A stretch of 64,000 bases of DNA. It comes from Massilia putida (lineage in GTDB: Bacteria; Pseudomonadota; Gammaproteobacteria; Burkholderiales; Burkholderiaceae_D). Location of the stretch: positions 62,001 through 126,000 of the forward strand of contig NZ_CP019037.1 in assembly GCF_001941825.1 (NCBI RefSeq), given 5' to 3'. The number at the start of each line of letters is the position of its first letter. Position 1 is the stretch's first letter. The position numbers and the translations under genes are program-made. The notes under the pieces were generated by a model. It saw only the letters and a list, made by a program, of their open reading frames with translations. It was not told the origin of the DNA and searched no databases. Shown here in pieces: positions 1-64,000 of the stretch.

Positions 1-626
1 CCGCGGCGCGGTTCGCGCACGGTCACGAACAATACGACCGCCAGCAGCAGCCCGGGTGCGCCGGCGATCAGCATCGCCGCGCGCCATCCATGGTGGGCCG
101 CCACGTACCCGCCGATCAGGATACTCATGATGGCGCCGACTGCGTTACTGAGAAAGAAGCAGCCCACTGCGGTGGAGCGCCGCGAGGCGGGAAACATGTC
201 GGAGATCAGCGACAGGCTGGTGGGCGACCCGCCCGCCTCCGATGCGCCCACGCCCATGCGTGCGAGCAGCAACTGGACATAACTCTGCGCCATGCCCGAC
301 AGCGTCGTCATGGCGCTCCAGATGGCGACCAGCATGGCCAGCAGGCGAACGCGGTTGACCCGGTCGATCATGAGTCCGATCGGGATGCCGGCCGCGGCGA
401 ACGACGCGCCATAGGCCAGCCCGGTCAGCAGGCCGATCTGGCTGTCGTTCAGTGCGAACTCCTTGCGGACCGGCTCGATGATGATGGAAACCATCATGCG
501 GTCGAGGAAATGGCAGGCATAAATCAGGGTCATGACCGCAAGCGCGTACCAGTGCTTTGGCGGCACCGCGGCCTCGATGTGTGCCGCCTGTGTGCCGGTG
601 ACGTCCGGCGTGTCATTGAGTTTCAT
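1..626 (-). CDS. MFS transporter, N-terminal part (runs off left edge)
   Basis: Inner-membrane major facilitator transporter, seen only as its first ~208 residues because it reads leftward off the window. The start at 626 opens MKLNDTPDVTG and is followed by alternating hydrophobic helices. A DRVNRVR-type loop sits after the second helix, as in the conserved loop 2-3 motif of MFS proteins, and an LLARMGVGASEAG segment matches the signature of spinster/aromatic-acid-type MFS carriers. It is divergent from the BKACE gene at 867 and shares with it an intergenic region holding a weak copy of the 19-bp operator, so it probably imports a substrate or intermediate of module 1. The MFS protein at 51212 has the same LARMGVG region. 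Substrate unknown. Confidence 0.88.
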   Translation of the reverse strand, partial: MKLNDTPDVTGTQAAHIEAAVPPKHWYALAVMTLIYACHFLDRMMVSIIIEPVRKEFALNDSQIGLLTGLAYGASFAAAGIPIGLMIDRVNRVRLLAMLVAIWSAMTTLSGMAQSYVQLLLARMGVGASEAGGSPTSLSLISDMFPASRRSTAVGCFFLSNAVGAIMSILIGGYVAAHHGWRAAMLIAGAPGLLLAVVLFVTVREPRR

Positions 627-712
627 GTGCTGCGTCTCCTGTAGGGCCTGCACCGCCGGGCGCGAGTGGTGTTATTCGACCGGACGAATAAATAATGCCA
701 TACAAATTCTGG

Positions 713-731
713 AAATAATAGAGTATCAGTT
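713..731. promoter_or_regulatory. Operator-like 19-mer, weak copy (MFS/BKACE promoter)
   Basis: Read on the minus strand it is AACTGATACTCTATTATTT, matching the AACTGAY left half of the repeated 19-bp site in this window. The right half is degenerate. It lies between the divergent MFS and BKACE genes in an AT-rich stretch, which fits promoter DNA. It is the weakest of the eight sites. Confidence 0.4.
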
Positions 732-866
732 ATCCGAAACGTGGATGGCCGCCACCCGCTGGACGACTTGCCGGTCGCGCACTCGCGGGCTACAGTGAAC
801 GGAGAACTAACGATGATTTGGTTTTAACTTCGTGATATCGAACCCGGGAACATGAAAGGACCGACG

Positions 867-1799
867 ATGAGCAGCATTCGACAGGACAGTGAGGCGCCCG
901 TGGTGATCGAGGCAGCGGTGACACCGCTGCGCAAGGGTGCGCCGCTGCAACCCGCGCAAGCGACCGTCAGCGAGGCGACGGAGTGCCTCGCCGCCGGCGC
1001 CGCGATCATCCACTACCACCACGATTTCAGGCTCGAACGTAGCGCCGCGACCGGCCAGATCATCGATATCGGCAAGGCGATTCTGGCCGACTTCCCCCAT
1101 GCGCTTTACTACCCCGACTACATCGCGGGACGCGACGAAGACCGCGCCCTGGGGCGCCGCTACCAGCCCGATGCGCTGCTGCGACCCATGCACGACGCCG
1201 GCGCGCTGCGCATGTTCGCTCTCGATCCGGGCTTCACGCTGTTCGGGCAGCTCGACGACAAGGGGTTGCCGTCGAATTCCGTCACGGGCGGGCAGACCTA
1301 TGCCGAGGCGCACGCGATGGTCGAATATGCCCGCGAAGTCGATTGTCCGATCTCGATCGGCATCTACGAGCCCGGCAATCTGCGCTGGGTGGTGGCCTAT
1401 GCCAAGGCTGGCATGTTCCCTTCCGGGTCCCTGATCAAGATCTACTTCGGCGGCGAGTACACGATGGGCCAGGATCGCGTGCCCGGCGTGAATTTCGGCC
1501 TCGCTCCCACCAGGGCGAACCTGGACGTCTATCTCGGGATGATGCAGGGGATCGACCTGCCGTGGCAGGTGAGCGTGCAGGGCGGCGTGCTGCTCGATAC
1601 CGAGGTGGCCCGCCACGCCCTGGAGCTGGGTGGCCATCTGCGTGTGGGGGTGGAAGACACCGCCGGGGGGACGCCGATGAGCAATCGCGAGACGGTGGAA
1701 GCGGCCGTGGCGCTGGCACGGCAGGTCGGCCGTCCCGTGGCGACCGGCGAGGCTGCCCTTGCAGCACTGGCCAGGCCCCCGTTCGCGTTGGCAGCCTGA
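867..1799 (+). CDS. BKACE-family beta-keto acid cleavage enzyme (DUF849)
   Basis: About 310 residues of a TIM-barrel BKACE protein. Characterised members are Zn-dependent and condense a beta-keto acid with acetyl-CoA to give acetoacetate and a new acyl-CoA. The metal-site region reads IIHYHHD (His49 and His51 as likely ligands) and the C-terminal strand reads VGVED (Glu263 the likely third ligand). The family usually has HxHxRD, so the residues after the second His are atypical. The ATG at 867 is chosen over an in-frame ATG at 852 because AAAGGA lies 5-10 bases before it. A paralogue with the same unusual motif is at 35137. A strong terminator follows. The actual keto acid is not predictable. 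Confidence 0.87.
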   Translation: MSSIRQDSEAPVVIEAAVTPLRKGAPLQPAQATVSEATECLAAGAAIIHYHHDFRLERSAATGQIIDIGKAILADFPHALYYPDYIAGRDEDRALGRRYQPDALLRPMHDAGALRMFALDPGFTLFGQLDDKGLPSNSVTGGQTYAEAHAMVEYAREVDCPISIGIYEPGNLRWVVAYAKAGMFPSGSLIKIYFGGEYTMGQDRVPGVNFGLAPTRANLDVYLGMMQGIDLPWQVSVQGGVLLDTEVARHALELGGHLRVGVEDTAGGTPMSNRETVEAAVALARQVGRPVATGEAALAALARPPFALAA

Positions 1800-1832
1800 T
1801 CCGGCTGGACGACTCTTTAATCGGTCTCCTTG

Positions 1833-1863
1833 CCGCAAGCGCCCAGCGCTTGCGGCTTTTTTT
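1833..1863 (+). terminator. Rho-independent terminator after BKACE gene
   Basis: Perfect 10-bp stem CCGCAAGCGC / GCGCTTGCGG (1833-1842 and 1846-1855) with loop CCA, then C and seven T. It ends the transcript from 867. Confidence 0.93.
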
Positions 1864-1874
1864 ATATGGGCCGC

Positions 1875-2003
1875 TCAGGCGGCGCGCACATAGCGCAGGA
1901 CCATGTCGATCACCGCGCTGCGGCGCGCCGCGCGGATGTCCGGCGAAGCCAGGTCGCGCCCGAAGATGAAACTGAAGGTGTGTCGGTTCGAGACATTGTA
2001 GAA
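1875..2003 (-). pseudogene. C-terminal remnant of an unidentified protein
   Basis: On the minus strand an open frame of 42 codons ends in TGA and reads [20 protein letters not shown], then continues to VLRYVRAA. It has no start codon. It stops abruptly where the carboxylesterase fragment begins on the other strand. The composition suits the C-terminal ligand-binding end of a TetR-type regulator, which would also fit a gene divergent from an esterase, but I cannot name the family from 42 residues. Confidence 0.45.
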
Positions 2004-3195
2004 CGACGGTGCCGCCGTCGCGGCCAAGGGCGCCGTCTTCGTCAACTTCAACTACCGCCTGGGCATACTGGGTTTCATGGCGCACCCTGAACTGACGGCG
2101 GAATCCGGCCGCGGCGCATCCGGGAATTATGGCTTCCTCGACCAGGTGGCGGCGCTGCGCTGGGTGCGGCGCAATATCGCCGCATTCGGCGGCGATCCCG
2201 ATAACGTCACCATCGCCGGCCAGTCCGCCGGTGGCGTGTCGGTGGTATCGCTGCCGGCAAGCCCGCTCGCGCGCGGCCTGTTCCAGCGCGCGATCGTGCA
2301 GAGCGCTCCCGTGTTCGGCGCGACGCCGCCCCTGACGCTGCACGAGGCCGAACGCAGCGGCCTCGAGATGCAAAAGGCAGTCGGCGCCGGATCGCTGGAC
2401 AGCATGCGCCAGTTACCTGCCGATCGCCTGGTCGCTGTCCAGCGCGATTTCCAGTTCGGCGCAACCGGCTCGGTCACGATACGCCCCAATGTCGATGGCT
2501 ACTTCCTGCCCGACAGCGTGGCCGCGACGTTCGCGGCCGGCCGCCAGAACGACGTGCCGATGCTGGTCGGCTTCACGGCCGACGACATCACGCCAAGCCC
2601 GCTGCGCCAGGTCGCCTCGCTGGCCGACTACCGCGACAAGGCAAGCCATCTGTACGGCGCCAACGCCGAACGCTTCCTTGCGCTGTATCCCGCGGCCGAC
2701 GATGGCGAGGCCGCGGCGATGGGCAGGCTCGCGGCGCGCCACGCCTACATCGAGAAGTCCACGCGCAAGTTCGCACAGGCGCAAGCCGCCAGCGGCAAGG
2801 CGCCCGTCTACATGTACCTGTTCGCGCGGGCGCATCCCCTCAACCCCGCCGTCGTGCTCTACGATCGTCCTTACGGCGCGTATCACACGTCCGACGTGCC
2901 TTACTGGCTCGGGACGCAGGACGCGTTGAACATGTTTCGCCCCACGCGCTTGTGGACGCGGCAGGCTCGGGAACTCTCGGCACGCATGATGGACGGCATG
3001 CTGGCGTTCGCCCGGACCGGCGACCCGGCCACGCCGGCCTTGCCATGGCCGGCGTGGCGCGGCGACGCGGAGCAGTACCTCGAGTTCGGCGACCAGGTGA
3101 GCGTGCGGCGCGCGAATGCCGCCCAACTGGATTTCCACGACGTGCCGGTGCGCATGGGCCCCTTGGCCCCATCCATGCCGCTGACGAGGGATTGA
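2002..3195 (+). pseudogene. 5'-truncated type-B carboxylesterase
   Basis: The frame opens after a TAG at 1999-2001 and enters the family mid-domain at [20 protein letters not shown], so about the first 100-150 residues, including the HGGG oxyanion-hole loop, are missing. The nucleophile elbow GQSAGG (Ser codon near 2224), an acidic residue in GFTADD and the catalytic His in [12 protein letters not shown] are intact. An internal ATG at 2077 could start a 372-aa product, but it would lack the oxyanion hole and probably the fold. It abuts the remnant at 1875-2003 head to head, which looks like a single deletion through a divergent gene pair. Intact relatives hydrolyse carboxylic esters and are often exported. 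Confidence 0.82.
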
Positions 3196-3261
3196 GGGCG
3201 TCGGCGCCTACCCCGCACCGCGCGTGGGAGCGTCCGGCTCCCGCGCTGCGGGCAGCGCAGT

Positions 3262-4083
3262 TCAGGCTGTCTTCGGCAGGGTGGCGGACGACTCGACCGG
3301 GGGCTTGGCCGCGCGGCCGCCTGCCGCCTTGCGGGCCTTTGCGCCGCGCGCCGTTCTCTTGCGGGGCGGTCTCTCCGGTGCCTCCGGGCCGGCAGCGGCC
3401 AGCGGCGAGTTCTCCGTCGCCGGCACGGCTGGTTCGGCCGGGATCGCGGCGCGGCATACCGTCAGCGCGACGATGCGCGCGATGTTGGCGTTGACGCGTT
3501 TCACGCCCAGGCCGGCCGCCATCACCTCGCGGTCGGTCGCGGCCATGTGTTCCATGGCGCCGTGCAGGATCGATGCTTCGGCATAGGCATCGGCGCGCTT
3601 GCGGACGCCCGGGACGGCCGGATTGATCGACAGGATGCGCTTGGCAAACCGGTCGATGAAGGGGAGGAACGTGTTCATCCTCAAGCTGACGAAGCGGGGA
3701 TCGCCCCGGGTCGCTTCGAGGTTCCGGTAGCGCAGTACAGGGCGGTGCCGGTCCCAGACCTCGTTCAGGGCATCGATGACGGTGGCCGCGTGCTGTTCGA
3801 CGCTGTCGCGCGACCAGGGTTCGTCGAAGATCGCATGTACCCGCGCCATGTCCTCGCCCGCGACCTCGCTGAGGGCATACAGGATGTCCCTGGTGTCATC
3901 GAAATACATGTAGAAGGTGGCCGGCGAGATGCACGCCTCGCCGGCGATGCCGACGGCGGTCAGTTCGAACGGCGACTGGGTGCGCAGCAGGCGCCGCGCG
4001 GCATCCATCAGCCGCGAGCGCGTCTCCAGACCCTTGCGACCGAGGATCTGGCCCTGTTTGTTCAGTCGTACGGGTGCACTCAT
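3262..4083 (-). CDS. TetR-family regulator with basic C-terminal tail
   Basis: A TetR repressor of 273 residues. The N-terminal helix-turn-helix reads AVGIAGEACISPATFYMYF (about residues 42-60) and a ligand-binding domain follows to about residue 210. The last ~60 residues are unlike the family: Ala/Pro/Arg/Lys-rich (PPRKRTARGAKARKAAGGRA), resembling the tails of histone H1-like or AlgP-type DNA-binding proteins. A perfect copy of the 19-bp operator lies 48 bp before its start (4131-4149), which suggests autoregulation and makes it the best candidate for controlling the other copies at 713, 16282, 19058, 19103, 25607, 25668 and 32269. Effector unknown; an acyl-CoA intermediate of module 1 would be usual for such regulators. 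Confidence 0.88.
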   Translation of the reverse strand: MSAPVRLNKQGQILGRKGLETRSRLMDAARRLLRTQSPFELTAVGIAGEACISPATFYMYFDDTRDILYALSEVAGEDMARVHAIFDEPWSRDSVEQHAATVIDALNEVWDRHRPVLRYRNLEATRGDPRFVSLRMNTFLPFIDRFAKRILSINPAVPGVRKRADAYAEASILHGAMEHMAATDREVMAAGLGVKRVNANIARIVALTVCRAAIPAEPAVPATENSPLAAAGPEAPERPPRKRTARGAKARKAAGGRAAKPPVESSATLPKTA

Positions 4084-4130
4084 GGTGTGGTTCAGCTCAG
4101 AACACTGCAGATACCGGCATGATAACCGAA

Positions 4131-4149
4131 AACTGTTAATGTGTCAGTT
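4131..4149. promoter_or_regulatory. Operator-like 19-mer before the TetR gene
   Basis: Minus-strand sequence AACTGACACATTAACAGTT is identical to the site at 32269-32287, and its AACTG/CAGTT ends form an inverted repeat. It lies 48 bp upstream of the TetR start at 4083. Confidence 0.72.
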
Positions 4150-4233
4150 ACGTCGTGCGTGCCCGGATGACCCGGGCGTCCCGGGATCGCGCCGCTGCGC
4201 CGGGCGGCACGCGGCCCGCCCGGCGCCCGGTGC

Positions 4234-5733
4234 TCACCTGCGCCTGTAGTTCAGCGGAGGCGCGCGATCGCCGAACATGGCCGCGTATTCGAACCCGGGG
4301 CCGCGCCGTTTGTCCATTTCCGCCTTTGCCTTGGCCAGGACATCCGGATTCAGGATCAGGTCGGCGCCGGTCAGCGCGATCGCGCGCGCCGCGACGACTG
4401 CGCCCTTCACGCCGATGCTGCTGCCGCTGGCTGCCGCGGCAGCCCAGCTGTGCGCGGGCGCGCCTTGCGGCCAGGTCGCCGCCACGAAACCGACCGTGGG
4501 CACGACATAGCTGATGTCGCCGACATCGGTCGAGAAGGCGCTGTTGGGACGGGCGGAGGACGGTTGCGGCGGATCGATGGCGCCGACGTCGTCGTCCGTA
4601 CCGGGAACATTCAGGCTGCTCTGGATGGCATGCGCGAAGTCCGCGTCCGCCTTGTTCCAGCGCAGTGTGCCCGCGACGGCGGCGAGGTTGGCATAGGCCA
4701 CGTCGCTCAGCACCTGGTTGGGCAGTATCGGATAGCTGCCGCCCTCGAGCTCCCAGGTCACGGTCGTGCCGGTCGCCATGGCGGCGCCTTGCGCGGTCTT
4801 CAGCAGGCGCGCCTGCAGGTCCTGCAGCGTTCGCACGTCGGCATTGCGCACATAGTAGCTGCTCTTCGCCACGTCCGGAATGACGTTCGGTGCGAGTCCG
4901 CCGTTCACCACCACCCCGTGGATACGCGTGCCGTCCGGCGTGAATTGACGCATGTAGTTGACGGCGACATCCATCAATTCCATGCCGGCCAGCGCCGAAC
5001 GACCGCGCTCCGGGGCCGCCGCCGCGTGGGTCGACACGCCATGGAAGGTGAAGTCGGTTTGTATCATGGCGGTCGATGCGTCGCTGAACAAGCCGTTGCG
5101 TGCGCCGGGATGCCAGTGCAGGACGGCGTCCACGTCCTTGAACAGCCCCGCGCGCACCATGTAGACCTTGCCGTCGCCGCCTTCTTCGGCCGGCGCGCCG
5201 TACAAGCGCACTTCGCCCTTCAACCCGGTGTCCGCGAGCCAGTGGCGCAGGGCGATCGCGGCCCCCACGGACGCCGAGCCGAGCAGGTTGTGGCCACAGC
5301 CATGCGCGGCGTCGTGCCCCGGCGCCGGCACCGGCCTGGTCTGGCCGGCGGCCTGGGACAGGCCGGGCAGGGCGTCGAATTCGGCCAGGATCGCGATCAC
5401 CGGTCCCGGACCCGTGCGGTAGCGCGCGACAAACGCGGTGGGCATGCCCGCGACGTCCGTGTCGATGGCAAACCCATGGGCGTGCAGCGTCTTTTGCAGC
5501 AGCTTCGAGCTCTCTTTTTCCTGGAATCCCACTTCGGCCAGGTTCCATATCGCCATCGCATTGCTGTCGATGGCGGAAACCTGTGCGTCGACGTAGCGGT
5601 TGATCCGGTCCCTATCAGTGTCGTCCAGCGCGGCCGCCGCCGGCAGCAGTGGCCACATGGCGGCGAGCAGCAGCCCCCGGGCCAACGCGCGCGCACGCAC
5701 CGTCCGCGCCGCTTGTTGCATGTATCGATGCAT
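4234..5733 (-). CDS. Exported M20 amidohydrolase (AbgB-like)
   Basis: Metallo-amidohydrolase/peptidase of 499 residues. The start at 5733 has AAGGGGAA upstream and opens a signal peptide (ARALARGLLLAAMWPLLPAAAA), so it acts in the periplasm or outside. The binuclear-metal motif GHDAAHGCGHN and the PAEEGGDGK motif with the general-base Glu are present, as is a dimerisation-domain WHPG stretch. It resembles aminobenzoyl-glutamate/aminoacylase-type M20 enzymes, which cleave an N-acyl amide. It lies 20 bp downstream of the DUF1329 gene, very likely in one operon under the divergent LysR gene. It could release an acid from an amide conjugate to feed the CoA pathway; that role is inferred. Confidence 0.85.
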   Translation of the reverse strand: MHRYMQQAARTVRARALARGLLLAAMWPLLPAAAALDDTDRDRINRYVDAQVSAIDSNAMAIWNLAEVGFQEKESSKLLQKTLHAHGFAIDTDVAGMPTAFVARYRTGPGPVIAILAEFDALPGLSQAAGQTRPVPAPGHDAAHGCGHNLLGSASVGAAIALRHWLADTGLKGEVRLYGAPAEEGGDGKVYMVRAGLFKDVDAVLHWHPGARNGLFSDASTAMIQTDFTFHGVSTHAAAAPERGRSALAGMELMDVAVNYMRQFTPDGTRIHGVVVNGGLAPNVIPDVAKSSYYVRNADVRTLQDLQARLLKTAQGAAMATGTTVTWELEGGSYPILPNQVLSDVAYANLAAVAGTLRWNKADADFAHAIQSSLNVPGTDDDVGAIDPPQPSSARPNSAFSTDVGDISYVVPTVGFVAATWPQGAPAHSWAAAAASGSSIGVKGAVVAARAIALTGADLILNPDVLAKAKAEMDKRRGPGFEYAAMFGDRAPPLNYRRR

Positions 5734-5753
5734 ATTTGTTCCCCTTCGATTGG

Positions 5754-7136
5754 TCAGCGTATGCCGCTGCCGGCCAGTGCGTCCGGCGTAAAATGGTTCG
5801 GCGGGAAGCGATCGACTGCGATCTCCCCATATTGGTCGGGGCGGCCCAGGGGTTTGGTCTGGTAGCCGTAGATCCCGCGGCTCAGGTCATACAGAATGAA
5901 CGCCTTGGTCTGGACGCCGGGCACGTCGTAGGCCTGTATCGCCGGCAGGTGCATCAGGTGATTGACCTGCCCCTGGTGATCGACCCCGTAGTAGACCGGT
6001 GCGTTCCAGCTGTCTTCGTCCACCAGGAACACCTTCTTTTGCTGGATGTGGCGTTCGCCGGGCTTGAGCGTGCCTTCCACCACCCACACCCGATGCAGCT
6101 CCCAGCGCATGTACGCGGGGTTCTCGTGGTCCTTGACCATCACCTGGTCCAGCGGTGCGGCGAGCGTCCTGTAGGCGTTGTAGGGAATGTACATCTCCTT
6201 TTTCCCGATCAACTTGAAGTCATACTTGTCCATCTTGCCGTCCCAGCCGGCGATCTCGTCGAATATCAGCAGCCCTCCCGATGTGGTGGATACGGTGTCG
6301 TATGCGAACTCGGGCGCGCGCCGTACCCGGCGCTGGCCAGGGACATAGGACCACGCCAGATCGTCGTGCAGGTCCTGGCGCAGGAAGCTGCTGCGCAGGG
6401 ATGCCAGTCCGGCCTGGGACGCCGGCTCCAGGCTCCGGGAAATGACCGCCTTGTATGGCTTGTCCTCAGGGAGAGAGGCCACGGCGTTGTTCCAGTACAG
6501 ATTCTGCGCATCGGCGACCTGGAACGAGGCGCGCGTCAGGGTGCCGGAGGTATCCATCAAGCCGGCCTCGAAAGCGAACTGGAAGCTGGGGAGCTCGTAC
6601 CTGAGCACCATGTTCCACATCACCTCGTAACCGTTTTTCGGTATTGGAAAGGGAATCTGCGCGTGTGCCCCGGTAATGCCGGGCGCGGTGCCGACCAGCC
6701 TGGGCTTACCGGCCCGGTCGCGGGTGTTCTCATAGACCCAGTTGGGAAAGCACGCGCTGCGCCGTGTCGGATACACCTCCATGGCGTAGGTCTTTGGATA
6801 GCGCTTGAACAGCTCCCGGGTGCCGGCGTCGATCCTGTCCTGGTACTGGCCCAGATTCGCGGCGGTGATGCGCAGCACCGGCTTGTCGTTCGCATACGGG
6901 TCCACATAGGGGCCGCCGCCGACGCGTCCACGCCGTGGGGTGTAGCCCGCGGGCGGCGTGCAGATGCCGCCTTCCCATTGCGGGATCGTGCCGTCCTTGC
7001 TGCCGGCCTTTTCGCCGCCCAATGGCGTGAGGGTGGTGCCGAGCTGCCTGATCTCGTCGGCGCTGGGTGCGGCCACGGCTTGTGCTGCCAGCGCAGCGCC
7101 GGCCGTCACGACCAGCAAGTGGATGTAGTGATGCAT
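5754..7136 (-). CDS. DUF1329 family exported protein
   Basis: 460 residues with a cleavable signal peptide (LLVVTAGAALAAQAVAAPSA) and the DUF1329 pattern: an N-terminal TPLGGEKAGSKDGTIPQWEGG segment, PFPIPKNGYEVMWNMVLRY in the middle and WVVEGTLKPGERH near the C terminus. The family is predicted to have a LolA/LolB-like lipid-binding fold and often occurs with catabolic genes for hydrophobic compounds; its molecular function is not established. GGAGGAG precedes the ATG. It is the first gene of an operon with the M20 amidohydrolase and is divergent from the LysR gene at 7355. Confidence 0.85.
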   Translation of the reverse strand: MHHYIHLLVVTAGAALAAQAVAAPSADEIRQLGTTLTPLGGEKAGSKDGTIPQWEGGICTPPAGYTPRRGRVGGGPYVDPYANDKPVLRITAANLGQYQDRIDAGTRELFKRYPKTYAMEVYPTRRSACFPNWVYENTRDRAGKPRLVGTAPGITGAHAQIPFPIPKNGYEVMWNMVLRYELPSFQFAFEAGLMDTSGTLTRASFQVADAQNLYWNNAVASLPEDKPYKAVISRSLEPASQAGLASLRSSFLRQDLHDDLAWSYVPGQRRVRRAPEFAYDTVSTTSGGLLIFDEIAGWDGKMDKYDFKLIGKKEMYIPYNAYRTLAAPLDQVMVKDHENPAYMRWELHRVWVVEGTLKPGERHIQQKKVFLVDEDSWNAPVYYGVDHQGQVNHLMHLPAIQAYDVPGVQTKAFILYDLSRGIYGYQTKPLGRPDQYGEIAVDRFPPNHFTPDALAGSGIR

Positions 7137-7179
7137 GTGTGCTCCTCCGATATATCCAGAAATGGCTGCCCCTCGTGTT

Positions 7180-7208
7180 CCGGTCGCGTAGCGACCGGTC
7201 GGCTTTTT
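7180..7208 (+). terminator. Terminator-like hairpin upstream of LysR gene
   Basis: CCGGTCGC / GCGACCGG (7180-7187 and 7191-7198) with loop GTA, followed by TCGGCTTTTT. It has terminator form but sits in the divergent DUF1329/LysR intergenic region with no gene ending just before it on the plus strand. It could be an attenuator or insulator for LysR transcription. Confidence 0.4.
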
Positions 7209-7354
7209 ACTATTGCTTCCCGGAGCCTGGCTGTATCATCTCCGTCATCCTGAGGGGCTGTGGAAAGCATGACAGTTCCACGTGTGTCCCAGCGCGACTT
7301 ATTCTCAGGTACATGACCATTGTTCGGGACGGGCCGGACCACGAGCGGAGAGGT

Positions 7355-8242
7355 ATGAAGATCAACCAGTTGCGCGCCTTGCTGGCGGTGGCGGATTCGG
7401 GCAACATCAATCGCGCGGCGGATGCACTGCACCTGACGCAATCGGCGGTCAGCAAGTCGATCCGGGAACTCGAAGCCGAACTGGAGGTGCCGCTGCTGGT
7501 ACGGAATTCGCAGGGTGCCGTGTTGACCAGTGCGGGCCGCATGGTGGCGGCGCGTGCGCGCCTCATCAACGCCGAGGTGGCCCGTACGCGTCAGGAAATC
7601 GCGACGCTGAAGGGCGAGCTGAGTGGACGCCTTGCCATCGGCGTCACTCCGGTGACATCCACCAGCGAGGTCGCGGATGCCATCATGGCGTTTCAGAAGC
7701 GCCACCCCGAGGTGATCCTCACGGTCGTCGAGGAACGCCCCGGACGTTTGCTCGGCATGGTGCGCGACGGCACCCTGGATTTTGCAATTTCCACCGACAT
7801 CGGGGGCGAGGTCGAATCGTGCGCGCTTGTCGCCTTGGCCACGTTCAGGACGGTCATCGGCGTACGTCCGGGTCATCCCGCGCTGCGCGAGCGCCGCCTC
7901 GCGGACCTGCTTCACTACGAATGGCTGACCCTCGATCCGCTGGACGACGAGTGGTCGCCGTTCGTCCAGTGCTTCAGGCGGGCTGGCCTGCCCTTGCCGC
8001 AACGCGTGGTGCAGTGCTCCTCGATCATTCTCTACACGACGCTGGCGCGGCGCGGCGACGCCATCGGCGTCTGGTCGGAGACCGCCTTCCATCACCCCCG
8101 GTTCATCGACCTGATGACACCGCTCGCGCTGGACGATACGCTGCCGGAACGGACGGTGTATCTGCTGTGCCGCGATCTCGAGTTGATGACCCGCACCGCC
8201 CGGCTTCTGCTGGATGACGTGCGGCGCCGGATGGCCGGGTGA
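7355..8242 (+). CDS. LysR-family transcriptional regulator
   Basis: 295 residues: an N-terminal winged helix with the classic AADALHLTQSAVSKSIRELE helix-turn-helix (about residues 21-40), then a periplasmic-binding-protein-like effector domain starting near LAIGVTPVTS. The ATG at 7355 is chosen because GGAGAGG precedes it; the frame is open further upstream without a better start. It is divergent from the DUF1329-M20 operon, the usual arrangement for a LysR regulator and its target. It lies 18 bp before the operator of the next regulator gene (MarR). Effector unknown. Confidence 0.9.
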   Translation: MKINQLRALLAVADSGNINRAADALHLTQSAVSKSIRELEAELEVPLLVRNSQGAVLTSAGRMVAARARLINAEVARTRQEIATLKGELSGRLAIGVTPVTSTSEVADAIMAFQKRHPEVILTVVEERPGRLLGMVRDGTLDFAISTDIGGEVESCALVALATFRTVIGVRPGHPALRERRLADLLHYEWLTLDPLDDEWSPFVQCFRRAGLPLPQRVVQCSSIILYTTLARRGDAIGVWSETAFHHPRFIDLMTPLALDDTLPERTVYLLCRDLELMTRTARLLLDDVRRRMAG

Positions 8243-8260
8243 GAGGAGGCGGGCCGCAAT

Positions 8261-8278
8261 TTGACAACAAGCTGTCAT
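8261..8278. promoter_or_regulatory. MarR operator candidate (autoregulatory)
   Basis: TTGACAA-CAAG-CTGTCAT is an imperfect copy of the perfect palindrome at 9716-9733. It lies 20 bp before the MarR start at 8298. Confidence 0.6.
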
Positions 8279-8297
8279 GATGGCAGTCTTGCCGCCT

Positions 8298-8774
8298 ATG
8301 ACAAAAAAATCGAATACCGAAGCGGGGGCGCTGGTGGAAGCCCTGGTGGACGAGATCTGGCGCCTGCGTGGTCGTGTCATGTCGGCGACACGGGACATCA
8401 GCGAACAGCGCGGCCTGCGCAGCCATTCGCAGGGGCTGATCCTGTCGGCGGTCGTGCGCGCGCTGGAACCCCCCACGGTGGCGCGCATCGCCCGCAGCCT
8501 GGGGCTGACGCGCCAGTCGGTGCAGCGTACCGCCAACGAGCTGGCCGAGGACGGCATGATTGCGTTCGAGGACAATCCGCATCACAAGCGCGCCAAGCAG
8601 CTGGTGGCGACCCCCGCGGGACTCGCGGCGCACGCGCGCAATGCCGATGCGAAGGACAAGTGGACCGACCGCGTCGGCGCCGCCATTGGGCAGGGCGACC
8701 TCGAACATGCGGTCGCCACGCTGCGCCGGATGCGCCGCTTCCTGGAGCACCCGGACGCGGACCCCCAACCATAG
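8298..8774 (+). CDS. MarR-family transcriptional regulator
   Basis: About 158 residues with a MarR winged helix: VARIARSLGLTRQSVQRTANELAEDGMI is the recognition-helix region, and NPHHKRAKQLVATPAG is the wing. The start is uncertain: ATG at 8298 opens MTKKSNTEAG, and in-frame ATGs at 8277 and 8280 overlap the operator half-site, so 8298 is preferred although its Shine-Dalgarno is poor. Palindromic TTGACAG-type sites lie at its own promoter and in the divergent promoter of the SDR and dehydrogenase genes at 9.7 kb, so it probably represses both. Such regulators often respond to aromatic acids or CoA thioesters. Confidence 0.82.
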   Translation: MTKKSNTEAGALVEALVDEIWRLRGRVMSATRDISEQRGLRSHSQGLILSAVVRALEPPTVARIARSLGLTRQSVQRTANELAEDGMIAFEDNPHHKRAKQLVATPAGLAAHARNADAKDKWTDRVGAAIGQGDLEHAVATLRRMRRFLEHPDADPQP

Positions 8775-8823
8775 CCTGTCGGCCAGGCCGGCCCGTCGGA
8801 TAACCCGCCGGCCGGGCAGGCTA
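8772..8823. terminator. Hairpin between convergent MarR and SDR genes
   Basis: Arms TAGCCTG (8772-8778) and CAGGCTA (8817-8823) begin at the stop codons of the two convergent genes, and GC-rich inner arms (GGCCGGC-type) extend the pairing. No T tract is present. It probably acts as a bidirectional 3'-end structure. Confidence 0.5.
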
Positions 8824-9657
8824 CAGGCTGGCGGTGCCGTACTTCGCCATCAGGGCGACGGCACGTTCCTCGGCGGTGCTGCCGTCGACATAGGCGCGTC
8901 CGGCGACGGCGTTGGGATCGCAGGGACGGCGCAGCGGGCCCGGCACGAACAGCTGGTCCGCCACATTGCGCGCTGCCTCGAGCGGCGCGATGGCCAGTGT
9001 CGCGCCTTGCGTCGGCCTGGAGCCGGGATAGGTGGCCATGGCGTGGTACAGGGGGTAGGCCTCGGCGTCGGGGGGACGGTGCGCGATGCTGGTCTTGAGC
9101 ATGTCGGTGTCCACGCCGCCGATCGGAATCTCGATGACCCTGATGCCGAACTGCGCCAGTTCCACCCGCAAGCCTTCGGACAACGCGGACAGTGCCACTT
9201 TGCTGATGCGGTAAGTCGAATAGAACGGCATCGGCATGTCCGCGCCCAGCGAGCCGATATTGCAGATCACGCCGGCGCCGTTGGCACGCAGGGACGGTAT
9301 CGCGCGCCGCGTCAGTTCCACCAGGCCGAAGAAGTTGGTCTCGAACGTGCGGCGCCACTCCTCCATGGGCGTCTCCTCGATGGGAAGATAGGGGCCCCGA
9401 TAGCCGGCGTTGTTGACCAGCACGCGCAGGTCGCCGGGCGGCGCGTAATCGCCCAGCGCCGACAAGTCCAGCCGCTGCACGGTGAGCGATCCCGGCAGGC
9501 CGCGGGCCCGTTCCAGCAGACAGTCGCCATCCGCCAGGTTGCGCACGCCCGCGACCACGTGCATGCCGCGTGCGGCCAGTTCCAGTGCGATCGCCTGGCC
9601 CAGCCCACGGCTGGCCCCCGTCACCAGTGCCGTGCCCTTCCATTCCGTCGTTTCCAT
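8821..9657 (-). CDS. SDR-family oxidoreductase
   Basis: 278-residue short-chain dehydrogenase/reductase. TGASRGLG near residue 15 is the Rossmann cofactor motif, NNAG is at about residue 90, and the active site is NIGSLG...YRISK (catalytic Ser, Tyr and Lys). The residues after the second strand (VVAGVRN) suggest NADP(H), but this is weak. It is transcribed divergently from the acyl-CoA dehydrogenase gene with the MarR palindrome between them, so it belongs to the MarR-controlled block, probably oxidising or reducing a hydroxy/keto group on the pathway acid. Confidence 0.86.
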   Translation of the reverse strand: METTEWKGTALVTGASRGLGQAIALELAARGMHVVAGVRNLADGDCLLERARGLPGSLTVQRLDLSALGDYAPPGDLRVLVNNAGYRGPYLPIEETPMEEWRRTFETNFFGLVELTRRAIPSLRANGAGVICNIGSLGADMPMPFYSTYRISKVALSALSEGLRVELAQFGIRVIEIPIGGVDTDMLKTSIAHRPPDAEAYPLYHAMATYPGSRPTQGATLAIAPLEAARNVADQLFVPGPLRRPCDPNAVAGRAYVDGSTAEERAVALMAKYGTASL

Positions 9658-9715
9658 CGCTGTCTCCTTGATGTCGATGTCGAGAGTAACCCTCGTGCAG
9701 ACGCATTTTCATAAG

Positions 9716-9752
9716 TTGACAGCAAACTGTCAAGATGTCATATTGCTGTCAA
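9716..9752. promoter_or_regulatory. MarR operator candidate: perfect palindrome plus extra half-site
   Basis: TTGACAG-CAAA-CTGTCAA (9716-9733) is a perfect 7-bp inverted repeat. A further CTGTCAA follows at 9746-9752 and TGTCA at 9736-9740. It lies between the divergent SDR (start 9657) and acyl-CoA dehydrogenase (start 9798) genes. Confidence 0.72.
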
Positions 9753-9797
9753 TGCGCGGCGATCGTGCGCCGGTCATGACAACCAGGAGATAACGCA

Positions 9798-11081
9798 ATG
9801 TGGGACTTTTCTACCGATCCGGAATTCCAGGCCAGGCTGGACTGGATGGCCAAATTCGTCGCCGAGGAGTGTGAGCCGCTGGACCGCCTCTTTCCCGGCA
9901 TGGGGGCGCCCTACGATATGGAGAACAGGAAGGCGCGCGCCATTGCCCGCCCGTTGATGGACGAGGTCAAGCGCCAGGGATTATGGGCTTGCCACCTGGG
10001 GCCGGAACTGGGCGGCCAGGGCTTCGGCCAGGTCAAGCTGGGCCTGATGAACGAGATCCTCGGCCGCTCGCAGTGGGCGCCGACGATCTTCGGCACCGCC
10101 GCGCCGGACACCGGCAACGCGGAAATCCTGGCGATGTTCGGTACGGAGGAGCAGAAGGCGCGTTACCTGCAGCCGCTGCTGGACAACGAAATCGTGTCCT
10201 GCTATTCGATGACCGAGCCCCAGGGCGGTGCCGATCCGGGGGTGTTTACCTGCCGCGCGGAGAAGCAGGGCGACGGCTGGGTGATCAACGGCGAGAAGTG
10301 GTTCTCGTCGAATGCACGTTATGCCGAATTCCTGATCGTGATGGTCGTGACCAATCCCGACGTGCCGGTCTACCAGGGCTGCTCGATGTTCCTGGTGCCG
10401 CGGGACACGCCGGGCGTCAATATCCTGCGCAACTCGGGCGTGCACGGGGAAACGCCGGATGGCGAAGCCCATGCCTATATCCGCTACGAGAACGTGCGCG
10501 TGCCGGCCGACGCGCTGCTGGGCGGCGAAGGGCAGGGATTCGCGGTGGCGCAGGCCCGCCTCGGCGGTGGCCGCGTGCACCACGCGATGCGTACCGTCGG
10601 CCAGTGCCAGATGGCCCTGGAGATGATGCTCGAACGCGCGGTCAGCCGCACCACCAAGGGCTCGCTGCTGGGCGACAAGCAGATTATCCAGGCGTACATC
10701 GCCGATTCGTGGATCGAGCTGCAGCAGTTCCGCCTGCAGGTGCTGCAGACGGCCTGGCTGATCGACCAGGGCCACGACTACAAGGCCAACCAGCTGTCGA
10801 TCGCCGGCATCAAGGTGGCGGCCGCCAAGGTCTTCCACGACATCGTGCAGCGCGCGGTGCAGATGCATGGGGCACTCGGAGTATCGGACGAGATGCCGCT
10901 CGGCCACATGTGGGTGTATGCGATGATGATGGGGGTGATGGACGGCCCCACCGAGGTGCACAAGATGACGGTCGCGAAGAATCTGCTGAAGAAGGCAAAA
11001 GCGGCGCCCGGCCAGTTCCCCTCCATGCACCTGCCGACCCGGCTGGCGGCGGCCCGGCGCAAATACGAAGGCCGTTTCTGA
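9798..11081 (+). CDS. Acyl-CoA dehydrogenase, ACAD10/11 type
   Basis: 427-residue FAD-dependent acyl-CoA dehydrogenase: an N-terminal helical domain, a middle beta domain with CYSMTEPQGGADPG and WVINGEKWFSSNA, and a C-terminal domain. The segment RLGGGRVHHAMRTVGQC matches the ACAD10/11-like subgroup rather than short-chain dehydrogenases, and MHGALGVSDEMPLG is the FAD-contact region. The start at 9798 follows CAGGAGATAACGC. The phosphotransferase gene follows 12 bp later, the same pairing that is fused in animal ACAD10/11. Electrons would pass through ETF (not in this window) to ETF-QO at 27214. It may act together with the kinase on a hydroxyacyl-CoA. Confidence 0.9.
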   Translation: MWDFSTDPEFQARLDWMAKFVAEECEPLDRLFPGMGAPYDMENRKARAIARPLMDEVKRQGLWACHLGPELGGQGFGQVKLGLMNEILGRSQWAPTIFGTAAPDTGNAEILAMFGTEEQKARYLQPLLDNEIVSCYSMTEPQGGADPGVFTCRAEKQGDGWVINGEKWFSSNARYAEFLIVMVVTNPDVPVYQGCSMFLVPRDTPGVNILRNSGVHGETPDGEAHAYIRYENVRVPADALLGGEGQGFAVAQARLGGGRVHHAMRTVGQCQMALEMMLERAVSRTTKGSLLGDKQIIQAYIADSWIELQQFRLQVLQTAWLIDQGHDYKANQLSIAGIKVAAAKVFHDIVQRAVQMHGALGVSDEMPLGHMWVYAMMMGVMDGPTEVHKMTVAKNLLKKAKAAPGQFPSMHLPTRLAAARRKYEGRF

Positions 11082-11093
11082 GGAGGCGATGAC

Positions 11094-12149
11094 ATGACGA
11101 CGACGCTTTCCGATTTCGACGGCCTGCTGCACTGGGATGCGCTGCAGGCCTGGGTCGCCGCGCAGGACCTGCCGGGCAGCGGCCCGGTCACGGGCGTGGA
11201 GCGGCTGACCGGCGGTTCGCAGAACAGCCTGTTCATGCTGCACCGCGGCGACACCCGCATGGTGCTGCGCCGCCCGCCCAAGCACCTGCGCGCCAACAGC
11301 AACGACACGATGCTGCGCGAGGCACGCGTGCTGGCGGCCCTCCGCGGCAGCGCCGTGCCGCATCCGGGCTTTTTGGCCGTGTGCGGCGACCCGGCTGTCA
11401 CCGGCGCGGCTTTCTACCTGATGGAGCCGTTGGACGGTTTCACGCCGATGGGCGCGCTGCCCGCGCCGTATGCCACCGACGCGACATTCCGGCGCCGGAT
11501 GGGCGCGGAGTTCGTGCACGCCGCCGCGACGCTGGGCGCCGTGGACCATGTGGCCGCTGGCCTGGCCGATTTTGGCAAGCCCGAACAATGGCTGGAGCGG
11601 CAGGTGTCGCGCTGGCGCTCGCAGCTGGAAGGCTATCGGGATACGCCCGGCTATCCCGGCGACGCATTGCCGCATGTCGATACCGTGGGAGACTGGCTGG
11701 AGCGGCACCGGCCGTCGACGTGTCGGATGGGCATCATTCATGGCGACTTCCAGTTCGCCAACGTGATGTTCGACCGCGAGCGTCCGCGACTGGTAGGCCT
11801 GGTGGACTGGGAGCTGTCCACGCTGGGCGATCCGCTGCTCGACCTGGGCTGGCTGCTGACCAGCTGGACCGAAGCGGGCGACCCGGCGGTGGCGGGCCGC
11901 GGTCCGGCAGTGACACCATGGGACGGCTTCATGTCGCGTGACGAGCTGGTGCGCCTGTATGGCGACATCAGCGGGCGCGACATGTCGGCCATGCCCTGGT
12001 TCTTCGTGCTCGCATGCTTCAAGCTGGCCTGCCTGCTCGAGGGAAGCTACGCGCGCGCCTGTGCCGGCAAGGCATCGGTCGACATGGGCAACTTCCTGCA
12101 CAACTACGCGCTATGGCTGATGGCCAAGGCGCGTCAACTGGCGGAGTGA
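11094..12149 (+). CDS. APH-like acyl-CoA phosphotransferase (ACAD10/11 kinase type)
   Basis: 351-residue aminoglycoside-phosphotransferase-fold kinase. The catalytic loop reads HGDFQFAN (His216, Asp218) and the metal-binding motif reads VDWE (Asp238). The N-terminal lobe has LTGGSQNSLF as nucleotide-binding loop. In ACAD10/11 and in bacterial levulinate catabolism (LvaA), such kinases phosphorylate 4-hydroxyacyl-CoAs so that phosphate can be eliminated to an enoyl-CoA. The tight linkage to an ACAD10/11-type dehydrogenase and an SDR supports a similar role here, not antibiotic resistance. Hydroxyacyl-CoA is inferred as substrate, not shown. Confidence 0.85.
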   Translation: MTTTLSDFDGLLHWDALQAWVAAQDLPGSGPVTGVERLTGGSQNSLFMLHRGDTRMVLRRPPKHLRANSNDTMLREARVLAALRGSAVPHPGFLAVCGDPAVTGAAFYLMEPLDGFTPMGALPAPYATDATFRRRMGAEFVHAAATLGAVDHVAAGLADFGKPEQWLERQVSRWRSQLEGYRDTPGYPGDALPHVDTVGDWLERHRPSTCRMGIIHGDFQFANVMFDRERPRLVGLVDWELSTLGDPLLDLGWLLTSWTEAGDPAVAGRGPAVTPWDGFMSRDELVRLYGDISGRDMSAMPWFFVLACFKLACLLEGSYARACAGKASVDMGNFLHNYALWLMAKARQLAE

Positions 12150-12151
12150 CC

Positions 12152-12928
12152 ATGGCCACGAGCTATCAGGGTCGGGTCGTGCTGGTGACCGGCGGCGCAC
12201 GCGGTATCGGGCTGGCGTGCGCGCTCCGCTTCGCCGAGGCCGGCGCGGTGGTAGTGATCGCCGATCTGCAAGCCGAAGTCGATGCGCGCGCGCGCAACCC
12301 GCTCGGCTTCGCGGCGGCATATGTCCAGGCGGACGCCGGCGACGCGCAGCAGATGCGAAGTCTCGCCGCGCATGTGATCGAACGTTTCGGCGGCATCGAC
12401 GTGTGCATATGCGCGGCCGGCATCGGCGGCGCCGCGCTGCCTTATTGGGAGTTGCCCGACGAGGAATTCGATCGCGTGCTCGCGATCAATCTGCGCGGGC
12501 CGTTCGTGCTCGGGAAAGCCGTGGGCAGGCATATGCGCGAGACCGGCCGCAGCGGCGCCATTGTCCACATCTCGTCGGTCGGCGGTACGCTCGGCGTCGA
12601 CCGGCAGAGTGCGTATTGTGTCAGCAAGGCCGGGCTGGATATGCTCACCAAGGTGATGGCCACCGCGCTGGCGCCTCATGGCATCCGCGTCAACGGCGTC
12701 GCGCCCGGCCCGATCGACACCGAGATGACGGCGGTGCTGCAGCAACAGCCTGCGCTGATGGACCAGGTCCTGAGTCGCACGCCCCTGGGCCGCTTCGGCA
12801 GCGTGGAGGAAATCGCCGGCACCGTGTTCTGGCTGGCCGGGCCCGACGCGGGCTTTGTCACCGGCCAGACCGTTTTCGCCGACGGCGGTCGCCTGGCGCT
12901 CAACTACGTGATGCCGCCACCCGGATGA
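12152..12928 (+). CDS. SDR-family oxidoreductase
   Basis: 258-residue short-chain dehydrogenase: TGGARGIG cofactor motif, an acidic Asp at the end of the second strand (VVIADLQ) favouring NAD(H), CAAG in place of NNAG, and the active site HISSVGG...YCVSK. The ATG at 12152 lies 2 bp after the stop of the kinase gene, so translation is coupled, although the frame is open further upstream. It is the third gene of the ACAD-kinase-SDR operon and would oxidise a hydroxy intermediate of that branch. It converges on the next SDR gene with only 7 bp between stops. Confidence 0.87.
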   Translation: MATSYQGRVVLVTGGARGIGLACALRFAEAGAVVVIADLQAEVDARARNPLGFAAAYVQADAGDAQQMRSLAAHVIERFGGIDVCICAAGIGGAALPYWELPDEEFDRVLAINLRGPFVLGKAVGRHMRETGRSGAIVHISSVGGTLGVDRQSAYCVSKAGLDMLTKVMATALAPHGIRVNGVAPGPIDTEMTAVLQQQPALMDQVLSRTPLGRFGSVEEIAGTVFWLAGPDAGFVTGQTVFADGGRLALNYVMPPPG

Positions 12929-12935
12929 TCGCCCG

Positions 12936-13760
12936 TCAGGGATGGTACAGCGCCCACGGCTGGCCATCCTTGGCACGCGACCAGCCCGAGGACGCGAGGG
13001 TGCCGCCATCCACCGGCAGGGTCACCCCGGTCAGGTACGAGGCCATGCCGGAGGCCAGGAACACGACCACGCTGGTCAGCTCCTCGACGTCGCCCATGCG
13101 TCCCAGCGGAATATAACGGTCGCGGGCGGCGTTGACCTCGGGGTGCAACGATTCGGTGAAGCGCTTCAGGCCGGCGGTGGCGATCATGTCGGGCGCCAGC
13201 GCGTGCACGTGGATGCGATGTTCGGACAGCTCCAGCGCCATCGTGCGCGTAAAACTCACCATCGCGGCCTTGCAGGCGGCATACACGGCGTAGCCCGGCG
13301 CCGCGCGCAGGCCTTCGCTGCTGGCGATGTTGACGATCGTGCCGCCCCGGCCTCCCTCGATCATCACCGCCGCGGCAGCCTGCGTGGCGGCCAGCATGCT
13401 GACGAAATTTAGGTCGATCAGCTTGCGCCAGCTGCGCTCCGGCTGGCCCATGAACGTGCCCTGGCGCGTGCCGCCGGCGTTGTTGACGAGGATATCCAGC
13501 CGTCCGAACCGATCGGCGGCTTGGCGGACGGCAGCCTCGATCCGGCTCACGTGCAGCACGTCGGCCTCGATGAACAGGGCGCGCCGGCCCAGCGCGCGCA
13601 CCTGCGCCGCCGTCCGCTCCCCGCCGTCAGCGTCGATATCGACGAACGCGACGTCGCCCCCGCAGCGCGCGATGTGCAGCGCCGTTCCGGCTCCCAGCCC
13701 GTTGGCGCCCGCCGTGATGAATGCAACCTTGCCGTCCAGGCGTATGGTGTTGTCGTTCAT
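12936..13760 (-). CDS. SDR-family oxidoreductase
   Basis: 274-residue short-chain dehydrogenase with TAGANGLG cofactor motif, Asp in FVDID for NAD(H) selection, NNAGG, and active site NIASSEG...YAACK. The start at 13760 is 15 bp after the ligase stop, so it is the last gene of the operon hydrolase - acyl-CoA ligase - SDR, which starts near the operator at 16282. It is one of five SDR genes in module 1; it may act on the CoA ester made by the adjacent ligase. Confidence 0.87.
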   Translation of the reverse strand: MNDNTIRLDGKVAFITAGANGLGAGTALHIARCGGDVAFVDIDADGGERTAAQVRALGRRALFIEADVLHVSRIEAAVRQAADRFGRLDILVNNAGGTRQGTFMGQPERSWRKLIDLNFVSMLAATQAAAAVMIEGGRGGTIVNIASSEGLRAAPGYAVYAACKAAMVSFTRTMALELSEHRIHVHALAPDMIATAGLKRFTESLHPEVNAARDRYIPLGRMGDVEELTSVVVFLASGMASYLTGVTLPVDGGTLASSGWSRAKDGQPWALYHP

Positions 13761-13775
13761 TGTCCCCGTCCTCGA

Positions 13776-15332
13776 TCACGTCGTCGTACCGAACATCTCG
13801 CGCAGCTTGAACTTCAGGACCTTGTTGAAGGTGTCGTTGCGCGGCAGCCGGTCGACGATTTCCAGCTGCTCGGGTATCTTCTGCCGCATCGCGCCGGCGG
13901 CCTCGAAGCAGGCGACCATGTCGGCGAACGTCAGGGGATTCGCCGGGTCCTTCGGTTCGACCACGGCGCAGACCCGCTCGCCGCGCTCCCGGTCCGGCAG
14001 GCCGATCACGGCCACGGCGCCGACCTTCGGATGCGCGTACAGGATGTCTTCGATCTCGCGCGCGGAGACGTTCTCGCCCTTGCGGATGATGACATCCTTC
14101 AGGCGCCCGGACAGGACGAGATGGCCGTCGGGACGCAGGTAGCCGATGTCGCCGGTACGGAAAAAGCCGTCTTCATCGAACGCCGCGGCGGTGAAGGCCG
14201 GGCGGGTATAGCCGAGGCAGACCGTGGGCCCCTTGATGCGGATCTCGCCCGGCTCTCCGGCCCCGGCCAGGGTGCCGTCGGGACGCACGATGCGTACGGT
14301 CATGCCCGGGATCGGGAGGCCGTCGCTGCTTGCGAGCTGCTCGTCGGTGTGCCGTGGCGAGGCGAACGTCACCAGTGGCGCTTCGGTCATGCCGTAGCTG
14401 TGCGCGATGGTGCACCCCATTTCGCGCCGCACCTCGGCAAACAGCTCGGGTGGCTTCGGAGCGCCGCCGCCCGCCAGGATGCGCAGCGCCGGCATCAGCG
14501 GCGACGCGGGCCGCTTGCGCTGCTCGGCCAGGTAGGCAAGGTAATGCGCGGTGCTGCCGGTGCCGAGCGTCACGCCGTGGCGGGCGAAGGTTGCCGCCGC
14601 GTGGTCCGCGGCGAACTTCGGTATCAGGACGGCCGACATGCCGAAGATCAGCAGCATCGCGATGTTCATGGCGCCGCCGACATGCGCGTAGGGAAAGGCA
14701 AGGGTGCCCACGTCGGCGGCCGTGACGCCCAGGGCGCGGCCGAAGGCGAGGCCGGCGGCGATCAGCGACGCGTCGCCATGCATGGCGCCCTTCGGTTCCG
14801 CCGTGGTGCCGGACGTGTAGTACACCCAACGCGGCGTCCCGTCGGCCGGCGGCAGGCCGGGCGCCGCCGCCGCGCCGTCGCGCCACAGGTGCGGCCCGAC
14901 GGCGACCACTGCGGGACGCGGCGACAGCGCGGCGCTTGCCTGTTCCGCCAGGGCCAGCGCAGCGCGCTCCGGCGCCGCGAGCAGGAAGGGCGAGCGGTTC
15001 TGCGCCAGGATCGCTCCCAGCTCCTTCCTGCCGTACAGGTGGATGACGGGATTTTGTACGGCGCCGAGCCGCGCCAGCGCCAGCGACACCAGCACGGCAT
15101 CGACGCCGGTGGCCAGTTGCCACGTCACGCTCATGCCGCCGCGGATACCGAGGGCGCAGAGACTCGCCGCCGTGCGTTCCGCAGCACGCGCCACGTCGGC
15201 AAAGGTCCAGGTTTTCCCGTGGTGCTCGATCAGCATGACGGCATCCGGCGTGCGCCGCGCCCGTTGTTGCAGCAGCGCCCACAAGGTGTCCGGCGGCTGG
15301 AGAAGGGCGCCGGGATTCGGTTCCTGTTTCAC
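13776..15332 (-). CDS. AMP-dependent acyl-CoA ligase
   Basis: About 518 residues of the ANL superfamily. The P-loop motif YTSGTTAEPKG, the A5 motif HSYGMTE, the A7 motif RTGDIGYL and hinge, and the C-terminal catalytic Lys region NKVLKFKLRE are all present, so it should activate a carboxylic acid with ATP and CoA. The GTG at 15332 is chosen: its GTGA overlaps the TGA of the upstream hydrolase, giving translational coupling, and homology begins there (VKQEPNPG). It is probably the entry step of the module 1 pathway; substrate unknown. Confidence 0.9.
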   Translation of the reverse strand: MKQEPNPGALLQPPDTLWALLQQRARRTPDAVMLIEHHGKTWTFADVARAAERTAASLCALGIRGGMSVTWQLATGVDAVLVSLALARLGAVQNPVIHLYGRKELGAILAQNRSPFLLAAPERAALALAEQASAALSPRPAVVAVGPHLWRDGAAAAPGLPPADGTPRWVYYTSGTTAEPKGAMHGDASLIAAGLAFGRALGVTAADVGTLAFPYAHVGGAMNIAMLLIFGMSAVLIPKFAADHAAATFARHGVTLGTGSTAHYLAYLAEQRKRPASPLMPALRILAGGGAPKPPELFAEVRREMGCTIAHSYGMTEAPLVTFASPRHTDEQLASSDGLPIPGMTVRIVRPDGTLAGAGEPGEIRIKGPTVCLGYTRPAFTAAAFDEDGFFRTGDIGYLRPDGHLVLSGRLKDVIIRKGENVSAREIEDILYAHPKVGAVAVIGLPDRERGERVCAVVEPKDPANPLTFADMVACFEAAGAMRQKIPEQLEIVDRLPRNDTFNKVLKFKLREMFGTTT

Positions 15333-16240
15333 GATTCGGGTTCCAGGCTGGTCGGCAGCAGGTCGCGCAGCATCTGCGCCAGCTGCCGGGGATGGCTCAA
15401 TGTCAGGTGGTGATGTCCTCCCCGTACGACGAACGGTCCACGCCCGGCCGGCAGGCATGCGACCGCACGCGCGGCGGCGTCCTGGTCGACCACCAGGCTG
15501 TGTTCGCCGTACACGACATCGACCGGGATGCGCACGCGCCGCAGCAGTACGTCGGCGTCGATTTCCTGCCGCCCGTTGGCTTCCAGGCGAGGATCGAATT
15601 TCAGCTGCCAGCCGCCTGCGACCGCGCGCAGCGCGTGCCGCGCCACGTGCGCCAGTGTGAAGGCAGGTACGCCGGGTTCCGGCGGCAGCAGGCGATAGCG
15701 CGCGATCGCTTCATCCAGGCCTGCCTGGACACGCGGCGGGCGCGGCGGCGGCGGGGCGGGCCGGGTATCGTCGGCGAAGTACAGGAAGCTGTCGATGACG
15801 ATGGCATGGCTGAACAAGTCCGGACGTTCGGCGCAAGCCCGCAGTACCCGCGCGCCGCCATAGCTGTGGCCGATCACGCGGAGCGGCCCCTCGGCGAGCG
15901 CCTCGGCCACGCCGATGACTTCGGCCGCGAACAGGTCGACGGTATAGCGTTCGCGCCGGCCACTGTCGCCCATGCCGGAAAACTCCATCGCGACGATCCT
16001 GTAGTCGTCCATCAGGTGGTCAAGCAGCGGATCCCACCAGCGGGCGTGCGCGAGGAAGCCATGCACCAGCAGCAGCAGCGGCCTGGCGCTGTGCTCCATG
16101 TTCCAGGCCACGCAGTGGATGGAGGCGCCGGCGATATCGACCCGGCGCGACAGCGGCGGCTGCGCCTGGAGTCGACGAAACCAGTCCGGAACGGATGCGC
16201 CGGAGACATCGGAGACATCGGCGGGATCGGGCATGTGCAT
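15329..16240 (-). CDS. Alpha/beta hydrolase
   Basis: 303 residues with an alpha/beta-hydrolase fold. LLLLVHGFLAHARWW carries the HG oxyanion motif, GHSYGG is the nucleophile elbow (Ser126), and GGHHHLTLS near the C terminus supplies the catalytic His. The start at 16240 is preferred because GGGA lies before it; in-frame ATGs at 16279 and 16234 are alternatives. There is no signal peptide, so it is cytoplasmic. It overlaps the ligase gene by 4 bp. An esterase or lactonase delivering the free acid to the ligase is a reasonable inference. Its promoter carries the operator at 16282-16300. Confidence 0.86.
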   Translation of the reverse strand: MHMPDPADVSDVSGASVPDWFRRLQAQPPLSRRVDIAGASIHCVAWNMEHSARPLLLLVHGFLAHARWWDPLLDHLMDDYRIVAMEFSGMGDSGRRERYTVDLFAAEVIGVAEALAEGPLRVIGHSYGGARVLRACAERPDLFSHAIVIDSFLYFADDTRPAPPPPRPPRVQAGLDEAIARYRLLPPEPGVPAFTLAHVARHALRAVAGGWQLKFDPRLEANGRQEIDADVLLRRVRIPVDVVYGEHSLVVDQDAAARAVACLPAGRGPFVVRGGHHHLTLSHPRQLAQMLRDLLPTSLEPES

Positions 16241-16281
16241 TGCAGTCCCAGTGAGTTGCGGTGATGGCCAGCATAGCACAA

Positions 16282-16300
16282 AGCTGATAGCATGTCAGTT
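16282..16300. promoter_or_regulatory. Operator-like 19-mer between hydrolase and folE
   Basis: Minus-strand sequence AACTGACATGCTATCAGCT. It lies 42 bp before the hydrolase start (16240) and 36 bp before the folE start (16336), so it could control both directions. Confidence 0.7.
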
Positions 16301-16335
16301 ATCGCGGAAATCCGCTGTTCACTGGAGGAGGTATC

Positions 16336-16902
16336 ATGCGGGATAAAGGTTTCGGCAGGGCGGACTGGCGCCGCTTCCTTGAATCGATCGGGGAGAATCC
16401 GGACCGTCCGGGTCTGCAGGAAACCCCGGCACGCGTCGCCAAGGCGTGGGGGGCGTGGAGCGCGGGCTACGCGCAGGATCCGGCCGAGGTGCTCAAGGTG
16501 TTCGAGGATGGCGCGGAGCAGTACAACGAGCTGATCGTCGTGAAGAATATTCCCGTCTATAGCCACTGCGAACACCACCTGGCGCCGTTCTTCGGCAAGG
16601 CGACGGTCGGCTACCTCCCGGCGGGCAAGATCGTGGGACTGTCGAAACTGACACGGCTGGTGGACTGCTTCGCGCGCCGGCTGCAGGTGCAGGAGCGGAT
16701 GACGACCCAGATCGCGGAAGCGCTGATGGAGCACCTGGCGCCCAAGGCGGTCGGCGTCGTCGTCAGCTGCCGCCATTTGTGCATGGAGAGCCGCGGCATC
16801 CGCGCCATCGGCGAGGAGACGATCACGTCGGCGATGCTGGGCGAGCTGCAGCCGAACCTGGCGCTGCGCACCGAGTTCCTGGCGTTGGCCCGCTCGACCT
16901 GA
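16336..16902 (+). CDS. folE: GTP cyclohydrolase I
   Basis: 188 residues, the full catalytic core of type I GTP cyclohydrolase, which converts GTP to 7,8-dihydroneopterin triphosphate for folate or biopterin. The zinc ligands are visible in HCEHHLAPF (Cys78, His81) and RHLCMESRGIR (Cys149). GGAGGTATC precedes the ATG. No other folate or pterin gene is nearby; it sits between acyl-CoA operons and shares the operator-bearing promoter of the hydrolase-ligase-SDR operon. Either it supplies a pterin cofactor for a catabolic hydroxylase encoded elsewhere, or it is a second housekeeping copy carried along. A hairpin follows its stop. Confidence 0.95.
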   Translation: MRDKGFGRADWRRFLESIGENPDRPGLQETPARVAKAWGAWSAGYAQDPAEVLKVFEDGAEQYNELIVVKNIPVYSHCEHHLAPFFGKATVGYLPAGKIVGLSKLTRLVDCFARRLQVQERMTTQIAEALMEHLAPKAVGVVVSCRHLCMESRGIRAIGEETITSAMLGELQPNLALRTEFLALARST

Positions 16903-16909
16903 CGGCCAC

Positions 16910-16936
16910 GCTCCGCGCGCAGGCTGCGCGCGGAGC
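16910..16936. terminator. Hairpin between convergent folE and thiolase genes
   Basis: Perfect 12-bp stem GCTCCGCGCGCA / TGCGCGCGGAGC with a 3-base loop, placed between the stops at 16902 and 16944. No T tract, so it is probably a 3'-end stabiliser or a weak bidirectional terminator. Confidence 0.6.
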
Positions 16937-16943
16937 CCCGCAC

Positions 16944-18122
16944 TCAGCGTTTCAGGACCGACACCACGCAGGCGCCGCCGAGTCCGACGTTGTGCTGCAC
17001 ACCGACCCGCGCGTCCGGCACCTGGCGGTCGCCCGCCTGGCCCCTCAGGTGCCAGGTGAGCTCGGTGATCTGGGCGAGGCCGGTGGCGCCCAGCGGGTGG
17101 CCTTTCGACAGCAGGCCGCCGGACGGATTGGTCACGACCCTGCCGCCGAAGGTATTGTCGCCATCGAGCACGAACTTCTCCGCGCCGCCTTCCGGGCATA
17201 ACCCCAGCGCCTCGTAGGAGATCACCTCGTTGGGTGCGAAGCAGTCGTGCAGCTCGACCACATCGATATCGGCGACGTCGATCCCCGCCTGCGCGTACGC
17301 GTGCGCGGATGCGCGGCGGGTCATGCCGGCGCCCACCAGGTTGATCATGCTGCCCGATTCGAAGCTCGCCGGCCCGTCGGTCACGAGGCTCATGCCCGCC
17401 AGTTCCACCTCGGCCTTGATGCCGTGTTCGCGCGCGTAGCGCTCGGACACCAGTACCACGGCGGCGGCGCCGCAGGTGGGCGGGCAGCACATCAGGCGTG
17501 TCAGCGGGCCGAAGATGTGCGGAGACTGCATGACCTGTTCCAGGGTCAGCGGTTCCGAAAACAGTGCGTACGGATTGCGGACGGCATGGCTGCGCGCCTT
17601 GACCGACACGCGGCCGAACAGCTCCGCGCCCACGTTGTAGGTCTCGAGGTATTCCGCGCCGGCGCCGCCGAAGTACTGCAGGCCGGTAGGCACCTTGTCG
17701 TCGAAGCCGCGGATTTCGTCCATGGCCTTGTCGATGCGGACGGTGATGGGGGTGCGGTCTTGCGACGGCAATTCCAGGGCACCCGGGCTCATCTGTTCAA
17801 AGCCCAGCACCAGGGCGACGTCGATGGCACCGCTGGTGATCGCCTGGCGCGCCAGGAACAGCGCGGTGGAACCCGAGGCGCAGGCATTGTTGACGTTGAC
17901 GACGGGGATCTGGGTCTGGCCGACACCATACAGCGCGGTCTGGCCGGAACAGGTGTCGCCATACACATAGCCGACATAGGCCTGCTGCACCGCGTCATAG
18001 GAAATGCCGGCGTCGTCCAGGGCGGTGCGAGCCGCCTTTGCACCCATCACGTCGTATTGTTCATTCTTGCCGGGCTTGACGAACTTGACCATGCCGACGC
18101 CCGCGACCATTGCTTTACTCAT
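16944..18122 (-). CDS. SCP2-type thiolase (lipid-transfer protein family)
   Basis: 392-residue thiolase-fold enzyme of the SCP-x/acetyl-CoA acetyltransferase group. The nucleophile is in VNNACASGS (Cys81), the active-site His is in LHDCFAPNE, and the second motif is SKGHPLGATG, so all catalytic residues are intact. It should cleave a 3-ketoacyl-CoA, in this family typically a branched or bulky one. The start at 18122 has AAGGAAACAAC upstream. It is 32 bp downstream of the SDR at 18155, and both are driven from the operator-bearing divergent promoter at 19.0-19.1 kb. Confidence 0.9.
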   Translation of the reverse strand: MSKAMVAGVGMVKFVKPGKNEQYDVMGAKAARTALDDAGISYDAVQQAYVGYVYGDTCSGQTALYGVGQTQIPVVNVNNACASGSTALFLARQAITSGAIDVALVLGFEQMSPGALELPSQDRTPITVRIDKAMDEIRGFDDKVPTGLQYFGGAGAEYLETYNVGAELFGRVSVKARSHAVRNPYALFSEPLTLEQVMQSPHIFGPLTRLMCCPPTCGAAAVVLVSERYAREHGIKAEVELAGMSLVTDGPASFESGSMINLVGAGMTRRASAHAYAQAGIDVADIDVVELHDCFAPNEVISYEALGLCPEGGAEKFVLDGDNTFGGRVVTNPSGGLLSKGHPLGATGLAQITELTWHLRGQAGDRQVPDARVGVQHNVGLGGACVVSVLKR

Positions 18123-18154
18123 GTTGTTTCCTTCAGGTTGAGGTGAATCGGCGA

Positions 18155-19021
18155 TCACTTGGAAAAGTCCATGATCGTCAGTGCGGGCGCAGGGTAGTAC
18201 AGCTGCTCTTCCGCCTCCGCCAGAGCGCGCGCCGTCACCGGGGTTCCGCTGCCGCCGCCGCGGATGCCTGGCGAAGGCAGCAGTTTCAGTTCGCGGATAC
18301 CCTGGCCGGAGGCGAAGATGGTGTGGCCCGTGCGTTGCCCCGACAGTCCGCTGACCATGTACAGGGCGACCTGCGCCACGTGCTCGGGCGCCAGCTGGGC
18401 GCACATGTCTTCGCTCATCAGGCCTGCGGTCAGGGCCGAGACGGCCGCCGGCGCCAGCGTCCATACGCGCACGCCAAACTTGGCCCCTTCCAGCGCCAGA
18501 ACATGGGAAAAGCCCCACACGCCGGCCTTGGAGGCTGCATAGTTGGCCTGGCCGAAATTCCCGACGATGCCCGATACCGAGCTGGTATTCACGATGACGC
18601 CGCCCTTGCCGGCTTCCTTCATCGCCGCCAGCGCCGGGCGGGTCACGGCATACATGCTCTTCAGGTTGACCTTCTGCACCAGGTCCCAGTCGGCTTCCTC
18701 CATTTTAAGGAGACTCTTGTCGCGCAGGATGCCTGCATTGTTGACCAGGATGTCCACGCCGCAGAACTGCGCCCGCGCGAAGTCGATCAGGCCGGCCCCG
18801 ATCGCGACGTCCGAGATGTCGCCGGTATGCGCCGCCGCCTTGCCGCCGCCGGCCCGGATCGATTCCGCGACCTCGTCCGCCAGCCACATGCCGTCGGCAC
18901 TGCGACCGATATCGTTGATGACGACTGCCGCGCCCTCGGCCGCGAACAGGCGTGCATACGCCTCGCCCAGTCCACGCCCGGCGCCGGTGATGACCGCAAC
19001 TTTTCCTTCGAGTAGTGCCAT
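18155..19021 (-). CDS. SDR, (3R)-hydroxyacyl-CoA dehydrogenase-like
   Basis: 288-residue SDR similar to the dehydrogenase part of peroxisomal multifunctional enzyme 2: ITGAGRGLGEAYA, then VVINDIG with Asp for NAD(H), NNAGILRDKSL (a hallmark of that group), and NTSSVSGI...YAASK. The C-terminal extension past residue 240 is longer than in simple SDRs. The ATG at 19021 has AGGAGCAGGC upstream. With the MaoC hydratase transcribed divergently and the SCP2 thiolase just downstream, it completes a (3R)-specific beta-oxidation set: hydration, dehydrogenation, thiolysis. Confidence 0.88.
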   Translation of the reverse strand: MALLEGKVAVITGAGRGLGEAYARLFAAEGAAVVINDIGRSADGMWLADEVAESIRAGGGKAAAHTGDISDVAIGAGLIDFARAQFCGVDILVNNAGILRDKSLLKMEEADWDLVQKVNLKSMYAVTRPALAAMKEAGKGGVIVNTSSVSGIVGNFGQANYAASKAGVWGFSHVLALEGAKFGVRVWTLAPAAVSALTAGLMSEDMCAQLAPEHVAQVALYMVSGLSGQRTGHTIFASGQGIRELKLLPSPGIRGGGSGTPVTARALAEAEEQLYYPAPALTIMDFSK

Positions 19022-19057
19022 TTTGCCTGCTCCTTTATCACATGAAAATTCCCAAAA

Positions 19058-19076
19058 AACTGATTGAGCGTCAGCT
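19058..19076. promoter_or_regulatory. Operator-like 19-mer, SDR side
   Basis: AACTGATTGAGCGTCAGCT on the plus strand, 37 bp before the SDR start at 19021. It is paired with the site at 19103-19121. Confidence 0.7.
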
Positions 19077-19102
19077 CTTATGTCTGCTATGATAATCCAA
19101 CA

Positions 19103-19121
19103 AACTGACGAATCAACAGTT
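19103..19121. promoter_or_regulatory. Operator-like 19-mer, MaoC side
   Basis: AACTGACGAATCAACAGTT, embedded in a longer inverted repeat whose outer arms are CCAACAAACTG and CAGTTTTTGTTGG. It lies 55 bp before the MaoC start at 19176. Confidence 0.74.
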
Positions 19122-19175
19122 TTTGTTGGCCGCAAAAATAATAAATGTGTGATGACGACGCTGAGGAGACAAGAC

Positions 19176-20045
19176 ATGCCGCTCGACTATGACCGCATCA
19201 AGAACTGGCCCTTCGCCAAGGCCCGGCAGCGCTATACCCGCCGGGACACGATCCTGTATGCGCTCGGTATCGGCGCCGCGATGGATAACCCGCTGCCACC
19301 GGGAGAACTGCAGTTCGTCTACGAACGCAAACTGAGCGCGCTGCCGACTTTCGCCGCGGTACTGGCGGGCAACAGCGACTGGATAGCCGATCCGCGCGCC
19401 GGGATCGACCTGAGCCGGGTTTTACATGGTGAACAATTCCTTACGATCCATCAGCCACTCCCTCCCGAGGGTGAGGTGTACGGCACCGAATCGGTACAGG
19501 AAATCTACGACAAGGGAGAGGCGAAGGGCGCCGTGCTGTACATGCGGCGCGAGGTGCACGATGCGGCCAGCGGCGCCCACCTCGCCACCGCGGGGTATTC
19601 TATTTTCATGCGCGGCAATGGCGGTTTCGGCGGCACTGCCGAGGGGCAGCCGATGCCGTACGCGATGCCCGAAGGACGTGCGGCGGATGCCGCCATCGAT
19701 CTGCCGACCCGCCCGGAGCAGGCCACCCTGTACCGGCTGTCGGGAGACTGGAACCCGCTGCACGTCGATCCCGAGCTGGCCAGGGCAGCCGGGTTCGAGC
19801 GTCCGATCCTGCATGGCATGTGCAGCTACGGCATCGCGGCGCGCGCGGTGCTCAAGCTCCGCTGCGGTAGCGACGCCGGCCGCTTGCGCAAACTGAATGT
19901 GCGCTTCGCAGCGCCGGTATACCCGGGCGAAACGCTGCGTACCGAGATATGGGACGACGGCCCCGGCAAGGTGGCGTTCCGCGTGACGGCGCTGGAACGC
20001 GGCGTCGTCGCACTGAACAATGGTTATGCCGAACTCACTCTTTAA
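19176..20045 (+). CDS. MaoC-type enoyl-CoA hydratase 2
   Basis: 289 residues with a double hot-dog fold. The C-terminal half carries the hydratase-2 motif YRLSGDWNPLHVDP (Asp191 and His196 as catalytic pair) and RPILHGMCSYG. It should hydrate trans-2-enoyl-CoA to (3R)-hydroxyacyl-CoA. The ATG at 19176 has GAGGAGACAAGAC before it. It is the first gene of the operon MaoC - ECH - MaoC-like - small ORF - amidohydrolase - thiolase homologue, and is divergent from the (3R)-hydroxyacyl dehydrogenase. The adjacent MaoC-like protein at 20883 is a paralogue without the motif, so the pair may form a heteromer. Confidence 0.9.
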   Translation: MPLDYDRIKNWPFAKARQRYTRRDTILYALGIGAAMDNPLPPGELQFVYERKLSALPTFAAVLAGNSDWIADPRAGIDLSRVLHGEQFLTIHQPLPPEGEVYGTESVQEIYDKGEAKGAVLYMRREVHDAASGAHLATAGYSIFMRGNGGFGGTAEGQPMPYAMPEGRAADAAIDLPTRPEQATLYRLSGDWNPLHVDPELARAAGFERPILHGMCSYGIAARAVLKLRCGSDAGRLRKLNVRFAAPVYPGETLRTEIWDDGPGKVAFRVTALERGVVALNNGYAELTL

Positions 20046-20072
20046 CCGCTTTTCGACCTGAGGAAGAAAGAC

Positions 20073-20876
20073 ATGGAATATACCGATATCACCTACGAAG
20101 TGCTGGGCCCGGTCGTACGGATCTGCCACAACCGGCCGCAGCAAGCCAATGCCGAATCGGAGAACCTGCTGGCCGAGATCGACCATGCGCTGGACCGTGC
20201 CAAGCGGGACGACGATGTCCGCGTGCTGATCCTCGGCGGCGTCGGCAAGCATTTCTCGGCCGGACACGACCTCGTCGAGGGCATGGAAAAACGCGGCAAA
20301 TTCACGCCAGAGCAGAGCTGGCTGTGGGAAAGCGAGTACTACCTCGGCAATGCGATGCGCATCCACGATTTTCCCAAACCGACCGTCGCGCAGGTGCAGG
20401 GCGCCTGTGTCGCCGGCGGCTTCATGGTCGCCAACATGTGCGACCTGATGGTGGCGTCGGACGATGCGTTTTTCAGCGACCCGGTCGTCCACAGCCTAGC
20501 TGCCGCGTCGGTCGAGACCCTGGTGCACCCGTGGGTCATGGGCATGCGCAAGGCCAAGGAATTCCTGTTCACCGGCCAGCGCCTGTCGGCCGCAGAGGCC
20601 AAGGAGTGGGGGATGGTCAACCACGTGGTGCCGCGCGCCGACCTGGAGGCGTTTACGCTCAAGCTTGCGCAGCACATCGCCCTTGCCCCGCCGATCGGCA
20701 TCCGCATGATGAAACGTTCGTTGAACCGCGCGGCGGACATCATGGGCTTTCGCAATTCGATCATGGCGCATTTCGACACGCACACGCTCAGCACCGAAAC
20801 GGCCGAACACCACCGCCTGCGCAATGCGGGCATGGACAAATCCCTGGCGAAGGCCAAGGAAGTGCGCGGAGCATGA
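20073..20876 (+). CDS. Enoyl-CoA hydratase/isomerase family protein
   Basis: 267-residue crotonase-fold protein: KHFSAGHDL is the first oxyanion-hole segment and VQGACVAGGFMVANMCDLM the second. At the position where hydratases carry the second catalytic Glu the sequence reads FFSDPVVHSLAAASVE, so classical hydration is doubtful; it could be an isomerase, a hydrolase or a specialised lyase. GAGGAAGAAAGAC precedes the ATG. It is sandwiched between the two MaoC genes in the operon from 19176. Confidence 0.86.
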   Translation: MEYTDITYEVLGPVVRICHNRPQQANAESENLLAEIDHALDRAKRDDDVRVLILGGVGKHFSAGHDLVEGMEKRGKFTPEQSWLWESEYYLGNAMRIHDFPKPTVAQVQGACVAGGFMVANMCDLMVASDDAFFSDPVVHSLAAASVETLVHPWVMGMRKAKEFLFTGQRLSAAEAKEWGMVNHVVPRADLEAFTLKLAQHIALAPPIGIRMMKRSLNRAADIMGFRNSIMAHFDTHTLSTETAEHHRLRNAGMDKSLAKAKEVRGA

Positions 20877-20882
20877 GGTGCC

Positions 20883-21737
20883 ATGAAGGCCGAGAACCCG
20901 ACTGTGGCATTCGATAGCGCCCGCCTGCTGGCACGACGCTTTCCGGCCGTCCGCCGGGCCTATGACGCCCGCGATGTCGAACGGATCACGCGTGGCTACG
21001 GCGCGGGCCTCGGCCCGGCGCTTGAGGCGTTCGACCGCGATTGCCTCGCGGGCGCCAAGGTCTTGCCGATGCTGGCGCTGGCGCTGGCCGACGGCGAGTT
21101 CTGGCAGAAGGACCCGGACACGGGCATCGACTGGCGTCGCATCGTGCACGCCGAGGAGGTGCTGACGGTGCATGCGCCGCTGCCGGCCGCCGGTGCGGTG
21201 GTCGTGACGCAGCGCGTGGCGGCCATCTCCGACCGTGGCCCGGACAAGGGCGCCGTGATGGAGCAGCAGCAATTCCTGCACGCGGAGGACGGCACGGCGC
21301 TCGCCACCATCGACGTCACCACCCTATTGCGCGGCAACGGCGGCTTCGGAGGACCCCCATGGTCGCCACGACGTCGTGCCCTGCCGGCGGATCGCGCACC
21401 CGACCTCGTCGTGGAACTGCGCGCCCCCGGCGACAACGAGGACGCCATGTTCAGGCTTGGCCGGGAACTGGCGGTCGCGGCGGACGGGAAGGCCATGATG
21501 CGCGGGCTCGGATGTTTCGGGCTGGCGGGACGGGCTGCGCTCCAGGCGGCATGCGGCGGCCAGCCGGAACGCCTGCGGCGCATGGGCGTGCGCTACGTCG
21601 GGCCCATGTATTGCGGCGAGGCCCTGCTGGTGGAACTGTGGCATGGCACATCGGGAGAGGCGCTGTTCCGCATGTCGGCGCCGGAACGCTCGGCGCCCGT
21701 CCTGGACAACTGTTTTATCGAGTTCGATGCGGAATGA
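20883..21737 (+). CDS. MaoC-like protein with lost hydratase motif
   Basis: 284 residues, a paralogue of the MaoC protein at 19176. The N-terminal hot-dog half aligns (LRGNGGFGG in both) and the C-terminal half aligns after MFRLGRELAV. The stretch that should hold GDWNPLH is missing: about ten residues including the catalytic Asp and His are deleted around residues 190-196. It is intact otherwise, overlaps the next small ORF by ATGA, and is in a tight operon, so it is probably a functional non-catalytic subunit or a thioester-binding partner. Two-subunit MaoC hydratases are known from steroid side-chain degradation (ChsH1-ChsH2). Confidence 0.82.
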   Translation: MKAENPTVAFDSARLLARRFPAVRRAYDARDVERITRGYGAGLGPALEAFDRDCLAGAKVLPMLALALADGEFWQKDPDTGIDWRRIVHAEEVLTVHAPLPAAGAVVVTQRVAAISDRGPDKGAVMEQQQFLHAEDGTALATIDVTTLLRGNGGFGGPPWSPRRRALPADRAPDLVVELRAPGDNEDAMFRLGRELAVAADGKAMMRGLGCFGLAGRAALQAACGGQPERLRRMGVRYVGPMYCGEALLVELWHGTSGEALFRMSAPERSAPVLDNCFIEFDAE

Positions 21738-21814
21738 GCATCCGGCACGACAATCCGCGCCGACAGGCCGCCCAGGCGGCGGCACGACGCGGTACCCTTG
21801 GAAAATCCAAATAA
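21734..21814 (+). CDS. Possible 26-residue small protein
   Basis: ATG at 21734 overlaps the MaoC-like stop (ATGA). The frame encodes MSIRHDNPRRQAAQAAARRG and six more residues, then stops 12 bp before the next gene. It is strongly basic. It may be a coupling ORF that hands ribosomes to the amidohydrolase gene; I know no family for it. Confidence 0.3.
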   Translation: MSIRHDNPRRQAAQAAARRGTLGKSK

Positions 21815-21826
21815 CTGGAGATAGCG

Positions 21827-23113
21827 ATGGAAATGAATGACATGATACTGATCAGTGTGGACGACCACGTGATCGAGCCGCCTGACCTGTTCAAGAACCA
21901 CCTTCCCGCATCGATGCTGGATCGCGCACCGAAGATGGCGACGCTGCGCTCCGGTTCCGACTCGTGGGTCTACGAAGGCCGCTCCAACCCCAATTTCGGC
22001 CTGAATGCCGTCGTCGGACGCCCGCTGGAGGAATACGGCATGGAGCCGGCCTCGTACAGCCAGATCCGCAAGGGTACCTATTCCCTGAAAGAGCGGGTCG
22101 AGGACATGGACGTCAACGGCGTGCTGGCTTCCATCTGCTTTCCGACCTTCCCGACCTTCGGCGGCGCCTTCTTCCTCCAGGCGAACGACAAGGAGTTCAC
22201 CCGCGCGGTCATCAGCGCCTACAACGACTGGCATATCGACGAGTGGTGCGGCGGCGCGCCCGGCCGTTTCATTCCGCTGGCGATCCTGCCGCTGTGGGAC
22301 ATCGACGCCTGCGTCGCCGAAGCGCGCCGGGTGGCCCGCAAGGGCTGCCGCACCATCAGCTTCCTCGACAGCCCGGTCGCAAAGGGCCTGCCGAGCATCC
22401 ACAGCGGCCACTGGGATCCCCTGTTCGCCGTCATGCAGGAAGAGGGCCTGGTCATCAGCATCCACATCGGCTCGGGCGCCTTCGTCCCCTACCAGTCGAA
22501 CGATGCGCCGATCGATACGTGGATTACCACGATGCCGATGTATATCGCGAACGCCACGACCGACTGGCTGTTCTCGCACGTGTTCAAGAAATTCCCGAAC
22601 CTGAAGATCGCGCTGTCGGAAGGCGGCATTGGTTGGGTGCCGTACCTGCTGGAGCGCGCCGATTTCACGTACATGCATCACAAGGCGTGGACTCACAGCA
22701 ATTTCGGCGGCATGCTGCCTAGCGAGCTGTTCAAGAAGAACTTCATCACGTGCTTCATCGACGACAAGTTCGGCCTGCATAACACGCAGTTCATGAATAT
22801 CGATAAGATCACCTGGGAATGCGACTATCCGCACTCCGACACGGTCTGGCCGCACTGCCCGGAGGCATTGTGGGAGTCGATCAAGCATTTGCCCAAAGAG
22901 TCGATCGACAAGATCACCCACCTGAACGCCATGCGCGAATTTAACTTCGACCCGTTCGCCATCATGCCGCGCGAGGAATCGACGGTCGGCGCGTTGCGCG
23001 CCAAGGCCACCCACGTCGACACGCGTCCGGTGGCCAACCAGGGCGGCCATAATCCTTCCAATTCGGAAGGCAAGCCCGTCACCAGCGCCGAAGTCATGAA
23101 GCTGTTCGCGTAA
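21827..23113 (+). CDS. Amidohydrolase 2 family metal-dependent hydrolase
   Basis: 428 residues of the amidohydrolase-2 (ACMSD-like) TIM-barrel family. VDDHVIEPPD carries a variant of the N-terminal metal site (HVIEP in place of HxHxxP), HIGSG supplies a barrel His, and WECDYPHSDTVWP the C-terminal metal Asp and neighbouring residues. Family members are hydrolases or decarboxylases of cyclic or aromatic acids; this branch is often annotated only as predicted TIM-barrel hydrolase. CTGGAGATAGCG precedes the ATG. It sits between beta-oxidation genes, so a ring-opening, decarboxylation or retro-aldol-type step is possible. A second member at 24381 is in the same regulon. Confidence 0.86.
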   Translation: MEMNDMILISVDDHVIEPPDLFKNHLPASMLDRAPKMATLRSGSDSWVYEGRSNPNFGLNAVVGRPLEEYGMEPASYSQIRKGTYSLKERVEDMDVNGVLASICFPTFPTFGGAFFLQANDKEFTRAVISAYNDWHIDEWCGGAPGRFIPLAILPLWDIDACVAEARRVARKGCRTISFLDSPVAKGLPSIHSGHWDPLFAVMQEEGLVISIHIGSGAFVPYQSNDAPIDTWITTMPMYIANATTDWLFSHVFKKFPNLKIALSEGGIGWVPYLLERADFTYMHHKAWTHSNFGGMLPSELFKKNFITCFIDDKFGLHNTQFMNIDKITWECDYPHSDTVWPHCPEALWESIKHLPKESIDKITHLNAMREFNFDPFAIMPREESTVGALRAKATHVDTRPVANQGGHNPSNSEGKPVTSAEVMKLFA

Positions 23114-23124
23114 CCGGGACCAGG

Positions 23125-24309
23125 ATGAGAATCCAGGTTCCCGAACGTCAGGCGCTCATCTCCGGCATCGGTCAGTCGGCCTCGGGCCGCCGGCTGGGCC
23201 GGGGTGGACTGGATCTGACACTGGAAGCCGCGCTGGCGGCGATCGAGGACGCCGGTATCGACCGGCGCGACATCGACGGCATGTCCAGCTGGCCGGGATA
23301 TCGGGCGGACGAGCCAGGCTTCTCCCCGGTACAGATCGGGCAGGTGAAAGATGCGCTCGGCCTCAAACTGAACTGGTACACGGCCGGCATCGAAGCCACG
23401 CAGCTGGGAGGTGTCCTGAACGCCTGCATGGCGGTCGCGTCCGGCCAGGCGCGCCACGTGCTCGTGTTCCGCACCGTGACCGAGACGTCGGCGGCGGCCG
23501 GCGCCCGCCCCAGCCTGATCGGCAACGGCAGCCAGCGCGTGACCGGTTTCGCCGAACATCTCGCGCCGTTCCTCGCGCCGTCGGCGGCGAACTGGATCGG
23601 GATGGTGGCCACACGCTACTTCCATGAGTTCGGCGCGACGCGCGAGCAGCTGGCGCAGGTGGCCATCAATGCGCGCCGCAACGCCGGCCTGAATCCCGCC
23701 GCGGTGTACCGCGATCCGCTCACGCTGGAACAATACATGGCGGCCCGCATGATTTCCACGCCGCTGTGCCTGTACGATTGCGACGTGCCGATCGACGGTT
23801 CGATCGCCCTGATCGTCTCGCATGCCGACACGGCCCGCGATCTGAAGTCGCCGCCGGTCCGCGTCGAGGCCATGTCGGGTGCGCTGCACACGAAGGACAC
23901 ATGGGACCAGCTGGAGGACTACACCCGCTACTCGGCGGAAGCGTGCGGGGAGCGCTTGTGGAGTCGTACCGATCTTACGCCCGCGGACGTCGATGTCGCC
24001 CAGTTATACGACGGATTCAGTTTTCTCAGCCTGCTGTGGCTGGAAGCGCTCGGCTTTTGCGGACGCGGCGAAGCTGCCGCTTTCGTGGCCGACGGCAGGC
24101 GCATCGCGCTCGACGGCGATCTGCCGCTGCATACGGGAGGCGGGCAACTGTCCGGCGGACGGCTGCATGGACTGATCCACGTGGTGGAAGCGGTGGCGCA
24201 GCTGCGCGGGCAGTGTGGCGCGCGCCAAGTGCGCAACGATCCGCGCGTGGCGGTCGTATCGAACGGCGGCGGTCCGATTGCCGGCGCCATGCTGCTCGTG
24301 CGTGACTGA
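23125..24309 (+). CDS. SCP2-thiolase homologue without catalytic Cys (Ltp2-like)
   Basis: 394 residues of the lipid-transfer-protein thiolase family. Compared with the intact thiolase at 16944, the nucleophilic Cys is replaced by Glu90 (GIEATQLGG), the HDCF His by Tyr (LYDGFSF), and the GHPLG His by Arg (GGRLHG). It cannot run the classical thiolase reaction. Related Cys-less proteins such as Ltp2 in actinobacterial steroid catabolism are retro-aldolases that work with a DUF35 partner; no DUF35 gene is seen here. It is the last gene of its operon, followed by a terminator. A C-C lyase role is inferred. Confidence 0.87.
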   Translation: MRIQVPERQALISGIGQSASGRRLGRGGLDLTLEAALAAIEDAGIDRRDIDGMSSWPGYRADEPGFSPVQIGQVKDALGLKLNWYTAGIEATQLGGVLNACMAVASGQARHVLVFRTVTETSAAAGARPSLIGNGSQRVTGFAEHLAPFLAPSAANWIGMVATRYFHEFGATREQLAQVAINARRNAGLNPAAVYRDPLTLEQYMAARMISTPLCLYDCDVPIDGSIALIVSHADTARDLKSPPVRVEAMSGALHTKDTWDQLEDYTRYSAEACGERLWSRTDLTPADVDVAQLYDGFSFLSLLWLEALGFCGRGEAAAFVADGRRIALDGDLPLHTGGGQLSGGRLHGLIHVVEAVAQLRGQCGARQVRNDPRVAVVSNGGGPIAGAMLLVRD

Positions 24310-24334
24310 TCCACGATGTTCCAGTTGGAACGAA

Positions 24335-24356
24335 GGGGCCGCGCGGCCCCTTTTTT
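24335..24356 (+). terminator. Rho-independent terminator after thiolase homologue
   Basis: GGGGCC-GCGC-GGCCCC stem-loop followed by six T. It ends the plus-strand operon from 19176 and separates it from the convergent gene at 24381. Confidence 0.92.
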
Positions 24357-24380
24357 CATGCATCGTCGTGCGTTCCCGGA

Positions 24381-25568
24381 TCAGCGCTTCCCTTCCAGCA
24401 GATCCTTCAGGTTCGTACTCATGACCCGCTGCGTCTGTCCCGCGTCCAGGCTGGCAATGTCTTTCAGGTAGTCCATCGGATTGCCCAGGCCTTCGGGATG
24501 GGGCCAGTCGCTGCCGAACAGCACGCGCTCCACGCCGATCAGTTCCACCACGTTGCTGATGCTGTCCTCATAAAAGGGCGCCACGTACACATGCTCGCGG
24601 AACGTTTCGCGCGGGTCGCGCTTGAATGCTTTCGGCATCTTGTGGAACGTGCTGCCAAGGCGCTTGAGCAGCGGTTCGAGCCAGGTGGCGCCGTTCTCCA
24701 GCGAAGCGACCCGCACGTTCGGGAAGCGGTCGAACATGCCGTGACAGATCATCGCCGCGAGCGAGTCGGCGATCGGCCGGCCCATCCAGTCCAGGACTTC
24801 GCCGAAGGGGTCCTTTTCGAACGGCCGGAATTCGCCCTTGCCGCCGGCGGTCCACCACTGGAAGATCTTGTCGTAGCCGGAGTCGGACACGTGCATCACG
24901 ACGAAAATCCGCGATTCCTCGATACGTGCCCAGAACGGGTCGAATTCCTTGAAACCCATGGAACGGCCGCCCTTCAGGCCGGCCACCGGCGCCGGGCGAA
25001 TGCCGACCACGCGAGCGCCCGCCTTCAGCAGGAAGTCCAGTTCCGCGCACGCGGCGTCGACGTCGGACAGGTTGATCATCGGCACCGGGAACAGCCGGCC
25101 CTGGCACGCGAAGCCGCATTCCTCAGCGGTCCACATGTTCAGGCTATGCAGCAGCGCGTGGATGACTTCCGGCTGCGCGGACAGGCGCTCCTCGATGATC
25201 GATGCGAGGGTCGGCAGGAACAGCCCTGCGTGGATGTGCTGTTCGTCCATCACGGCGATGTGGGCGTCGCCATTGTGGAACGACGCCTGCGAAGCGATCG
25301 GTTCGCCGGTCGCCTCGCGCAGCGACAGGCCGTCCGGGTTGTCGCCCCGGTACCATTTTTCGTGCACACCGGGCGCCGCGACGACTTCGAAGGTCGGGTT
25401 CGGAATGTAGTCGGACAACTGCCCGCCGACGGCCAGCTTGGTGCGCCCGTTGACCTGGACATACTGGAACTCCTTGTGGAATTTCTTGGGCAGATGGCGC
25501 AGGAACGCCTCGGGCGGCTCGTAGAAGTGGCGATCGGCGTCGTAGATAGGGTAGCTGGAAGTGTTCAT
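24381..25568 (-). CDS. Amidohydrolase 2 family metal-dependent hydrolase
   Basis: 395 residues, a second ACMSD-like amidohydrolase. YDADRHFYEPPE is the N-terminal metal-site variant, FVVMHVSDSG gives a barrel His, and LFGSDWPHPEG the C-terminal Asp/His motif. It is only distantly related to the protein at 21827 and is transcribed alone leftward from the operator-rich divergent promoter at 25.6 kb. Two such enzymes in one regulon suggest that the substrate has a ring or beta-keto/enol unit that is opened or decarboxylated. The exact reaction is not predictable. Confidence 0.87.
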   Translation of the reverse strand: MNTSSYPIYDADRHFYEPPEAFLRHLPKKFHKEFQYVQVNGRTKLAVGGQLSDYIPNPTFEVVAAPGVHEKWYRGDNPDGLSLREATGEPIASQASFHNGDAHIAVMDEQHIHAGLFLPTLASIIEERLSAQPEVIHALLHSLNMWTAEECGFACQGRLFPVPMINLSDVDAACAELDFLLKAGARVVGIRPAPVAGLKGGRSMGFKEFDPFWARIEESRIFVVMHVSDSGYDKIFQWWTAGGKGEFRPFEKDPFGEVLDWMGRPIADSLAAMICHGMFDRFPNVRVASLENGATWLEPLLKRLGSTFHKMPKAFKRDPRETFREHVYVAPFYEDSISNVVELIGVERVLFGSDWPHPEGLGNPMDYLKDIASLDAGQTQRVMSTNLKDLLEGKR

Positions 25569-25606
25569 GTAAGCCTCGGTGTTGGAATCGATAGGGAGTC
25601 TCCGAA

Positions 25607-25625
25607 AACTAAATATATGTCAGCT
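25607..25625. promoter_or_regulatory. Operator-like 19-mer, amidohydrolase side
   Basis: Minus-strand sequence AGCTGACATATATTTAGTT, 39 bp before the amidohydrolase start at 25568. Confidence 0.62.
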
Positions 25626-25667
25626 ATGTGGTGTAGGTCAATTGCGGCGAGGTCGGAATTGCGCAAA

Positions 25668-25686
25668 AACTGACGATATGTTATTT
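25668..25686. promoter_or_regulatory. Operator-like 19-mer, SDR side
   Basis: AACTGACGATATGTTATTT, 28 bp before the SDR start at 25714. The left half is perfect and the right half degenerate. Confidence 0.6.
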
Positions 25687-25713
25687 TTCTCTGCATGCTT
25701 TGAGAGGAGGAAA

Positions 25714-26409
25714 ATGATGACCAATCTTGTGGTAGTGACCGGCGCGGCGGGGGCGCTCGGCAGGGCGGTGGTTGCGGCGTTCCTGGAAAACGGCGACCGG
25801 GTGCTGGCCGTCGATATCGACGCGGGCGCATTGCGCGGGGCATACGAGGGGCAGGACAGGGTGCGGACAGTGGCCGCCAACCTGGTGGACGCCAGTCTCG
25901 CCGGTCGCGCATTGGCCGAAGCGCTCGCTGCCGACGGCCCCGCGGCGGTCCTGTGCAATATCGCAGGCGGCTTCGACATGGGCCCGGCCGTCCATGAAGA
26001 TACAGGCGGGTTATGGCGCCGCATGATGGACCTGAACGTGGCGACCCTGATCAATGCCTGCGCGGCGATCGTGCCGGGCATGCTGGCCGGCGGCGGCGGG
26101 AAGATCGTCAACGTCGCAGCGGCTTCTGCCGCCAGCGGCAAGGCCGCCATGGGCGCCTACATCGCTTCCAAGGACGCGGTCGCCCGATTGACCGAAAGCA
26201 TGTCCCAGGAGTTGCGCGGGCAGGGCATCAACGTGAACGCGGTCGCGCCCAGCATCCTCGACACGCCGGCCAACCGCATGGGCATGCCTGACGCCGATCC
26301 CGGGCGCTGGGTCGGTGTCAGCGACCTGGCGGCCGTGGTGGTGTTCCTGGCGTCGGCGCGGGCCCGGGCCGTGCACGGCGCGGTGATTCCCGTGGTGGGC
26401 CTGAGCTGA
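25714..26409 (+). CDS. SDR-family oxidoreductase
   Basis: 231-residue short-chain dehydrogenase, shorter than its neighbours. TGAAGALG is the cofactor motif, AVDID selects NAD(H), CNIAG replaces NNAG, and the active site is NVAAASAAS...YIASK, in which the Ser position is shifted (AAAS). The strong AGGAGG before the ATG at 25714 fixes the start, although the frame is open further upstream. It is the first gene of the operon SDR - ECH - ETF-QO - thiolase under the operator at 25668. Confidence 0.86.
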   Translation: MMTNLVVVTGAAGALGRAVVAAFLENGDRVLAVDIDAGALRGAYEGQDRVRTVAANLVDASLAGRALAEALAADGPAAVLCNIAGGFDMGPAVHEDTGGLWRRMMDLNVATLINACAAIVPGMLAGGGGKIVNVAAASAASGKAAMGAYIASKDAVARLTESMSQELRGQGINVNAVAPSILDTPANRMGMPDADPGRWVGVSDLAAVVVFLASARARAVHGAVIPVVGLS

Positions 26410-26411
26410 GC

Positions 26412-27176
26412 ATGGAACTGCTGACGGCACGGCACGGCCCCGTCGAGGTGCTGACGCTGAACCGGCCGGCGCAGCGCAACGCCCTGACGCCCGGATTGAT
26501 TGCCGCCTTGTCCGCCGCACTCGGAGAAGCGGCGGCATCGGAGGAGGTGCGCGCCGTCGTGTTGACCGCGGTGGGCGACAAGGCATTCTGCGCGGGCATG
26601 GACCTGGGCGCCTTCGCGCTGGATCGAAACGACCATGGTGCCCGTACCAATCTCCATTACGACCGGTTTGCGACAGGCTGCTACCCCAAGCCCGTGATCG
26701 CGGCGATCAATGGCAGCGCTGTCGCCGGCGGTTTTGAACTGCTGCTCCACTGCGACCTGGCGGTGGCTGCCCGGCATGCGATGTTCGGTTTGCCGGAAGT
26801 GAAGCGGGGACTGTTCCCGGCCGGTGGCGGCACCCTGCTGCCGTCGCGGATCCCCCTTGCGCTGGCGCTCGAATTCGGGCTGACAGGAGAGCTGGTCGAC
26901 GCATCCCGGCTCCTCCAGCTTGGCCTGCTGAACCGGGTGGTGGACAGCACCGAGGTCGTTGGAGCGGCACTGGCGCTGGCCCAGCGCGTCGCGTCCAACG
27001 CGCCTCTCGGGGTCGCCGCAACCCGGCGTGCGATGTGGCGTTGCTCACGCGAGGGCACCGAGGCCGCGCGCCGATCGCTCCAGGCGAGTATCGACGAAGT
27101 CTTCCAGAGCGACGACGCGCTCGAAGGTGCGCGGGCATTCACGGAAAAGCGCCCGCCGCGGTGGACCGGAAAATGA
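26412..27176 (+). CDS. Enoyl-CoA hydratase/isomerase family protein
   Basis: 254-residue crotonase-fold enzyme. AFCAGMDLGAF and GSAVAGGFELLL form the oxyanion hole, and FGLPEVKRGLFPAGGG includes the conserved catalytic Glu; the usual first Glu position is not obvious. It starts 2 bp after the SDR stop, so translation is coupled. It probably hydrates an unsaturated CoA ester in the lower part of module 1. Confidence 0.88.
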   Translation: MELLTARHGPVEVLTLNRPAQRNALTPGLIAALSAALGEAAASEEVRAVVLTAVGDKAFCAGMDLGAFALDRNDHGARTNLHYDRFATGCYPKPVIAAINGSAVAGGFELLLHCDLAVAARHAMFGLPEVKRGLFPAGGGTLLPSRIPLALALEFGLTGELVDASRLLQLGLLNRVVDSTEVVGAALALAQRVASNAPLGVAATRRAMWRCSREGTEAARRSLQASIDEVFQSDDALEGARAFTEKRPPRWTGK

Positions 27177-27213
27177 CAACAGTGCCCTTGATGGGCAAAC
27201 GACAAGGCAATAA

Positions 27214-28881
27214 ATGAGTCCGCAATTTGAAGAATACGCCCCCCGTGAAGCCATGGAATACGACGTGGTCATCGTCGGCGGCGGCCCGGCCGGCCTGGCA
27301 GCAAGCATCCGCCTGAAACAGCTGGCGGCCGAGAAAGGCCAGGACGTGTCGGTCTGCGTGCTGGAAAAAGGCGGCGAGCTGGGCGCGCACATCCTGTCGG
27401 GCGCCGTGATGGACCCGCGCGCGCTGGACGAACTGTTCCCGAACTGGAAGGAACTGGGCGCACCGCTGAACACGCCCGTGACGGAAGACCGCGTGCTGTT
27501 CCTCACCGAGACCAAGTCGTACCAGACGCCGTCGATGTTCGTGCCGAAGATGCTGACGAACCATGGCAACTACGTGATCTCGCTGGCCAACGTCGTGCGC
27601 TGGCTGGGCCAGCAGGCGGAAGCGCTCGGTGTCGAGATCTTCCCCGGCTTCCCGGCCGCCGAGATCCTGTACAACGACGACGGCTCCGTGAAGGGCGTTG
27701 CCACCGGCAACATGGGCGTCAACCGCCACGGCCAGCCGACCGATGCGTTCCAGCTGGGCATGGAGTTGCACGCGAAATACACGCTGTTCGCGGAAGGCTC
27801 GCGCGGCCACCTCGGCAAGCAGCTGATGGCGAAGTACGACCTGAACAAGGGCAAGGATCCGCAGACCTACGGCATCGGCATCAAGGAACTGTGGGAAATC
27901 GATCCGGCCAAGCACAAGCCGGGCCTCGTGATCCACACGGCCGGCTGGCCGCTGGATAACGACACCTACGGCGGCTCGTTCCTGTACCACCTGGAAAACA
28001 ACCAGGTCGCGGTCGGCTTCGTCGTAGGACTGGCCTACCAGAACCCGTACCTGTCGCCGTACGAAGAGTTCCAGCGTTATAAAACGCACCCGGCGATCCG
28101 CCACTTCTTCGAAGGCGGCAAACGCATCTCGTACGGCGCGCGCGCGATCACGGCAGGCGGCCTGCAGTCGCTGCCGAAGACCGTGTTCCCGGGCGGCGCG
28201 CTGATCGGCTGCGACGCCGGCTTCCTGAACACGAGCCGCATCAAGGGCAGCCACGCCGCCATCAAGACGGGCATGCTGGCCGCTGACGCCGCGTACGCCG
28301 CACTGGGCGCGGGCCGCCAGCACGACGAGCTGCTGAGCTATCCGGTCGCCTTCGAACAGTCGTGGCTGCACGAGGAACTGCACGTCGCGCGCAACTTCAA
28401 GCCGTGGATGAGCAAGGGCCTGATCACGGGCACGATCATGGTCGGCATCGACCAGATCCTGTTCAAGGGCAAGGCGCCGTGGACGCTGCACCACACCCAC
28501 GCGGACCACGAATGCCTGCGCCCGGCGTCCGACTTCAAGCCCATCGTCTATCCGAAGCCGGACGGCAAGCTGACGTTCGACCGCCTGTCGTCCGTGTTCA
28601 TCTCGAACACGAACCATGCGGAAGACCAGCCCATCCACCTCACGCTGAAGAATCCGAACGTGCCGGTCGAGATCAACCTGGCCAAGTTCGCGGGTCCGGA
28701 ACAGAGATACTGCCCCGCCGGCGTGTATGAGTTCGTGAAGACGGACGAGGGCAAGGACCGCCTGCAGATCAATGCGCAGAACTGCTTGCACTGCAAGACC
28801 TGCGACATCAAGGACCCGACGCAGAACATCGTGTGGGTCACGCCGGAAGGTGGCGGCGGGCCGAATTATACAAATATGTAG
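27214..28881 (+). CDS. Electron transfer flavoprotein-ubiquinone oxidoreductase
   Basis: 555 residues, full length for ETF-QO, a membrane-associated FAD and 4Fe-4S enzyme that passes electrons from reduced ETF to ubiquinone. YDVVIVGGGPAGLAASI is the FAD-binding Rossmann motif, and the C-terminal cluster ligands are in AQNCLHCKTCDI plus an upstream Cys in YCPAGVYEF. It lies 37 bp after the ECH gene and serves the acyl-CoA dehydrogenases of this region. A second full-length copy is at 42449 in the leucine operon. Confidence 0.95.
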   Translation: MSPQFEEYAPREAMEYDVVIVGGGPAGLAASIRLKQLAAEKGQDVSVCVLEKGGELGAHILSGAVMDPRALDELFPNWKELGAPLNTPVTEDRVLFLTETKSYQTPSMFVPKMLTNHGNYVISLANVVRWLGQQAEALGVEIFPGFPAAEILYNDDGSVKGVATGNMGVNRHGQPTDAFQLGMELHAKYTLFAEGSRGHLGKQLMAKYDLNKGKDPQTYGIGIKELWEIDPAKHKPGLVIHTAGWPLDNDTYGGSFLYHLENNQVAVGFVVGLAYQNPYLSPYEEFQRYKTHPAIRHFFEGGKRISYGARAITAGGLQSLPKTVFPGGALIGCDAGFLNTSRIKGSHAAIKTGMLAADAAYAALGAGRQHDELLSYPVAFEQSWLHEELHVARNFKPWMSKGLITGTIMVGIDQILFKGKAPWTLHHTHADHECLRPASDFKPIVYPKPDGKLTFDRLSSVFISNTNHAEDQPIHLTLKNPNVPVEINLAKFAGPEQRYCPAGVYEFVKTDEGKDRLQINAQNCLHCKTCDIKDPTQNIVWVTPEGGGGPNYTNM

Positions 28882-28928
28882 GCAAGAAAATGTAGGCACG
28901 GAACGCAATCAACTGGAATGGAGCATGT

Positions 28929-30110
28929 ATGCAAAGAGAAGTCGTGATCGTCAGTGGAGTTCGAACCGCCATTGGCGCCTTTGGCGGTAGTTTGAAAGAC
29001 TTTCCTCCCACCGAACTGGCGTCGCGCGTCACGCGCGAAGCGCTGGAACGCGCGGGTGTTCACGGCGACGACGTCGGGAACGTCGTGTTCGGCAATGTGA
29101 TTCACACCGAACCTGCGGACATGTACCTCGCGCGCGTGGCGGCAGTACGTGCCGGGATCTCCCACGCGGCACCGGCGTTGACCGTGAATCGCCTGTGCGG
29201 CTCCGGCCTGCAGGCCCTGGTATCGGCGGCGCAGTCGATTCTGCTCGGCGATGCGGCTATCGCTGTCGCAGGCGGCGCGGAAAACATGAGCCGTGCTCCG
29301 CATGCGACGAACGCCCTGCGCTGGGGCACCCGCATGGGGGATGTCAGCTTCGTCGACATGATGACAGGTGCGCTGACCGATCCGTTCGATCAGGTCCACA
29401 TGGGTATCACTGCCGAGAATGTCGCGCAGCGCTATGGCATCGCCCGGGAGGCGCAGGATGCGCTGGCGCTGGAATCACACAGGCGCGCGGCGCATGCCAC
29501 CTCCGCCGGTCACTTCAAGGAGCAAATCCTGCCGATCGCCGTCAAGTCGCGCAAGGGTGAGGTGCTGTTCGACACGGACGAGCACATCCGCCCGGAGACG
29601 ACCCTGGAAGGATTGGCCTCCATGCGGACCGCGTTCAAGAAGAACGGCACGGTCACGGCCGGCAATGCTTCCGGTCTGAACGACGGTGCCGCGGCGCTGG
29701 TGCTGATGGAACGGGGCGTGGCGGAGCAGCGTGGCGTCAAGCCGCTGGCACGCCTGGTCGCTTATGCGCATGCCGGTGTGGATCCGAAATACATGGGCAT
29801 CGGCCCCATTCCCGCCAGCCGTCTGGCGCTGCAGCGCGCCGGCTTGACGGTCGCCGATATCGACGTCGCGGAGGCCAATGAAGCATTCGCCGCTCAGGCT
29901 TGCGCCGTCACGGCGGGGCTGGAACTGGATCCGGCAAAGGTGAATCCGAATGGTTCCGGCATCGGACTGGGACATCCTATCGGCGCCACCGGCGCCATCA
30001 TCACCGTGAAAGCATTGTACGAATTGCAGCGCACCGGCGGGCGCTATGCGCTCGTGACGATGTGCATTGGCGGCGGCCAGGGCATCGCGGCGATTTTTGA
30101 ACGCATCTGA
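28929..30110 (+). CDS. Acetyl-CoA C-acyltransferase (thiolase)
   Basis: 393-residue classical thiolase with nucleophile Cys90 in NRLCGSG, GLGHPIGATGA with the active-site His, and the second Cys in MCIGGGQG. It cleaves 3-ketoacyl-CoA with CoA, or runs in reverse. It is the last gene of the operon from 25714 and is followed by a strong terminator. It is very similar along its full length to the thiolase at 38728, so one arose by duplication or both came from the same kind of donor. Confidence 0.94.
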   Translation: MQREVVIVSGVRTAIGAFGGSLKDFPPTELASRVTREALERAGVHGDDVGNVVFGNVIHTEPADMYLARVAAVRAGISHAAPALTVNRLCGSGLQALVSAAQSILLGDAAIAVAGGAENMSRAPHATNALRWGTRMGDVSFVDMMTGALTDPFDQVHMGITAENVAQRYGIAREAQDALALESHRRAAHATSAGHFKEQILPIAVKSRKGEVLFDTDEHIRPETTLEGLASMRTAFKKNGTVTAGNASGLNDGAAALVLMERGVAEQRGVKPLARLVAYAHAGVDPKYMGIGPIPASRLALQRAGLTVADIDVAEANEAFAAQACAVTAGLELDPAKVNPNGSGIGLGHPIGATGAIITVKALYELQRTGGRYALVTMCIGGGQGIAAIFERI

Positions 30111-30132
30111 ATCTGGTTGGCCAGGCGTCGAT

Positions 30133-30166
30133 AACCGGGTAGCGTTGAGCGCTACCCGGTTTGTTT
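30133..30166 (+). terminator. Rho-independent terminator after thiolase
   Basis: Perfect 12-bp stem AACCGGGTAGCG / CGCTACCCGGTT with loop TTGAG, then TGTTTT. It marks the right end of module 1. Confidence 0.92.
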
Positions 30167-30234
30167 TCGAGACTGGCATACCTGATACTACAGTTGTAAT
30201 TTTTTTTAAACTTCGGCCCGCGCCTTGTTTCTGA

Positions 30235-30387
30235 CTCTATGCAACGCGGGACGAAGCCAGGCAGGGCATCGTCGACTACATCGAGATGTTCTCCAATCCA
30301 AAGCGGCGCCACAGCTTCAATGAACGACTGTCTCCAGTAAAGCAGTGGAGATTCAGCCCTCTCGCCGGGGTTCTGTTGCCGCCATGA
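30235..30387 (+). mobile_element. IS3-family transposase (OrfB) 3' remnant
   Basis: An open stretch after TGA at 30232 reads ATRDEARQGIVDYIEMFSNP, then KRRHSFNERLSPVKQW, and stops at 30385-30387. This is the well-known C-terminal end of IS3-group integrase-type transposases (YIE-FYN-RRH---SP). The catalytic DDE core is missing, so the remnant is inactive. It occupies much of the gap between the thiolase and the chemoreceptor genes. Confidence 0.8.
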
Positions 30388-30527
30388 GTTCAGCCACACC
30401 GGACTGCTCAGCCTCGATCTCCCGCAACAGCAGCGCGGAGCGGCCAACGATATCTGCGGCGCGGTAGCCGGTCGTGGATTCGAAGGCCGATGCGACGGAA
30501 CCCTCACGGAATGCAGCCGTCACAAGA
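30353..30527 (-). pseudogene. Possible PAS-domain fragment
   Basis: A minus-strand open frame ending in TGA reads AFESTTGYRAADIVGRS, which resembles the F--TGY---DIIGR core of a PAS domain, with no start codon and no other domain. It overlaps the IS3 remnant and the 3' end of the chemoreceptor gene. Together with the 30190-30387 stretch it explains the intergenic DNA here. Weak call. Confidence 0.3.
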
Positions 30528-32169
30528 CGCTCGCTCGCGCTGGCGCTCCAAGCCTGAGCACTTGCTTCCAGCGTGGGCGTCGCACCGGCTGTATCGCCGT
30601 TACCTCGCCTTCTTCCACAGGGCCTTCCAGCTTGAACACGCTCACCGCACTAGCCAGTGCCGCCGCCTGGTCGCGCAGCGCTTCCGTCGACGCCATCGCT
30701 TCCTCCACCAGCGCCGAATTCTGCTGCGTCATATCATCCATCTGCGCGACTGCCTCCGTCACCGCATTGATCCCCGTGCTCTGCGCCAGGGTCGCCGCGC
30801 TGATCTGGGCCACGATCGCCGTCACCTTCTGCACTGCGTCCTGGATTTCGGTCATGGTCGTGCCAGCCTGCTCGACCAGTTCATGACCGGTATCGACCCG
30901 GCCCACGGAATCGACGATCAGCCCCTTAATCTCGCGCGCCGCATCGGCGGACCTGTGTGCCAGGTTCCTGACCTCGGCGGCGACGACGGCAAACCCGCGC
31001 CCCTGTTCTCCTGCGCGCGCCGCTTCGACCGCGGCATTCAGCGCCAGGATATTGGTCTGGAACGCAATGCTGTCGATCACACCGGTGATGTCGCCGATGC
31101 GCCGCGACGATTCCTTGATCAGGTTCATGGTCGATACCACCTGACTGACCACCGCCCCGCCTTTGAGCGCGGTCGCAACGGCGTTTGTGCCGAGCTGGTT
31201 GGCCAGTTCCGCATTGCCGGCGTTCTGGCGAACGGTGGCATTCAATTCGTCGACTGCCGTCGACGTCGCGTGCAGCGAATCTGCTTGCTGCTCCGTGCGT
31301 TCGGAAAGCTGCGCAGTGCCCAAGGCGATCTCGACCGACGCTGTGGCGATGCTGTCGGTACCGGCGCGTACATCGCCGACGATGCTTGCCAGGCTGCCGT
31401 TCATGTTTTTCAGCGACAGCATCAGGGCACCTATTTCGTCCGTCGAACGCACCGTGATGTCGACGCTGAGGTCACCGTTGGCTACCTTGCCGGCCAGCGC
31501 GACAGCATCGTTGAGCGGGCGCGTGATGCCGCGCGTGACCAGTATCGAAAGGGCCACCCCGATCACACTGGCGGCGAGCGCAATGGCGGCCATGATCTTG
31601 AGCGACACGGCGGTCGCGGCGGCGGCATGCTCCCCGGCCGCTTCGGCCTGCTTGCCCTGGTACTGGATCAGGCTGTCGACCGCGGCGACATATGATTCGG
31701 CGAACGGCTGGATCTGCGACAGCATCAGGTCCTTCGCCGGCGCCAGCTGGCCTTCCTTGACCATCATAACAAAGCGGCCGCGCAGCTCGTTGAAGTCAGC
31801 CCGCTTCCGGTTGAGGTTGGCTATATGCTGGCGCTCTTCATCGGACCCGTTCATCATCGCGGCGAGCTTGACGCTGTTCTCTTCGACGAACTCGCCGCTC
31901 TGCTGCATCAGCGACAATTGCGTCTGGCTGGCGGCGACATCGTTGACCACCAGGATGTTGCGCATGTTGCCGACCATGTCGGTCAGGTCGGCCTTGATGG
32001 TGTTGACCAGCACCGTGGCGGGGTATCGCTCCTTCACGATCACGCCGAGGCGGCCATTGCTCTGCCACAGCTGGAGCGCGCTGATGCCGGTAATGACGAT
32101 CATCAGTACGATCAAGGTGCCGAACCCCGCGCCGAGCCGATGCCCGATCTTCAAACTGCTTGGTTTCAT
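30520..32169 (-). CDS. Methyl-accepting chemotaxis protein
   Basis: About 549 residues: first transmembrane helix near residues 12-32 (LGAGFGTLIVLMIVITGISA), a ~150-residue four-helix-bundle-like periplasmic sensor, second transmembrane helix near 185-207, HAMP, and a full signalling domain with the conserved hairpin tip (IDSIAFQTNILALNAAVEAA). The ATG at 32169 has GGAGACAGAGAC before it and is preferred over 32184. The last ~20 residues (RWKQVLRLGAPARASVL) may run across a rearrangement junction. A perfect copy of the catabolic operator lies 100 bp upstream, so expression may be tied to module 1. Confidence 0.9.
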   Translation of the reverse strand: MKPSSLKIGHRLGAGFGTLIVLMIVITGISALQLWQSNGRLGVIVKERYPATVLVNTIKADLTDMVGNMRNILVVNDVAASQTQLSLMQQSGEFVEENSVKLAAMMNGSDEERQHIANLNRKRADFNELRGRFVMMVKEGQLAPAKDLMLSQIQPFAESYVAAVDSLIQYQGKQAEAAGEHAAAATAVSLKIMAAIALAASVIGVALSILVTRGITRPLNDAVALAGKVANGDLSVDITVRSTDEIGALMLSLKNMNGSLASIVGDVRAGTDSIATASVEIALGTAQLSERTEQQADSLHATSTAVDELNATVRQNAGNAELANQLGTNAVATALKGGAVVSQVVSTMNLIKESSRRIGDITGVIDSIAFQTNILALNAAVEAARAGEQGRGFAVVAAEVRNLAHRSADAAREIKGLIVDSVGRVDTGHELVEQAGTTMTEIQDAVQKVTAIVAQISAATLAQSTGINAVTEAVAQMDDMTQQNSALVEEAMASTEALRDQAAALASAVSVFKLEGPVEEGEVTAIQPVRRPRWKQVLRLGAPARASVL

Positions 32170-32268
32170 TGTCTCTGTCTCCATATTTTTATCATGCTTG
32201 GAATCGCATACGCGATGCAGTCGTTCGCTACGCGTCGATCAGGTACCTACTGACCATGCCTCTAATAA

Positions 32269-32287
32269 AACTGACACATTAACAGTT
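32269..32287. promoter_or_regulatory. Operator-like 19-mer upstream of the chemoreceptor
   Basis: AACTGACACATTAACAGTT, identical to the minus-strand site in front of the TetR gene (4131-4149). It is 100 bp before the chemoreceptor start and about 130 bp from the IS6 remnant. Confidence 0.68.
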
Positions 32288-32415
32288 TATGAGGGTGTCG
32301 TTGCCAGGGCAAGCCGAAAATATGGATTTACAGAAACCGTTCGCTGCCGATGCCACAGCGGTCAAGTACAACCGCAGTGGGATACGTGCGGGGGCGCAGG
32401 GACTTTCCGCGAAAA

Positions 32416-32788
32416 GGGCTCTGGTGCAAATCGTCGAACAGGGGCGAATCGATTGGGGTGAAGGCCCTGCAGGTGGGGTTGCCAGGACAGCGGCCCAGAT
32501 TTCGGACGGAGTTTGCTCCTGAGTGCCCAGAGAGCGTAAGTCGAACTGCCCCGTCCGAATACGATGCATGAGCTCGACGCCAGGGATTGTGACGTTAGCG
32601 CAAGCGAAGCTATTCAGGCCCAGCATGGCGCCGAGCCTCGACTTTATGTTGCGATGGTCCTGCGCGATTAGGTTGTCCAGGTATTTTGACGAGCGCAGGT
32701 TTGTCAGGGCGGTGAGCCTGCGTTGCTGTTGAAGTTCACGAACGGCCCGATGGGAAGCAGCATAACCGTCCAGCGTAATAGTCTTGGG
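32416..32788 (-). mobile_element. IS6-family element remnant
   Basis: On the minus strand the frame reads PKTITLDGYAASHRAVRELQ, then YLDNLIAQDHRNIKSRLGAM and LGLNSFACANVTIPGVELMH, the C-terminal half of an IS6/IS26-type transposase, ending shortly after EIWAAVLA. An end-like sequence GGCTCTGGTGCAAA at 32417-32430 closely resembles the IS26 terminal repeat GGCACTGTTGCAAA. The N-terminal half and the other end are missing. It fills most of the otherwise gene-free 32288-32882 stretch; the rest of that stretch shows nothing I recognise, apart from a small hairpin at 32837-32863. Confidence 0.78.
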
Positions 32789-32882
32789 CGGGCACGCGCA
32801 CGGCGCATGGATTTACAACTGTGATACTAATTGAGTCCACGCCGCGCGCGTCCGACGGCGTGGTGGAGGGGCTATCGGCGCG

Positions 32883-33074
32883 CTAAGGTAACAGGTTGAT
32901 CAATGCAAAGTCATATGGCCCCGTCCAGGAGCCCGGCAGATGGCGTTCCTTTTGCTCGTCCGGGTCCATTGCGCCAGGGGGCAAGGCGATCTCCGAGGAT
33001 GGTTGTGCATGCGGCATGGTCACAGTCGGCACGGGCGGCATTGGGAGGGTGACGCTTGAAATGACCGGATCCAT
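32883..33074 (-). CDS. Small proline-rich hypothetical protein
   Basis: 63 residues, MDPVISSVTLPMPPVPTVTM onward, with a second half containing PPGAMDPDEQKERHLPGSW. GGAGAC lies before the ATG and an AT-rich TATATAA stretch about 20 bp further upstream could be a -10 region, which supports expression. No signal peptide, membrane helix or known domain. It lies between the IS6 remnant and the aminotransferase gene. Function unknown. Confidence 0.5.
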   Translation of the reverse strand: MDPVISSVTLPMPPVPTVTMPHAQPSSEIALPPGAMDPDEQKERHLPGSWTGPYDFALINLLP

Positions 33075-33221
33075 CTTGTCTCCACTGTGTGGTTATATAG
33101 TATTTATAGCGTAGCGCATCGGGCCGGCCTGTCAAGCTGAAAGTTCGTTAGCTTTTGAATGATAAGGATGCGAACGTTCCTGCGCACGCTCCCACGTGCG
33201 CAGGCCGAACCGACGACCAGC

Positions 33222-34340
33222 TTACCGTGGAGTGGAGCCGAGCAGCACCGCATGCATCCAGCCATGCTTGTCGGGCGCCGTGCCACGCTGGATGCCGAGC
33301 AGGGCGTCGCGCAGGGCCATGGCAACCGGGCCGTTGCCACCATCATTGACGACCTGTGCGAAGCCGCGGCCCTTGATTTCACCCACCGGCGTGATCACGG
33401 CCGCCGTACCGCAGGCGAACACTTCGGAGATTGCACCGGACGCGATATCCTGCAGTACATCGGTCAGGCGGAGCCTGCGTTCTTCGGCTTTCAATCCGAG
33501 GTCGGCGGCAAGGTCCAGCAGGGTCGACCGCGTGATCCCGGCGAGCAGCGTACCGGTCAGCGCGGGCGTCACGACGACCGGTTCGCCTTGTTGTCGGTAC
33601 ACGAAAAACAGGTTCATGCCGCCCATTTCCTCGATGATTTCGCGCTCGATCGCGTCCAGCCAAATCACCTGGTCGCAACCCTGGTCCTTGGCTTCCGCCT
33701 GCGCCAGCAGACTGGCCGCATAGTTACCCGCACACTTCGCTTCGCCCGTGCCGCCCGGCGCGGCGCGCACGTAATCCTTGCTGACCCAGACACTGACGGG
33801 TTTGAGCCCTTGCGGGAAATACTCGCCGGCCGGCGAGGCGATCACGAGGAACATATACGTTTCGGATGGGCGCACGCCGAGGTAAGGGTCCGTGGCAATC
33901 ATAAACGGCCGCAGGTACAGGCTCTCTCCCGGGCCGGAGGGTACCCAGGCTTCGTCAATCGCCACCAGCGCTTCGCTTGCGCCGATGAACAGGTCTTTCG
34001 GGATCGCCGGCATGGCCAGGCGCTGCGCGCTGCGATTGAAACGGTGCCAGTTTTCCTCGGGGCGGAACATGCTGACCGATCCGTCCGGCTGGCGATAGGC
34101 CTTGAAGCCTTCGAAAATCGCCTGTCCATAATGCAGGACCGACGCGGCCGGGGACAGCGGAATCGCAGCGTATGCCTTCACCTCGCCATCCTGCCAGGTG
34201 CCGTTGCGATAGTCGACCACTGCCATGTGATCGGTGAACACGCGGCCGAACTGAATGGCCTTCAGCTCTTTCTCGCGTTCTGCTGCAGCGAGGCGGGTGG
34301 TCGATAGGGTGATTTTAACGGTGGGGTTGGAGGCAGGCAT
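33222..34340 (-). CDS. ilvE: Branched-chain amino acid aminotransferase
   Basis: About 372 residues of the longer (type II) bacterial BCAT class of fold-type IV PLP enzymes, interconverting Leu, Ile and Val with their 2-keto acids using glutamate/2-oxoglutarate. The PLP-Lys region is EAKCAGNYAAS, with EEMGGMNLFFV and ITRSTLLDLA near the cofactor phosphate. The start at 34340 (MPASNPTVKI) fits the family N terminus; an ATG at 34364 is possible and neither has a good Shine-Dalgarno. It is divergent from a TetR gene. It would feed the liu operon further right with the leucine keto acid, though no keto-acid dehydrogenase is in the window. Confidence 0.93.
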   Translation of the reverse strand: MPASNPTVKITLSTTRLAAAEREKELKAIQFGRVFTDHMAVVDYRNGTWQDGEVKAYAAIPLSPAASVLHYGQAIFEGFKAYRQPDGSVSMFRPEENWHRFNRSAQRLAMPAIPKDLFIGASEALVAIDEAWVPSGPGESLYLRPFMIATDPYLGVRPSETYMFLVIASPAGEYFPQGLKPVSVWVSKDYVRAAPGGTGEAKCAGNYAASLLAQAEAKDQGCDQVIWLDAIEREIIEEMGGMNLFFVYRQQGEPVVVTPALTGTLLAGITRSTLLDLAADLGLKAEERRLRLTDVLQDIASGAISEVFACGTAAVITPVGEIKGRGFAQVVNDGGNGPVAMALRDALLGIQRGTAPDKHGWMHAVLLGSTPR

Positions 34341-34457
34341 ATCGGAGGATGAAAATAGGATCATGGGTGCGCAAAATTCTAACCGACATTTGGGAATCGA
34401 CTGTCCCGGCCCTCGCGGCCGTCGTCACGATGGCGAACGCCACTCCGAAGTGCTTGA

Positions 34458-34493
34458 CAGTTTCTGCCATTGATCCTAATCTGGCAGAAACTG
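34458..34493. promoter_or_regulatory. Perfect palindromic operator for the TetR/BKACE pair
   Basis: CAGTTTCTGCCA (34458-34469) and TGGCAGAAACTG (34482-34493) are exact inverted 12-mers with a 12-base spacer. They lie immediately before the TetR start at 34506, and TTGACA overlaps the left arm (34454-34459), so binding would block a promoter. Confidence 0.8.
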
Positions 34494-34505
34494 CCAAAAG
34501 ACCTC

Positions 34506-35147
34506 ATGAAATCGAGCTCATCTGGACCACCCTCGGCCATGCTTGTGGCGTCGCGCGCCAGCGTGCAATTGTTCATCGCACGTGGTTCGAGTGATGTGTC
34601 GATCAGGGAACTCGCCGCGCACGTCGGCATCTCGGAACGTACTTTCTACCGCTATTTCCCGCGCAAGGAGGATGTGGTGCGCCCATTCCTGGAGAACGGC
34701 TTGCAACGGATCGTCGACGGTTTCGCCGCCCGCAGCGCCAGCGAACCGATCATGGATTCGCTTGCGGCGGCCTGGGCGGACGCTTGGCCATTGAAGGAAC
34801 CGGGCGCCAGCGCCGTATTTTTCCGCATCCTGGAGCAGCACGACAGCTATCGGGCGGCTCGCTTGCAGGCCATCATCGACAGCGAGGCGCTGTGGGCGGA
34901 AGCGATCGCGACGCGCCTGGGCCTGGCGCCGTCGTCGCCGCAGGCGCTGGTTGCCGGTGCCGCCATCGTCACTGCGTTTCGCATGGCATGGCAGTCATTC
35001 AGCCTCGATCCCACCCTGGATCCCCTGGCGACGCTGATACGGAATTTTCATTTTTTCAGCGCCCTGCTGGCGACGCCGGCAGAGGCGGCCGACACCGGTC
35101 ATTTCAACCACATCACTCAGAAAACAGGGAATCAACATGTCCGTTAA
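34506..35147 (+). CDS. TetR-family transcriptional regulator
   Basis: 213 residues: helix-turn-helix VSIRELAAHVGISERTFYRYF near residues 33-53, followed by a helical ligand-binding domain. The ATG at 34506 (MKSSSSGPP) is chosen because it places the palindrome in the promoter. The gene overlaps the BKACE start by 11 bp, so the two form an operon. It probably represses itself and the BKACE gene, perhaps also the divergent aminotransferase. Confidence 0.88.
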   Translation: MKSSSSGPPSAMLVASRASVQLFIARGSSDVSIRELAAHVGISERTFYRYFPRKEDVVRPFLENGLQRIVDGFAARSASEPIMDSLAAAWADAWPLKEPGASAVFFRILEQHDSYRAARLQAIIDSEALWAEAIATRLGLAPSSPQALVAGAAIVTAFRMAWQSFSLDPTLDPLATLIRNFHFFSALLATPAEAADTGHFNHITQKTGNQHVR

Positions 35148-36036
35148 CACCTTCAGGGCCAGCGACCGCCCGCTCGTCATCGAAGCCGCGATTTCGTCTG
35201 TCGTCGCCAACGCCGGCGGCTGCGAGCCAAGCACGAAGCAGATCATCGATGAGGCGCGCGCCTGCATTGACGCCGGTGCCGGCATCATCCACTGCCACCA
35301 TAATTTCTCGCTGAGCCGTGCCGACGCGATCGCGCAATATATCGAGATCAATCGCAGCGTTCAGGAGTCGCACCCCGGCACGCTGATGTATCCAGGCTTT
35401 CTTCCGGGGAGCCACTTCGAGGAACGCATGGAACATCTGGAACCGATGTTCGAAGCGGGCGTGCTGACGATGTATGCCTTCGATCCTGGGCTCTCGATCC
35501 ATGGCCGGCTGGATGAGCATGGCTTGATGACGAAGTCGGTCAGCAATGGCGCGACCTTCGAACAGGCCAGCGCCATGATCGAGCGCGGCTACCGCTACCG
35601 CGCGCCGGCTTCCCTGGGTATCTTCGAGCCGGGCGGCCTGCGCTGGGTGCGCTCCTTTGGCGCCGCCGGCAAGCTGGTGCCGGGGACCCTGGTGAAGCTT
35701 TATTTTCCCGGAAATAACGCCTGGGGTGCGTCGGGGTCGACCGCGACCTACGGTATTCCGCCGTCGAAAGAAGCGCTGGATATTTATCTGTCGCTCCTGG
35801 AGGGGGCGAACACGCCATGGATCGTTTCGATCCTGGGCGGCAGTATCCTCGATACCGACCTGGCGCGGTACGTCCTGGAACGCGGCGGTCATTTGCGCGT
35901 CGGCATCGAAGATCCACTGGGACGCGCGACGATGAGTAATGTCGAAATGGTCGAGGCCGTGATTGCGTTGGCGCAGCAGGTAGGCCGTCCCGTGGCGCGC
36001 AGCACCGAAGCACTGGCGGTACTTTCAGCGGGATAA
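35137..36036 (+). CDS. BKACE-family beta-keto acid cleavage enzyme (DUF849)
   Basis: 299-residue paralogue of the enzyme at 867, recognisably similar throughout. The metal-site motif is IIHCHHN (His52, His54) and the C-terminal acidic motif is VGIED. As in the first copy, the residues after the second His differ from the usual HxHxRD, so the two probably form one substrate subgroup. AGGGAATCAAC precedes the ATG, which lies inside the end of the TetR gene. Reaction expected: beta-keto acid plus acetyl-CoA to acetoacetate plus acyl-CoA. Substrate unknown. Confidence 0.87.
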   Translation: MSVNTFRASDRPLVIEAAISSVVANAGGCEPSTKQIIDEARACIDAGAGIIHCHHNFSLSRADAIAQYIEINRSVQESHPGTLMYPGFLPGSHFEERMEHLEPMFEAGVLTMYAFDPGLSIHGRLDEHGLMTKSVSNGATFEQASAMIERGYRYRAPASLGIFEPGGLRWVRSFGAAGKLVPGTLVKLYFPGNNAWGASGSTATYGIPPSKEALDIYLSLLEGANTPWIVSILGGSILDTDLARYVLERGGHLRVGIEDPLGRATMSNVEMVEAVIALAQQVGRPVARSTEALAVLSAG

Positions 36037-36059
36037 TCGTCGGGTACGGCGGACCTTGC

Positions 36060-36116
36060 GGCACATGGATGCTGTGCTTCCCAGGGTCGAGACCGCTGAG
36101 CGTCATGTCTTGCATG
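36060..36116 (-). mobile_element. Possible IS110-type transposase N-terminal remnant
   Basis: Minus-strand codons read MQDMTLSGLDPGKHSIHV, which resembles the GIDLGKHSFHV start of IS110-group transposases (first Asp of the DEDD site). Similarity ends after 18 residues, close to the BKACE stop. It lies in the 230-bp gap between the BKACE and histidine kinase genes, where I see nothing else. Weak call. Confidence 0.35.
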
Positions 36117-36266
36117 AAGGGCACCGAGCTCGGTGACCTTCCGAGTTCGGGCATAAACGTCCATGAGCGAGTTTTTTTGCCTTGGTGAGGGGATGCCACT
36201 GCATGACCGCCCCTCCAGGTTGAAAAGCTTTACACTCTGGGTCGTATCCCCTTGAGAATTCGTTGA

Positions 36267-38648
36267 ATGCAAGATCAAACAAGTGACAGACGCGTCCGGC
36301 TAAGTGATGCAGAGACTATTCTGGACAGCATCACCGACGCTTTTTTCAGCCTCAACGGTAGCTGGGAGTTTTCCTATGTCAACCGTCAGACGGTAACGAC
36401 GCTCAATTGCGAGGCCAGGGACCTGCTCGGAAAAAGCATATGGGATGTGTACCCCGGTACCGTGGGAAGCGATTTCGAACGAATGTATCGAAGAGCGGCC
36501 GAAGAGCGGACCTCCCTGACATTCTGCTCCTACTATCCCGATCACGACCGGTGGTATGACGTCAATGTGTATCCTGCTCCAGACGGGTTGTCCGTTTATT
36601 TTCGTGACGTCTCTGCCCGTATGCGCGAGGAGGCGCGCCGCGCCGCATTGGTCACCCTGACCGAGATCTTTCGCGACCTGAGCAGGCCGGAAGAGATCAT
36701 GTTCAAAGCCGCTGAAACCCTGGGGCAGACATTGGGCGTAAGCCGGGTGGGATATGGAACCATCGACCCTGTTGCCGAAACACTGCATGTCGTCCGCGAC
36801 TGGAATGCCCCGGATGTGGAGAGCCTGGCTGGCACACTGAACCTGCGGCATTATGGATCGTTCATTGATGACTTGAAGGCAGCGAAGCTCGTTGTCATCA
36901 ATGACGTCGATAAGGACAGCCGTACTGCAGGTTTTGCAACCGCTCTGAAGGAACGCAGCGCGGCTTCATTCGTCAATGTGCCGGTGGTCGAAAAAGGTAA
37001 CCTGGTTGCGGTCATTTTTGTCAATGACGCACAGGTGAAAAACTGGTCAGCTGAAGAACTGGTGTTTATCAAGGAAGTCGCTGAACGAACGCGGATTGCC
37101 AGCGAGCGAGCCAGGAACGCAGCAGAGCTGGACCACGTCATCGCTGAATCGGAGCGCCGCCGCCGGCTCTACGAGGCTTGCCTGGAAAATACCCCGGATC
37201 TGGCCTACGTTTTCGGACTGGACCATCGGTTTATCTACGCTAACAAGGTATTGCTGCGGATGTGGGGCCGCACCTGGGACGAAGCGATTGGAAAGACTTG
37301 CCTGGAGCTCGGTTATGAGTCATGGCACGCGGACATGCATGACCGCGAGATCGATCAAGTCATCGCCAGCAAGCGATCCATTCGTGGAGAAGTACCGTTT
37401 GAAGGCACGAACGGCCGACGTATCTATGAGTACATTTTCACACCGGTACTCGGCCTTGACGGCCAGGTGGAAGCCGTCGCGGGCACGACGCGCGATGTGA
37501 CGGAGCGTAAGCAAACCGAAGAGAGGTTGCTCGCTGCAGACCGCCGCAAGGATGAGTTCCTGGCGATGCTTGCCCACGAGTTGAGAAATCCGCTGGCGCC
37601 CATCGCCGCAGCCGCCGAGGTTCTGCAGGCGCCTGCCCTGGACGACAAGCTGACCAAAAGGACTTCCCGGATCATTGCCCGCCAGGTCAGGCACATGACG
37701 GCCCTTGTCAACGACCTGTTAGACGTGTCGAGGGTGACCCGGGGCCTGGTCAGGATTGAAAAAAGCTCGCTCGATCTGAAATCGATCATTTATAGCGCTG
37801 TCGAGCAGGTCCGGCCATTTATCGAAGCGCAACGTCATCATTTGCTCTTCGATCTGGCGGCGGAAAAAGCTTATGTGATGGGGGACCAGAAGCGCCTGGT
37901 GCAAATCATCACCAATCTCCTCAATAACGCAGCCAAATATACGCCGCAAGGCGGTAACCTGCGCTTGAGACTTGTGGTCGAGGCAAATGCACTGGCGCTG
38001 ACGATCGAAGACGATGGCATCGGTATACCGGTGGAGCTGCAGTCGCAAGTCTTCGAACTGTTTACCCAGGCGGAGAGAACATCGGACCGTACCCAGGGAG
38101 GACTGGGGATCGGCCTCGCCCTGGTCAAGAGTCTGACCGAACTCCATGGCGGAACGATCAGTTGCTTCAGTGAGGGCCGAGGTCAAGGAAGTCAGTTTAC
38201 CGTGCGACTCCCGCGCCACCATGTCGCGCCGGATGCGGCGGTGAACGAGAGCGGCAATCTGCACCCGGCGTCACGTCCGAAGCAGCCTCTGCGTATTCTG
38301 GTCGTGGACGACAACGTCGACGCGGCACAAATGCTGGCTTTATATCTTGAAACGTTGGGTCATCAAGTTCTGATCTCGCATTCGTCGACCCTCGCGATCG
38401 TCCGCGCCACCCAGGAAAAACCCGACGTGTGCATACTCGATATCGGACTTCCGGAAATGGACGGTAACGAGCTGGTCCGTCGATTAAAGGCGGAGCCGGA
38501 GACCGCGCATGCGCTCTTCATTGCGGTGACAGGATACGGTCAGGAACATGACAGGCTCAAAACCATGGCAGCTGGATTCAGCCATCATCTTGTGAAACCG
38601 GTCGACGTTGCCAAGTTAGCGAACTTGCTGGACCAGCATCGACCATGA
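36267..38648 (+). CDS. Hybrid sensor histidine kinase (PAS-GAF-PAS-HisKA-HATPase-REC)
   Basis: 793 residues without transmembrane segments, so a cytoplasmic sensor. Order: PAS about 12-120, GAF about 130-285, PAS about 300-418, HisKA with phospho-acceptor His in LAHELRNPLAPI (about 436), HATPase with NLLNNAAKYTP and GGLGIGLALVKSL, and a C-terminal receiver with phospho-acceptor Asp in CILDIGLPEMDG (about 725). No partner regulator is adjacent. The GAF-PAS input suggests a soluble ligand, redox or light cue, but no cofactor-binding residue is evident. It stands alone between an IS remnant and the convergent thiolase gene. Confidence 0.92.
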   Translation: MQDQTSDRRVRLSDAETILDSITDAFFSLNGSWEFSYVNRQTVTTLNCEARDLLGKSIWDVYPGTVGSDFERMYRRAAEERTSLTFCSYYPDHDRWYDVNVYPAPDGLSVYFRDVSARMREEARRAALVTLTEIFRDLSRPEEIMFKAAETLGQTLGVSRVGYGTIDPVAETLHVVRDWNAPDVESLAGTLNLRHYGSFIDDLKAAKLVVINDVDKDSRTAGFATALKERSAASFVNVPVVEKGNLVAVIFVNDAQVKNWSAEELVFIKEVAERTRIASERARNAAELDHVIAESERRRRLYEACLENTPDLAYVFGLDHRFIYANKVLLRMWGRTWDEAIGKTCLELGYESWHADMHDREIDQVIASKRSIRGEVPFEGTNGRRIYEYIFTPVLGLDGQVEAVAGTTRDVTERKQTEERLLAADRRKDEFLAMLAHELRNPLAPIAAAAEVLQAPALDDKLTKRTSRIIARQVRHMTALVNDLLDVSRVTRGLVRIEKSSLDLKSIIYSAVEQVRPFIEAQRHHLLFDLAAEKAYVMGDQKRLVQIITNLLNNAAKYTPQGGNLRLRLVVEANALALTIEDDGIGIPVELQSQVFELFTQAERTSDRTQGGLGIGLALVKSLTELHGGTISCFSEGRGQGSQFTVRLPRHHVAPDAAVNESGNLHPASRPKQPLRILVVDDNVDAAQMLALYLETLGHQVLISHSSTLAIVRATQEKPDVCILDIGLPEMDGNELVRRLKAEPETAHALFIAVTGYGQEHDRLKTMAAGFSHHLVKPVDVAKLANLLDQHRP

Positions 38649-38727
38649 ATGCGTCCAGCCCATCACCTCGTCCGCGCACGCTCGGCGCAACGCGGCAATG
38701 GCAGACAGGCTGGACACGGCGGGATCA

Positions 38728-39909
38728 CTACATGCGTTCAAAGACGGCGGCGATGCCCTGGCCACCGCCGATGCACATGGTCACCAGCGCGTAGCGGCCA
38801 CCGTTGCGCTGCAGTTCGTACATCGCCTTGACGGTGATGATGGCGCCCGTGGCGCCGATCGGATGGCCGAGGCCGATGCCAGAACCGTTGGGATTGACCC
38901 TGGCGGGGTCCAGCTCCAGTTCCTTGGCAACGGCACAGGCTTGTGCGGCAAAGGCTTCGTTGGCCTCGACTACATCCATGTCGGCAACGGTCAACCCGGC
39001 TTTCTCCAGCGCCTTGCGGCTTGCCGACACCGGGCCGATGCCCATGTGTTGCGGATCGACCCCGGTGTGAGCATATGACACCAGGCGCGCCAGCGGCCTG
39101 ATGCCGCGGCGCTCGGCCTCGCCGCGTTCCATCAGTACCAGGGCCGCGGCGCCATCGTTGATGCCGGAGGCGTTGCCGGCCGTAACGGTGCCGCCTTTCT
39201 TGAACACGGCCCGCATGGCGGCCAGGTCTTCCAGCGTGGTGTTGCCGCGGGTGTGCTCGTCCTTGTCGAACACGATCTCGCCCTTGCGCGACTGCAGCTT
39301 GATCGGCAGGATCTGTTCGCGGAAGTAGCCGGCCTCGGTGGCATGGGCGGCGCGGCGGTGCGATTGCAGTGCCAGGGCGTCCTGTTCTTCGCGCGACACG
39401 GCATGGCGCTCGGCCACGTTCTCCGCCGTGACGCCCATGTGGATCGTGTTGAATGGATCGGTGAGGGCGCCGGTCATCATGTCGGTGAAGCCGACCTCGC
39501 CCATGCGGGTGCCCCAGCGCAGCGCGCTGCTCGTGTGCGGCGCGCGGCTCATGCTCTCGGCGCCGCCCGCCACCGCGACATCGCAGTCGCCCAGCAGCAC
39601 GGATTGCGCGGCCGAGATCACGGCCTGCAGGCCGGAACCGCACAGGCGATTGAGGGTGAGGGCGGGCACATGCTCGCCGATACCTGCCTCGATGGCGGCC
39701 ACGCGCGACAGGTACATGTCGCGGGGCTCGGTGTGAATGACATTGCCGAATACGACATGGCCGACTTCTTCGCCGTCGACGCCGGCACGGCGCAATGCCT
39801 CGCCGGTGACCCGGGTGGCCAGCTCGGTCGGCGGGACATCTTTCAGGCTGCCGCCGAAAGAGCCAATCGCGGTACGGACACCGCTGACGATTACAACTTC
39901 ACGTTTCAT
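38728..39909 (-). CDS. Acetyl-CoA C-acyltransferase (thiolase)
   Basis: 393-residue thiolase, all catalytic motifs intact: NRLCGSG (Cys90), GLGHPIGATGA, and MCIGGGQG. It closely matches the thiolase at 28929 in length and sequence. It lies 64 bp after ppsA at the downstream end of the leucine-type operon, where it could cleave acetoacetyl-CoA formed from HMG-CoA lyase product; the CoA-transferase needed to activate acetoacetate is not seen here. Confidence 0.93.
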   Translation of the reverse strand: MKREVVIVSGVRTAIGSFGGSLKDVPPTELATRVTGEALRRAGVDGEEVGHVVFGNVIHTEPRDMYLSRVAAIEAGIGEHVPALTLNRLCGSGLQAVISAAQSVLLGDCDVAVAGGAESMSRAPHTSSALRWGTRMGEVGFTDMMTGALTDPFNTIHMGVTAENVAERHAVSREEQDALALQSHRRAAHATEAGYFREQILPIKLQSRKGEIVFDKDEHTRGNTTLEDLAAMRAVFKKGGTVTAGNASGINDGAAALVLMERGEAERRGIRPLARLVSYAHTGVDPQHMGIGPVSASRKALEKAGLTVADMDVVEANEAFAAQACAVAKELELDPARVNPNGSGIGLGHPIGATGAIITVKAMYELQRNGGRYALVTMCIGGGQGIAAVFERM

Positions 39910-39973
39910 GACATCTCCAGTTGATAGTGATGGACGGATCGCGCAGGACGATTCCAGGTATTCTTTTGGGCCC

Positions 39974-42436
<2,463 letters not shown>

Positions 42437-42448
42437 GATAAACCGCCT

Positions 42449-44122
42449 TCACATGTTGGGATAATTCGGCCCGCCGCCTTCCGGCGTCACCCACACGATG
42501 TTCTGCAGCGGATCCTTGATGTCGCAGGTCTTGCAGTGCAGGCAGTTCTGGGCGTTGATCTGGAGCCGCGGCGTGTCGACGTCCGATCGCACGAACTCGT
42601 AGACGCCCGCCGGGCAGTAACGCTGTTCCGGGCCATCGTACCTGGCAAGATTCACCTGGACGGGCAGCGTGTCCGAGCGCAGCTTCAGGTGGACAGGCTG
42701 GTCTTCGCCATGGTTGGTATTCGAGATGAACACCGAGGACAGGCGATCGAAACTGAGTACATTGTCCGGCTTCGGGTAAGCAATGGGCGCGAAGTCGGAC
42801 GCGGGGCGCAGCCGTTCGTGATCGGCATGCCGGTGGCGCAGCGTCCAGGGCGCCTTGCCGCGGAAGACGATCTGGTCGATGGCCACCATCAGCGTGCCCG
42901 TACGTAAGCCCAACGACATGCTGGGCTTGAAGTTCCGCCCCTTGTGCAGCTCGTCGTACAGCCACGAATGGCGGAACGCCTGGGGCAGGGCGGCCAGCTC
43001 GTCCCCGGCCCTGCCGCCGGCCAGCGCGTCGAATGCCGCCTCGGCCGCCAGCATGCCCGTCTTCATGGCGGCGTGGCTGCCCTTGATGCGCGCGGCATTC
43101 AGGAAGCCGGCGTCGCAGCCGATCAGCGCGCCGCCCGGGAAGACGAATTTCGGCAGCGACTGCAGCCCGCCGGCCGCAAGCGCCCTCGCGCCATAGGAGA
43201 TGCGCCTGCCGCCCTCGAAGAATTTGCGGATCTCCGGGTGGGTCTTGTAACGCTGGAATTCCTCGTACGGCGACAGATGGGGATTCTCGTAGCCCAGGCC
43301 GATCACGTACCCGACCGCGACCTGGTTGTTTTCCAGGTGGTAGAGGAACGATCCGCCATAGGTCTCCGCATCCAGCGGCCAGCCCGCGCTGTGAATGACG
43401 AGGCCGGGCTGGTGTTTGGCCGGATCGATCTCCCACAATTCCTTGATGCCCAGCGCGTAGGTCTGCGGGTCGCGATCCTTGTCCAGTTTGAATCTGGCGA
43501 TCAACTGCTTGCCGAGGTGGCCGCGGGCGCCTTCGGCGAAGAACGTGTACTTGGCGTGCAGTTCGATGCCGGGCTGGAACGCGTCGGTAGGATTGCCATG
43601 GCGATCGACACCCATGTTTGCCGTGGCCACGCCACGCACCGACCCGTCGTTGTCATACAGGACTTCGGCGGCTGGAAAGCCGGGGAAAATTTCCACTCCA
43701 AGCGCTTCGGCTTGCTGTCCCAGCCAGCGGACCACATTGCCGAGCGAGATGACATAGTTACCGTGGTTCTGGAAGCAGCCGGGCAAGGCCCAGGTGGGCG
43801 TCCGGTAGGCTTTTCGTTCGGTGAGGAACAGGAACCGGTCCTCGGTCACCGGAGTGTTCAGCGGCGCGCCCAGCTCCTTCCAGTCCGGGAACAGCTCGTT
43901 CATTGCGATCGGGTCCATGACCGCGCCCGACAGGATGTGCGCGCCGATCTCGGAGCCCTTTTCCAGCACGCAGACCGAGACGTCGGTCCCCTTGGCGGCG
44001 GCAAGCTGCTTGAGCCGGATCGCGGCGGACAACCCGGCGGGGCCGCCGCCGACGATGACCACATCGTATTCCATCGTCTCGCGCTGACCGTATTGTTCGG
44101 GGAAATTGCTTGTGTCTACCAT
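42449..44122 (-). CDS. Electron transfer flavoprotein-ubiquinone oxidoreductase
   Basis: 557 residues, full length: FAD motif YDVVIVGGGPAGLSAAI and C-terminal 4Fe-4S ligands AQNCLHCKTCDIKDP. A clear paralogue of the protein at 27214. It starts 6 bp after the HMG-CoA lyase stop, so it is part of the liu transcription unit and would drain electrons from isovaleryl-CoA dehydrogenase via ETF. Confidence 0.95.
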   Translation of the reverse strand: MVDTSNFPEQYGQRETMEYDVVIVGGGPAGLSAAIRLKQLAAAKGTDVSVCVLEKGSEIGAHILSGAVMDPIAMNELFPDWKELGAPLNTPVTEDRFLFLTERKAYRTPTWALPGCFQNHGNYVISLGNVVRWLGQQAEALGVEIFPGFPAAEVLYDNDGSVRGVATANMGVDRHGNPTDAFQPGIELHAKYTFFAEGARGHLGKQLIARFKLDKDRDPQTYALGIKELWEIDPAKHQPGLVIHSAGWPLDAETYGGSFLYHLENNQVAVGYVIGLGYENPHLSPYEEFQRYKTHPEIRKFFEGGRRISYGARALAAGGLQSLPKFVFPGGALIGCDAGFLNAARIKGSHAAMKTGMLAAEAAFDALAGGRAGDELAALPQAFRHSWLYDELHKGRNFKPSMSLGLRTGTLMVAIDQIVFRGKAPWTLRHRHADHERLRPASDFAPIAYPKPDNVLSFDRLSSVFISNTNHGEDQPVHLKLRSDTLPVQVNLARYDGPEQRYCPAGVYEFVRSDVDTPRLQINAQNCLHCKTCDIKDPLQNIVWVTPEGGGPNYPNM

Positions 44123-44128
44123 GATGAT

Positions 44129-45055
44129 CTATACGTTTTGATTCGATGAGTGGCGCTTCGCCGCGATCGCATTGCCGGCCCGGCTCGACCCCGCGCGCCC
44201 CAGCTGCCGGGAGATGAACTGTCCCGCTTCGACCACCTTCTCGAGGTCGACCCCGGTGTGAATGCCGAGTCCGTCGAGCATGTACAGGACGTCCTCGGTC
44301 GCCACATTGCCGGTCGCCCCTTTCGCGTAGGGGCAACCGCCGAGGCCCGCGACGGAGGAATGGAAGGTCGATACCCCGAGTTGCAGGGCTGCATAGATAT
44401 TGACCAGGGCTTGGCCGTAGGTATCGTGAAAATGGCCGGACAGCCGCGCGAGCGGATAGTCTTTCGCGACCGTTTCGTACACCGCATTGACCAGCGCCGG
44501 CGTACCGGTGCCGATGGTGTCCGCGATATCGATCTCGTCGCAGCCGAGGTCGCGCAGGCGGCGGACGACGTCGGCCACGTCCTCCGGTGCCACCGCTCCC
44601 TGGTAGGGACAGCCGAACGAGCAGCTGATGCTGCCGCGCAGCCGGATCGAATGCGCCTTCGCGGCCCGGGCCACTTCGCGAAACCGCTCGATCGATTCGG
44701 CGATCGAACAATTGATATTGCGTTCAGAGAAGGCCTCGGACGCGGAGCCGAAGATCACGACTTCGTCCGCACGGGCGGCCAGTGCCGCTTCGAAGCCTTT
44801 CATGTTTGGTGTGAGCGCCGAGTAGACGACGCCGGGACGACGCCGGATCATTTCCATGACCTCGCCCGACGTCGCCATCTGGGGCACCCATTTGGGCGAG
44901 ACGAATGAAGCGGCTTCGACGTTGGTCAGGCCGGCGTCCACGAGGCGTTCGACCAGTTCGATCTTGGCCTGGGCCGGGACCGTTTCCTTCTCGTTCTGCA
45001 GCCCGTCGCGCGGGCCGACTTCGACGAGTTTCACATGCGTTGGCAGACTCATCAT
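44129..45055 (-). CDS. liuE: Hydroxymethylglutaryl-CoA lyase
   Basis: 308-residue TIM-barrel lyase that splits HMG-CoA into acetoacetate and acetyl-CoA, the last step of leucine degradation. VGPRDGLQNE is the N-terminal substrate/metal motif, SGHFHDTYG supplies metal His residues, and GLGGCPYAKGATGN carries the catalytic Cys of the family. It lies 7 bp after liuD. The start is ATG 45055 or 45052. Confidence 0.95.
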   Translation of the reverse strand: MMSLPTHVKLVEVGPRDGLQNEKETVPAQAKIELVERLVDAGLTNVEAASFVSPKWVPQMATSGEVMEMIRRRPGVVYSALTPNMKGFEAALAARADEVVIFGSASEAFSERNINCSIAESIERFREVARAAKAHSIRLRGSISCSFGCPYQGAVAPEDVADVVRRLRDLGCDEIDIADTIGTGTPALVNAVYETVAKDYPLARLSGHFHDTYGQALVNIYAALQLGVSTFHSSVAGLGGCPYAKGATGNVATEDVLYMLDGLGIHTGVDLEKVVEAGQFISRQLGRAGSSRAGNAIAAKRHSSNQNV

Positions 45056-45062
45056 GTTTCCT

Positions 45063-47072
45063 TCAAGCGGCCCTGAAGGTCAGCAGTTGCACGCCGTCGG
45101 ACACCTGGTCGCCCACGGCGTACAGGAGTTCTTCGACGATGCCGCCGGCCGGCGAGATGATCGTGTGTTCCATCTTCATCGCTTCCATGATCAGCAGCGG
45201 CGTGCCTTTTTCGACCACCGCGCCCGGCGCCGTCAACAGCGCCACGATCTTGCCGGGCATGGGCGCGGTCAGGCGGCCGCCTTCGGTTTCGGCGTCGCCA
45301 GCATGGGCCAGCGGATCGCTGTACTGCAGCGTCACATGCTGGCCGGCGTGGAACACGTGGATGGCCTGGCCGTCGCGCACGACGTGGCCGCGCACGACGG
45401 CGCCGTCGAGCTTGATCGTGAACTGCGTGTCCTCGCGCCCGGCCAGGGACATCGACGCCACCTGGCCGCCCACCTGGACCTGCCATCCCTCACGCCGGTA
45501 CGCGATCTCCAGGACCTGCGTGCCGGCATTGTCGCCGAGCTCGAGCCGGCGCGCCAGCGTGCCGTTCATCCGCCATCCGTGTGCGCCGGCCCACGGGTCC
45601 GTGACGCCCGCTTGCCGGCCGTCGTCGAGCAGCAGCGCCGCAGCCAGTGCCAGCACGGGGAGGGACGCGGGACGGGGCGACGGGAACAGGCTGTCGCGAT
45701 GGCGTTCGATCAGGCCGGTGTCCAGGTCGGCACCGGAAAACGGCGCGCTCGTCACGAGCCGCTGGAGGAAGGCGACGTTGGTGGCCAGTCCGACCACCTG
45801 GTATCCGGCGAGCGCCTGCGCCATGCGCGCCAAGGCTTCCTTGCGGTCCCGTCCCCAGACGATCAGCTTGGCGATCATCGGGTCGTAGAACGGCGAGATG
45901 CCGTCGCCCTCGCGCACGCCGGAATCGATGCGGACCGCGGCCGGGTCCGCGGCGCTCGCGCCCTGGCCGAGTTCGAAGTGAACCGCGGCCGGCGTGCGCA
46001 GGTGGCGCAGGGTCCCGATCGACGGCAGGAACCCTTTTTCGGGGTTTTCCGCGTAGACGCGGGCCTCGAGCGCATGGCCATGGATATGCAGTTCGTCCTG
46101 GCGCTTCGGCAGCGGCTCGCCGGCGGCGACCCGCAGCTGCCATTCCACCAGGTCGGTACCGGTGATCATTTCCGTGACCGGATGCTCCACCTGCAGGCGC
46201 GTGTTCATCTCCATGAAGTAGAAGCTGCCGTCCTGGTTGGCGATGAATTCGACGGTGCCGGCACCGACGTAGCCGACCGCCTTCGCCGCCGCGACCGCGG
46301 CATGTCCCATCGCGCGCCGCCGCTGTTCCGACATGCCGGGCGCCGGCGCTTCTTCCAGCACTTTCTGGTGTCGCCGCTGCACGGAGCAGTCGCGCTCGAA
46401 CAGGAAGACGCAATCGCCGTGCGTGTCCGCGAACACCTGGATCTCGATGTGGCGCGGCCGGATCAGGTATTTCTCCACCAGCACGCGGTCGTCGCCGAAG
46501 CTGCTGATCGCCTCGCGCTTGCAGGATTTCAGCGCGGCCTCGAAATCCTCGCCGCGTTCGACGATGCGCATGCCCTTGCCGCCGCCGCCCGCGCTTGCCT
46601 TGAGCAGCACCGGGTAGCCGATCCGGTCGGCCTGGTCACGCAGGAAGCCGGCGTCCTGGTTCTCGCCGTGGTAGCCGGGTACCAGGGGGACGTCGGCCGA
46701 TTCCATCAGGGCCTTGGCGGCCGATTTGGAGCCCATCGCTCGGATGGCCGAGGCGGGCGGTCCGATGAAGACGAGGCCCGCGCGCGCGCAGCTTTCGGCG
46801 AACGCTTCGTTTTCCGACAGGAAGCCGTAGCCCGGATGGATGGCCTGGGCCCCGGTCGCGAGCGCCGCATCGATGATTTTCTCGGCGCGCAGGTAGCTTT
46901 CGTTGGACGCCGCGGGGCCGAGCAGGAACGCTTCGTCGCATGCCGCGACGTGCTTCGCATCCGCATCGGCTTCGGAATACACGGCGACCGTCTTGATGCC
47001 GAGACGGCGCGCGGTCGCGGCAACCCGGCATGCGATCTCGCCCCGGTTGGCGATCAGAATTTTGTCGAACAA
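45063..47072 (-). CDS. liuD: Methylcrotonyl-CoA carboxylase, biotin-containing alpha subunit
   Basis: 669 residues: biotin carboxylase domain (ILIANRGEIACRV at the start, ASAGGGGKGMR ATP-grasp loop, MEMNTRLQVEHPVTE), a linker domain, and a C-terminal biotinyl domain with EAMKMEH (biotinylated Lys about 633). With the beta subunit it carboxylates 3-methylcrotonyl-CoA in leucine/isovalerate breakdown. The order with its neighbours matches the Pseudomonas liu operon. Confidence 0.95.
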   Translation of the reverse strand: MFDKILIANRGEIACRVAATARRLGIKTVAVYSEADADAKHVAACDEAFLLGPAASNESYLRAEKIIDAALATGAQAIHPGYGFLSENEAFAESCARAGLVFIGPPASAIRAMGSKSAAKALMESADVPLVPGYHGENQDAGFLRDQADRIGYPVLLKASAGGGGKGMRIVERGEDFEAALKSCKREAISSFGDDRVLVEKYLIRPRHIEIQVFADTHGDCVFLFERDCSVQRRHQKVLEEAPAPGMSEQRRRAMGHAAVAAAKAVGYVGAGTVEFIANQDGSFYFMEMNTRLQVEHPVTEMITGTDLVEWQLRVAAGEPLPKRQDELHIHGHALEARVYAENPEKGFLPSIGTLRHLRTPAAVHFELGQGASAADPAAVRIDSGVREGDGISPFYDPMIAKLIVWGRDRKEALARMAQALAGYQVVGLATNVAFLQRLVTSAPFSGADLDTGLIERHRDSLFPSPRPASLPVLALAAALLLDDGRQAGVTDPWAGAHGWRMNGTLARRLELGDNAGTQVLEIAYRREGWQVQVGGQVASMSLAGREDTQFTIKLDGAVVRGHVVRDGQAIHVFHAGQHVTLQYSDPLAHAGDAETEGGRLTAPMPGKIVALLTAPGAVVEKGTPLLIMEAMKMEHTIISPAGGIVEELLYAVGDQVSDGVQLLTFRAA

Positions 47073-47088
47073 GTCGTTCTCCTTGTAT

Positions 47089-47874
47089 TTATGGCAGCCA
47101 GGCCGGCTTGCGTTTGTCGAGGAAGGCGGTCACGCCGTCGCGTCCTTCGCTTGAGGCCCGGATCAGCGCGATGCGGTCCGCCGTGTCTTCCAGCAGCGCC
47201 TCCGTGACGGGTTCGCCCGCGATCTCGCGCACGAGTGTCTTCGCTGCGCGCACGGCGTTCGGGCTGTTGTTCGCGAGCGCCTGCACGATGCCCGCGACCT
47301 TCGCGTCGAGTTCCGCGGCCGCCACGATCTCGTGCACGAAGCCGATACGATGGGCTTCCTTCGCGTCGAAGCGCTCGGCCGTGAGGAAGTACCGGCGCGC
47401 GGCCTGCTCGCCCATCGCCTTGATCACGTACGGCGAGATCGTCGCCGGGATCAGCCCGAGCTTCACTTCGGACAGGCAGAAGTTGGCCGTATCGACAGAG
47501 ACGACCACGTCGCACGCGGCCACGAGGCCCATGCCGCCGGCGTAGCAGTCGCCCTGCACCTTCGCCACGACGGGCTTCGGGCAAACATAAATGGTGCGCA
47601 GCATGTCGGCGAGGCGCATGGCGTCGGCGCGGTTTTCGCTGTCCGAATAACCGGCCATCTTCTTCATCCAGTTCAGGTCCGCGCCCGCGCAGAACGCGGG
47701 GCCGTTCGCGCCCAGCACGATGGCGCGCACGAGCTCATGGCGTCCCAGCTCGTCGAAGGCGAGGGCCAGTTCGGCGATGCTTTGTTCGTTGAACGCGTTG
47801 CGCAGCTCCGGGCGGTTCAGCGTGACGTGGCCGATGCGATCAAGGATCGTGACGGTGAGGGTTTGATAGTCCAT
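47089..47874 (-). CDS. liuC: Methylglutaconyl-CoA hydratase
   Basis: 261-residue crotonase-family hydratase that adds water to 3-methylglutaconyl-CoA to give HMG-CoA. AFCAGADLNWMKKM and GDCYAGGMGLVAACD form the oxyanion hole, and LSEVKLGLIPATISPYV includes the catalytic Glu and the PATI stretch typical of this subfamily. The ATG at 47874 with GAGGAGACAGAC upstream is the start; the frame is open further upstream into liuB. Placement between the two carboxylase genes supports the call. Confidence 0.93.
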   Translation of the reverse strand: MDYQTLTVTILDRIGHVTLNRPELRNAFNEQSIAELALAFDELGRHELVRAIVLGANGPAFCAGADLNWMKKMAGYSDSENRADAMRLADMLRTIYVCPKPVVAKVQGDCYAGGMGLVAACDVVVSVDTANFCLSEVKLGLIPATISPYVIKAMGEQAARRYFLTAERFDAKEAHRIGFVHEIVAAAELDAKVAGIVQALANNSPNAVRAAKTLVREIAGEPVTEALLEDTADRIALIRASSEGRDGVTAFLDKRKPAWLP

Positions 47875-47884
47875 GTCTGTCTCC

Positions 47885-49492
47885 TCACATGCGGAACACG
47901 CCGAACTTCGTGTCCTCGATCGGCGCATTCAGCGCGGCCGAGAGACCCAGGCCCAGCACCATGCGCGTATCGGCCGGATCGATCACGCCATCGTCCCACA
48001 GGCGCGCGGTGGCGTAATACGGGTGGCCCTGGTGTTCGTACTGTTCCTTGATCGGTTGCTTGAACGCGGCCTCTTCGTCCGCGCTCCACTGGCCGCCGCG
48101 CGCCTCGATGCCGTCGCGCTTGACGGTCGCCAGCACCGACGCCGCCTGGTCGCCGCCCATCACGGAGATGCGCGCGTTGGGCCACATCCACAGGAAGCGC
48201 GGCGAGAATGCGCGGCCGCACATGCCGTAGTTGCCGGCGCCGAACGACCCGCCGATGATCACGGTGAACTTGGGGACCGATGCCGTCGCGACCGCGGTGA
48301 CCATCTTGGCGCCGTTGCGGGCGATGCCTTCGTTTTCGTACTTGCGGCCGACCATGAAGCCGGTGATGTTCTGCAGGAAGACGAGCGGAATCTTGCGTTG
48401 GCAGCACAGTTCGATGAAGTGCGTGCCCTTCAAGGCCGCCTCCGAGAACAGGATGCCGTTGTTGGCGATGATCCCGACCTTCATGCCGAAGATGTGGGCG
48501 AAGCCGCAGACGAGCGTCGTGCCGTATCTCGCCTTGAATTCGTCGAAGCAGCTGGAGTCCACGATGCGCGCGATGACTTCGCGCACGTCGAACGGTTTTC
48601 TCGTGTCGACGGGGATGACACCGTACAGTTCTTCGGGCGCGTACTTCGGCTCCGCCGCTTCGCGCAGCGAGCCCTGCTGCGGCTTGATGCGGTTCAGGTT
48701 CGAGACGATCGTGCGCGCCAGTGCCAGCGCGTGTGTGTCGTTTTGTGCCAGGTGGTCCACCACGCCGGAGAGCCGCGTGTGCACGTCGCCGCCGCCCAGG
48801 TCCTCGGCCGTGACGACCTCGCCCGTCGCCGCCTTCACGAGTGGCGGACCGCCCAGGAAGATCGTGCCCTGTTCCTTGACGATGATGGATTCGTCGCTCA
48901 TCGCCGGGACGTACGCGCCGCCCGCCGTGCAGGAACCCATCACGACGGCGATCTGCGGGATGCCCTTCGACGACAGATTCGCCTGGTTATAGAAGATGCG
49001 GCCGAAGTGGTCGCGGTCGGGGAACACGTCGTCCTGGTTCGGCAGGTTGGCGCCGCCCGAGTCGACGAGGTAGATGCAGGGCAGGTTGTTCTGCTCGGCG
49101 ATCTCCTGCGCCCGCAAGTGCTTCTTGACCGTCATCGGGTAATACGTGCCGCCCTTGACGGTGGCGTCGTTACAGACGATGACGCATTCCTGGCCCGCCA
49201 CGCGGCCGATGCCCGTGATGATGCCGGCGGACGGCGCCGCATCGTCGTACATCGCGTAGGCGGCCATCTGGGAAAATTCGAGGAACGGGGTGCCAGGGTC
49301 GAGCAGCATCTGCACGCGCTCGCGCGGCAGGAGCTTGCCGCGCGCGACGTGCTTGGCGCACGCGGCCTCGCCGCCCCCCTTGGCGACCTGCGCCACCTTG
49401 GCGCGCAAGTCGTCGACGAGGGTTTGCATCGCGGCGGCGTTGGCTTTGAAATCGTCGCTGCGCGGATTCAGTTTGGAGTCGAGTTCAGTCAT
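47885..49492 (-). CDS. liuB: Methylcrotonyl-CoA carboxylase, carboxyltransferase beta subunit
   Basis: 535-residue carboxyltransferase of the crotonase-like superfamily, full length for MCC beta. [15 protein letters not shown] and [16 protein letters not shown] are the acyl-CoA and biotin site regions, and [15 protein letters not shown] and [10 protein letters not shown] mark the C-terminal half. It forms the heteromeric carboxylase with the protein at 45063. It lies 12 bp after liuA and 10 bp before liuC. Confidence 0.95.
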
Positions 49493-49504
49493 GGCGGGTC
49501 CTCG

Positions 49505-50698
49505 TCAAGCGGTCTCGCCGAACAGCTCGCGCCCGATCAGCATGCGGCGGATTTCGCTCGTGCCGGCACCGATCTCGTACAGCTTGGCGTCGCGCCACAG
49601 GCGGCCCACCGGATATTCGTTGATATAGCCGTTGCCGCCCAGCGTCTGGATCGCTTCGCCGGCCATCCACGTCGCCTTTTCTGCGCTGTACAGGATGGCC
49701 CCGGCCGCGTCCTTTCGCAGGGCGCGCACCTGTTCCGGGTTCGATGCGCGGTCGCACGCCTGGCCGACGGCATACACGTACGCGCGGCATGCCATCATCG
49801 TCGAATACATATCCGCGATCTTCCCCTGCATCAGCTGGAACTCACCGATCGCCTGGCCGAACTGCTTGCGCTCGTGGATATACGGGACGACGACGTCCAT
49901 GCAGGCGGACATGATGCCCAGCGGACCGCCGGAGAGGACGGTGCGTTCGAAATCCAGGCCCGACATCAGCACGTTCACGCCCTTGCCGACGCCGCCCAGC
50001 ACGTTTTCGACAGGTACTTCGCAATCCTGGAACACGAGTTCGCCCGTGTGCGAACCGCGCATGCCCAGCTTGTCCAGCTTTTGTGCGATCGAGAAACCTT
50101 TGAAACCCTTCTCGATGAGGAAGGCGGTCATGCCGCGCGGGCCGGCCTCGATATCGGTCTTGGCGTAGACGACGAGGGTGTCGGCGTCCGGACCGTTCGT
50201 GATCCACATCTTGGTGCCGTTCAGCACGTAGCGGTCGCCCTTCAGGTCGGCCCGCAGCTTCATGCTGACGACGTCGGAGCCGGCGTTCGGCTCGGACATG
50301 GCCAGGGCACCGACGTGCTCGCCCGAGATCAGTTTCGGCAGGTATTTGCGCTTCTGTTCTTCGTTGCCGTTGCGCTTGATCTGGTTGACGCACAGGTTCG
50401 AATGCGCGCCGTACGACAGGCCGACGGAGGCCGATGCGCGGGAGATTTCCTCCATGGCGACGATGTGCGCCAGGTAGCCCATGTTGGCGCCGCCGTATTC
50501 CTCGCCGACGGTGATGCCGAGCAGGCCCAGCTCGCCCATCTTTTTCCACAGGTCCATCGGGAACTGGTCGGTGCGGTCGATCTCGGCCGCGCGAGGGGCG
50601 ATTTCGCTCGCGGCGAACTGTTGTACAGCTTCGCGCAGGGCGGCGATGTCTTCGCCGTGGTCAAAGGTCAGGCCCGGCAGGGCTATCAGGTTGTTCAC
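49505..50698 (-). CDS. liuA: Isovaleryl-CoA dehydrogenase
   Basis: 397-residue acyl-CoA dehydrogenase oxidising isovaleryl-CoA to 3-methylcrotonyl-CoA. The Glu in [17 protein letters not shown] occupies the position of the catalytic base characteristic of isovaleryl-CoA dehydrogenases, which differs from other family members; [14 protein letters not shown] and [12 protein letters not shown] bind FAD, and [17 protein letters not shown] is the C-terminal signature. First gene of liuABCDE. The 32-bp gap to the MarR gene upstream leaves little room for a separate promoter. Confidence 0.95.
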
Positions 50699-50730
50699 GA
50701 TGTGGTCTCCATATTGGTAGGCATGTCAAT

Positions 50731-51219
50731 TCAGTGGTCGAGGCATCTTTCCGCGGCCCGGTCCCGCAGCGTTTCGAAGAGGCTGGTCACCCGTTCGACC
50801 AGCGCCTGATCGACGTCCGCCAGCACGTGCGCGTGAAATGCGCGGGCTTCCGCATGCACTCTCCCATACCGTTCGCGCCCGGCATCGGTGAGGCGCACAT
50901 GCTTGATGCGACGGTCGCCCGGGCACGCCGTGCGTGCCACCAGACCGGCATCCACCAGACGGTCGATCATCAGGCCCATCGACGGCGCTTCGATGCCGAG
51001 GCGGTCCGCCAGCGCGCGCTGCGACAGGACCGTATCCGAACGGGCCAGGACCGCAATGGCCATCCAGGCACCCGAACCCACGGCCAGGTCTTTCAAACGG
51101 TTGTCGAGCGCGACACGCCAGGCGCGTGCGGCAGCATGCAGGGCGATGGCGAATCGCTCCGCCAGCAGGGGATCCCGCTCTGCGTCGCCGCCGGGCGGTC
51201 GTGGTCCACGCCTACGCAT
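50731..51219 (-). CDS. MarR-family transcriptional regulator
   Basis: About 162 residues: LSQRALADRLGIEAPSMGLM is the helix-turn-helix, DRLVDAGLVARTACPGDRRIKHV the wing, typical of MarR. The ATG at 51219 overlaps the end of the MFS gene by 8 bp, so the regulator is co-translated with it. It is directly upstream of liuA and may control the transporter/receptor genes or the liu operon; the usual MerR-type LiuR is not present. Confidence 0.87.
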   Translation of the reverse strand: MRRRGPRPPGGDAERDPLLAERFAIALHAAARAWRVALDNRLKDLAVGSGAWMAIAVLARSDTVLSQRALADRLGIEAPSMGLMIDRLVDAGLVARTACPGDRRIKHVRLTDAGRERYGRVHAEARAFHAHVLADVDQALVERVTSLFETLRDRAAERCLDH

Positions 51220-52546
51220 CGCCGCGGACCCGTTCGCGCGTCGCTTCGAACGGACGCAAGCCGGTCCAGCACAGCCAGAGCGCGGCGAGCGCGGTGGGCA
51301 GGACCGTGGCGCTGATCGCCCAGTGCAGCATCGCATCGTCGTGGAAGATCCGGTCCGTTACCAGCGCGACCAGCGTCGGGCCCAGTCCGATGCCGAGCAG
51401 ACCCGCGATCAACAGGTAGACCGAGATCGCCTGCCCGCGCAGATTGTTCGGGCAGACTTCCTGGATGCAGGCCGGCGCCGCCGACTGTGCGATGCTCAGG
51501 CCCAGCACCGAGCAGCCGAGCAGCGCGAAGGCGGTCGTGGCCTCGTTCGCCAGCGGCCACAGTGCCGCCAGCGGGGCGCACACGAGCGTGCCGACCAGCG
51601 CGACCTTGAAGCGCGCGGCGCGCACCCGCTTGCGCAGCCAGCGGTCGCTGAGGTAGCCGCCGAGCAGGGTGCCGCCCAGGCCGGCCGCGGCGATGATGGC
51701 GCCGAGTACGATGCCGGCGCGGCTGGCGGGCATGTGGAAGCGCCGGTCGAAGAGGGCCGGCGCCCACGACAGCATGCCGTAGCCGATCATCGCGAGCAGC
51801 GCGGGGTATGTCAGCAGGCGTGCGAAAGTGGCGCGGTGCTGCTTGAGGAAGGCGGTGAACTCGGCGACCGTGCTGTGCCGCGCTTCCGCGCCCTGTTCGC
51901 GCCGCAGCGGCTCACGCACGGTGAGCAGGAGCAGGCCGAGCACGATGCCCGGCGCGGCCGCGGCCAGGAAGCAGATGCGCCAGGCGGGCAGCGTGCCCAG
52001 CAGCGGCAGCGCCATGCCCGCCTTGGGGATCGCGCCCAGCAGCCAGCCGCCCAGCAGCATCGATGCTCCGGACCCGACGGCCAGCGACGTATAGTAAAAG
52101 GCCAGTGCGCGCCCGCGCCGCTCCAGGGCGACATAGTCGGCGATGATCGAGTACGCGGCCGGCGCGAGAACGGCCTCGCCGACGCCCACGCCCATGCGCG
52201 CGAGGAACAGGACGGCGTACGAGCCGGCGAACCCGGACACCGCCGTCATCACGGTCCAGAACAGCAGGCCCCAGACGATCAGGTTGCGCCGCACCGCGCG
52301 GTCGACCAGGCGGCCGAGCGGCAGGCCCATCAGGGTGTAGCAGATCGAGAAGGCGTACCCCTGCAGAAGGCTGAACGCCGTGTCCGAGATCTGGAATTCG
52401 GCCCGGATCGGACGCACCAGCAAGGCCGGCAACTGGCGGTCGAGCTGGGAAAACAGGGTGACGAGGAACAGCACGCCGATCACCCAGGCGGCGTAGCCCA
52501 GGCTGGGATAAGGGGCCGCCAGCCGTTGGCGCGGAAGGATTTGCAT
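51212..52546 (-). CDS. MFS transporter
   Basis: 444 residues with 12 predicted transmembrane helices in two halves. LGRLVDRAVRRN is the loop 2-3 signature, FLARMGVGVGEAVLAPAAYS matches the same family as the partial transporter at 1-626, and LLGGYLSDRWLRKR is the loop 8-9 signature. The ATG at 52546 opens MQILPRQRL after TGGAAACCC. It lies 20 bp downstream of the TonB receptor gene, so the pair may carry one compound across both membranes. Substrate unknown; organic anions are common for this family. Confidence 0.88.
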   Translation of the reverse strand: MQILPRQRLAAPYPSLGYAAWVIGVLFLVTLFSQLDRQLPALLVRPIRAEFQISDTAFSLLQGYAFSICYTLMGLPLGRLVDRAVRRNLIVWGLLFWTVMTAVSGFAGSYAVLFLARMGVGVGEAVLAPAAYSIIADYVALERRGRALAFYYTSLAVGSGASMLLGGWLLGAIPKAGMALPLLGTLPAWRICFLAAAAPGIVLGLLLLTVREPLRREQGAEARHSTVAEFTAFLKQHRATFARLLTYPALLAMIGYGMLSWAPALFDRRFHMPASRAGIVLGAIIAAAGLGGTLLGGYLSDRWLRKRVRAARFKVALVGTLVCAPLAALWPLANEATTAFALLGCSVLGLSIAQSAAPACIQEVCPNNLRGQAISVYLLIAGLLGIGLGPTLVALVTDRIFHDDAMLHWAISATVLPTALAALWLCWTGLRPFEATRERVRGDA

Positions 52547-52566
52547 AGTGGGTTTCCAGGATGGCG

Positions 52567-54843
52567 CTAGAAGCGGCGCTCGAGGTTGATGCCGAAGGTA
52601 CGCGGATCGCCCGGCGTCTGGTTGTTGTAGCCCTGGATGTAGAAGGAGTTCGAGCGCGCCCAGTAGTATTTGCCCGCCAGGTTCTTGCTCCACAGGCTGA
52701 GTCGCGTGCGGTCGCCGCGCAGTTTGAGCGTGGCCATGGCGTTCAGCAGGCCGAAGGCCGGCTGGGTGTTCGACGCGACTTGCCCGGCCGTCAGGGGCTG
52801 GAAGGGCAGGGTGTTGGTATTCACAGGCTGGAAGTAGGCCACCTTCGAGCGCCAGTCGTAGTCGAGATGCAGGTCGAGCGGGCCGAGCGGCGTGGCGAGC
52901 GGGTAATCTGCGCCCAGCGCGACCGTGGTCTTCGCGGTCGTCACGAAGGACAGGCCCTTGAACGGTCCATTGTCGAACTCGGGATCCGTCAGGCCGATGC
53001 CGGCGCTGAGGGTCAGGTCGGCCAGGCGCAGCAGGGCGTCCGCTTCCAGCCCCTTGATGGTGGCGTCGCCCGCGTTCACGACCGAGCTGATGGTGGTCGT
53101 GCTGCCGGGCGGGAACTGCGGCGCGATCTGCTGGATAGCCTTGTACTTGGTCACGTACGTCGCCAGGTTCAGGCGCAGCCTGCGTCCCAGCAGTTCCATC
53201 TTCGCGCCCGCCTCGTACGACAGCGCCTGTTCCTTGTCGAACGGGGCATAGCCGAAGGCGCTGGTGGCGCCGGCGGGCTGGAAGCCGCCCGAGCGGAAGC
53301 CGCGCGACACTTTGCCGTACACCAGCGTGCCGTCTTCCAGCTTGTAGTCCAGGCCCAGCGTCCACGGCACGTACCTGGCGCGCAGCGATGGGGGCACGTA
53401 ATGGCAGCCGCCCTGGTCGAGTCCGGCCGCAGCCAGGGCGCAGCCGGCGCTGCCGGCCAGCATGGCCCCGGTCTGCAGCAGGTAGCGCGGCGCGTTGTAG
53501 TCGACGCTGCGTTCGTCGCGCACCAGGCGCGCGCCGGCGGTGGCGCGCAGCCGCGGCAGCACGGTATAGGTCAGCTGCCCGAACACGCTGACGGAGGTCT
53601 GGCGCGAATCGAACGCGTTCAGGCGGCCCAGGGTGTTGGTTCCCGACGGCGTCGTCACGAGGCTGCTGTCACGCAGCGCCTCGCCGAGGTAGTAGGCGCC
53701 GGCGATCCAGTCGAGGCGGTCGTCCAGCGCGTTGCCGTACATCTGCAGCTCCTGCGTGAACTGGTGGCCGTCGACGGCATAGCGCTGCAACTGGTTAACG
53801 AACAGCGGGGTTGCGTCGAGGTCGTAGCCGCTGACGGTGGCGAGATGGCGGTAGGCGCTGATCGACTTGAGCGTGGCCGGCCCCGTGTTCCAGCGCAGCG
53901 TGGCGGTCGAGTCGTTGACGTCGGTCGTATTGCGCGGGTTGAAGCCGGCCTGGCTGGTGTAGCCGCCGTCCTGGACATACCGGCCGATCGGCGCCAGCGC
54001 GCGCGCGGCGATGGCGGGATCGAAGTAGTTGACGATCCAGACCTGGGACGCGGCATCGCTGCGGAACTTGTCGTAGGTGAGGTCGACCAGCAGGTCGCGC
54101 GACGGCCGGGTGCGCAGCGAGGCGCGCACATAGCGCCGGTTCTCGTCGCCCAGCGGCTCGCCGAGCGGCGCGCTGCGCCCGTAGCCGTCGTGCCTGAGTC
54201 CGTCGACGACGAGGCGCAGCGCCGTGGCGGCGCCCAGCGGCACGTTGAGGATGCCGGTCAGCGCGCGCTGGTCGTAGTTGCCCACGCCCGCGACTACGCT
54301 GCCTTCGAACACCTGTTTCGGTGCCTTGGTGGTCATGTTCAGTGCCCCGCCGATGGTGTTGCGGCCGAACAGCGTGCCCTGCGGTCCGCGGACGACCTCC
54401 ACCGCGTCCATGTCGACCAGGGCCGCGTTGGCACCGGCGGTCCGGGCGTAGTACACGCCGTTGACGTAGATGCCGACGGTCGGATCGTTGTTCGACGAGA
54501 TCGAGGTGGGCACGATGCCGCGCATGCCGATGATCATGTTGTTCTTGCCCACCGGGGTATCGCTGATGAGCAGCGACGGCGCGTTGGCGCTGAGCGCCTT
54601 GATGTCGCCGATCTGGCGCCGGGCCAGCTCTCGGGCGTCGATCGCGGTGACGGCCGCCGGCACGTCCTGCAGCGCCTGTTCGCGCCGTTGCGAGGTGACA
54701 ATGATCCGGGGTACTGGCGGCGTCGCGTCGGCTTCCGCCTGCGGCGGCGGCGGCGCGTCGGGCGGCGCGGCGAGCGCGGCGCCGCCGAGGATGGGCATGG
54801 CGCAGCTGCCCGCCAGCACGCGCAGTGAGGCGAATGGGGTCAT
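52567..54843 (-). CDS. TonB-dependent outer-membrane receptor
   Basis: 758 residues with a signal peptide (LAGSCAMPILGGAALA), a plug domain starting RIIVTSQRREQALQDVPAAV and containing VEVVRGPQGTLFGRNTIGGA, and a beta-barrel that ends in Phe (FGINLERRF), as outer-membrane barrels do. It resembles the large non-siderophore receptor group found in sphingomonads and other degraders, which take up bulky organic compounds. It is in a leftward series with acyl-CoA ligase, VOC, MFS and MarR genes, supporting uptake of a catabolic substrate rather than iron. Confidence 0.9.
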   Translation of the reverse strand: MTPFASLRVLAGSCAMPILGGAALAAPPDAPPPPQAEADATPPVPRIIVTSQRREQALQDVPAAVTAIDARELARRQIGDIKALSANAPSLLISDTPVGKNNMIIGMRGIVPTSISSNNDPTVGIYVNGVYYARTAGANAALVDMDAVEVVRGPQGTLFGRNTIGGALNMTTKAPKQVFEGSVVAGVGNYDQRALTGILNVPLGAATALRLVVDGLRHDGYGRSAPLGEPLGDENRRYVRASLRTRPSRDLLVDLTYDKFRSDAASQVWIVNYFDPAIAARALAPIGRYVQDGGYTSQAGFNPRNTTDVNDSTATLRWNTGPATLKSISAYRHLATVSGYDLDATPLFVNQLQRYAVDGHQFTQELQMYGNALDDRLDWIAGAYYLGEALRDSSLVTTPSGTNTLGRLNAFDSRQTSVSVFGQLTYTVLPRLRATAGARLVRDERSVDYNAPRYLLQTGAMLAGSAGCALAAAGLDQGGCHYVPPSLRARYVPWTLGLDYKLEDGTLVYGKVSRGFRSGGFQPAGATSAFGYAPFDKEQALSYEAGAKMELLGRRLRLNLATYVTKYKAIQQIAPQFPPGSTTTISSVVNAGDATIKGLEADALLRLADLTLSAGIGLTDPEFDNGPFKGLSFVTTAKTTVALGADYPLATPLGPLDLHLDYDWRSKVAYFQPVNTNTLPFQPLTAGQVASNTQPAFGLLNAMATLKLRGDRTRLSLWSKNLAGKYYWARSNSFYIQGYNNQTPGDPRTFGINLERRF

Positions 54844-54924
54844 GCGTGTCTCCGTGGTCGTTGTTATCGGTTCCGGCCGGATCGGGTGGCCGGGCCGCGG
54901 GCATTGTTGGCCATGCTTGTGCGG

Positions 54925-54953
54925 CGGGTCGCCCGCGCGCGGCGGGCGACCCG
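54925..54953. terminator. Strong hairpin after the VOC gene
   Basis: 12-bp perfect stem CGGGTCGCCCGC / GCGGGCGACCCG with a 5-base loop, 6 bp after the VOC stop. No T tract in either direction; it may stabilise or partly end the VOC transcript before the TonB receptor gene. Confidence 0.5.
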
Positions 54954-54958
54954 GGGTG

Positions 54959-55342
54959 TTACCCGGGCTTGCGGCACGACGCCGCGATCTTGTGCCCGTC
55001 CGGATCGCGGATATAGGCCGCGTAGGCGTCTGGCGCGAACGGGCGCGGGCCCGGTGCGCCTTCGTCGGTGGCCCCGAGCTCGAGCGCGCGGCGATGGAAT
55101 TCGTCGATCGCCGCCCGCGTCGGCGCCGCCAGGCCGATGGTCAGGCCGTTGCTGGCCGTGGCCGGCTCGCCGTTGCGGGGATAGCCGACCATGAACTGGG
55201 CAGTCTCTATGCCCCAGCCGCAGATGCGGCCTTCCACGTCCAGCAAGCGCCGGAAACCGAGCGGTGCCAGCACGTGATCGTAGAACGCCCTGGCGCGCGC
55301 CAGGTCGTGCGTGCCGAGAGTCGAGTGGGTGATGATGGTCAT
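54959..55342 (-). CDS. VOC/glyoxalase-family protein
   Basis: 127 residues of the vicinal-oxygen-chelate fold: THSTLGTHDLARARAFYDHV at the N terminus and AYIRDPDGHKI at the C terminus. The His in the first strand and the final GHK region fit glyoxalase-like proteins, but the usual metal Glu is uncertain. Family functions include lyases, dioxygenases and epimerases. It follows the acyl-CoA ligase gene by 43 bp, so methylmalonyl-CoA epimerase-like or lyase roles are possible but unproven. Confidence 0.82.
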   Translation of the reverse strand: MTIITHSTLGTHDLARARAFYDHVLAPLGFRRLLDVEGRICGWGIETAQFMVGYPRNGEPATASNGLTIGLAAPTRAAIDEFHRRALELGATDEGAPGPRPFAPDAYAAYIRDPDGHKIAASCRKPG

Positions 55343-55385
55343 GCCGCGGTCTCCTGTTGTTGTGTGTCGAGCTGCCTTGCGTGGG

Positions 55386-57017
55386 TCAGCGCTTGCTGAT
55401 CTTGATGTCGGTGAGTTCCAGGTCCCACGTGGCCGGCGTGCAGCCTTCCTCGCGCAACTGGTACTTCAGCACCCGTCCCTGCGGGTTTTTCGGCATCGCC
55501 GTGCGGAACTCGATGTAGCGCGGCAGGGCGTAATAGGGGACGGCGTCGACCGCCCAGTGGAACAGGGCTTCCGGCGTCAGGGCGCAACCGGGCTTCAGGA
55601 TCGCGGTGACCTTGACGTCGTCCTCGCCCTTGTCGGACGGCACCGCATGGACCGCGACCTCCTCGAGGTCGGGATGCGCGGAGAATGCCGCTTCCATCTC
55701 GAAGCTGGAGATGTTCTCGCCGCGCCGGCGCAGGTAATCCTTCTTGCGGTCGACGAAGTAGAAGAAGCCGTCGTCGTCGAACTTGCCGATGTCGCCACTG
55801 TGGAACCACATGTTGCGCATGACCTTCATGGTATCCGCCGGCCGGCCCCAGTAGCCCATGAACATGATGTCGGGGCGCAGCGGCCGCACCACGATCTCGC
55901 CCGGCGTATTGGCCGGCAGTTCGCGATCGAGGTCGTCGACGATGCGCACGTCGAAGTCCGGAATGCGCTTGCCGGAGGAACCGGGCGCCGCATATTCGCC
56001 GGCGGGCAGCGAGGTGATGACGCTGGCCTCGGTCAGTCCGTAGCCGTTGCCGCCGACCTGCCTGGCACCGAAGCGCTCGCGCCAGATCTTCTTCGTCTCT
56101 TCGGTGAACGGGTTGCCGCGCACGGTATGGATCTGGCCGAAGCAGCGCCGCGCCGCCTCGCTGTCCGGCGCCTGCGCCAGCAGGCCGCCCATGCCGCCGA
56201 GGATCGACGCGATGGTGGCGCCGCTGCGCTCGACCTCGGGCCAGAAATTCGAAACCGAGAAGCGCGGGACAATCGCGACACGCGCACCCACCAGGATGTT
56301 CGACAACACGCCAACGCACATGGCATTCATGTGGAACAGCGGCAGCGGGGTGATCGTGATGTCGTCGGCCGTCGCCGGGCCCGCGCGCAACTGCAGGCGC
56401 GCCAGGTTGCACATGTAGTTATAGCTCAACATGCAGCCCTTCGAGGGGCCGGTGGTGCCGGAGGTATAGACGATGCAGGCCAGGTCGGACGGTGCCGGCT
56501 TCGTCGCGATCGGTTCGTCGCTGTGGCCGCGGTGCTCGTCGAGCGCGGCGATCCGGATCGGGCAGGGCGGCAGCTTGTCCAGCGTACCGCGATAGAGCAG
56601 CAGGGCGGCGTCCGGCAGGCCGTCGGCGACCTGGGCGATGCGCTCGACGTAGTCCGCCTCGCAGATCAGGATGCGCGCCTTCGAATCGGCGATCTGGTGG
56701 CGCAGGAATTCGCCGCGCAGTGCCGTGTTCACGGGCACGCTGACCGCGCACAGCTTGTTCGCCGCAATCCATCCCGCTACCGCGTCGATATTATTGTCCA
56801 GCATCGTGAGGACAGTGTCGCCCGCGCGCACGCCCAGTCCGGCCAGTGAATGCGCCAGGCGCGTCGTCAATTGGTCGAATTCGCCATAAGTGGTCAGTTT
56901 GCCGCCAAAGTCGAGCAGCACGCGGTCGGGGTGCGCCGCCACTGCCCTGTCGAGTGCGGCGATGACGGTGTCCTGCGGCCCCACCGACCATGTATCGAGA
57001 TTGCCCATGCCTGCCAT
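55386..57017 (-). CDS. AMP-dependent acyl-CoA ligase (CaiC-like)
   Basis: 543 residues of the ANL superfamily: P-loop YTSGTTGPSKG, A5 motif GYGLTEAS, A7 motif SGDIGKFDDDGFF, hinge VDRKKDYLRRRGENIS and C-terminal Lys in NPQGRVLKYQLRE. The residues GNGYGLTEAS and the overall length suit the carnitine/crotonobetaine- and medium-chain-acid-ligase group. The ATG at 57017 has TGGAGACGAC upstream; the frame continues upstream without a better start. It is divergent from the TetR gene at 57171, with a candidate operator 27 bp before it. Confidence 0.9.
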   Translation of the reverse strand: MAGMGNLDTWSVGPQDTVIAALDRAVAAHPDRVLLDFGGKLTTYGEFDQLTTRLAHSLAGLGVRAGDTVLTMLDNNIDAVAGWIAANKLCAVSVPVNTALRGEFLRHQIADSKARILICEADYVERIAQVADGLPDAALLLYRGTLDKLPPCPIRIAALDEHRGHSDEPIATKPAPSDLACIVYTSGTTGPSKGCMLSYNYMCNLARLQLRAGPATADDITITPLPLFHMNAMCVGVLSNILVGARVAIVPRFSVSNFWPEVERSGATIASILGGMGGLLAQAPDSEAARRCFGQIHTVRGNPFTEETKKIWRERFGARQVGGNGYGLTEASVITSLPAGEYAAPGSSGKRIPDFDVRIVDDLDRELPANTPGEIVVRPLRPDIMFMGYWGRPADTMKVMRNMWFHSGDIGKFDDDGFFYFVDRKKDYLRRRGENISSFEMEAAFSAHPDLEEVAVHAVPSDKGEDDVKVTAILKPGCALTPEALFHWAVDAVPYYALPRYIEFRTAMPKNPQGRVLKYQLREEGCTPATWDLELTDIKISKR

Positions 57018-57043
57018 GTCGTCTCCAGTTTTGCGATTATTTA

Positions 57044-57060
57044 TGTTCGGAATATAAACA
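57044..57060. promoter_or_regulatory. Candidate operator of the 57171 TetR regulator
   Basis: TGTTCGGAATATAAACA; its complement GTTTATATT-CC-GAACA matches GTTTATATTGAACA at 63337-63350. It lies in the divergent ligase/TetR promoter. Confidence 0.55.
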
Positions 57061-57170
57061 GAAATGCGAAAAGTGTCAAAGAAAATGGTTTCGATCGGTC
57101 GCCTGTGCGCTTTCCGCACCGGTGGCCTTGCGCTACAATCGCGATTCGAAAAACGTTTGAGAAAAAATCG

Positions 57171-58040
57171 ATGACCGCTCCAGTCAAAGCAGCGAAACAG
57201 ACGGCGGCGCCCAAGCCGAAAGCGGTCGTCAAGACCGTGACCGGCGCCAGGGTGGCAGCCAAGCGCGCCACGCCCGCGGCCGATCCGGCGTCCGGCAAGC
57301 CGGTCAAGGCCGGGGCGCGTGCGACGGTGCCGGCGAGGGAGTCGGTCAAGCGGGTGGCGGGGCCCGCAGCCAAGAGCAGCGCCAAGCCGCCGGCCGCGCA
57401 GGCCGATGCGCCGGCAGCCAGGCCGTCCGCCAAGGCGGCTGTGAAAGCCGCGCCGAAGGTCAAGCTGAACAAGCGTTCGAGCGAAACGATCGCCAAGATC
57501 CTGGCCGTCACCGAGGAAATCATCCTGCGCTCGGGGGCGGAGCGCATCTCGATCCTCGACGTGTGCGACGAGGTCGGTATTTCGCGCGGCACCTTCTATC
57601 GCTATTTCTCGTCGCAGGACGACTTGCTGGACGCCTTCTCGCGCCACAAGCGCGACCAGTTCCACGCCACCCTGCAGAAGACCGCGGCCTCGAACGACCC
57701 GGACGAGCGCTTCCAGGCGCTGCTCGCATTCATCGACGACTACCTCGAGAACAGCCGCGCGCGACGCCTGCTGCTGGTGGCGCCGGACTATGCGACGCGC
57801 TGGCTGCAGCGCATCTTCGCCGACTCGGTGCACCGCTTCCAGGACATCCTGGGCCTCGTGTTCGACGCGTGGGAAGAGCGGCACGGCATCGTGATCGACC
57901 GGGAACTCGTGTGCGAATTGATGGTTCGCTACATCATGAGCGACGTGCTGGTGCCGGCCGGACCCGATCGCCGCAACCTGATGCGGCGTATCGAGCGCTT
58001 CGTCCTCATGCTGCTCTCGGGACGGGTGGCACGCCGCTAG
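57171..58040 (+). CDS. TetR-family regulator with basic N-terminal tail
   Basis: 289 residues. The first ~95 are Ala/Lys/Pro-rich repeats such as AAKQTAAPKPKAVVK and AKSSAKPPAAQA, like eukaryotic H1 or bacterial H1-like tails. The TetR helix-turn-helix ISILDVCDEVGISRGTFYRYF follows at about residues 124-144, then an all-helical ligand domain. The ATG at 57171 follows GAGAAAAAATCG, a weak ribosome site. If a start inside the tail were used the protein would have normal TetR size, but the nearest in-frame Met is inside the core. Probably controls the ligase gene (55386) and the AhpD-like operon at 63.4 kb. Confidence 0.86.
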   Translation: MTAPVKAAKQTAAPKPKAVVKTVTGARVAAKRATPAADPASGKPVKAGARATVPARESVKRVAGPAAKSSAKPPAAQADAPAARPSAKAAVKAAPKVKLNKRSSETIAKILAVTEEIILRSGAERISILDVCDEVGISRGTFYRYFSSQDDLLDAFSRHKRDQFHATLQKTAASNDPDERFQALLAFIDDYLENSRARRLLLVAPDYATRWLQRIFADSVHRFQDILGLVFDAWEERHGIVIDRELVCELMVRYIMSDVLVPAGPDRRNLMRRIERFVLMLLSGRVARR

Positions 58041-58046
58041 CCATGC

Positions 58047-58063
58047 TTTGACCCGCGGTCAAA
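58047..58063. promoter_or_regulatory. Candidate operator of the 59753 TetR regulator
   Basis: TTTGACC-CGC-GGTCAAA is a perfect palindrome in the gap before the flavoprotein gene at 58173. It matches the site at 60513-60527. Confidence 0.68.
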
Positions 58064-58172
58064 CCGTTGCGCTGTCGCAAAGCGGCTCCGCCGTGTTCCA
58101 ATCGCCCCGGACGGGTACGACCCGACCGGGATACCGATAACGACACGATCCGCGCGAGCGGGAGGAGACAGC

Positions 58173-59756
58173 ATGACGGGAACGAAGCAGTACGACGCGG
58201 CGATCGTCGGGGGCGGGCACAACGGCCTGGCGGCCGCCTGCTACCTGGCACAAGCCGGCCGCAAGGTAGTGGTCATCGAGGCACGCGACAAGGTTGGCGG
58301 CATGGCCTCCAGCGGCTACCTGATCCCGGAGGCGCCGCGCCACCTGGTCCATCCGTGCGCGCTCGACCTGATGTCGCTGCGCGTGCATCCCATGATGCCG
58401 CGCGAACTGCAGCTTGAGCGCCACGGTTTTCGCCAGGTCGACATGGACCCGGGCTACGTTTACCTCCACCCCGACGGCAGTTCGCTGGTGTTCGGCCGCA
58501 GCGCCGCGCAGACGGCGGCCGAGATCCGGCGGTTCTCGGCACGCGACGCCGACCAGTTCCTGGCGTTGATGAAGCTCGTCGATGCGTTCATCGACATCGC
58601 GATCCCGATGATGCGCGTCGATCCGGCGCGGCGCAACCTCGGCGCCAAGTGGCAGTCGCTGCAGGCGCTGCTCAGGCACCGCAAGTTGAAACCCGAACTG
58701 ATGGCGCTGATCGGCAGCCCGGCCTACACGTCGATCATGGAACGCTTCGAACACCCGGTGACGCAGTCGGCCCTGTGCTGCCTGCTGGGCGCGGCCGGTC
58801 CGATCGCCGCCGAGACGACCGGCATCTACTTTGCGCTGCTGGGCTTTATCCACCGCTTCGGCCTGGGTCGTCCTGTCGGCGGCATGCAGACGTTGTCGGA
58901 TGCGCTGGCGGCGCGGCTGCGCGAGCTGGGCGGCGACATCCTGCTGTCGGCGCCGGCCGCCGAGATCGTCGCGCGCGGCGGCCGGGCCGGCGGCGTGCGC
59001 CTGGCGGACGGCAGGTTCGTGGAGGCGAGCGCGGTGGTCGCGTCGATTCACCCGAAAATGGCGCTCGAGATGGTCACGCCCGGTGCGCTCGACCGCCGTA
59101 CGCTGACCCGGGTCGCGCTGGCGCCCGCCAACGCCCATGGCGCGTCGCCGCTCAAGGTGGACGTCGCCTTGTCGGGCCAGGTCGCCTATGCGCGCCACGA
59201 GGCGTTGCGTCCCGACGGCCTCAGCCTGCGCAAGAGCGTCCTGCTGGTTGGTACCGCCGAGGCGGTGCTGGACAACTTCCGCTGCGCCGCGCGCGGGGAA
59301 GTGTCCGCGCTGCCCTACCTGTGGATCACGGCGCCGTCCGCCGTCGATCCTGGCCAGGCGCCGCCCGGCCAGGACATCGTCTACCTGTATCCGGTGGCGA
59401 TGCCGGTCGAGCCGCGCGAGGGCTGGGACGCGATCCGCGACCGGGTCGGCCAGCAGGCGATCGACCACGCGGCCGCGTACATGGATGGATTGAAGGACGG
59501 CGAGATCGGCCGGCGCGTCGAGGCCGCCCCCGACCTCGCGGCGCGGCTGAACGTGCATCGCGGATGCGTGGTGCACATCGATACGAATCCGGCGCGCAGC
59601 GCGCTGATGCGCCCGGCGGCGGGACTTGGCGGCGATACGCTGCCGGTCGCCGGCCTGTTCCTCGGCGGCGCGGGCGTGCACCCGGGCGGAGGCATCAACG
59701 GCCTGCCGGGGCGGATCGCGGCGCGTCGCGTCGAGCGCTTCCTGGGCCGGCGCTAG
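58173..59756 (+). CDS. PYROXD2-like FAD-dependent oxidoreductase
   Basis: 527 residues of the phytoene-desaturase/amine-oxidase-like flavoprotein superfamily. YDAAIVGGGHNGLAAACYL is the FAD dinucleotide motif at residues 7-25, followed by VVVIEARDKVGGMASSG, and GLFLGGAGVHPGGGINGLPG is the C-terminal FAD-contact motif of the PYROXD2/CrtI-like group. It could desaturate or dehydrogenate a lipid or terpenoid; nothing in the sequence gives the substrate. GGGAGGAGACAGC precedes the ATG. It ends in a 4-bp convergent overlap (CTAG) with the TetR gene. Confidence 0.88.
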   Translation: MTGTKQYDAAIVGGGHNGLAAACYLAQAGRKVVVIEARDKVGGMASSGYLIPEAPRHLVHPCALDLMSLRVHPMMPRELQLERHGFRQVDMDPGYVYLHPDGSSLVFGRSAAQTAAEIRRFSARDADQFLALMKLVDAFIDIAIPMMRVDPARRNLGAKWQSLQALLRHRKLKPELMALIGSPAYTSIMERFEHPVTQSALCCLLGAAGPIAAETTGIYFALLGFIHRFGLGRPVGGMQTLSDALAARLRELGGDILLSAPAAEIVARGGRAGGVRLADGRFVEASAVVASIHPKMALEMVTPGALDRRTLTRVALAPANAHGASPLKVDVALSGQVAYARHEALRPDGLSLRKSVLLVGTAEAVLDNFRCAARGEVSALPYLWITAPSAVDPGQAPPGQDIVYLYPVAMPVEPREGWDAIRDRVGQQAIDHAAAYMDGLKDGEIGRRVEAAPDLAARLNVHRGCVVHIDTNPARSALMRPAAGLGGDTLPVAGLFLGGAGVHPGGGINGLPGRIAARRVERFLGRR

Positions 59757-60469
59757 CGCGCGGCGCGCGTCAGCGGATCGAGCGTCCCGCGCTCGCGCTC
59801 GACCGCCGCCAGCACGAACGCGACCGCGAAACGGCGCCAGGTCTCGGCATCCGCCGCGTCGGCCACGTCGAGCGCGGCCAGCGTCGCCACCGTGTAGCGG
59901 TTGACGTAGGCGCTGGTCGTCGCCAGCGCGGCCATCGCCAGCAACATGTCGGCGTCGACGTCGGCGCGGAAATCGCCGCTCGCGACCCCGCGCGCCAGCG
60001 TCGTGCGCATCTTCTCGTTCAATTGCGGCGCCATGCCCGTGAAGCTGTTGCGCGGCGTGGTATGGCTCTCGTGGTAGCGGATGCCTTCCTGCGCCAGCGC
60101 GCGCAATTCTCCGTCGTGGTAGGGGCGCAGCATGTTGTCGAGCAGGGCGCGCAGGGCCTCGCGCGGCGACAGGTGGTCCAGGTCATGTTCCAGCAGCGTG
60201 GCCATGGCCTGCGCCGACGACTCGTCCAGCACGCAGCCGAACAGCTCTTCCTTGCTGCGGAAATAGTGGTACACCAGCTGCTTGGTCACGCCCGCGGCCT
60301 GGGCGATGTCGTCCACGCGCGCATCGGCCAGCCCGCGCGCGGCGAACTCGCGCCGCGCGGCGCCTGTGATGCGCCTGAGCGTGTCACGCTTGTTCGGCGG
60401 CGCCTTCGCGGTGGCGGTGTCGGCGCAGCGGGGGGCAAGGTTGTTTCGGGTATCCGGCAGGTCGGCCAT
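59753..60469 (-). CDS. TetR-family transcriptional regulator
   Basis: 238 residues: helix-turn-helix RVDDIAQAAGVTKQLVYHYF near residues 51-70, then SKEELFG and a C-terminal domain of the TetR_C type. It is divergent from the P450 gene and convergent with the flavoprotein gene; TTGACC-type palindromes in front of both (58047 and 60513) make these its probable targets. Start 60469 is the first ATG; the N-terminal ~25 residues are poorly conserved in the family, so a later start is possible. Confidence 0.88.
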   Translation of the reverse strand: MADLPDTRNNLAPRCADTATAKAPPNKRDTLRRITGAARREFAARGLADARVDDIAQAAGVTKQLVYHYFRSKEELFGCVLDESSAQAMATLLEHDLDHLSPREALRALLDNMLRPYHDGELRALAQEGIRYHESHTTPRNSFTGMAPQLNEKMRTTLARGVASGDFRADVDADMLLAMAALATTSAYVNRYTVATLAALDVADAADAETWRRFAVAFVLAAVERERGTLDPLTRAAR

Positions 60470-60512
60470 GGTCGGGGAGTCGATGGAGACAGCCGATGTT
60501 ATCGCATGCCGC

Positions 60513-60527
60513 TTGACCCGGCGTCAA
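60513..60527. promoter_or_regulatory. Candidate operator of the 59753 TetR regulator
   Basis: TTGACCCGGCGTCAA, between the divergent TetR and P450 genes; same form as the palindrome at 58047-58063. Confidence 0.65.
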
Positions 60528-60629
60528 ATAAAGTCGGTGGCGCCGCCCGCCGCCGCCGCCTAAGATGTGCACACCATTCGAAAACATGTTCATGTCCGCC
60601 GGGCGCGGCCATGGACGCGAGGAGACATC

Positions 60630-61898
60630 GTGAGTACCGACACCATCGACCTGGAGAGCGCCTACTCGGCGGTATCCGACACCTACAAGGGCACGGGCGA
60701 CATCCATGCCGCCTGCCGCGAAGCGCGGACGCGCTCGCCGATCTTTGTCGGCGATTTCATCCGCCAGTTCGGCGTGCCGACGAATGCCGGCATGCAGCAG
60801 GGCACGCGCCCGACCTTCGCCCTGTTCCGCCACCAGGACGTGATGGCGGTGCTGCGCGACGCGTCTTCCTATACCAGCGGCTTCATCGCCGAGGGACTGG
60901 GGGCGTTCTTCGACGGCCTGATCATCCTGGCCATGGACGGCGAACAGCACCGCGAGGTACGCGCGCTGCTGCAGCCGGCCTTCATGCCGGAAACGGTGAA
61001 CAAGTGGCGCGACCAGATCGACGCGGTCATCCGCAAGGACTTTCTCGAACCGTTAGCCGGGCGCGGGAAGGCCGACCTGATGGAATTCGGCCTCGCATTC
61101 CCGATCCGCGAAATGTATGCGCTGATGGGCTTCCCGACCGATAACCCGGACGCCTATCGACGCTACGCCGGCTGGGCGCTGGCGATGGTCGGCGGTAACC
61201 AGATCGATCCCGCCAAGGCCGGCGAGGCGCGCCGCAACGCCGCGATCGCGGTCAAACTGCTGTACGACGCGATCCTTGAAGTGGTGGTGCAACGGCGCGC
61301 CGACGGCAGCCAGGGCGACGACCTGATCGGCCGCCTGCTGCGCGCCGAGCACCAGGGGCGCAGGCTGGACGACCACGAAGTCACCACGTTCGTGCGTTCC
61401 CTGCTGCCGGCGGCCGGCGAAACCACCACGCGCACGTTCAGCTCCGTGATGACGCTGCTGCTGACCACCCCCGGCCTGCAGGACCGGGTACGCGCCGACC
61501 GGGCACTGGTGCCGAAGCTGATCGACGAGGCGGTGCGCTTCGAGCCGGTCGCCACGTTCAAGGTCCGCGAGACCGCCAGGGACGTCGAATTCCACGGCGT
61601 GACAATTCCCAAGGGTTCCTTCGTCCAGTGCATGGTCGCCTCCGCCAACCGCGACGAGGCCGTGTTCGAGCGGCCCGACGAGTTCGATATCGACCGCAAG
61701 ATCAAACCCTCGTTCGGCTTCGGTTTCGGGCCGCACATGTGCATCGGCCAGTTCGTCGCGAAGCTGGAACTGACCTGCGCCGTCAACGCCATCCTCGACC
61801 TGCTTCCCGGCCTGCGCCTCGATCCGGACATGCCGGCGCCCGTCATCGAAGGCGCCCAGCTGCGCGGCGCCGCCCACCTCCACGTGCTCTGGGACTGA
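60630..61898 (+). CDS. Cytochrome P450
   Basis: About 422 residues, a soluble bacterial P450. LPAAGETTTRTF is the oxygen-activating I-helix with its Thr pair, DEAVRFEP is the ExxR motif (Glu300, Arg303) and FGFGPHMCIGQ carries the heme-thiolate Cys371. The GTG at 60630 follows GAGGAGACATC and is preferred; an ATG at 60567 lacks a ribosome site. No ferredoxin or reductase gene is adjacent, so redox partners are elsewhere. It is the first gene of a block with the unknown 348-aa protein and a SnoaL-like protein, suggesting hydroxylation of a lipid or terpenoid. Confidence 0.92.
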   Translation: MSTDTIDLESAYSAVSDTYKGTGDIHAACREARTRSPIFVGDFIRQFGVPTNAGMQQGTRPTFALFRHQDVMAVLRDASSYTSGFIAEGLGAFFDGLIILAMDGEQHREVRALLQPAFMPETVNKWRDQIDAVIRKDFLEPLAGRGKADLMEFGLAFPIREMYALMGFPTDNPDAYRRYAGWALAMVGGNQIDPAKAGEARRNAAIAVKLLYDAILEVVVQRRADGSQGDDLIGRLLRAEHQGRRLDDHEVTTFVRSLLPAAGETTTRTFSSVMTLLLTTPGLQDRVRADRALVPKLIDEAVRFEPVATFKVRETARDVEFHGVTIPKGSFVQCMVASANRDEAVFERPDEFDIDRKIKPSFGFGFGPHMCIGQFVAKLELTCAVNAILDLLPGLRLDPDMPAPVIEGAQLRGAAHLHVLWD

Positions 61899-61903
61899 AC
61901 GCC

Positions 61904-62950
61904 ATGCATACATACAAGACCGTGCCCGAACGCGCCGATTTCGATTACCAGTGCCTGGTGGGACCGCAGAAGGTGACCGGCGCCGGCCTGGCCGACCTGC
62001 GCGACCACTTCGGCCTGAAGCTGACCAAGCACATGCCCTTCGGCTGCGTGCGCGACGCCGAAGGCGCGATCTACGCGATGGTGCGCGCGCTCAACGCGCC
62101 GGGCAGCAGCCCGAACCCGACCAAGTTCATCTACCAGTCGACCCGCACCGGCGACGGCACGCACCTGCGCATCGACCAGGCGCGCAGCGCCGCACAGGCG
62201 TCGACCATGTTCCCGCGGCGCTGGCTGGACGGCGACACCGCCGGCTGGGCCAGCCACGAGGACGAAGCGGGCAACCCGTGGCGGCTCACAGCGTCCGGCA
62301 CGCACTTCAGCTGGCGCGAAGAAGGGCTGTTCGCACTGGAAGGGCGCCTGCTCGGCCAGGGCATGCAGTGGTACCTGCCGGGACGCGACTGGGGCACGTT
62401 CTACGTCTCGCAGTTGTACGACGTCGCCGGCATGTGCGAAGGCCGGGCCGTGAAAGGCTTCATCACGCTGGACCAGGCCTGGATGGCGGAGGGCGGCGCC
62501 ATCCATTTCAAGAAGGACCTGGTGGTCAACCACGGCATGCACGTGATCTGGTGGACCTTCGCCACCGTCTATACCGACGGCACCTGGGACCTCGGCTCCT
62601 TCATGGTCGGCCATGGCAGGCTCGGTTACGCCATCTTCCAGAACGAGAAAGGCGAGGTCCGCTGCACCACGGATATCGAGGGCGAGGTCGTACACAAGCC
62701 GGGCAGCTATTTCGTCGAGCGCGCGCACATCGTCGTCGGCGGCGTCGAGACCTGGGAATTCGTGCCCGATCCCAAGGGCGAGATGATCGATTTCGTTGGC
62801 GGGTTCCCCATCACGGCCCAGCAGGAAGGCCGCTGGCGGCGCCGCGGCGACACGCGCACGCCGGACCGCTCGCTCGGCTGGGGAGAGACCGACCGGCGCA
62901 ACGGCAGCGCGCGCGACGTGCGCCCGGCCGGCCCGGGAGAACAGGCATGA
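61904..62950 (+). CDS. Conserved-looking protein of unknown function
   Basis: 348 residues starting 5 bp after the P450 stop. It is rich in Trp, Gly and aromatic beta-strand-like stretches (HVIWWTFATVYTDGTWDLGS, WYLPGRDWGTFYVSQLYDV), without signal peptide or membrane helix. This composition recalls the double lipocalin-like barrel of carotenoid hydratase/AttH-type proteins (DUF7064-like), but I cannot confirm a family. It overlaps the next gene by ATGA, so it is co-translated with it; it probably binds or converts the P450 substrate or product. Confidence 0.72.
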   Translation: MHTYKTVPERADFDYQCLVGPQKVTGAGLADLRDHFGLKLTKHMPFGCVRDAEGAIYAMVRALNAPGSSPNPTKFIYQSTRTGDGTHLRIDQARSAAQASTMFPRRWLDGDTAGWASHEDEAGNPWRLTASGTHFSWREEGLFALEGRLLGQGMQWYLPGRDWGTFYVSQLYDVAGMCEGRAVKGFITLDQAWMAEGGAIHFKKDLVVNHGMHVIWWTFATVYTDGTWDLGSFMVGHGRLGYAIFQNEKGEVRCTTDIEGEVVHKPGSYFVERAHIVVGGVETWEFVPDPKGEMIDFVGGFPITAQQEGRWRRRGDTRTPDRSLGWGETDRRNGSARDVRPAGPGEQA

Positions 62951-63303
62951 GCATGGACGCCGACGCCATCCGCCACTTCCTGCACACCCAGGTCGCCTGC
63001 TGGAATGCCGGTGACCGCGACGGCTTCCTCGCCGCGTACCGCGCGGCCGCGGCCGGCGGCCTGGCCATCGAGTACGTCGGCCGCCCGGCCACGGACGGTT
63101 GGCCGGTGCTGGATGCGATGTGGGAACGGCAGAACGCCGCCATCGAGATCGAGGAGGTGACGCTCATCGTCAACGGCGACGAGGCGGCGTGCCACAACCG
63201 CAACAGGTTGCGCCGCGACGGCACGGTCATCGACACCATCGAGCTGTATCGCTTCGAGCCGGACGGCAGGCTACTGGTGCGCTACTTCATCCGGCACGGG
63301 TGA
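62947..63303 (+). CDS. SnoaL-like / nuclear transport factor 2-fold protein
   Basis: 118 residues, cone-shaped NTF2-like fold pattern: helix HFLHTQVACWNAGDRDGFLAA, then alternating strands with VTLIVNGDEAACHNRNRL and ELYRFEPDGRLLVRYF. Such proteins act as ketosteroid-isomerase-like isomerases, cyclases or ester hydrolases, or only bind small molecules. Catalytic residues cannot be assigned. The start overlaps the previous stop by ATGA. Confidence 0.75.
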   Translation: MSMDADAIRHFLHTQVACWNAGDRDGFLAAYRAAAAGGLAIEYVGRPATDGWPVLDAMWERQNAAIEIEEVTLIVNGDEAACHNRNRLRRDGTVIDTIELYRFEPDGRLLVRYFIRHG

Positions 63304-63336
63304 ATGCACAAGAACGTCGACAATTTCCAGAAACGC

Positions 63337-63376
63337 GTTTATATTGAACACAAATAAGCATTTTGTTCAATAAAAC
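63337..63376. promoter_or_regulatory. Candidate operator pair before the AhpD-like operon
   Basis: GTTTATATTGAACA (63337-63350) and TTTTGTTCAATAAAAC (63361-63376) are near-inverted copies of one another and match the site at 57044-57060. Confidence 0.55.
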
Positions 63377-63391
63377 CGGATGGGGACAAGC

Positions 63392-63433
63392 ATGGCCGGA
63401 CTTCCGTACGACGTGGCAGGGGCGGCGCCATGA
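63392..63433 (+). CDS. Possible 13-residue leader ORF
   Basis: ATG at 63392 with GGGGACAAGC before it encodes MAGLPYDVAGAAP; its TGA overlaps the ATG of the next gene (ATGA). It may couple translation of the AhpD-like gene, or simply be a chance frame. Confidence 0.3.
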   Translation: MAGLPYDVAGAAP

Positions 63434-63945
63434 GCCGCCTGCCGCCGGTGCCGCTGGACGCGTTACCGCCGGACCTGGCCACGGCGGTCGCGCGCGGGCG
63501 CGCCAGCCGCATGCTCAGCACCACGCTGCCGGTCCAGGTCTGGGCGCACCGGCCGGAAGCGGCGGCGTCCTGGCTCGCCACCCTGGAAGCCATGCACCTG
63601 CGCGGGGTGCTGCCCGGGCGCCTGAAGGAGCTGGTGCGGCTGCGGATCGCATCGATCACGAACTGCAAGGCCTGCCAGCTCGCGCGCAAGGACGACAGCG
63701 TCGGCGCGGACGACCTGGCCTGCCTGGCCGCGGACTCGGCCCGCTTTTCACCGGCCGAACAGGCCGCGCTGCGCTACGCCGAGCTGTTCGCGGCCGACTA
63801 CACGGCCATCGACGACGTGTTGTTCGAGTCGCTCAAGCGCCATTTCACCGTTCCTGAAATCGTCGAACTGAACATGTTCTGCGCGCTGATGCTGGCCGGC
63901 GGGCGCATGACGTATGTGCAGCAGGCCTACGAGGACGCGCCGTGA
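63430..63945 (+). CDS. Carboxymuconolactone decarboxylase/AhpD-like protein
   Basis: 171 residues of the all-helical AhpD/CMD superfamily. ITNCKACQLARKDD contains the CxxC pair (Cys79, Cys82) of peroxidase-type members, with LKELVRLRIASI before it. AhpD-type proteins reduce peroxides or act as decarboxylases; the CxxC favours a thiol-redox role. It starts by ATGA overlap with a 13-codon ORF and overlaps the CoA-transferase gene by GTGA. Confidence 0.86.
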   Translation: MSRLPPVPLDALPPDLATAVARGRASRMLSTTLPVQVWAHRPEAAASWLATLEAMHLRGVLPGRLKELVRLRIASITNCKACQLARKDDSVGADDLACLAADSARFSPAEQAALRYAELFAADYTAIDDVLFESLKRHFTVPEIVELNMFCALMLAGGRMTYVQQAYEDAP

Positions 63946-64000
63946 CCGGCCGGCCGATTCTGCACGGCATCCGCGTGATCGAGCTGGCCTGCAACGAGCC
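63942..64000 (+). CDS. Class III (CaiB/BaiF-type) CoA-transferase, start only
   Basis: GTG at 63942 overlaps the preceding TGA. The 19 visible codons read TGRPILHGIRVIELACNE after the start, which is the N-terminal LxGIRVIEL signature of family III CoA-transferases. They move CoA between carboxylic acids. The rest lies beyond the right edge. Confidence 0.7.
   Translation, partial: MTGRPILHGIRVIELACNE

Follow-up and report, generated by a model that had tools for sequence, protein, structure and literature searches.

In this study, we identified a palindrome, AACTGAY-N5-RTCAGTT, that recurs at promoters throughout an island of about 70 kb (contig C2, 24-96 kb) and is very probably the operator of two paralogous TetR-type proteins, TetR-A and TetR-B, which would act as repressors. 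The regulon defined by it has good support and exceeds the one proposed in the initial annotation of the window (the whole 64,000-nucleotide stretch analysed, C2:62001-126000). The core of that proposal, one operator, one regulon and a TetR-type regulator, is supported by the concentration of sites in the island and by their presence beside TetR relatives in other bacteria. All eight 19-mers reported were found at their positions, and the two described as identical over 19 bases are those at 4131 and 32269, which are reverse complements. The eight sites do share a motif, although its wording was loose, the real unit being the palindrome with conserved A/T-rich flanks, about 23 bp in all. With up to three mismatches, the plain palindrome matches 10 places in the window vs 0.93 expected (100 shuffles, largest 4). 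Seven of these belong to the eight sites, 713 is absent, and the other three are at 1970, 9725 and 34249. Leave-one-out matrix scores of the eight sites range from 23.0 to 30.1 bits.

The matrix was trained on the eight window sites only, and all other sites were held out. A scan of C2:24-96 kb yielded nine additional sites scoring 20 bits or more, of which seven lie to the left of the window. The island thus holds 17 sites of this strength, and a count of eight copies was too low (two of those missing, 805 and 33135, lie in the window itself). The regulon also extends 37 kb further to the left than the window. The remaining 385 kb of the C2 contig has one site of at least 20 bits, at 334531, and no position reaches 18 bits in a 459 kb control. 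A genome-wide scatter of good matches, which had been named as evidence against the regulon, was not seen: 11 of the 13 places fitting a degenerate pattern in the 7.5-Mb genome lie inside the island, as do 11 of the 20 matches to AACTGACNNNNNGTCAGTT with two mismatches. The plain pattern with three mismatches is unspecific (144 places genome-wide vs 97 for the reversed control). None of the 17 strong sites falls within a gene of the refined CDS list, which accounts for 84% of the island. The longest open reading frames of SDR3, MaoC and SDR4 overrun a site at 19058/19103 and 25607/25668; their Pfam domain or homologue starts lie past the overrun sites (residue 33 of the homologue for MaoC, residue 59 of the domain for SDR3, residue 50 for SDR4), and after refinement of gene starts the earlier statement that every site is intergenic is true of all eight. 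A weaker candidate at window position 1970 scores 16.1 bits.

Table 1. Predicted operators (matrix scores) and neighbouring genes. Positions refer to the window unless prefixed with C2.
Feature	Position	Strand	Bits	Remarks
AmeABCD-like exporter genes (DUF1302, DUF1329, YCF48/COG4447, RND-type)	C2:48201-54936			beside TetR-A, behind two operator copies
TetR-A	C2:46881-47705			PF19352 family; absent from initial annotation
Operator	713..731		26.7	between MFS/CoA-ligase/hydrolase/MFS/BKACE genes (-, mostly left of window) and BKACE gene (+)
Second operator	805..823		20.5	held out; shares divergent promoter with 713; overlooked initially
BKACE (beta-keto acid cleavage enzyme)	852..1799	+		Pfam PF05853
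TetR-B	3262..4083	-		PF19352 (TetR_C_38) family; candidate repressor
Operator	4131..4149		31.4	upstream of TetR-B
Weak candidate operator	9725..9743		17.9	gap between SDR (-) and acyl-CoA dehydrogenase (+)
CoA ligase and alpha/beta hydrolase	13776..16279	-		SDR 12936-13760 downstream; presumed operon from 16282 operator
Operator	16282..16300		29.4	between hydrolase genes (-) and folE (+)
GTP cyclohydrolase I (folE)	16336..16902	+		
SCP2-type thiolase and SDR	16944..19010	-		SDR start approximate, set near its domain start
Operator	19058..19076		26.2	SDR/MaoC divergent promoter
Operator	19103..19121		29.2	SDR/MaoC divergent promoter
MaoC, enoyl-CoA hydratase, MaoC-like, DitZ-like amidohydrolase-fold enzyme, thiolase	19176..24309	+		
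Second amidohydrolase-2 family enzyme	24381..25568	-		
Operator	25607..25625		28.6	amidohydrolase/SDR divergent promoter
Operator	25668..25686		32.7	amidohydrolase/SDR divergent promoter
SDR, enoyl-CoA hydratase, ETF-QO, thiolase	25720..30110	+		SDR start approximate
Methyl-accepting chemotaxis protein	30520..32184	-		
Operator	32269..32287		32.6	centre 94 bp upstream of chemoreceptor gene
Operator-like site	33135..33153		22.4	held out; 1-kb gap upstream of chemoreceptor gene

As had been proposed, the TetR-B gene carries a site at its promoter, with the centre 57 bp upstream. Its designation as the obvious regulator is supported as to protein type; it is not the sole candidate, since the paralogue TetR-A exists and has a site centred 155 bp upstream of its own gene. 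A reading with a single TetR was therefore dropped. TetR-A and TetR-B share 72-74% identity and nearly the same DNA-binding helices; they do not differ in the recognition-helix stretch SPATFYMYF or in the conserved N-terminal arm, which makes TetR-B only one of two regulator candidates. The TetR-type C-terminal domain PF19352 is above cut-off in both proteins, the N-terminal TetR HTH domain PF00440 is above it in TetR-A (27.8 bits) and slightly under it in TetR-B (21.8, cut-off 24), and neither protein matched NCBIfam at E 0.001. Their level of identity allows divergence, a tree places TetR-B with protein P0005 on a separate branch, and TetR-A adjoins the AmeA operon as in Herbaspirillum. Potentially, TetR-A alone might read the operator while TetR-B has drifted to another function, the site at its promoter being a mere target. 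We regard this as rather unlikely, because the helix stretch and arm are the same in both proteins and the promoter of TetR-B itself bears a strong site.

TetR relatives were found in 4 of 392 genomes of a family draw (own included), in the own genome alone among 369 of a class draw, in the own genome and as one 35% relative among 398 of a phylum draw, and in 1 of 15 within the genus of genome G173. Therefore, the comparison was limited to nine distinct loci, chosen by TetR; one stretch (L068), which coincides with a portion of L063 (76/76 sampled 50-mers), was counted once. In seven of these loci a site lies within 450 bp upstream of the TetR relative, six strong and one weak. The best scores are 34.8 bits in Herbaspirillum autotrophicum, 34.6 in a Porticoccaceae MAG, 31.4 in a Cellvibrionales MAG, 31.0 in G173, 26.6 in Sphingomonas paeninsulae, 21.1 in G183 and 15.1 (weak) in Fulvimonas soli. 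In dinucleotide shuffles, sites reaching 20 bits averaged 0-0.01 per locus, and for G183 the highest-scoring of 100 locus shuffles (21.7) equalled the site. An eighth locus has the site only elsewhere in its cluster, so that eight of nine carry it overall; upstream of the TetR gene of Azospirillum sp. B510 nothing scores above 2.2 bits, although its cluster contains three strong sites. L074, the relative furthest removed (37% identity), lacks a site (7.7 bits), and none of at least 16 bits was found in the Azospirillum stretch L076. Apart from the own promoters of Azospirillum and L074, the palindrome thus occurs at own and target promoters, and it accompanies TetR relatives in other genera as well as in Gamma- and Alphaproteobacteria. 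Operator-gene pairings recur as well: TetR/AmeA and OYE in Herbaspirillum, DUF35, MaoC, amidohydrolase 2 and DitZ-like genes in Fulvimonas, an OB-fold (DUF35-type) gene in Azospirillum and a DitZ-like gene in Sphingomonas, where a site scoring 28.7 bits starts 28 bp away from the gene start. For two Herbaspirillum promoters the alignment to those of this genome covers 46-59 bp and extends past the operator, and part of the Herbaspirillum conservation is therefore common descent.

TetR binding to the site is a prediction, and a regulator of another class that travels with the islands might bind it instead, with the TetR proteins as bystanders. A LysR gene at C2:24990 adjoins two sites, and IclR in Azospirillum and LysR and FCD in Sphingomonas are encoded near the TetR relatives. 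However, the loci were picked by TetR and yet nearly all have the site despite differing gene content, a symmetric palindrome close to the TetR start suits TetR dimers, and along the run of genes flanking the LysR gene (C2:25918-38012) the matrix scan found nothing that reaches 12 bits. This explanation is thus improbable. Even less credible, to the point of being negligible, is that the copies are chance A/T-rich palindromes or a dispersed repeat element. They are A/T-rich within a window of 66% GC, but chance is at odds with the empty control scan, and the repeat reading was rejected since promoter gaps of this genome have only short matches in common, mostly at the operator.

If the palindrome is the operator of TetR-A and TetR-B, TetR dimers would occupy it without substrate. 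Near 19 of 38 sites there is a sigma70-like pair with a score of 9 or more, vs 3% of background positions, where the background is not composition-matched, the edges of the operators are themselves A/T-rich and neighbouring sites have promoters in common. At many sites the palindrome overlaps the predicted -35 element or sits immediately downstream of -10, and RNA polymerase would thereby be blocked. Presumably an inducer exists; the substrate, probably an alicyclic terpenoid or steroid-like acid, or a CoA-thioester intermediate might release the repressor. Release would lead to joint induction of uptake, the AmeABCD-like exporter, chemotaxis, beta-oxidation-type enzymes and the TetR genes too. 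More tentatively, two near-twin repressors from a TetR subfamily not described before could share one operator in a mosaic 70-kb island that would sense, export and break down a single class of terpenoid/steroid-like compounds. Each of the two might respond to an inducer of its own (the parent compound in one case, the CoA intermediate in the other), and the regulator-operator pair might have moved between Alpha-, Beta- and Gammaproteobacteria with differing catabolic gene sets. This specific operator ties about ten promoters, whose connection would otherwise be guesswork, into one pathway, and places uncommon partners (folE, a chemoreceptor and an RND-type exporter) under one switch. It supplies a ready promoter for reporter screens, a direct route to the substrate and, via scanning, to sister pathways in other bacteria. 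In a search of mostly open literature, sampled for some topics by top-ranked papers, no published description of the operator, the TetR subfamily or such a regulon was found.

Known systems were compared from excerpts of their published accounts. EdcR, the TetR-type repressor of estrogen degradation in Caenibius tardaugens, resembles the island regulators in having a palindromic operator over catabolic-cluster promoters and a partial site at its own gene (PMC8700777). However, its operator TnnCnnTACnAnTnGTAnnGnnA is unlike the island consensus when compared by eye, and EdcR-type (steroid) membership was rejected on this basis. SAV151 of Streptomyces avermitilis, tabulated with avermectin production, is likened by operator and family alone: it is a TetR family member with the same half-site AACTGAC/GTCAGTT, but its half-sites are 10 bp apart (GAACTGACACTCTAGCTTGTCAGTTC) instead of 5 (PMC10933834). 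CymR, a TetR-type regulator of p-cymene/p-cumate and hence terpene-derived aromatic catabolism, also uses a palindromic operator, of different sequence (ACAAACAGAC-N6-GTCTGTTTGT; PMC5224996). A close match to the amidohydrolase-fold protein at 21827-23113 is DitZ (PDB 8uyr, E 6e-116), which, judging from its name, would belong to a resin-acid dit cluster. The dit clusters of resin acid degraders thus share a DitZ-like protein with the island, and ditA1 is reported to be essential in them (excerpts of PMC10710418, PMC13063091). A search of the own genome gave 13 Rieske matches, three on C2 (173671, 178469, 398355) and none in C2:24-96 kb; lacking a DitA1-type Rieske gene, the island was not assigned to the dit (abietane) clusters. 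The AmeABCD exporter of Castellaniella defragrans has the same DUF1302-DUF1329-YCF48-RND/MMPL order as the exporter genes of the island (PMC6394551, in the excerpt available), which, unlike those of C. defragrans, stand behind two operator copies beside TetR-A.

A regulon joining this operator to TetR-family regulators is a well-supported prediction, in which binding of the TetR protein is putative. All eight 19-mers reported by the initial annotation were found at their positions, and the sites at 4131 and 32269 carry the same sequence as reverse complements. Aligned across both strands, the operator is a palindrome, AACTGAY-N5-RTCAGTT, with about two conserved A/T-rich flanking bases per side; the alignment comprised 15 sites, the reported eight and seven added in the follow-up analysis. 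The plain palindrome with up to three mismatches matches the window 10 times versus 0.93 expected, and seven of these matches are reported sites. The initial annotation had proposed a genome scan with a matrix built from its eight sites. A symmetric 23-bp matrix trained on these alone (leave-one-out scores 23.0-30.1 bits) was run over contig C2, of which the window is positions 62001-126000, and over a 459 kb control pooled from 20 C3 stretches and three C1 stretches, and the whole 7.52 Mb genome (C1 78 kb, C2 457 kb, C3 6.99 Mb) was covered by patterns. At ≥20 bits, the matrix recovered 17 sites within the island (C2:24-96 kb), namely the eight and nine held-out sites, a single site on the rest of C2 and none in the control. 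Genome-wide, AACTGACNNNNNGTCAGTT with two mismatches occurs at 20 places, 11 of them in the island. A degenerate operator pattern occurs at 13 places (11 in the island; reversed control pattern, 2), a count that is partly circular because the pattern was derived from the 15 sites; the held-out matrix test is free of this circularity. The plain palindrome with three mismatches is unspecific (144 places versus 97 for the reversed control).

Operator sites, genes behind them and neighbouring features
Feature	Coordinates	Observation
Reported sites	window 713, 4131, 16282, 19058, 19103, 25607, 25668, 32269	
Held-out sites	C2 24943, 24977, 40705, 41633, 47851, 48069, 48159, 62805, 95135	matrix, ≥20 bits
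Operator-like site	C2:334531	20.4 bits; 240 kb from island
Weak site	window 1970 (C2 63970)	16.1 bits; among the 11 island places of AACTGACNNNNNGTCAGTT with 2 mismatches
Weak site	window 9725	17.9 bits; promoter gap
Weak site	C2 48669	18.0 bits; within AmeA
Weak site	window 34249	11.8 bits; within aminotransferase ORF
TetR-A	C2:46881-47705 (L023:3881-4705)	operator precedes; AmeABCD-like genes adjoin
TetR-B	window 3262-4083 (-)	operator precedes
NIPSNAP		operator precedes
OYE and SDR		operator precedes
DUF35, then acyl-CoA dehydrogenases		operator precedes
AmeABCD-like genes + aldehyde dehydrogenase		operator precedes
MFS-CoA ligase-hydrolase-MFS-BKACE run + divergent BKACE		operator precedes
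Hydrolase-ligase-SDR and folE		operator precedes
SDR-SCP2 thiolase and MaoC-ECH-MaoC-amidohydrolase-thiolase		operator precedes
Amidohydrolase 2 and SDR-ECH-ETF-QO-thiolase		operator precedes
Chemoreceptor gene		operator precedes
folE (GTP cyclohydrolase I)	window 16336-16902	
BKACE, 3HCDH, ECH, CoA ligase, acyl-CoA dehydrogenase, ETF, thioesterase run	C2:25918-38012	no site ≥12 bits by matrix; LysR gene divergent
Second module: another ETF-QO, thiolase, BKACE, PEP-utilising enzyme, P450 genes	window 33222-64000	no strong operator site
Second-module P450 genes	C2:123227, C2:133991	latter slightly beyond window
Carboxylesterase frame	window 2077-3195	looks like a fragment, since Pfam match begins only at profile position 153
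Second DUF1329 (AmeB-like) gene	window 5754-7136	68% identity to C2:49989-51380

The initial annotation named a single TetR, TetR-B, as candidate regulator. TetR-B indeed has an upstream site; however, so does a second candidate, TetR-A, left of the window. Both belong to the PF19352 subfamily, share 72% identity over their full length (74% in the search alignment) and are identical in the recognition-helix stretch and N-terminal arm. Among 89 relatives, conservation is 95% or higher at arm residues N8, K9, Q10, G11, Q12, L14, G15, K17 and G18, and we infer that the arm may touch the A/T flanks of the operator. In the TetR tree, TetR-B pairs with the relative P0005 (100/100), and the five-row clade around both also includes TetR-A.

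TetR relatives came from a contig scan (four, named records), plasmid records (two) and draws from family (3), class (0) and phylum (1); genomes with a TetR match, own included, numbered 4/392, 1/369 and 2/398, respectively. As stretch L068 was Herbaspirillum DNA again and uncounted, nine distinct loci remained. Within 450 bp upstream of TetR, the best matrix scores were 34.8 bits in Herbaspirillum autotrophicum, 34.6 in a Porticoccaceae MAG, 31.4 in a Cellvibrionales MAG, 31.0 in genome G173, 26.6 in Sphingomonas paeninsulae, 21.1 in genome G183, a value matched by the top of 100 locus shuffles (21.7), and a weak 15.1 in Fulvimonas soli, outscored in its 20-kb locus solely by five other operator-like sites (19.9-30.0). 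Two of the nine loci had no site in this interval (Azospirillum, best 2.2; L074, 37% identity, best 7.7 bits). The Azospirillum TetR cluster holds three strong sites elsewhere, one adjoining stretch has a site at 20.1 bits, and the matrix scan found none in another. Shuffled loci averaged 0-0.01 strong sites.

The pairing of operator and genes also recurs. The TetR/AmeA gap holds three sites here and three in Herbaspirillum, where the OYE pairing is seen again; the operator is paired with DUF35, MaoC and amidohydrolase 2 in Fulvimonas and with an OB-fold gene in Azospirillum. A DitZ-like gene, fourth in the MaoC run here, is accompanied in Fulvimonas by sites of its own, at 19.9 and 22.8 bits. 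In S. paeninsulae a 28.7-bit site starts 28 bp from the DitZ-like gene start; this site, roughly 60 kb away from the TetR gene there, is the sole one to reach 16 bits over 49 kb. Likeness between compared promoter gaps consists of short local matches, mostly at the operator. In two gaps of Herbaspirillum the alignment extends past the operator and spans 46-59 bp, so that common descent contributes there.

The earlier statement that every site is intergenic was borne out for all 17 strong sites on a refined CDS list in which genes occupy 84% of the region and six genes were trimmed because the longest ORF of each overlaps a site. Homologues of MaoC and OYE begin at residues 33 and 54 of the longest ORF, the NIPSNAP alignment begins at residue 12, immediately beyond the site, and the Pfam domains of SDR3, SDR4 (SDR genes at the 19058/19103 and 25607/25668 promoters) and the SDR at C2:40707-41588 start at residues 59, 50 and 37. 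Operon membership was inferred from spacing and strand. A sigma70-like pair (≥9) lies near 19 of 38 sites versus 3% of positions 120-600 bp off, which is supporting evidence only, because background composition was unmatched and neighbouring sites share promoters. Commonly, the operator supplies the -35 (4131, CTGACA-N17-TATCAT) or closely follows the -10 (C2 48069, TTGACG-N17-TATTCT); both placements would suit steric repression.

The operators of EdcR (PMC8700777) and CymR (PMC5224996) are unlike this one, SAV151 (PMC10933834) shares its half-site but with spacing twice as long, and among the open-access matches listed none describes this operator, TetR subfamily or regulon. CoA ligases, acyl-CoA dehydrogenases, DUF35, an SCP2-type thiolase, MaoC and AmeABCD-like exporter genes point to CoA-dependent stepwise breakdown of a hydrophobic alicyclic acid. 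AmeABCD is a proposed exporter for monoterpene detoxification in Castellaniella (PMC6394551). No Rieske or P450 genes were found within the island, and tblastn across C2:20-130 kb found no second DUF1302 gene. The amidohydrolase-fold enzyme of the island is near DitZ. The gene folE sits under the catabolic operator, and the pathway may have a pterin demand.
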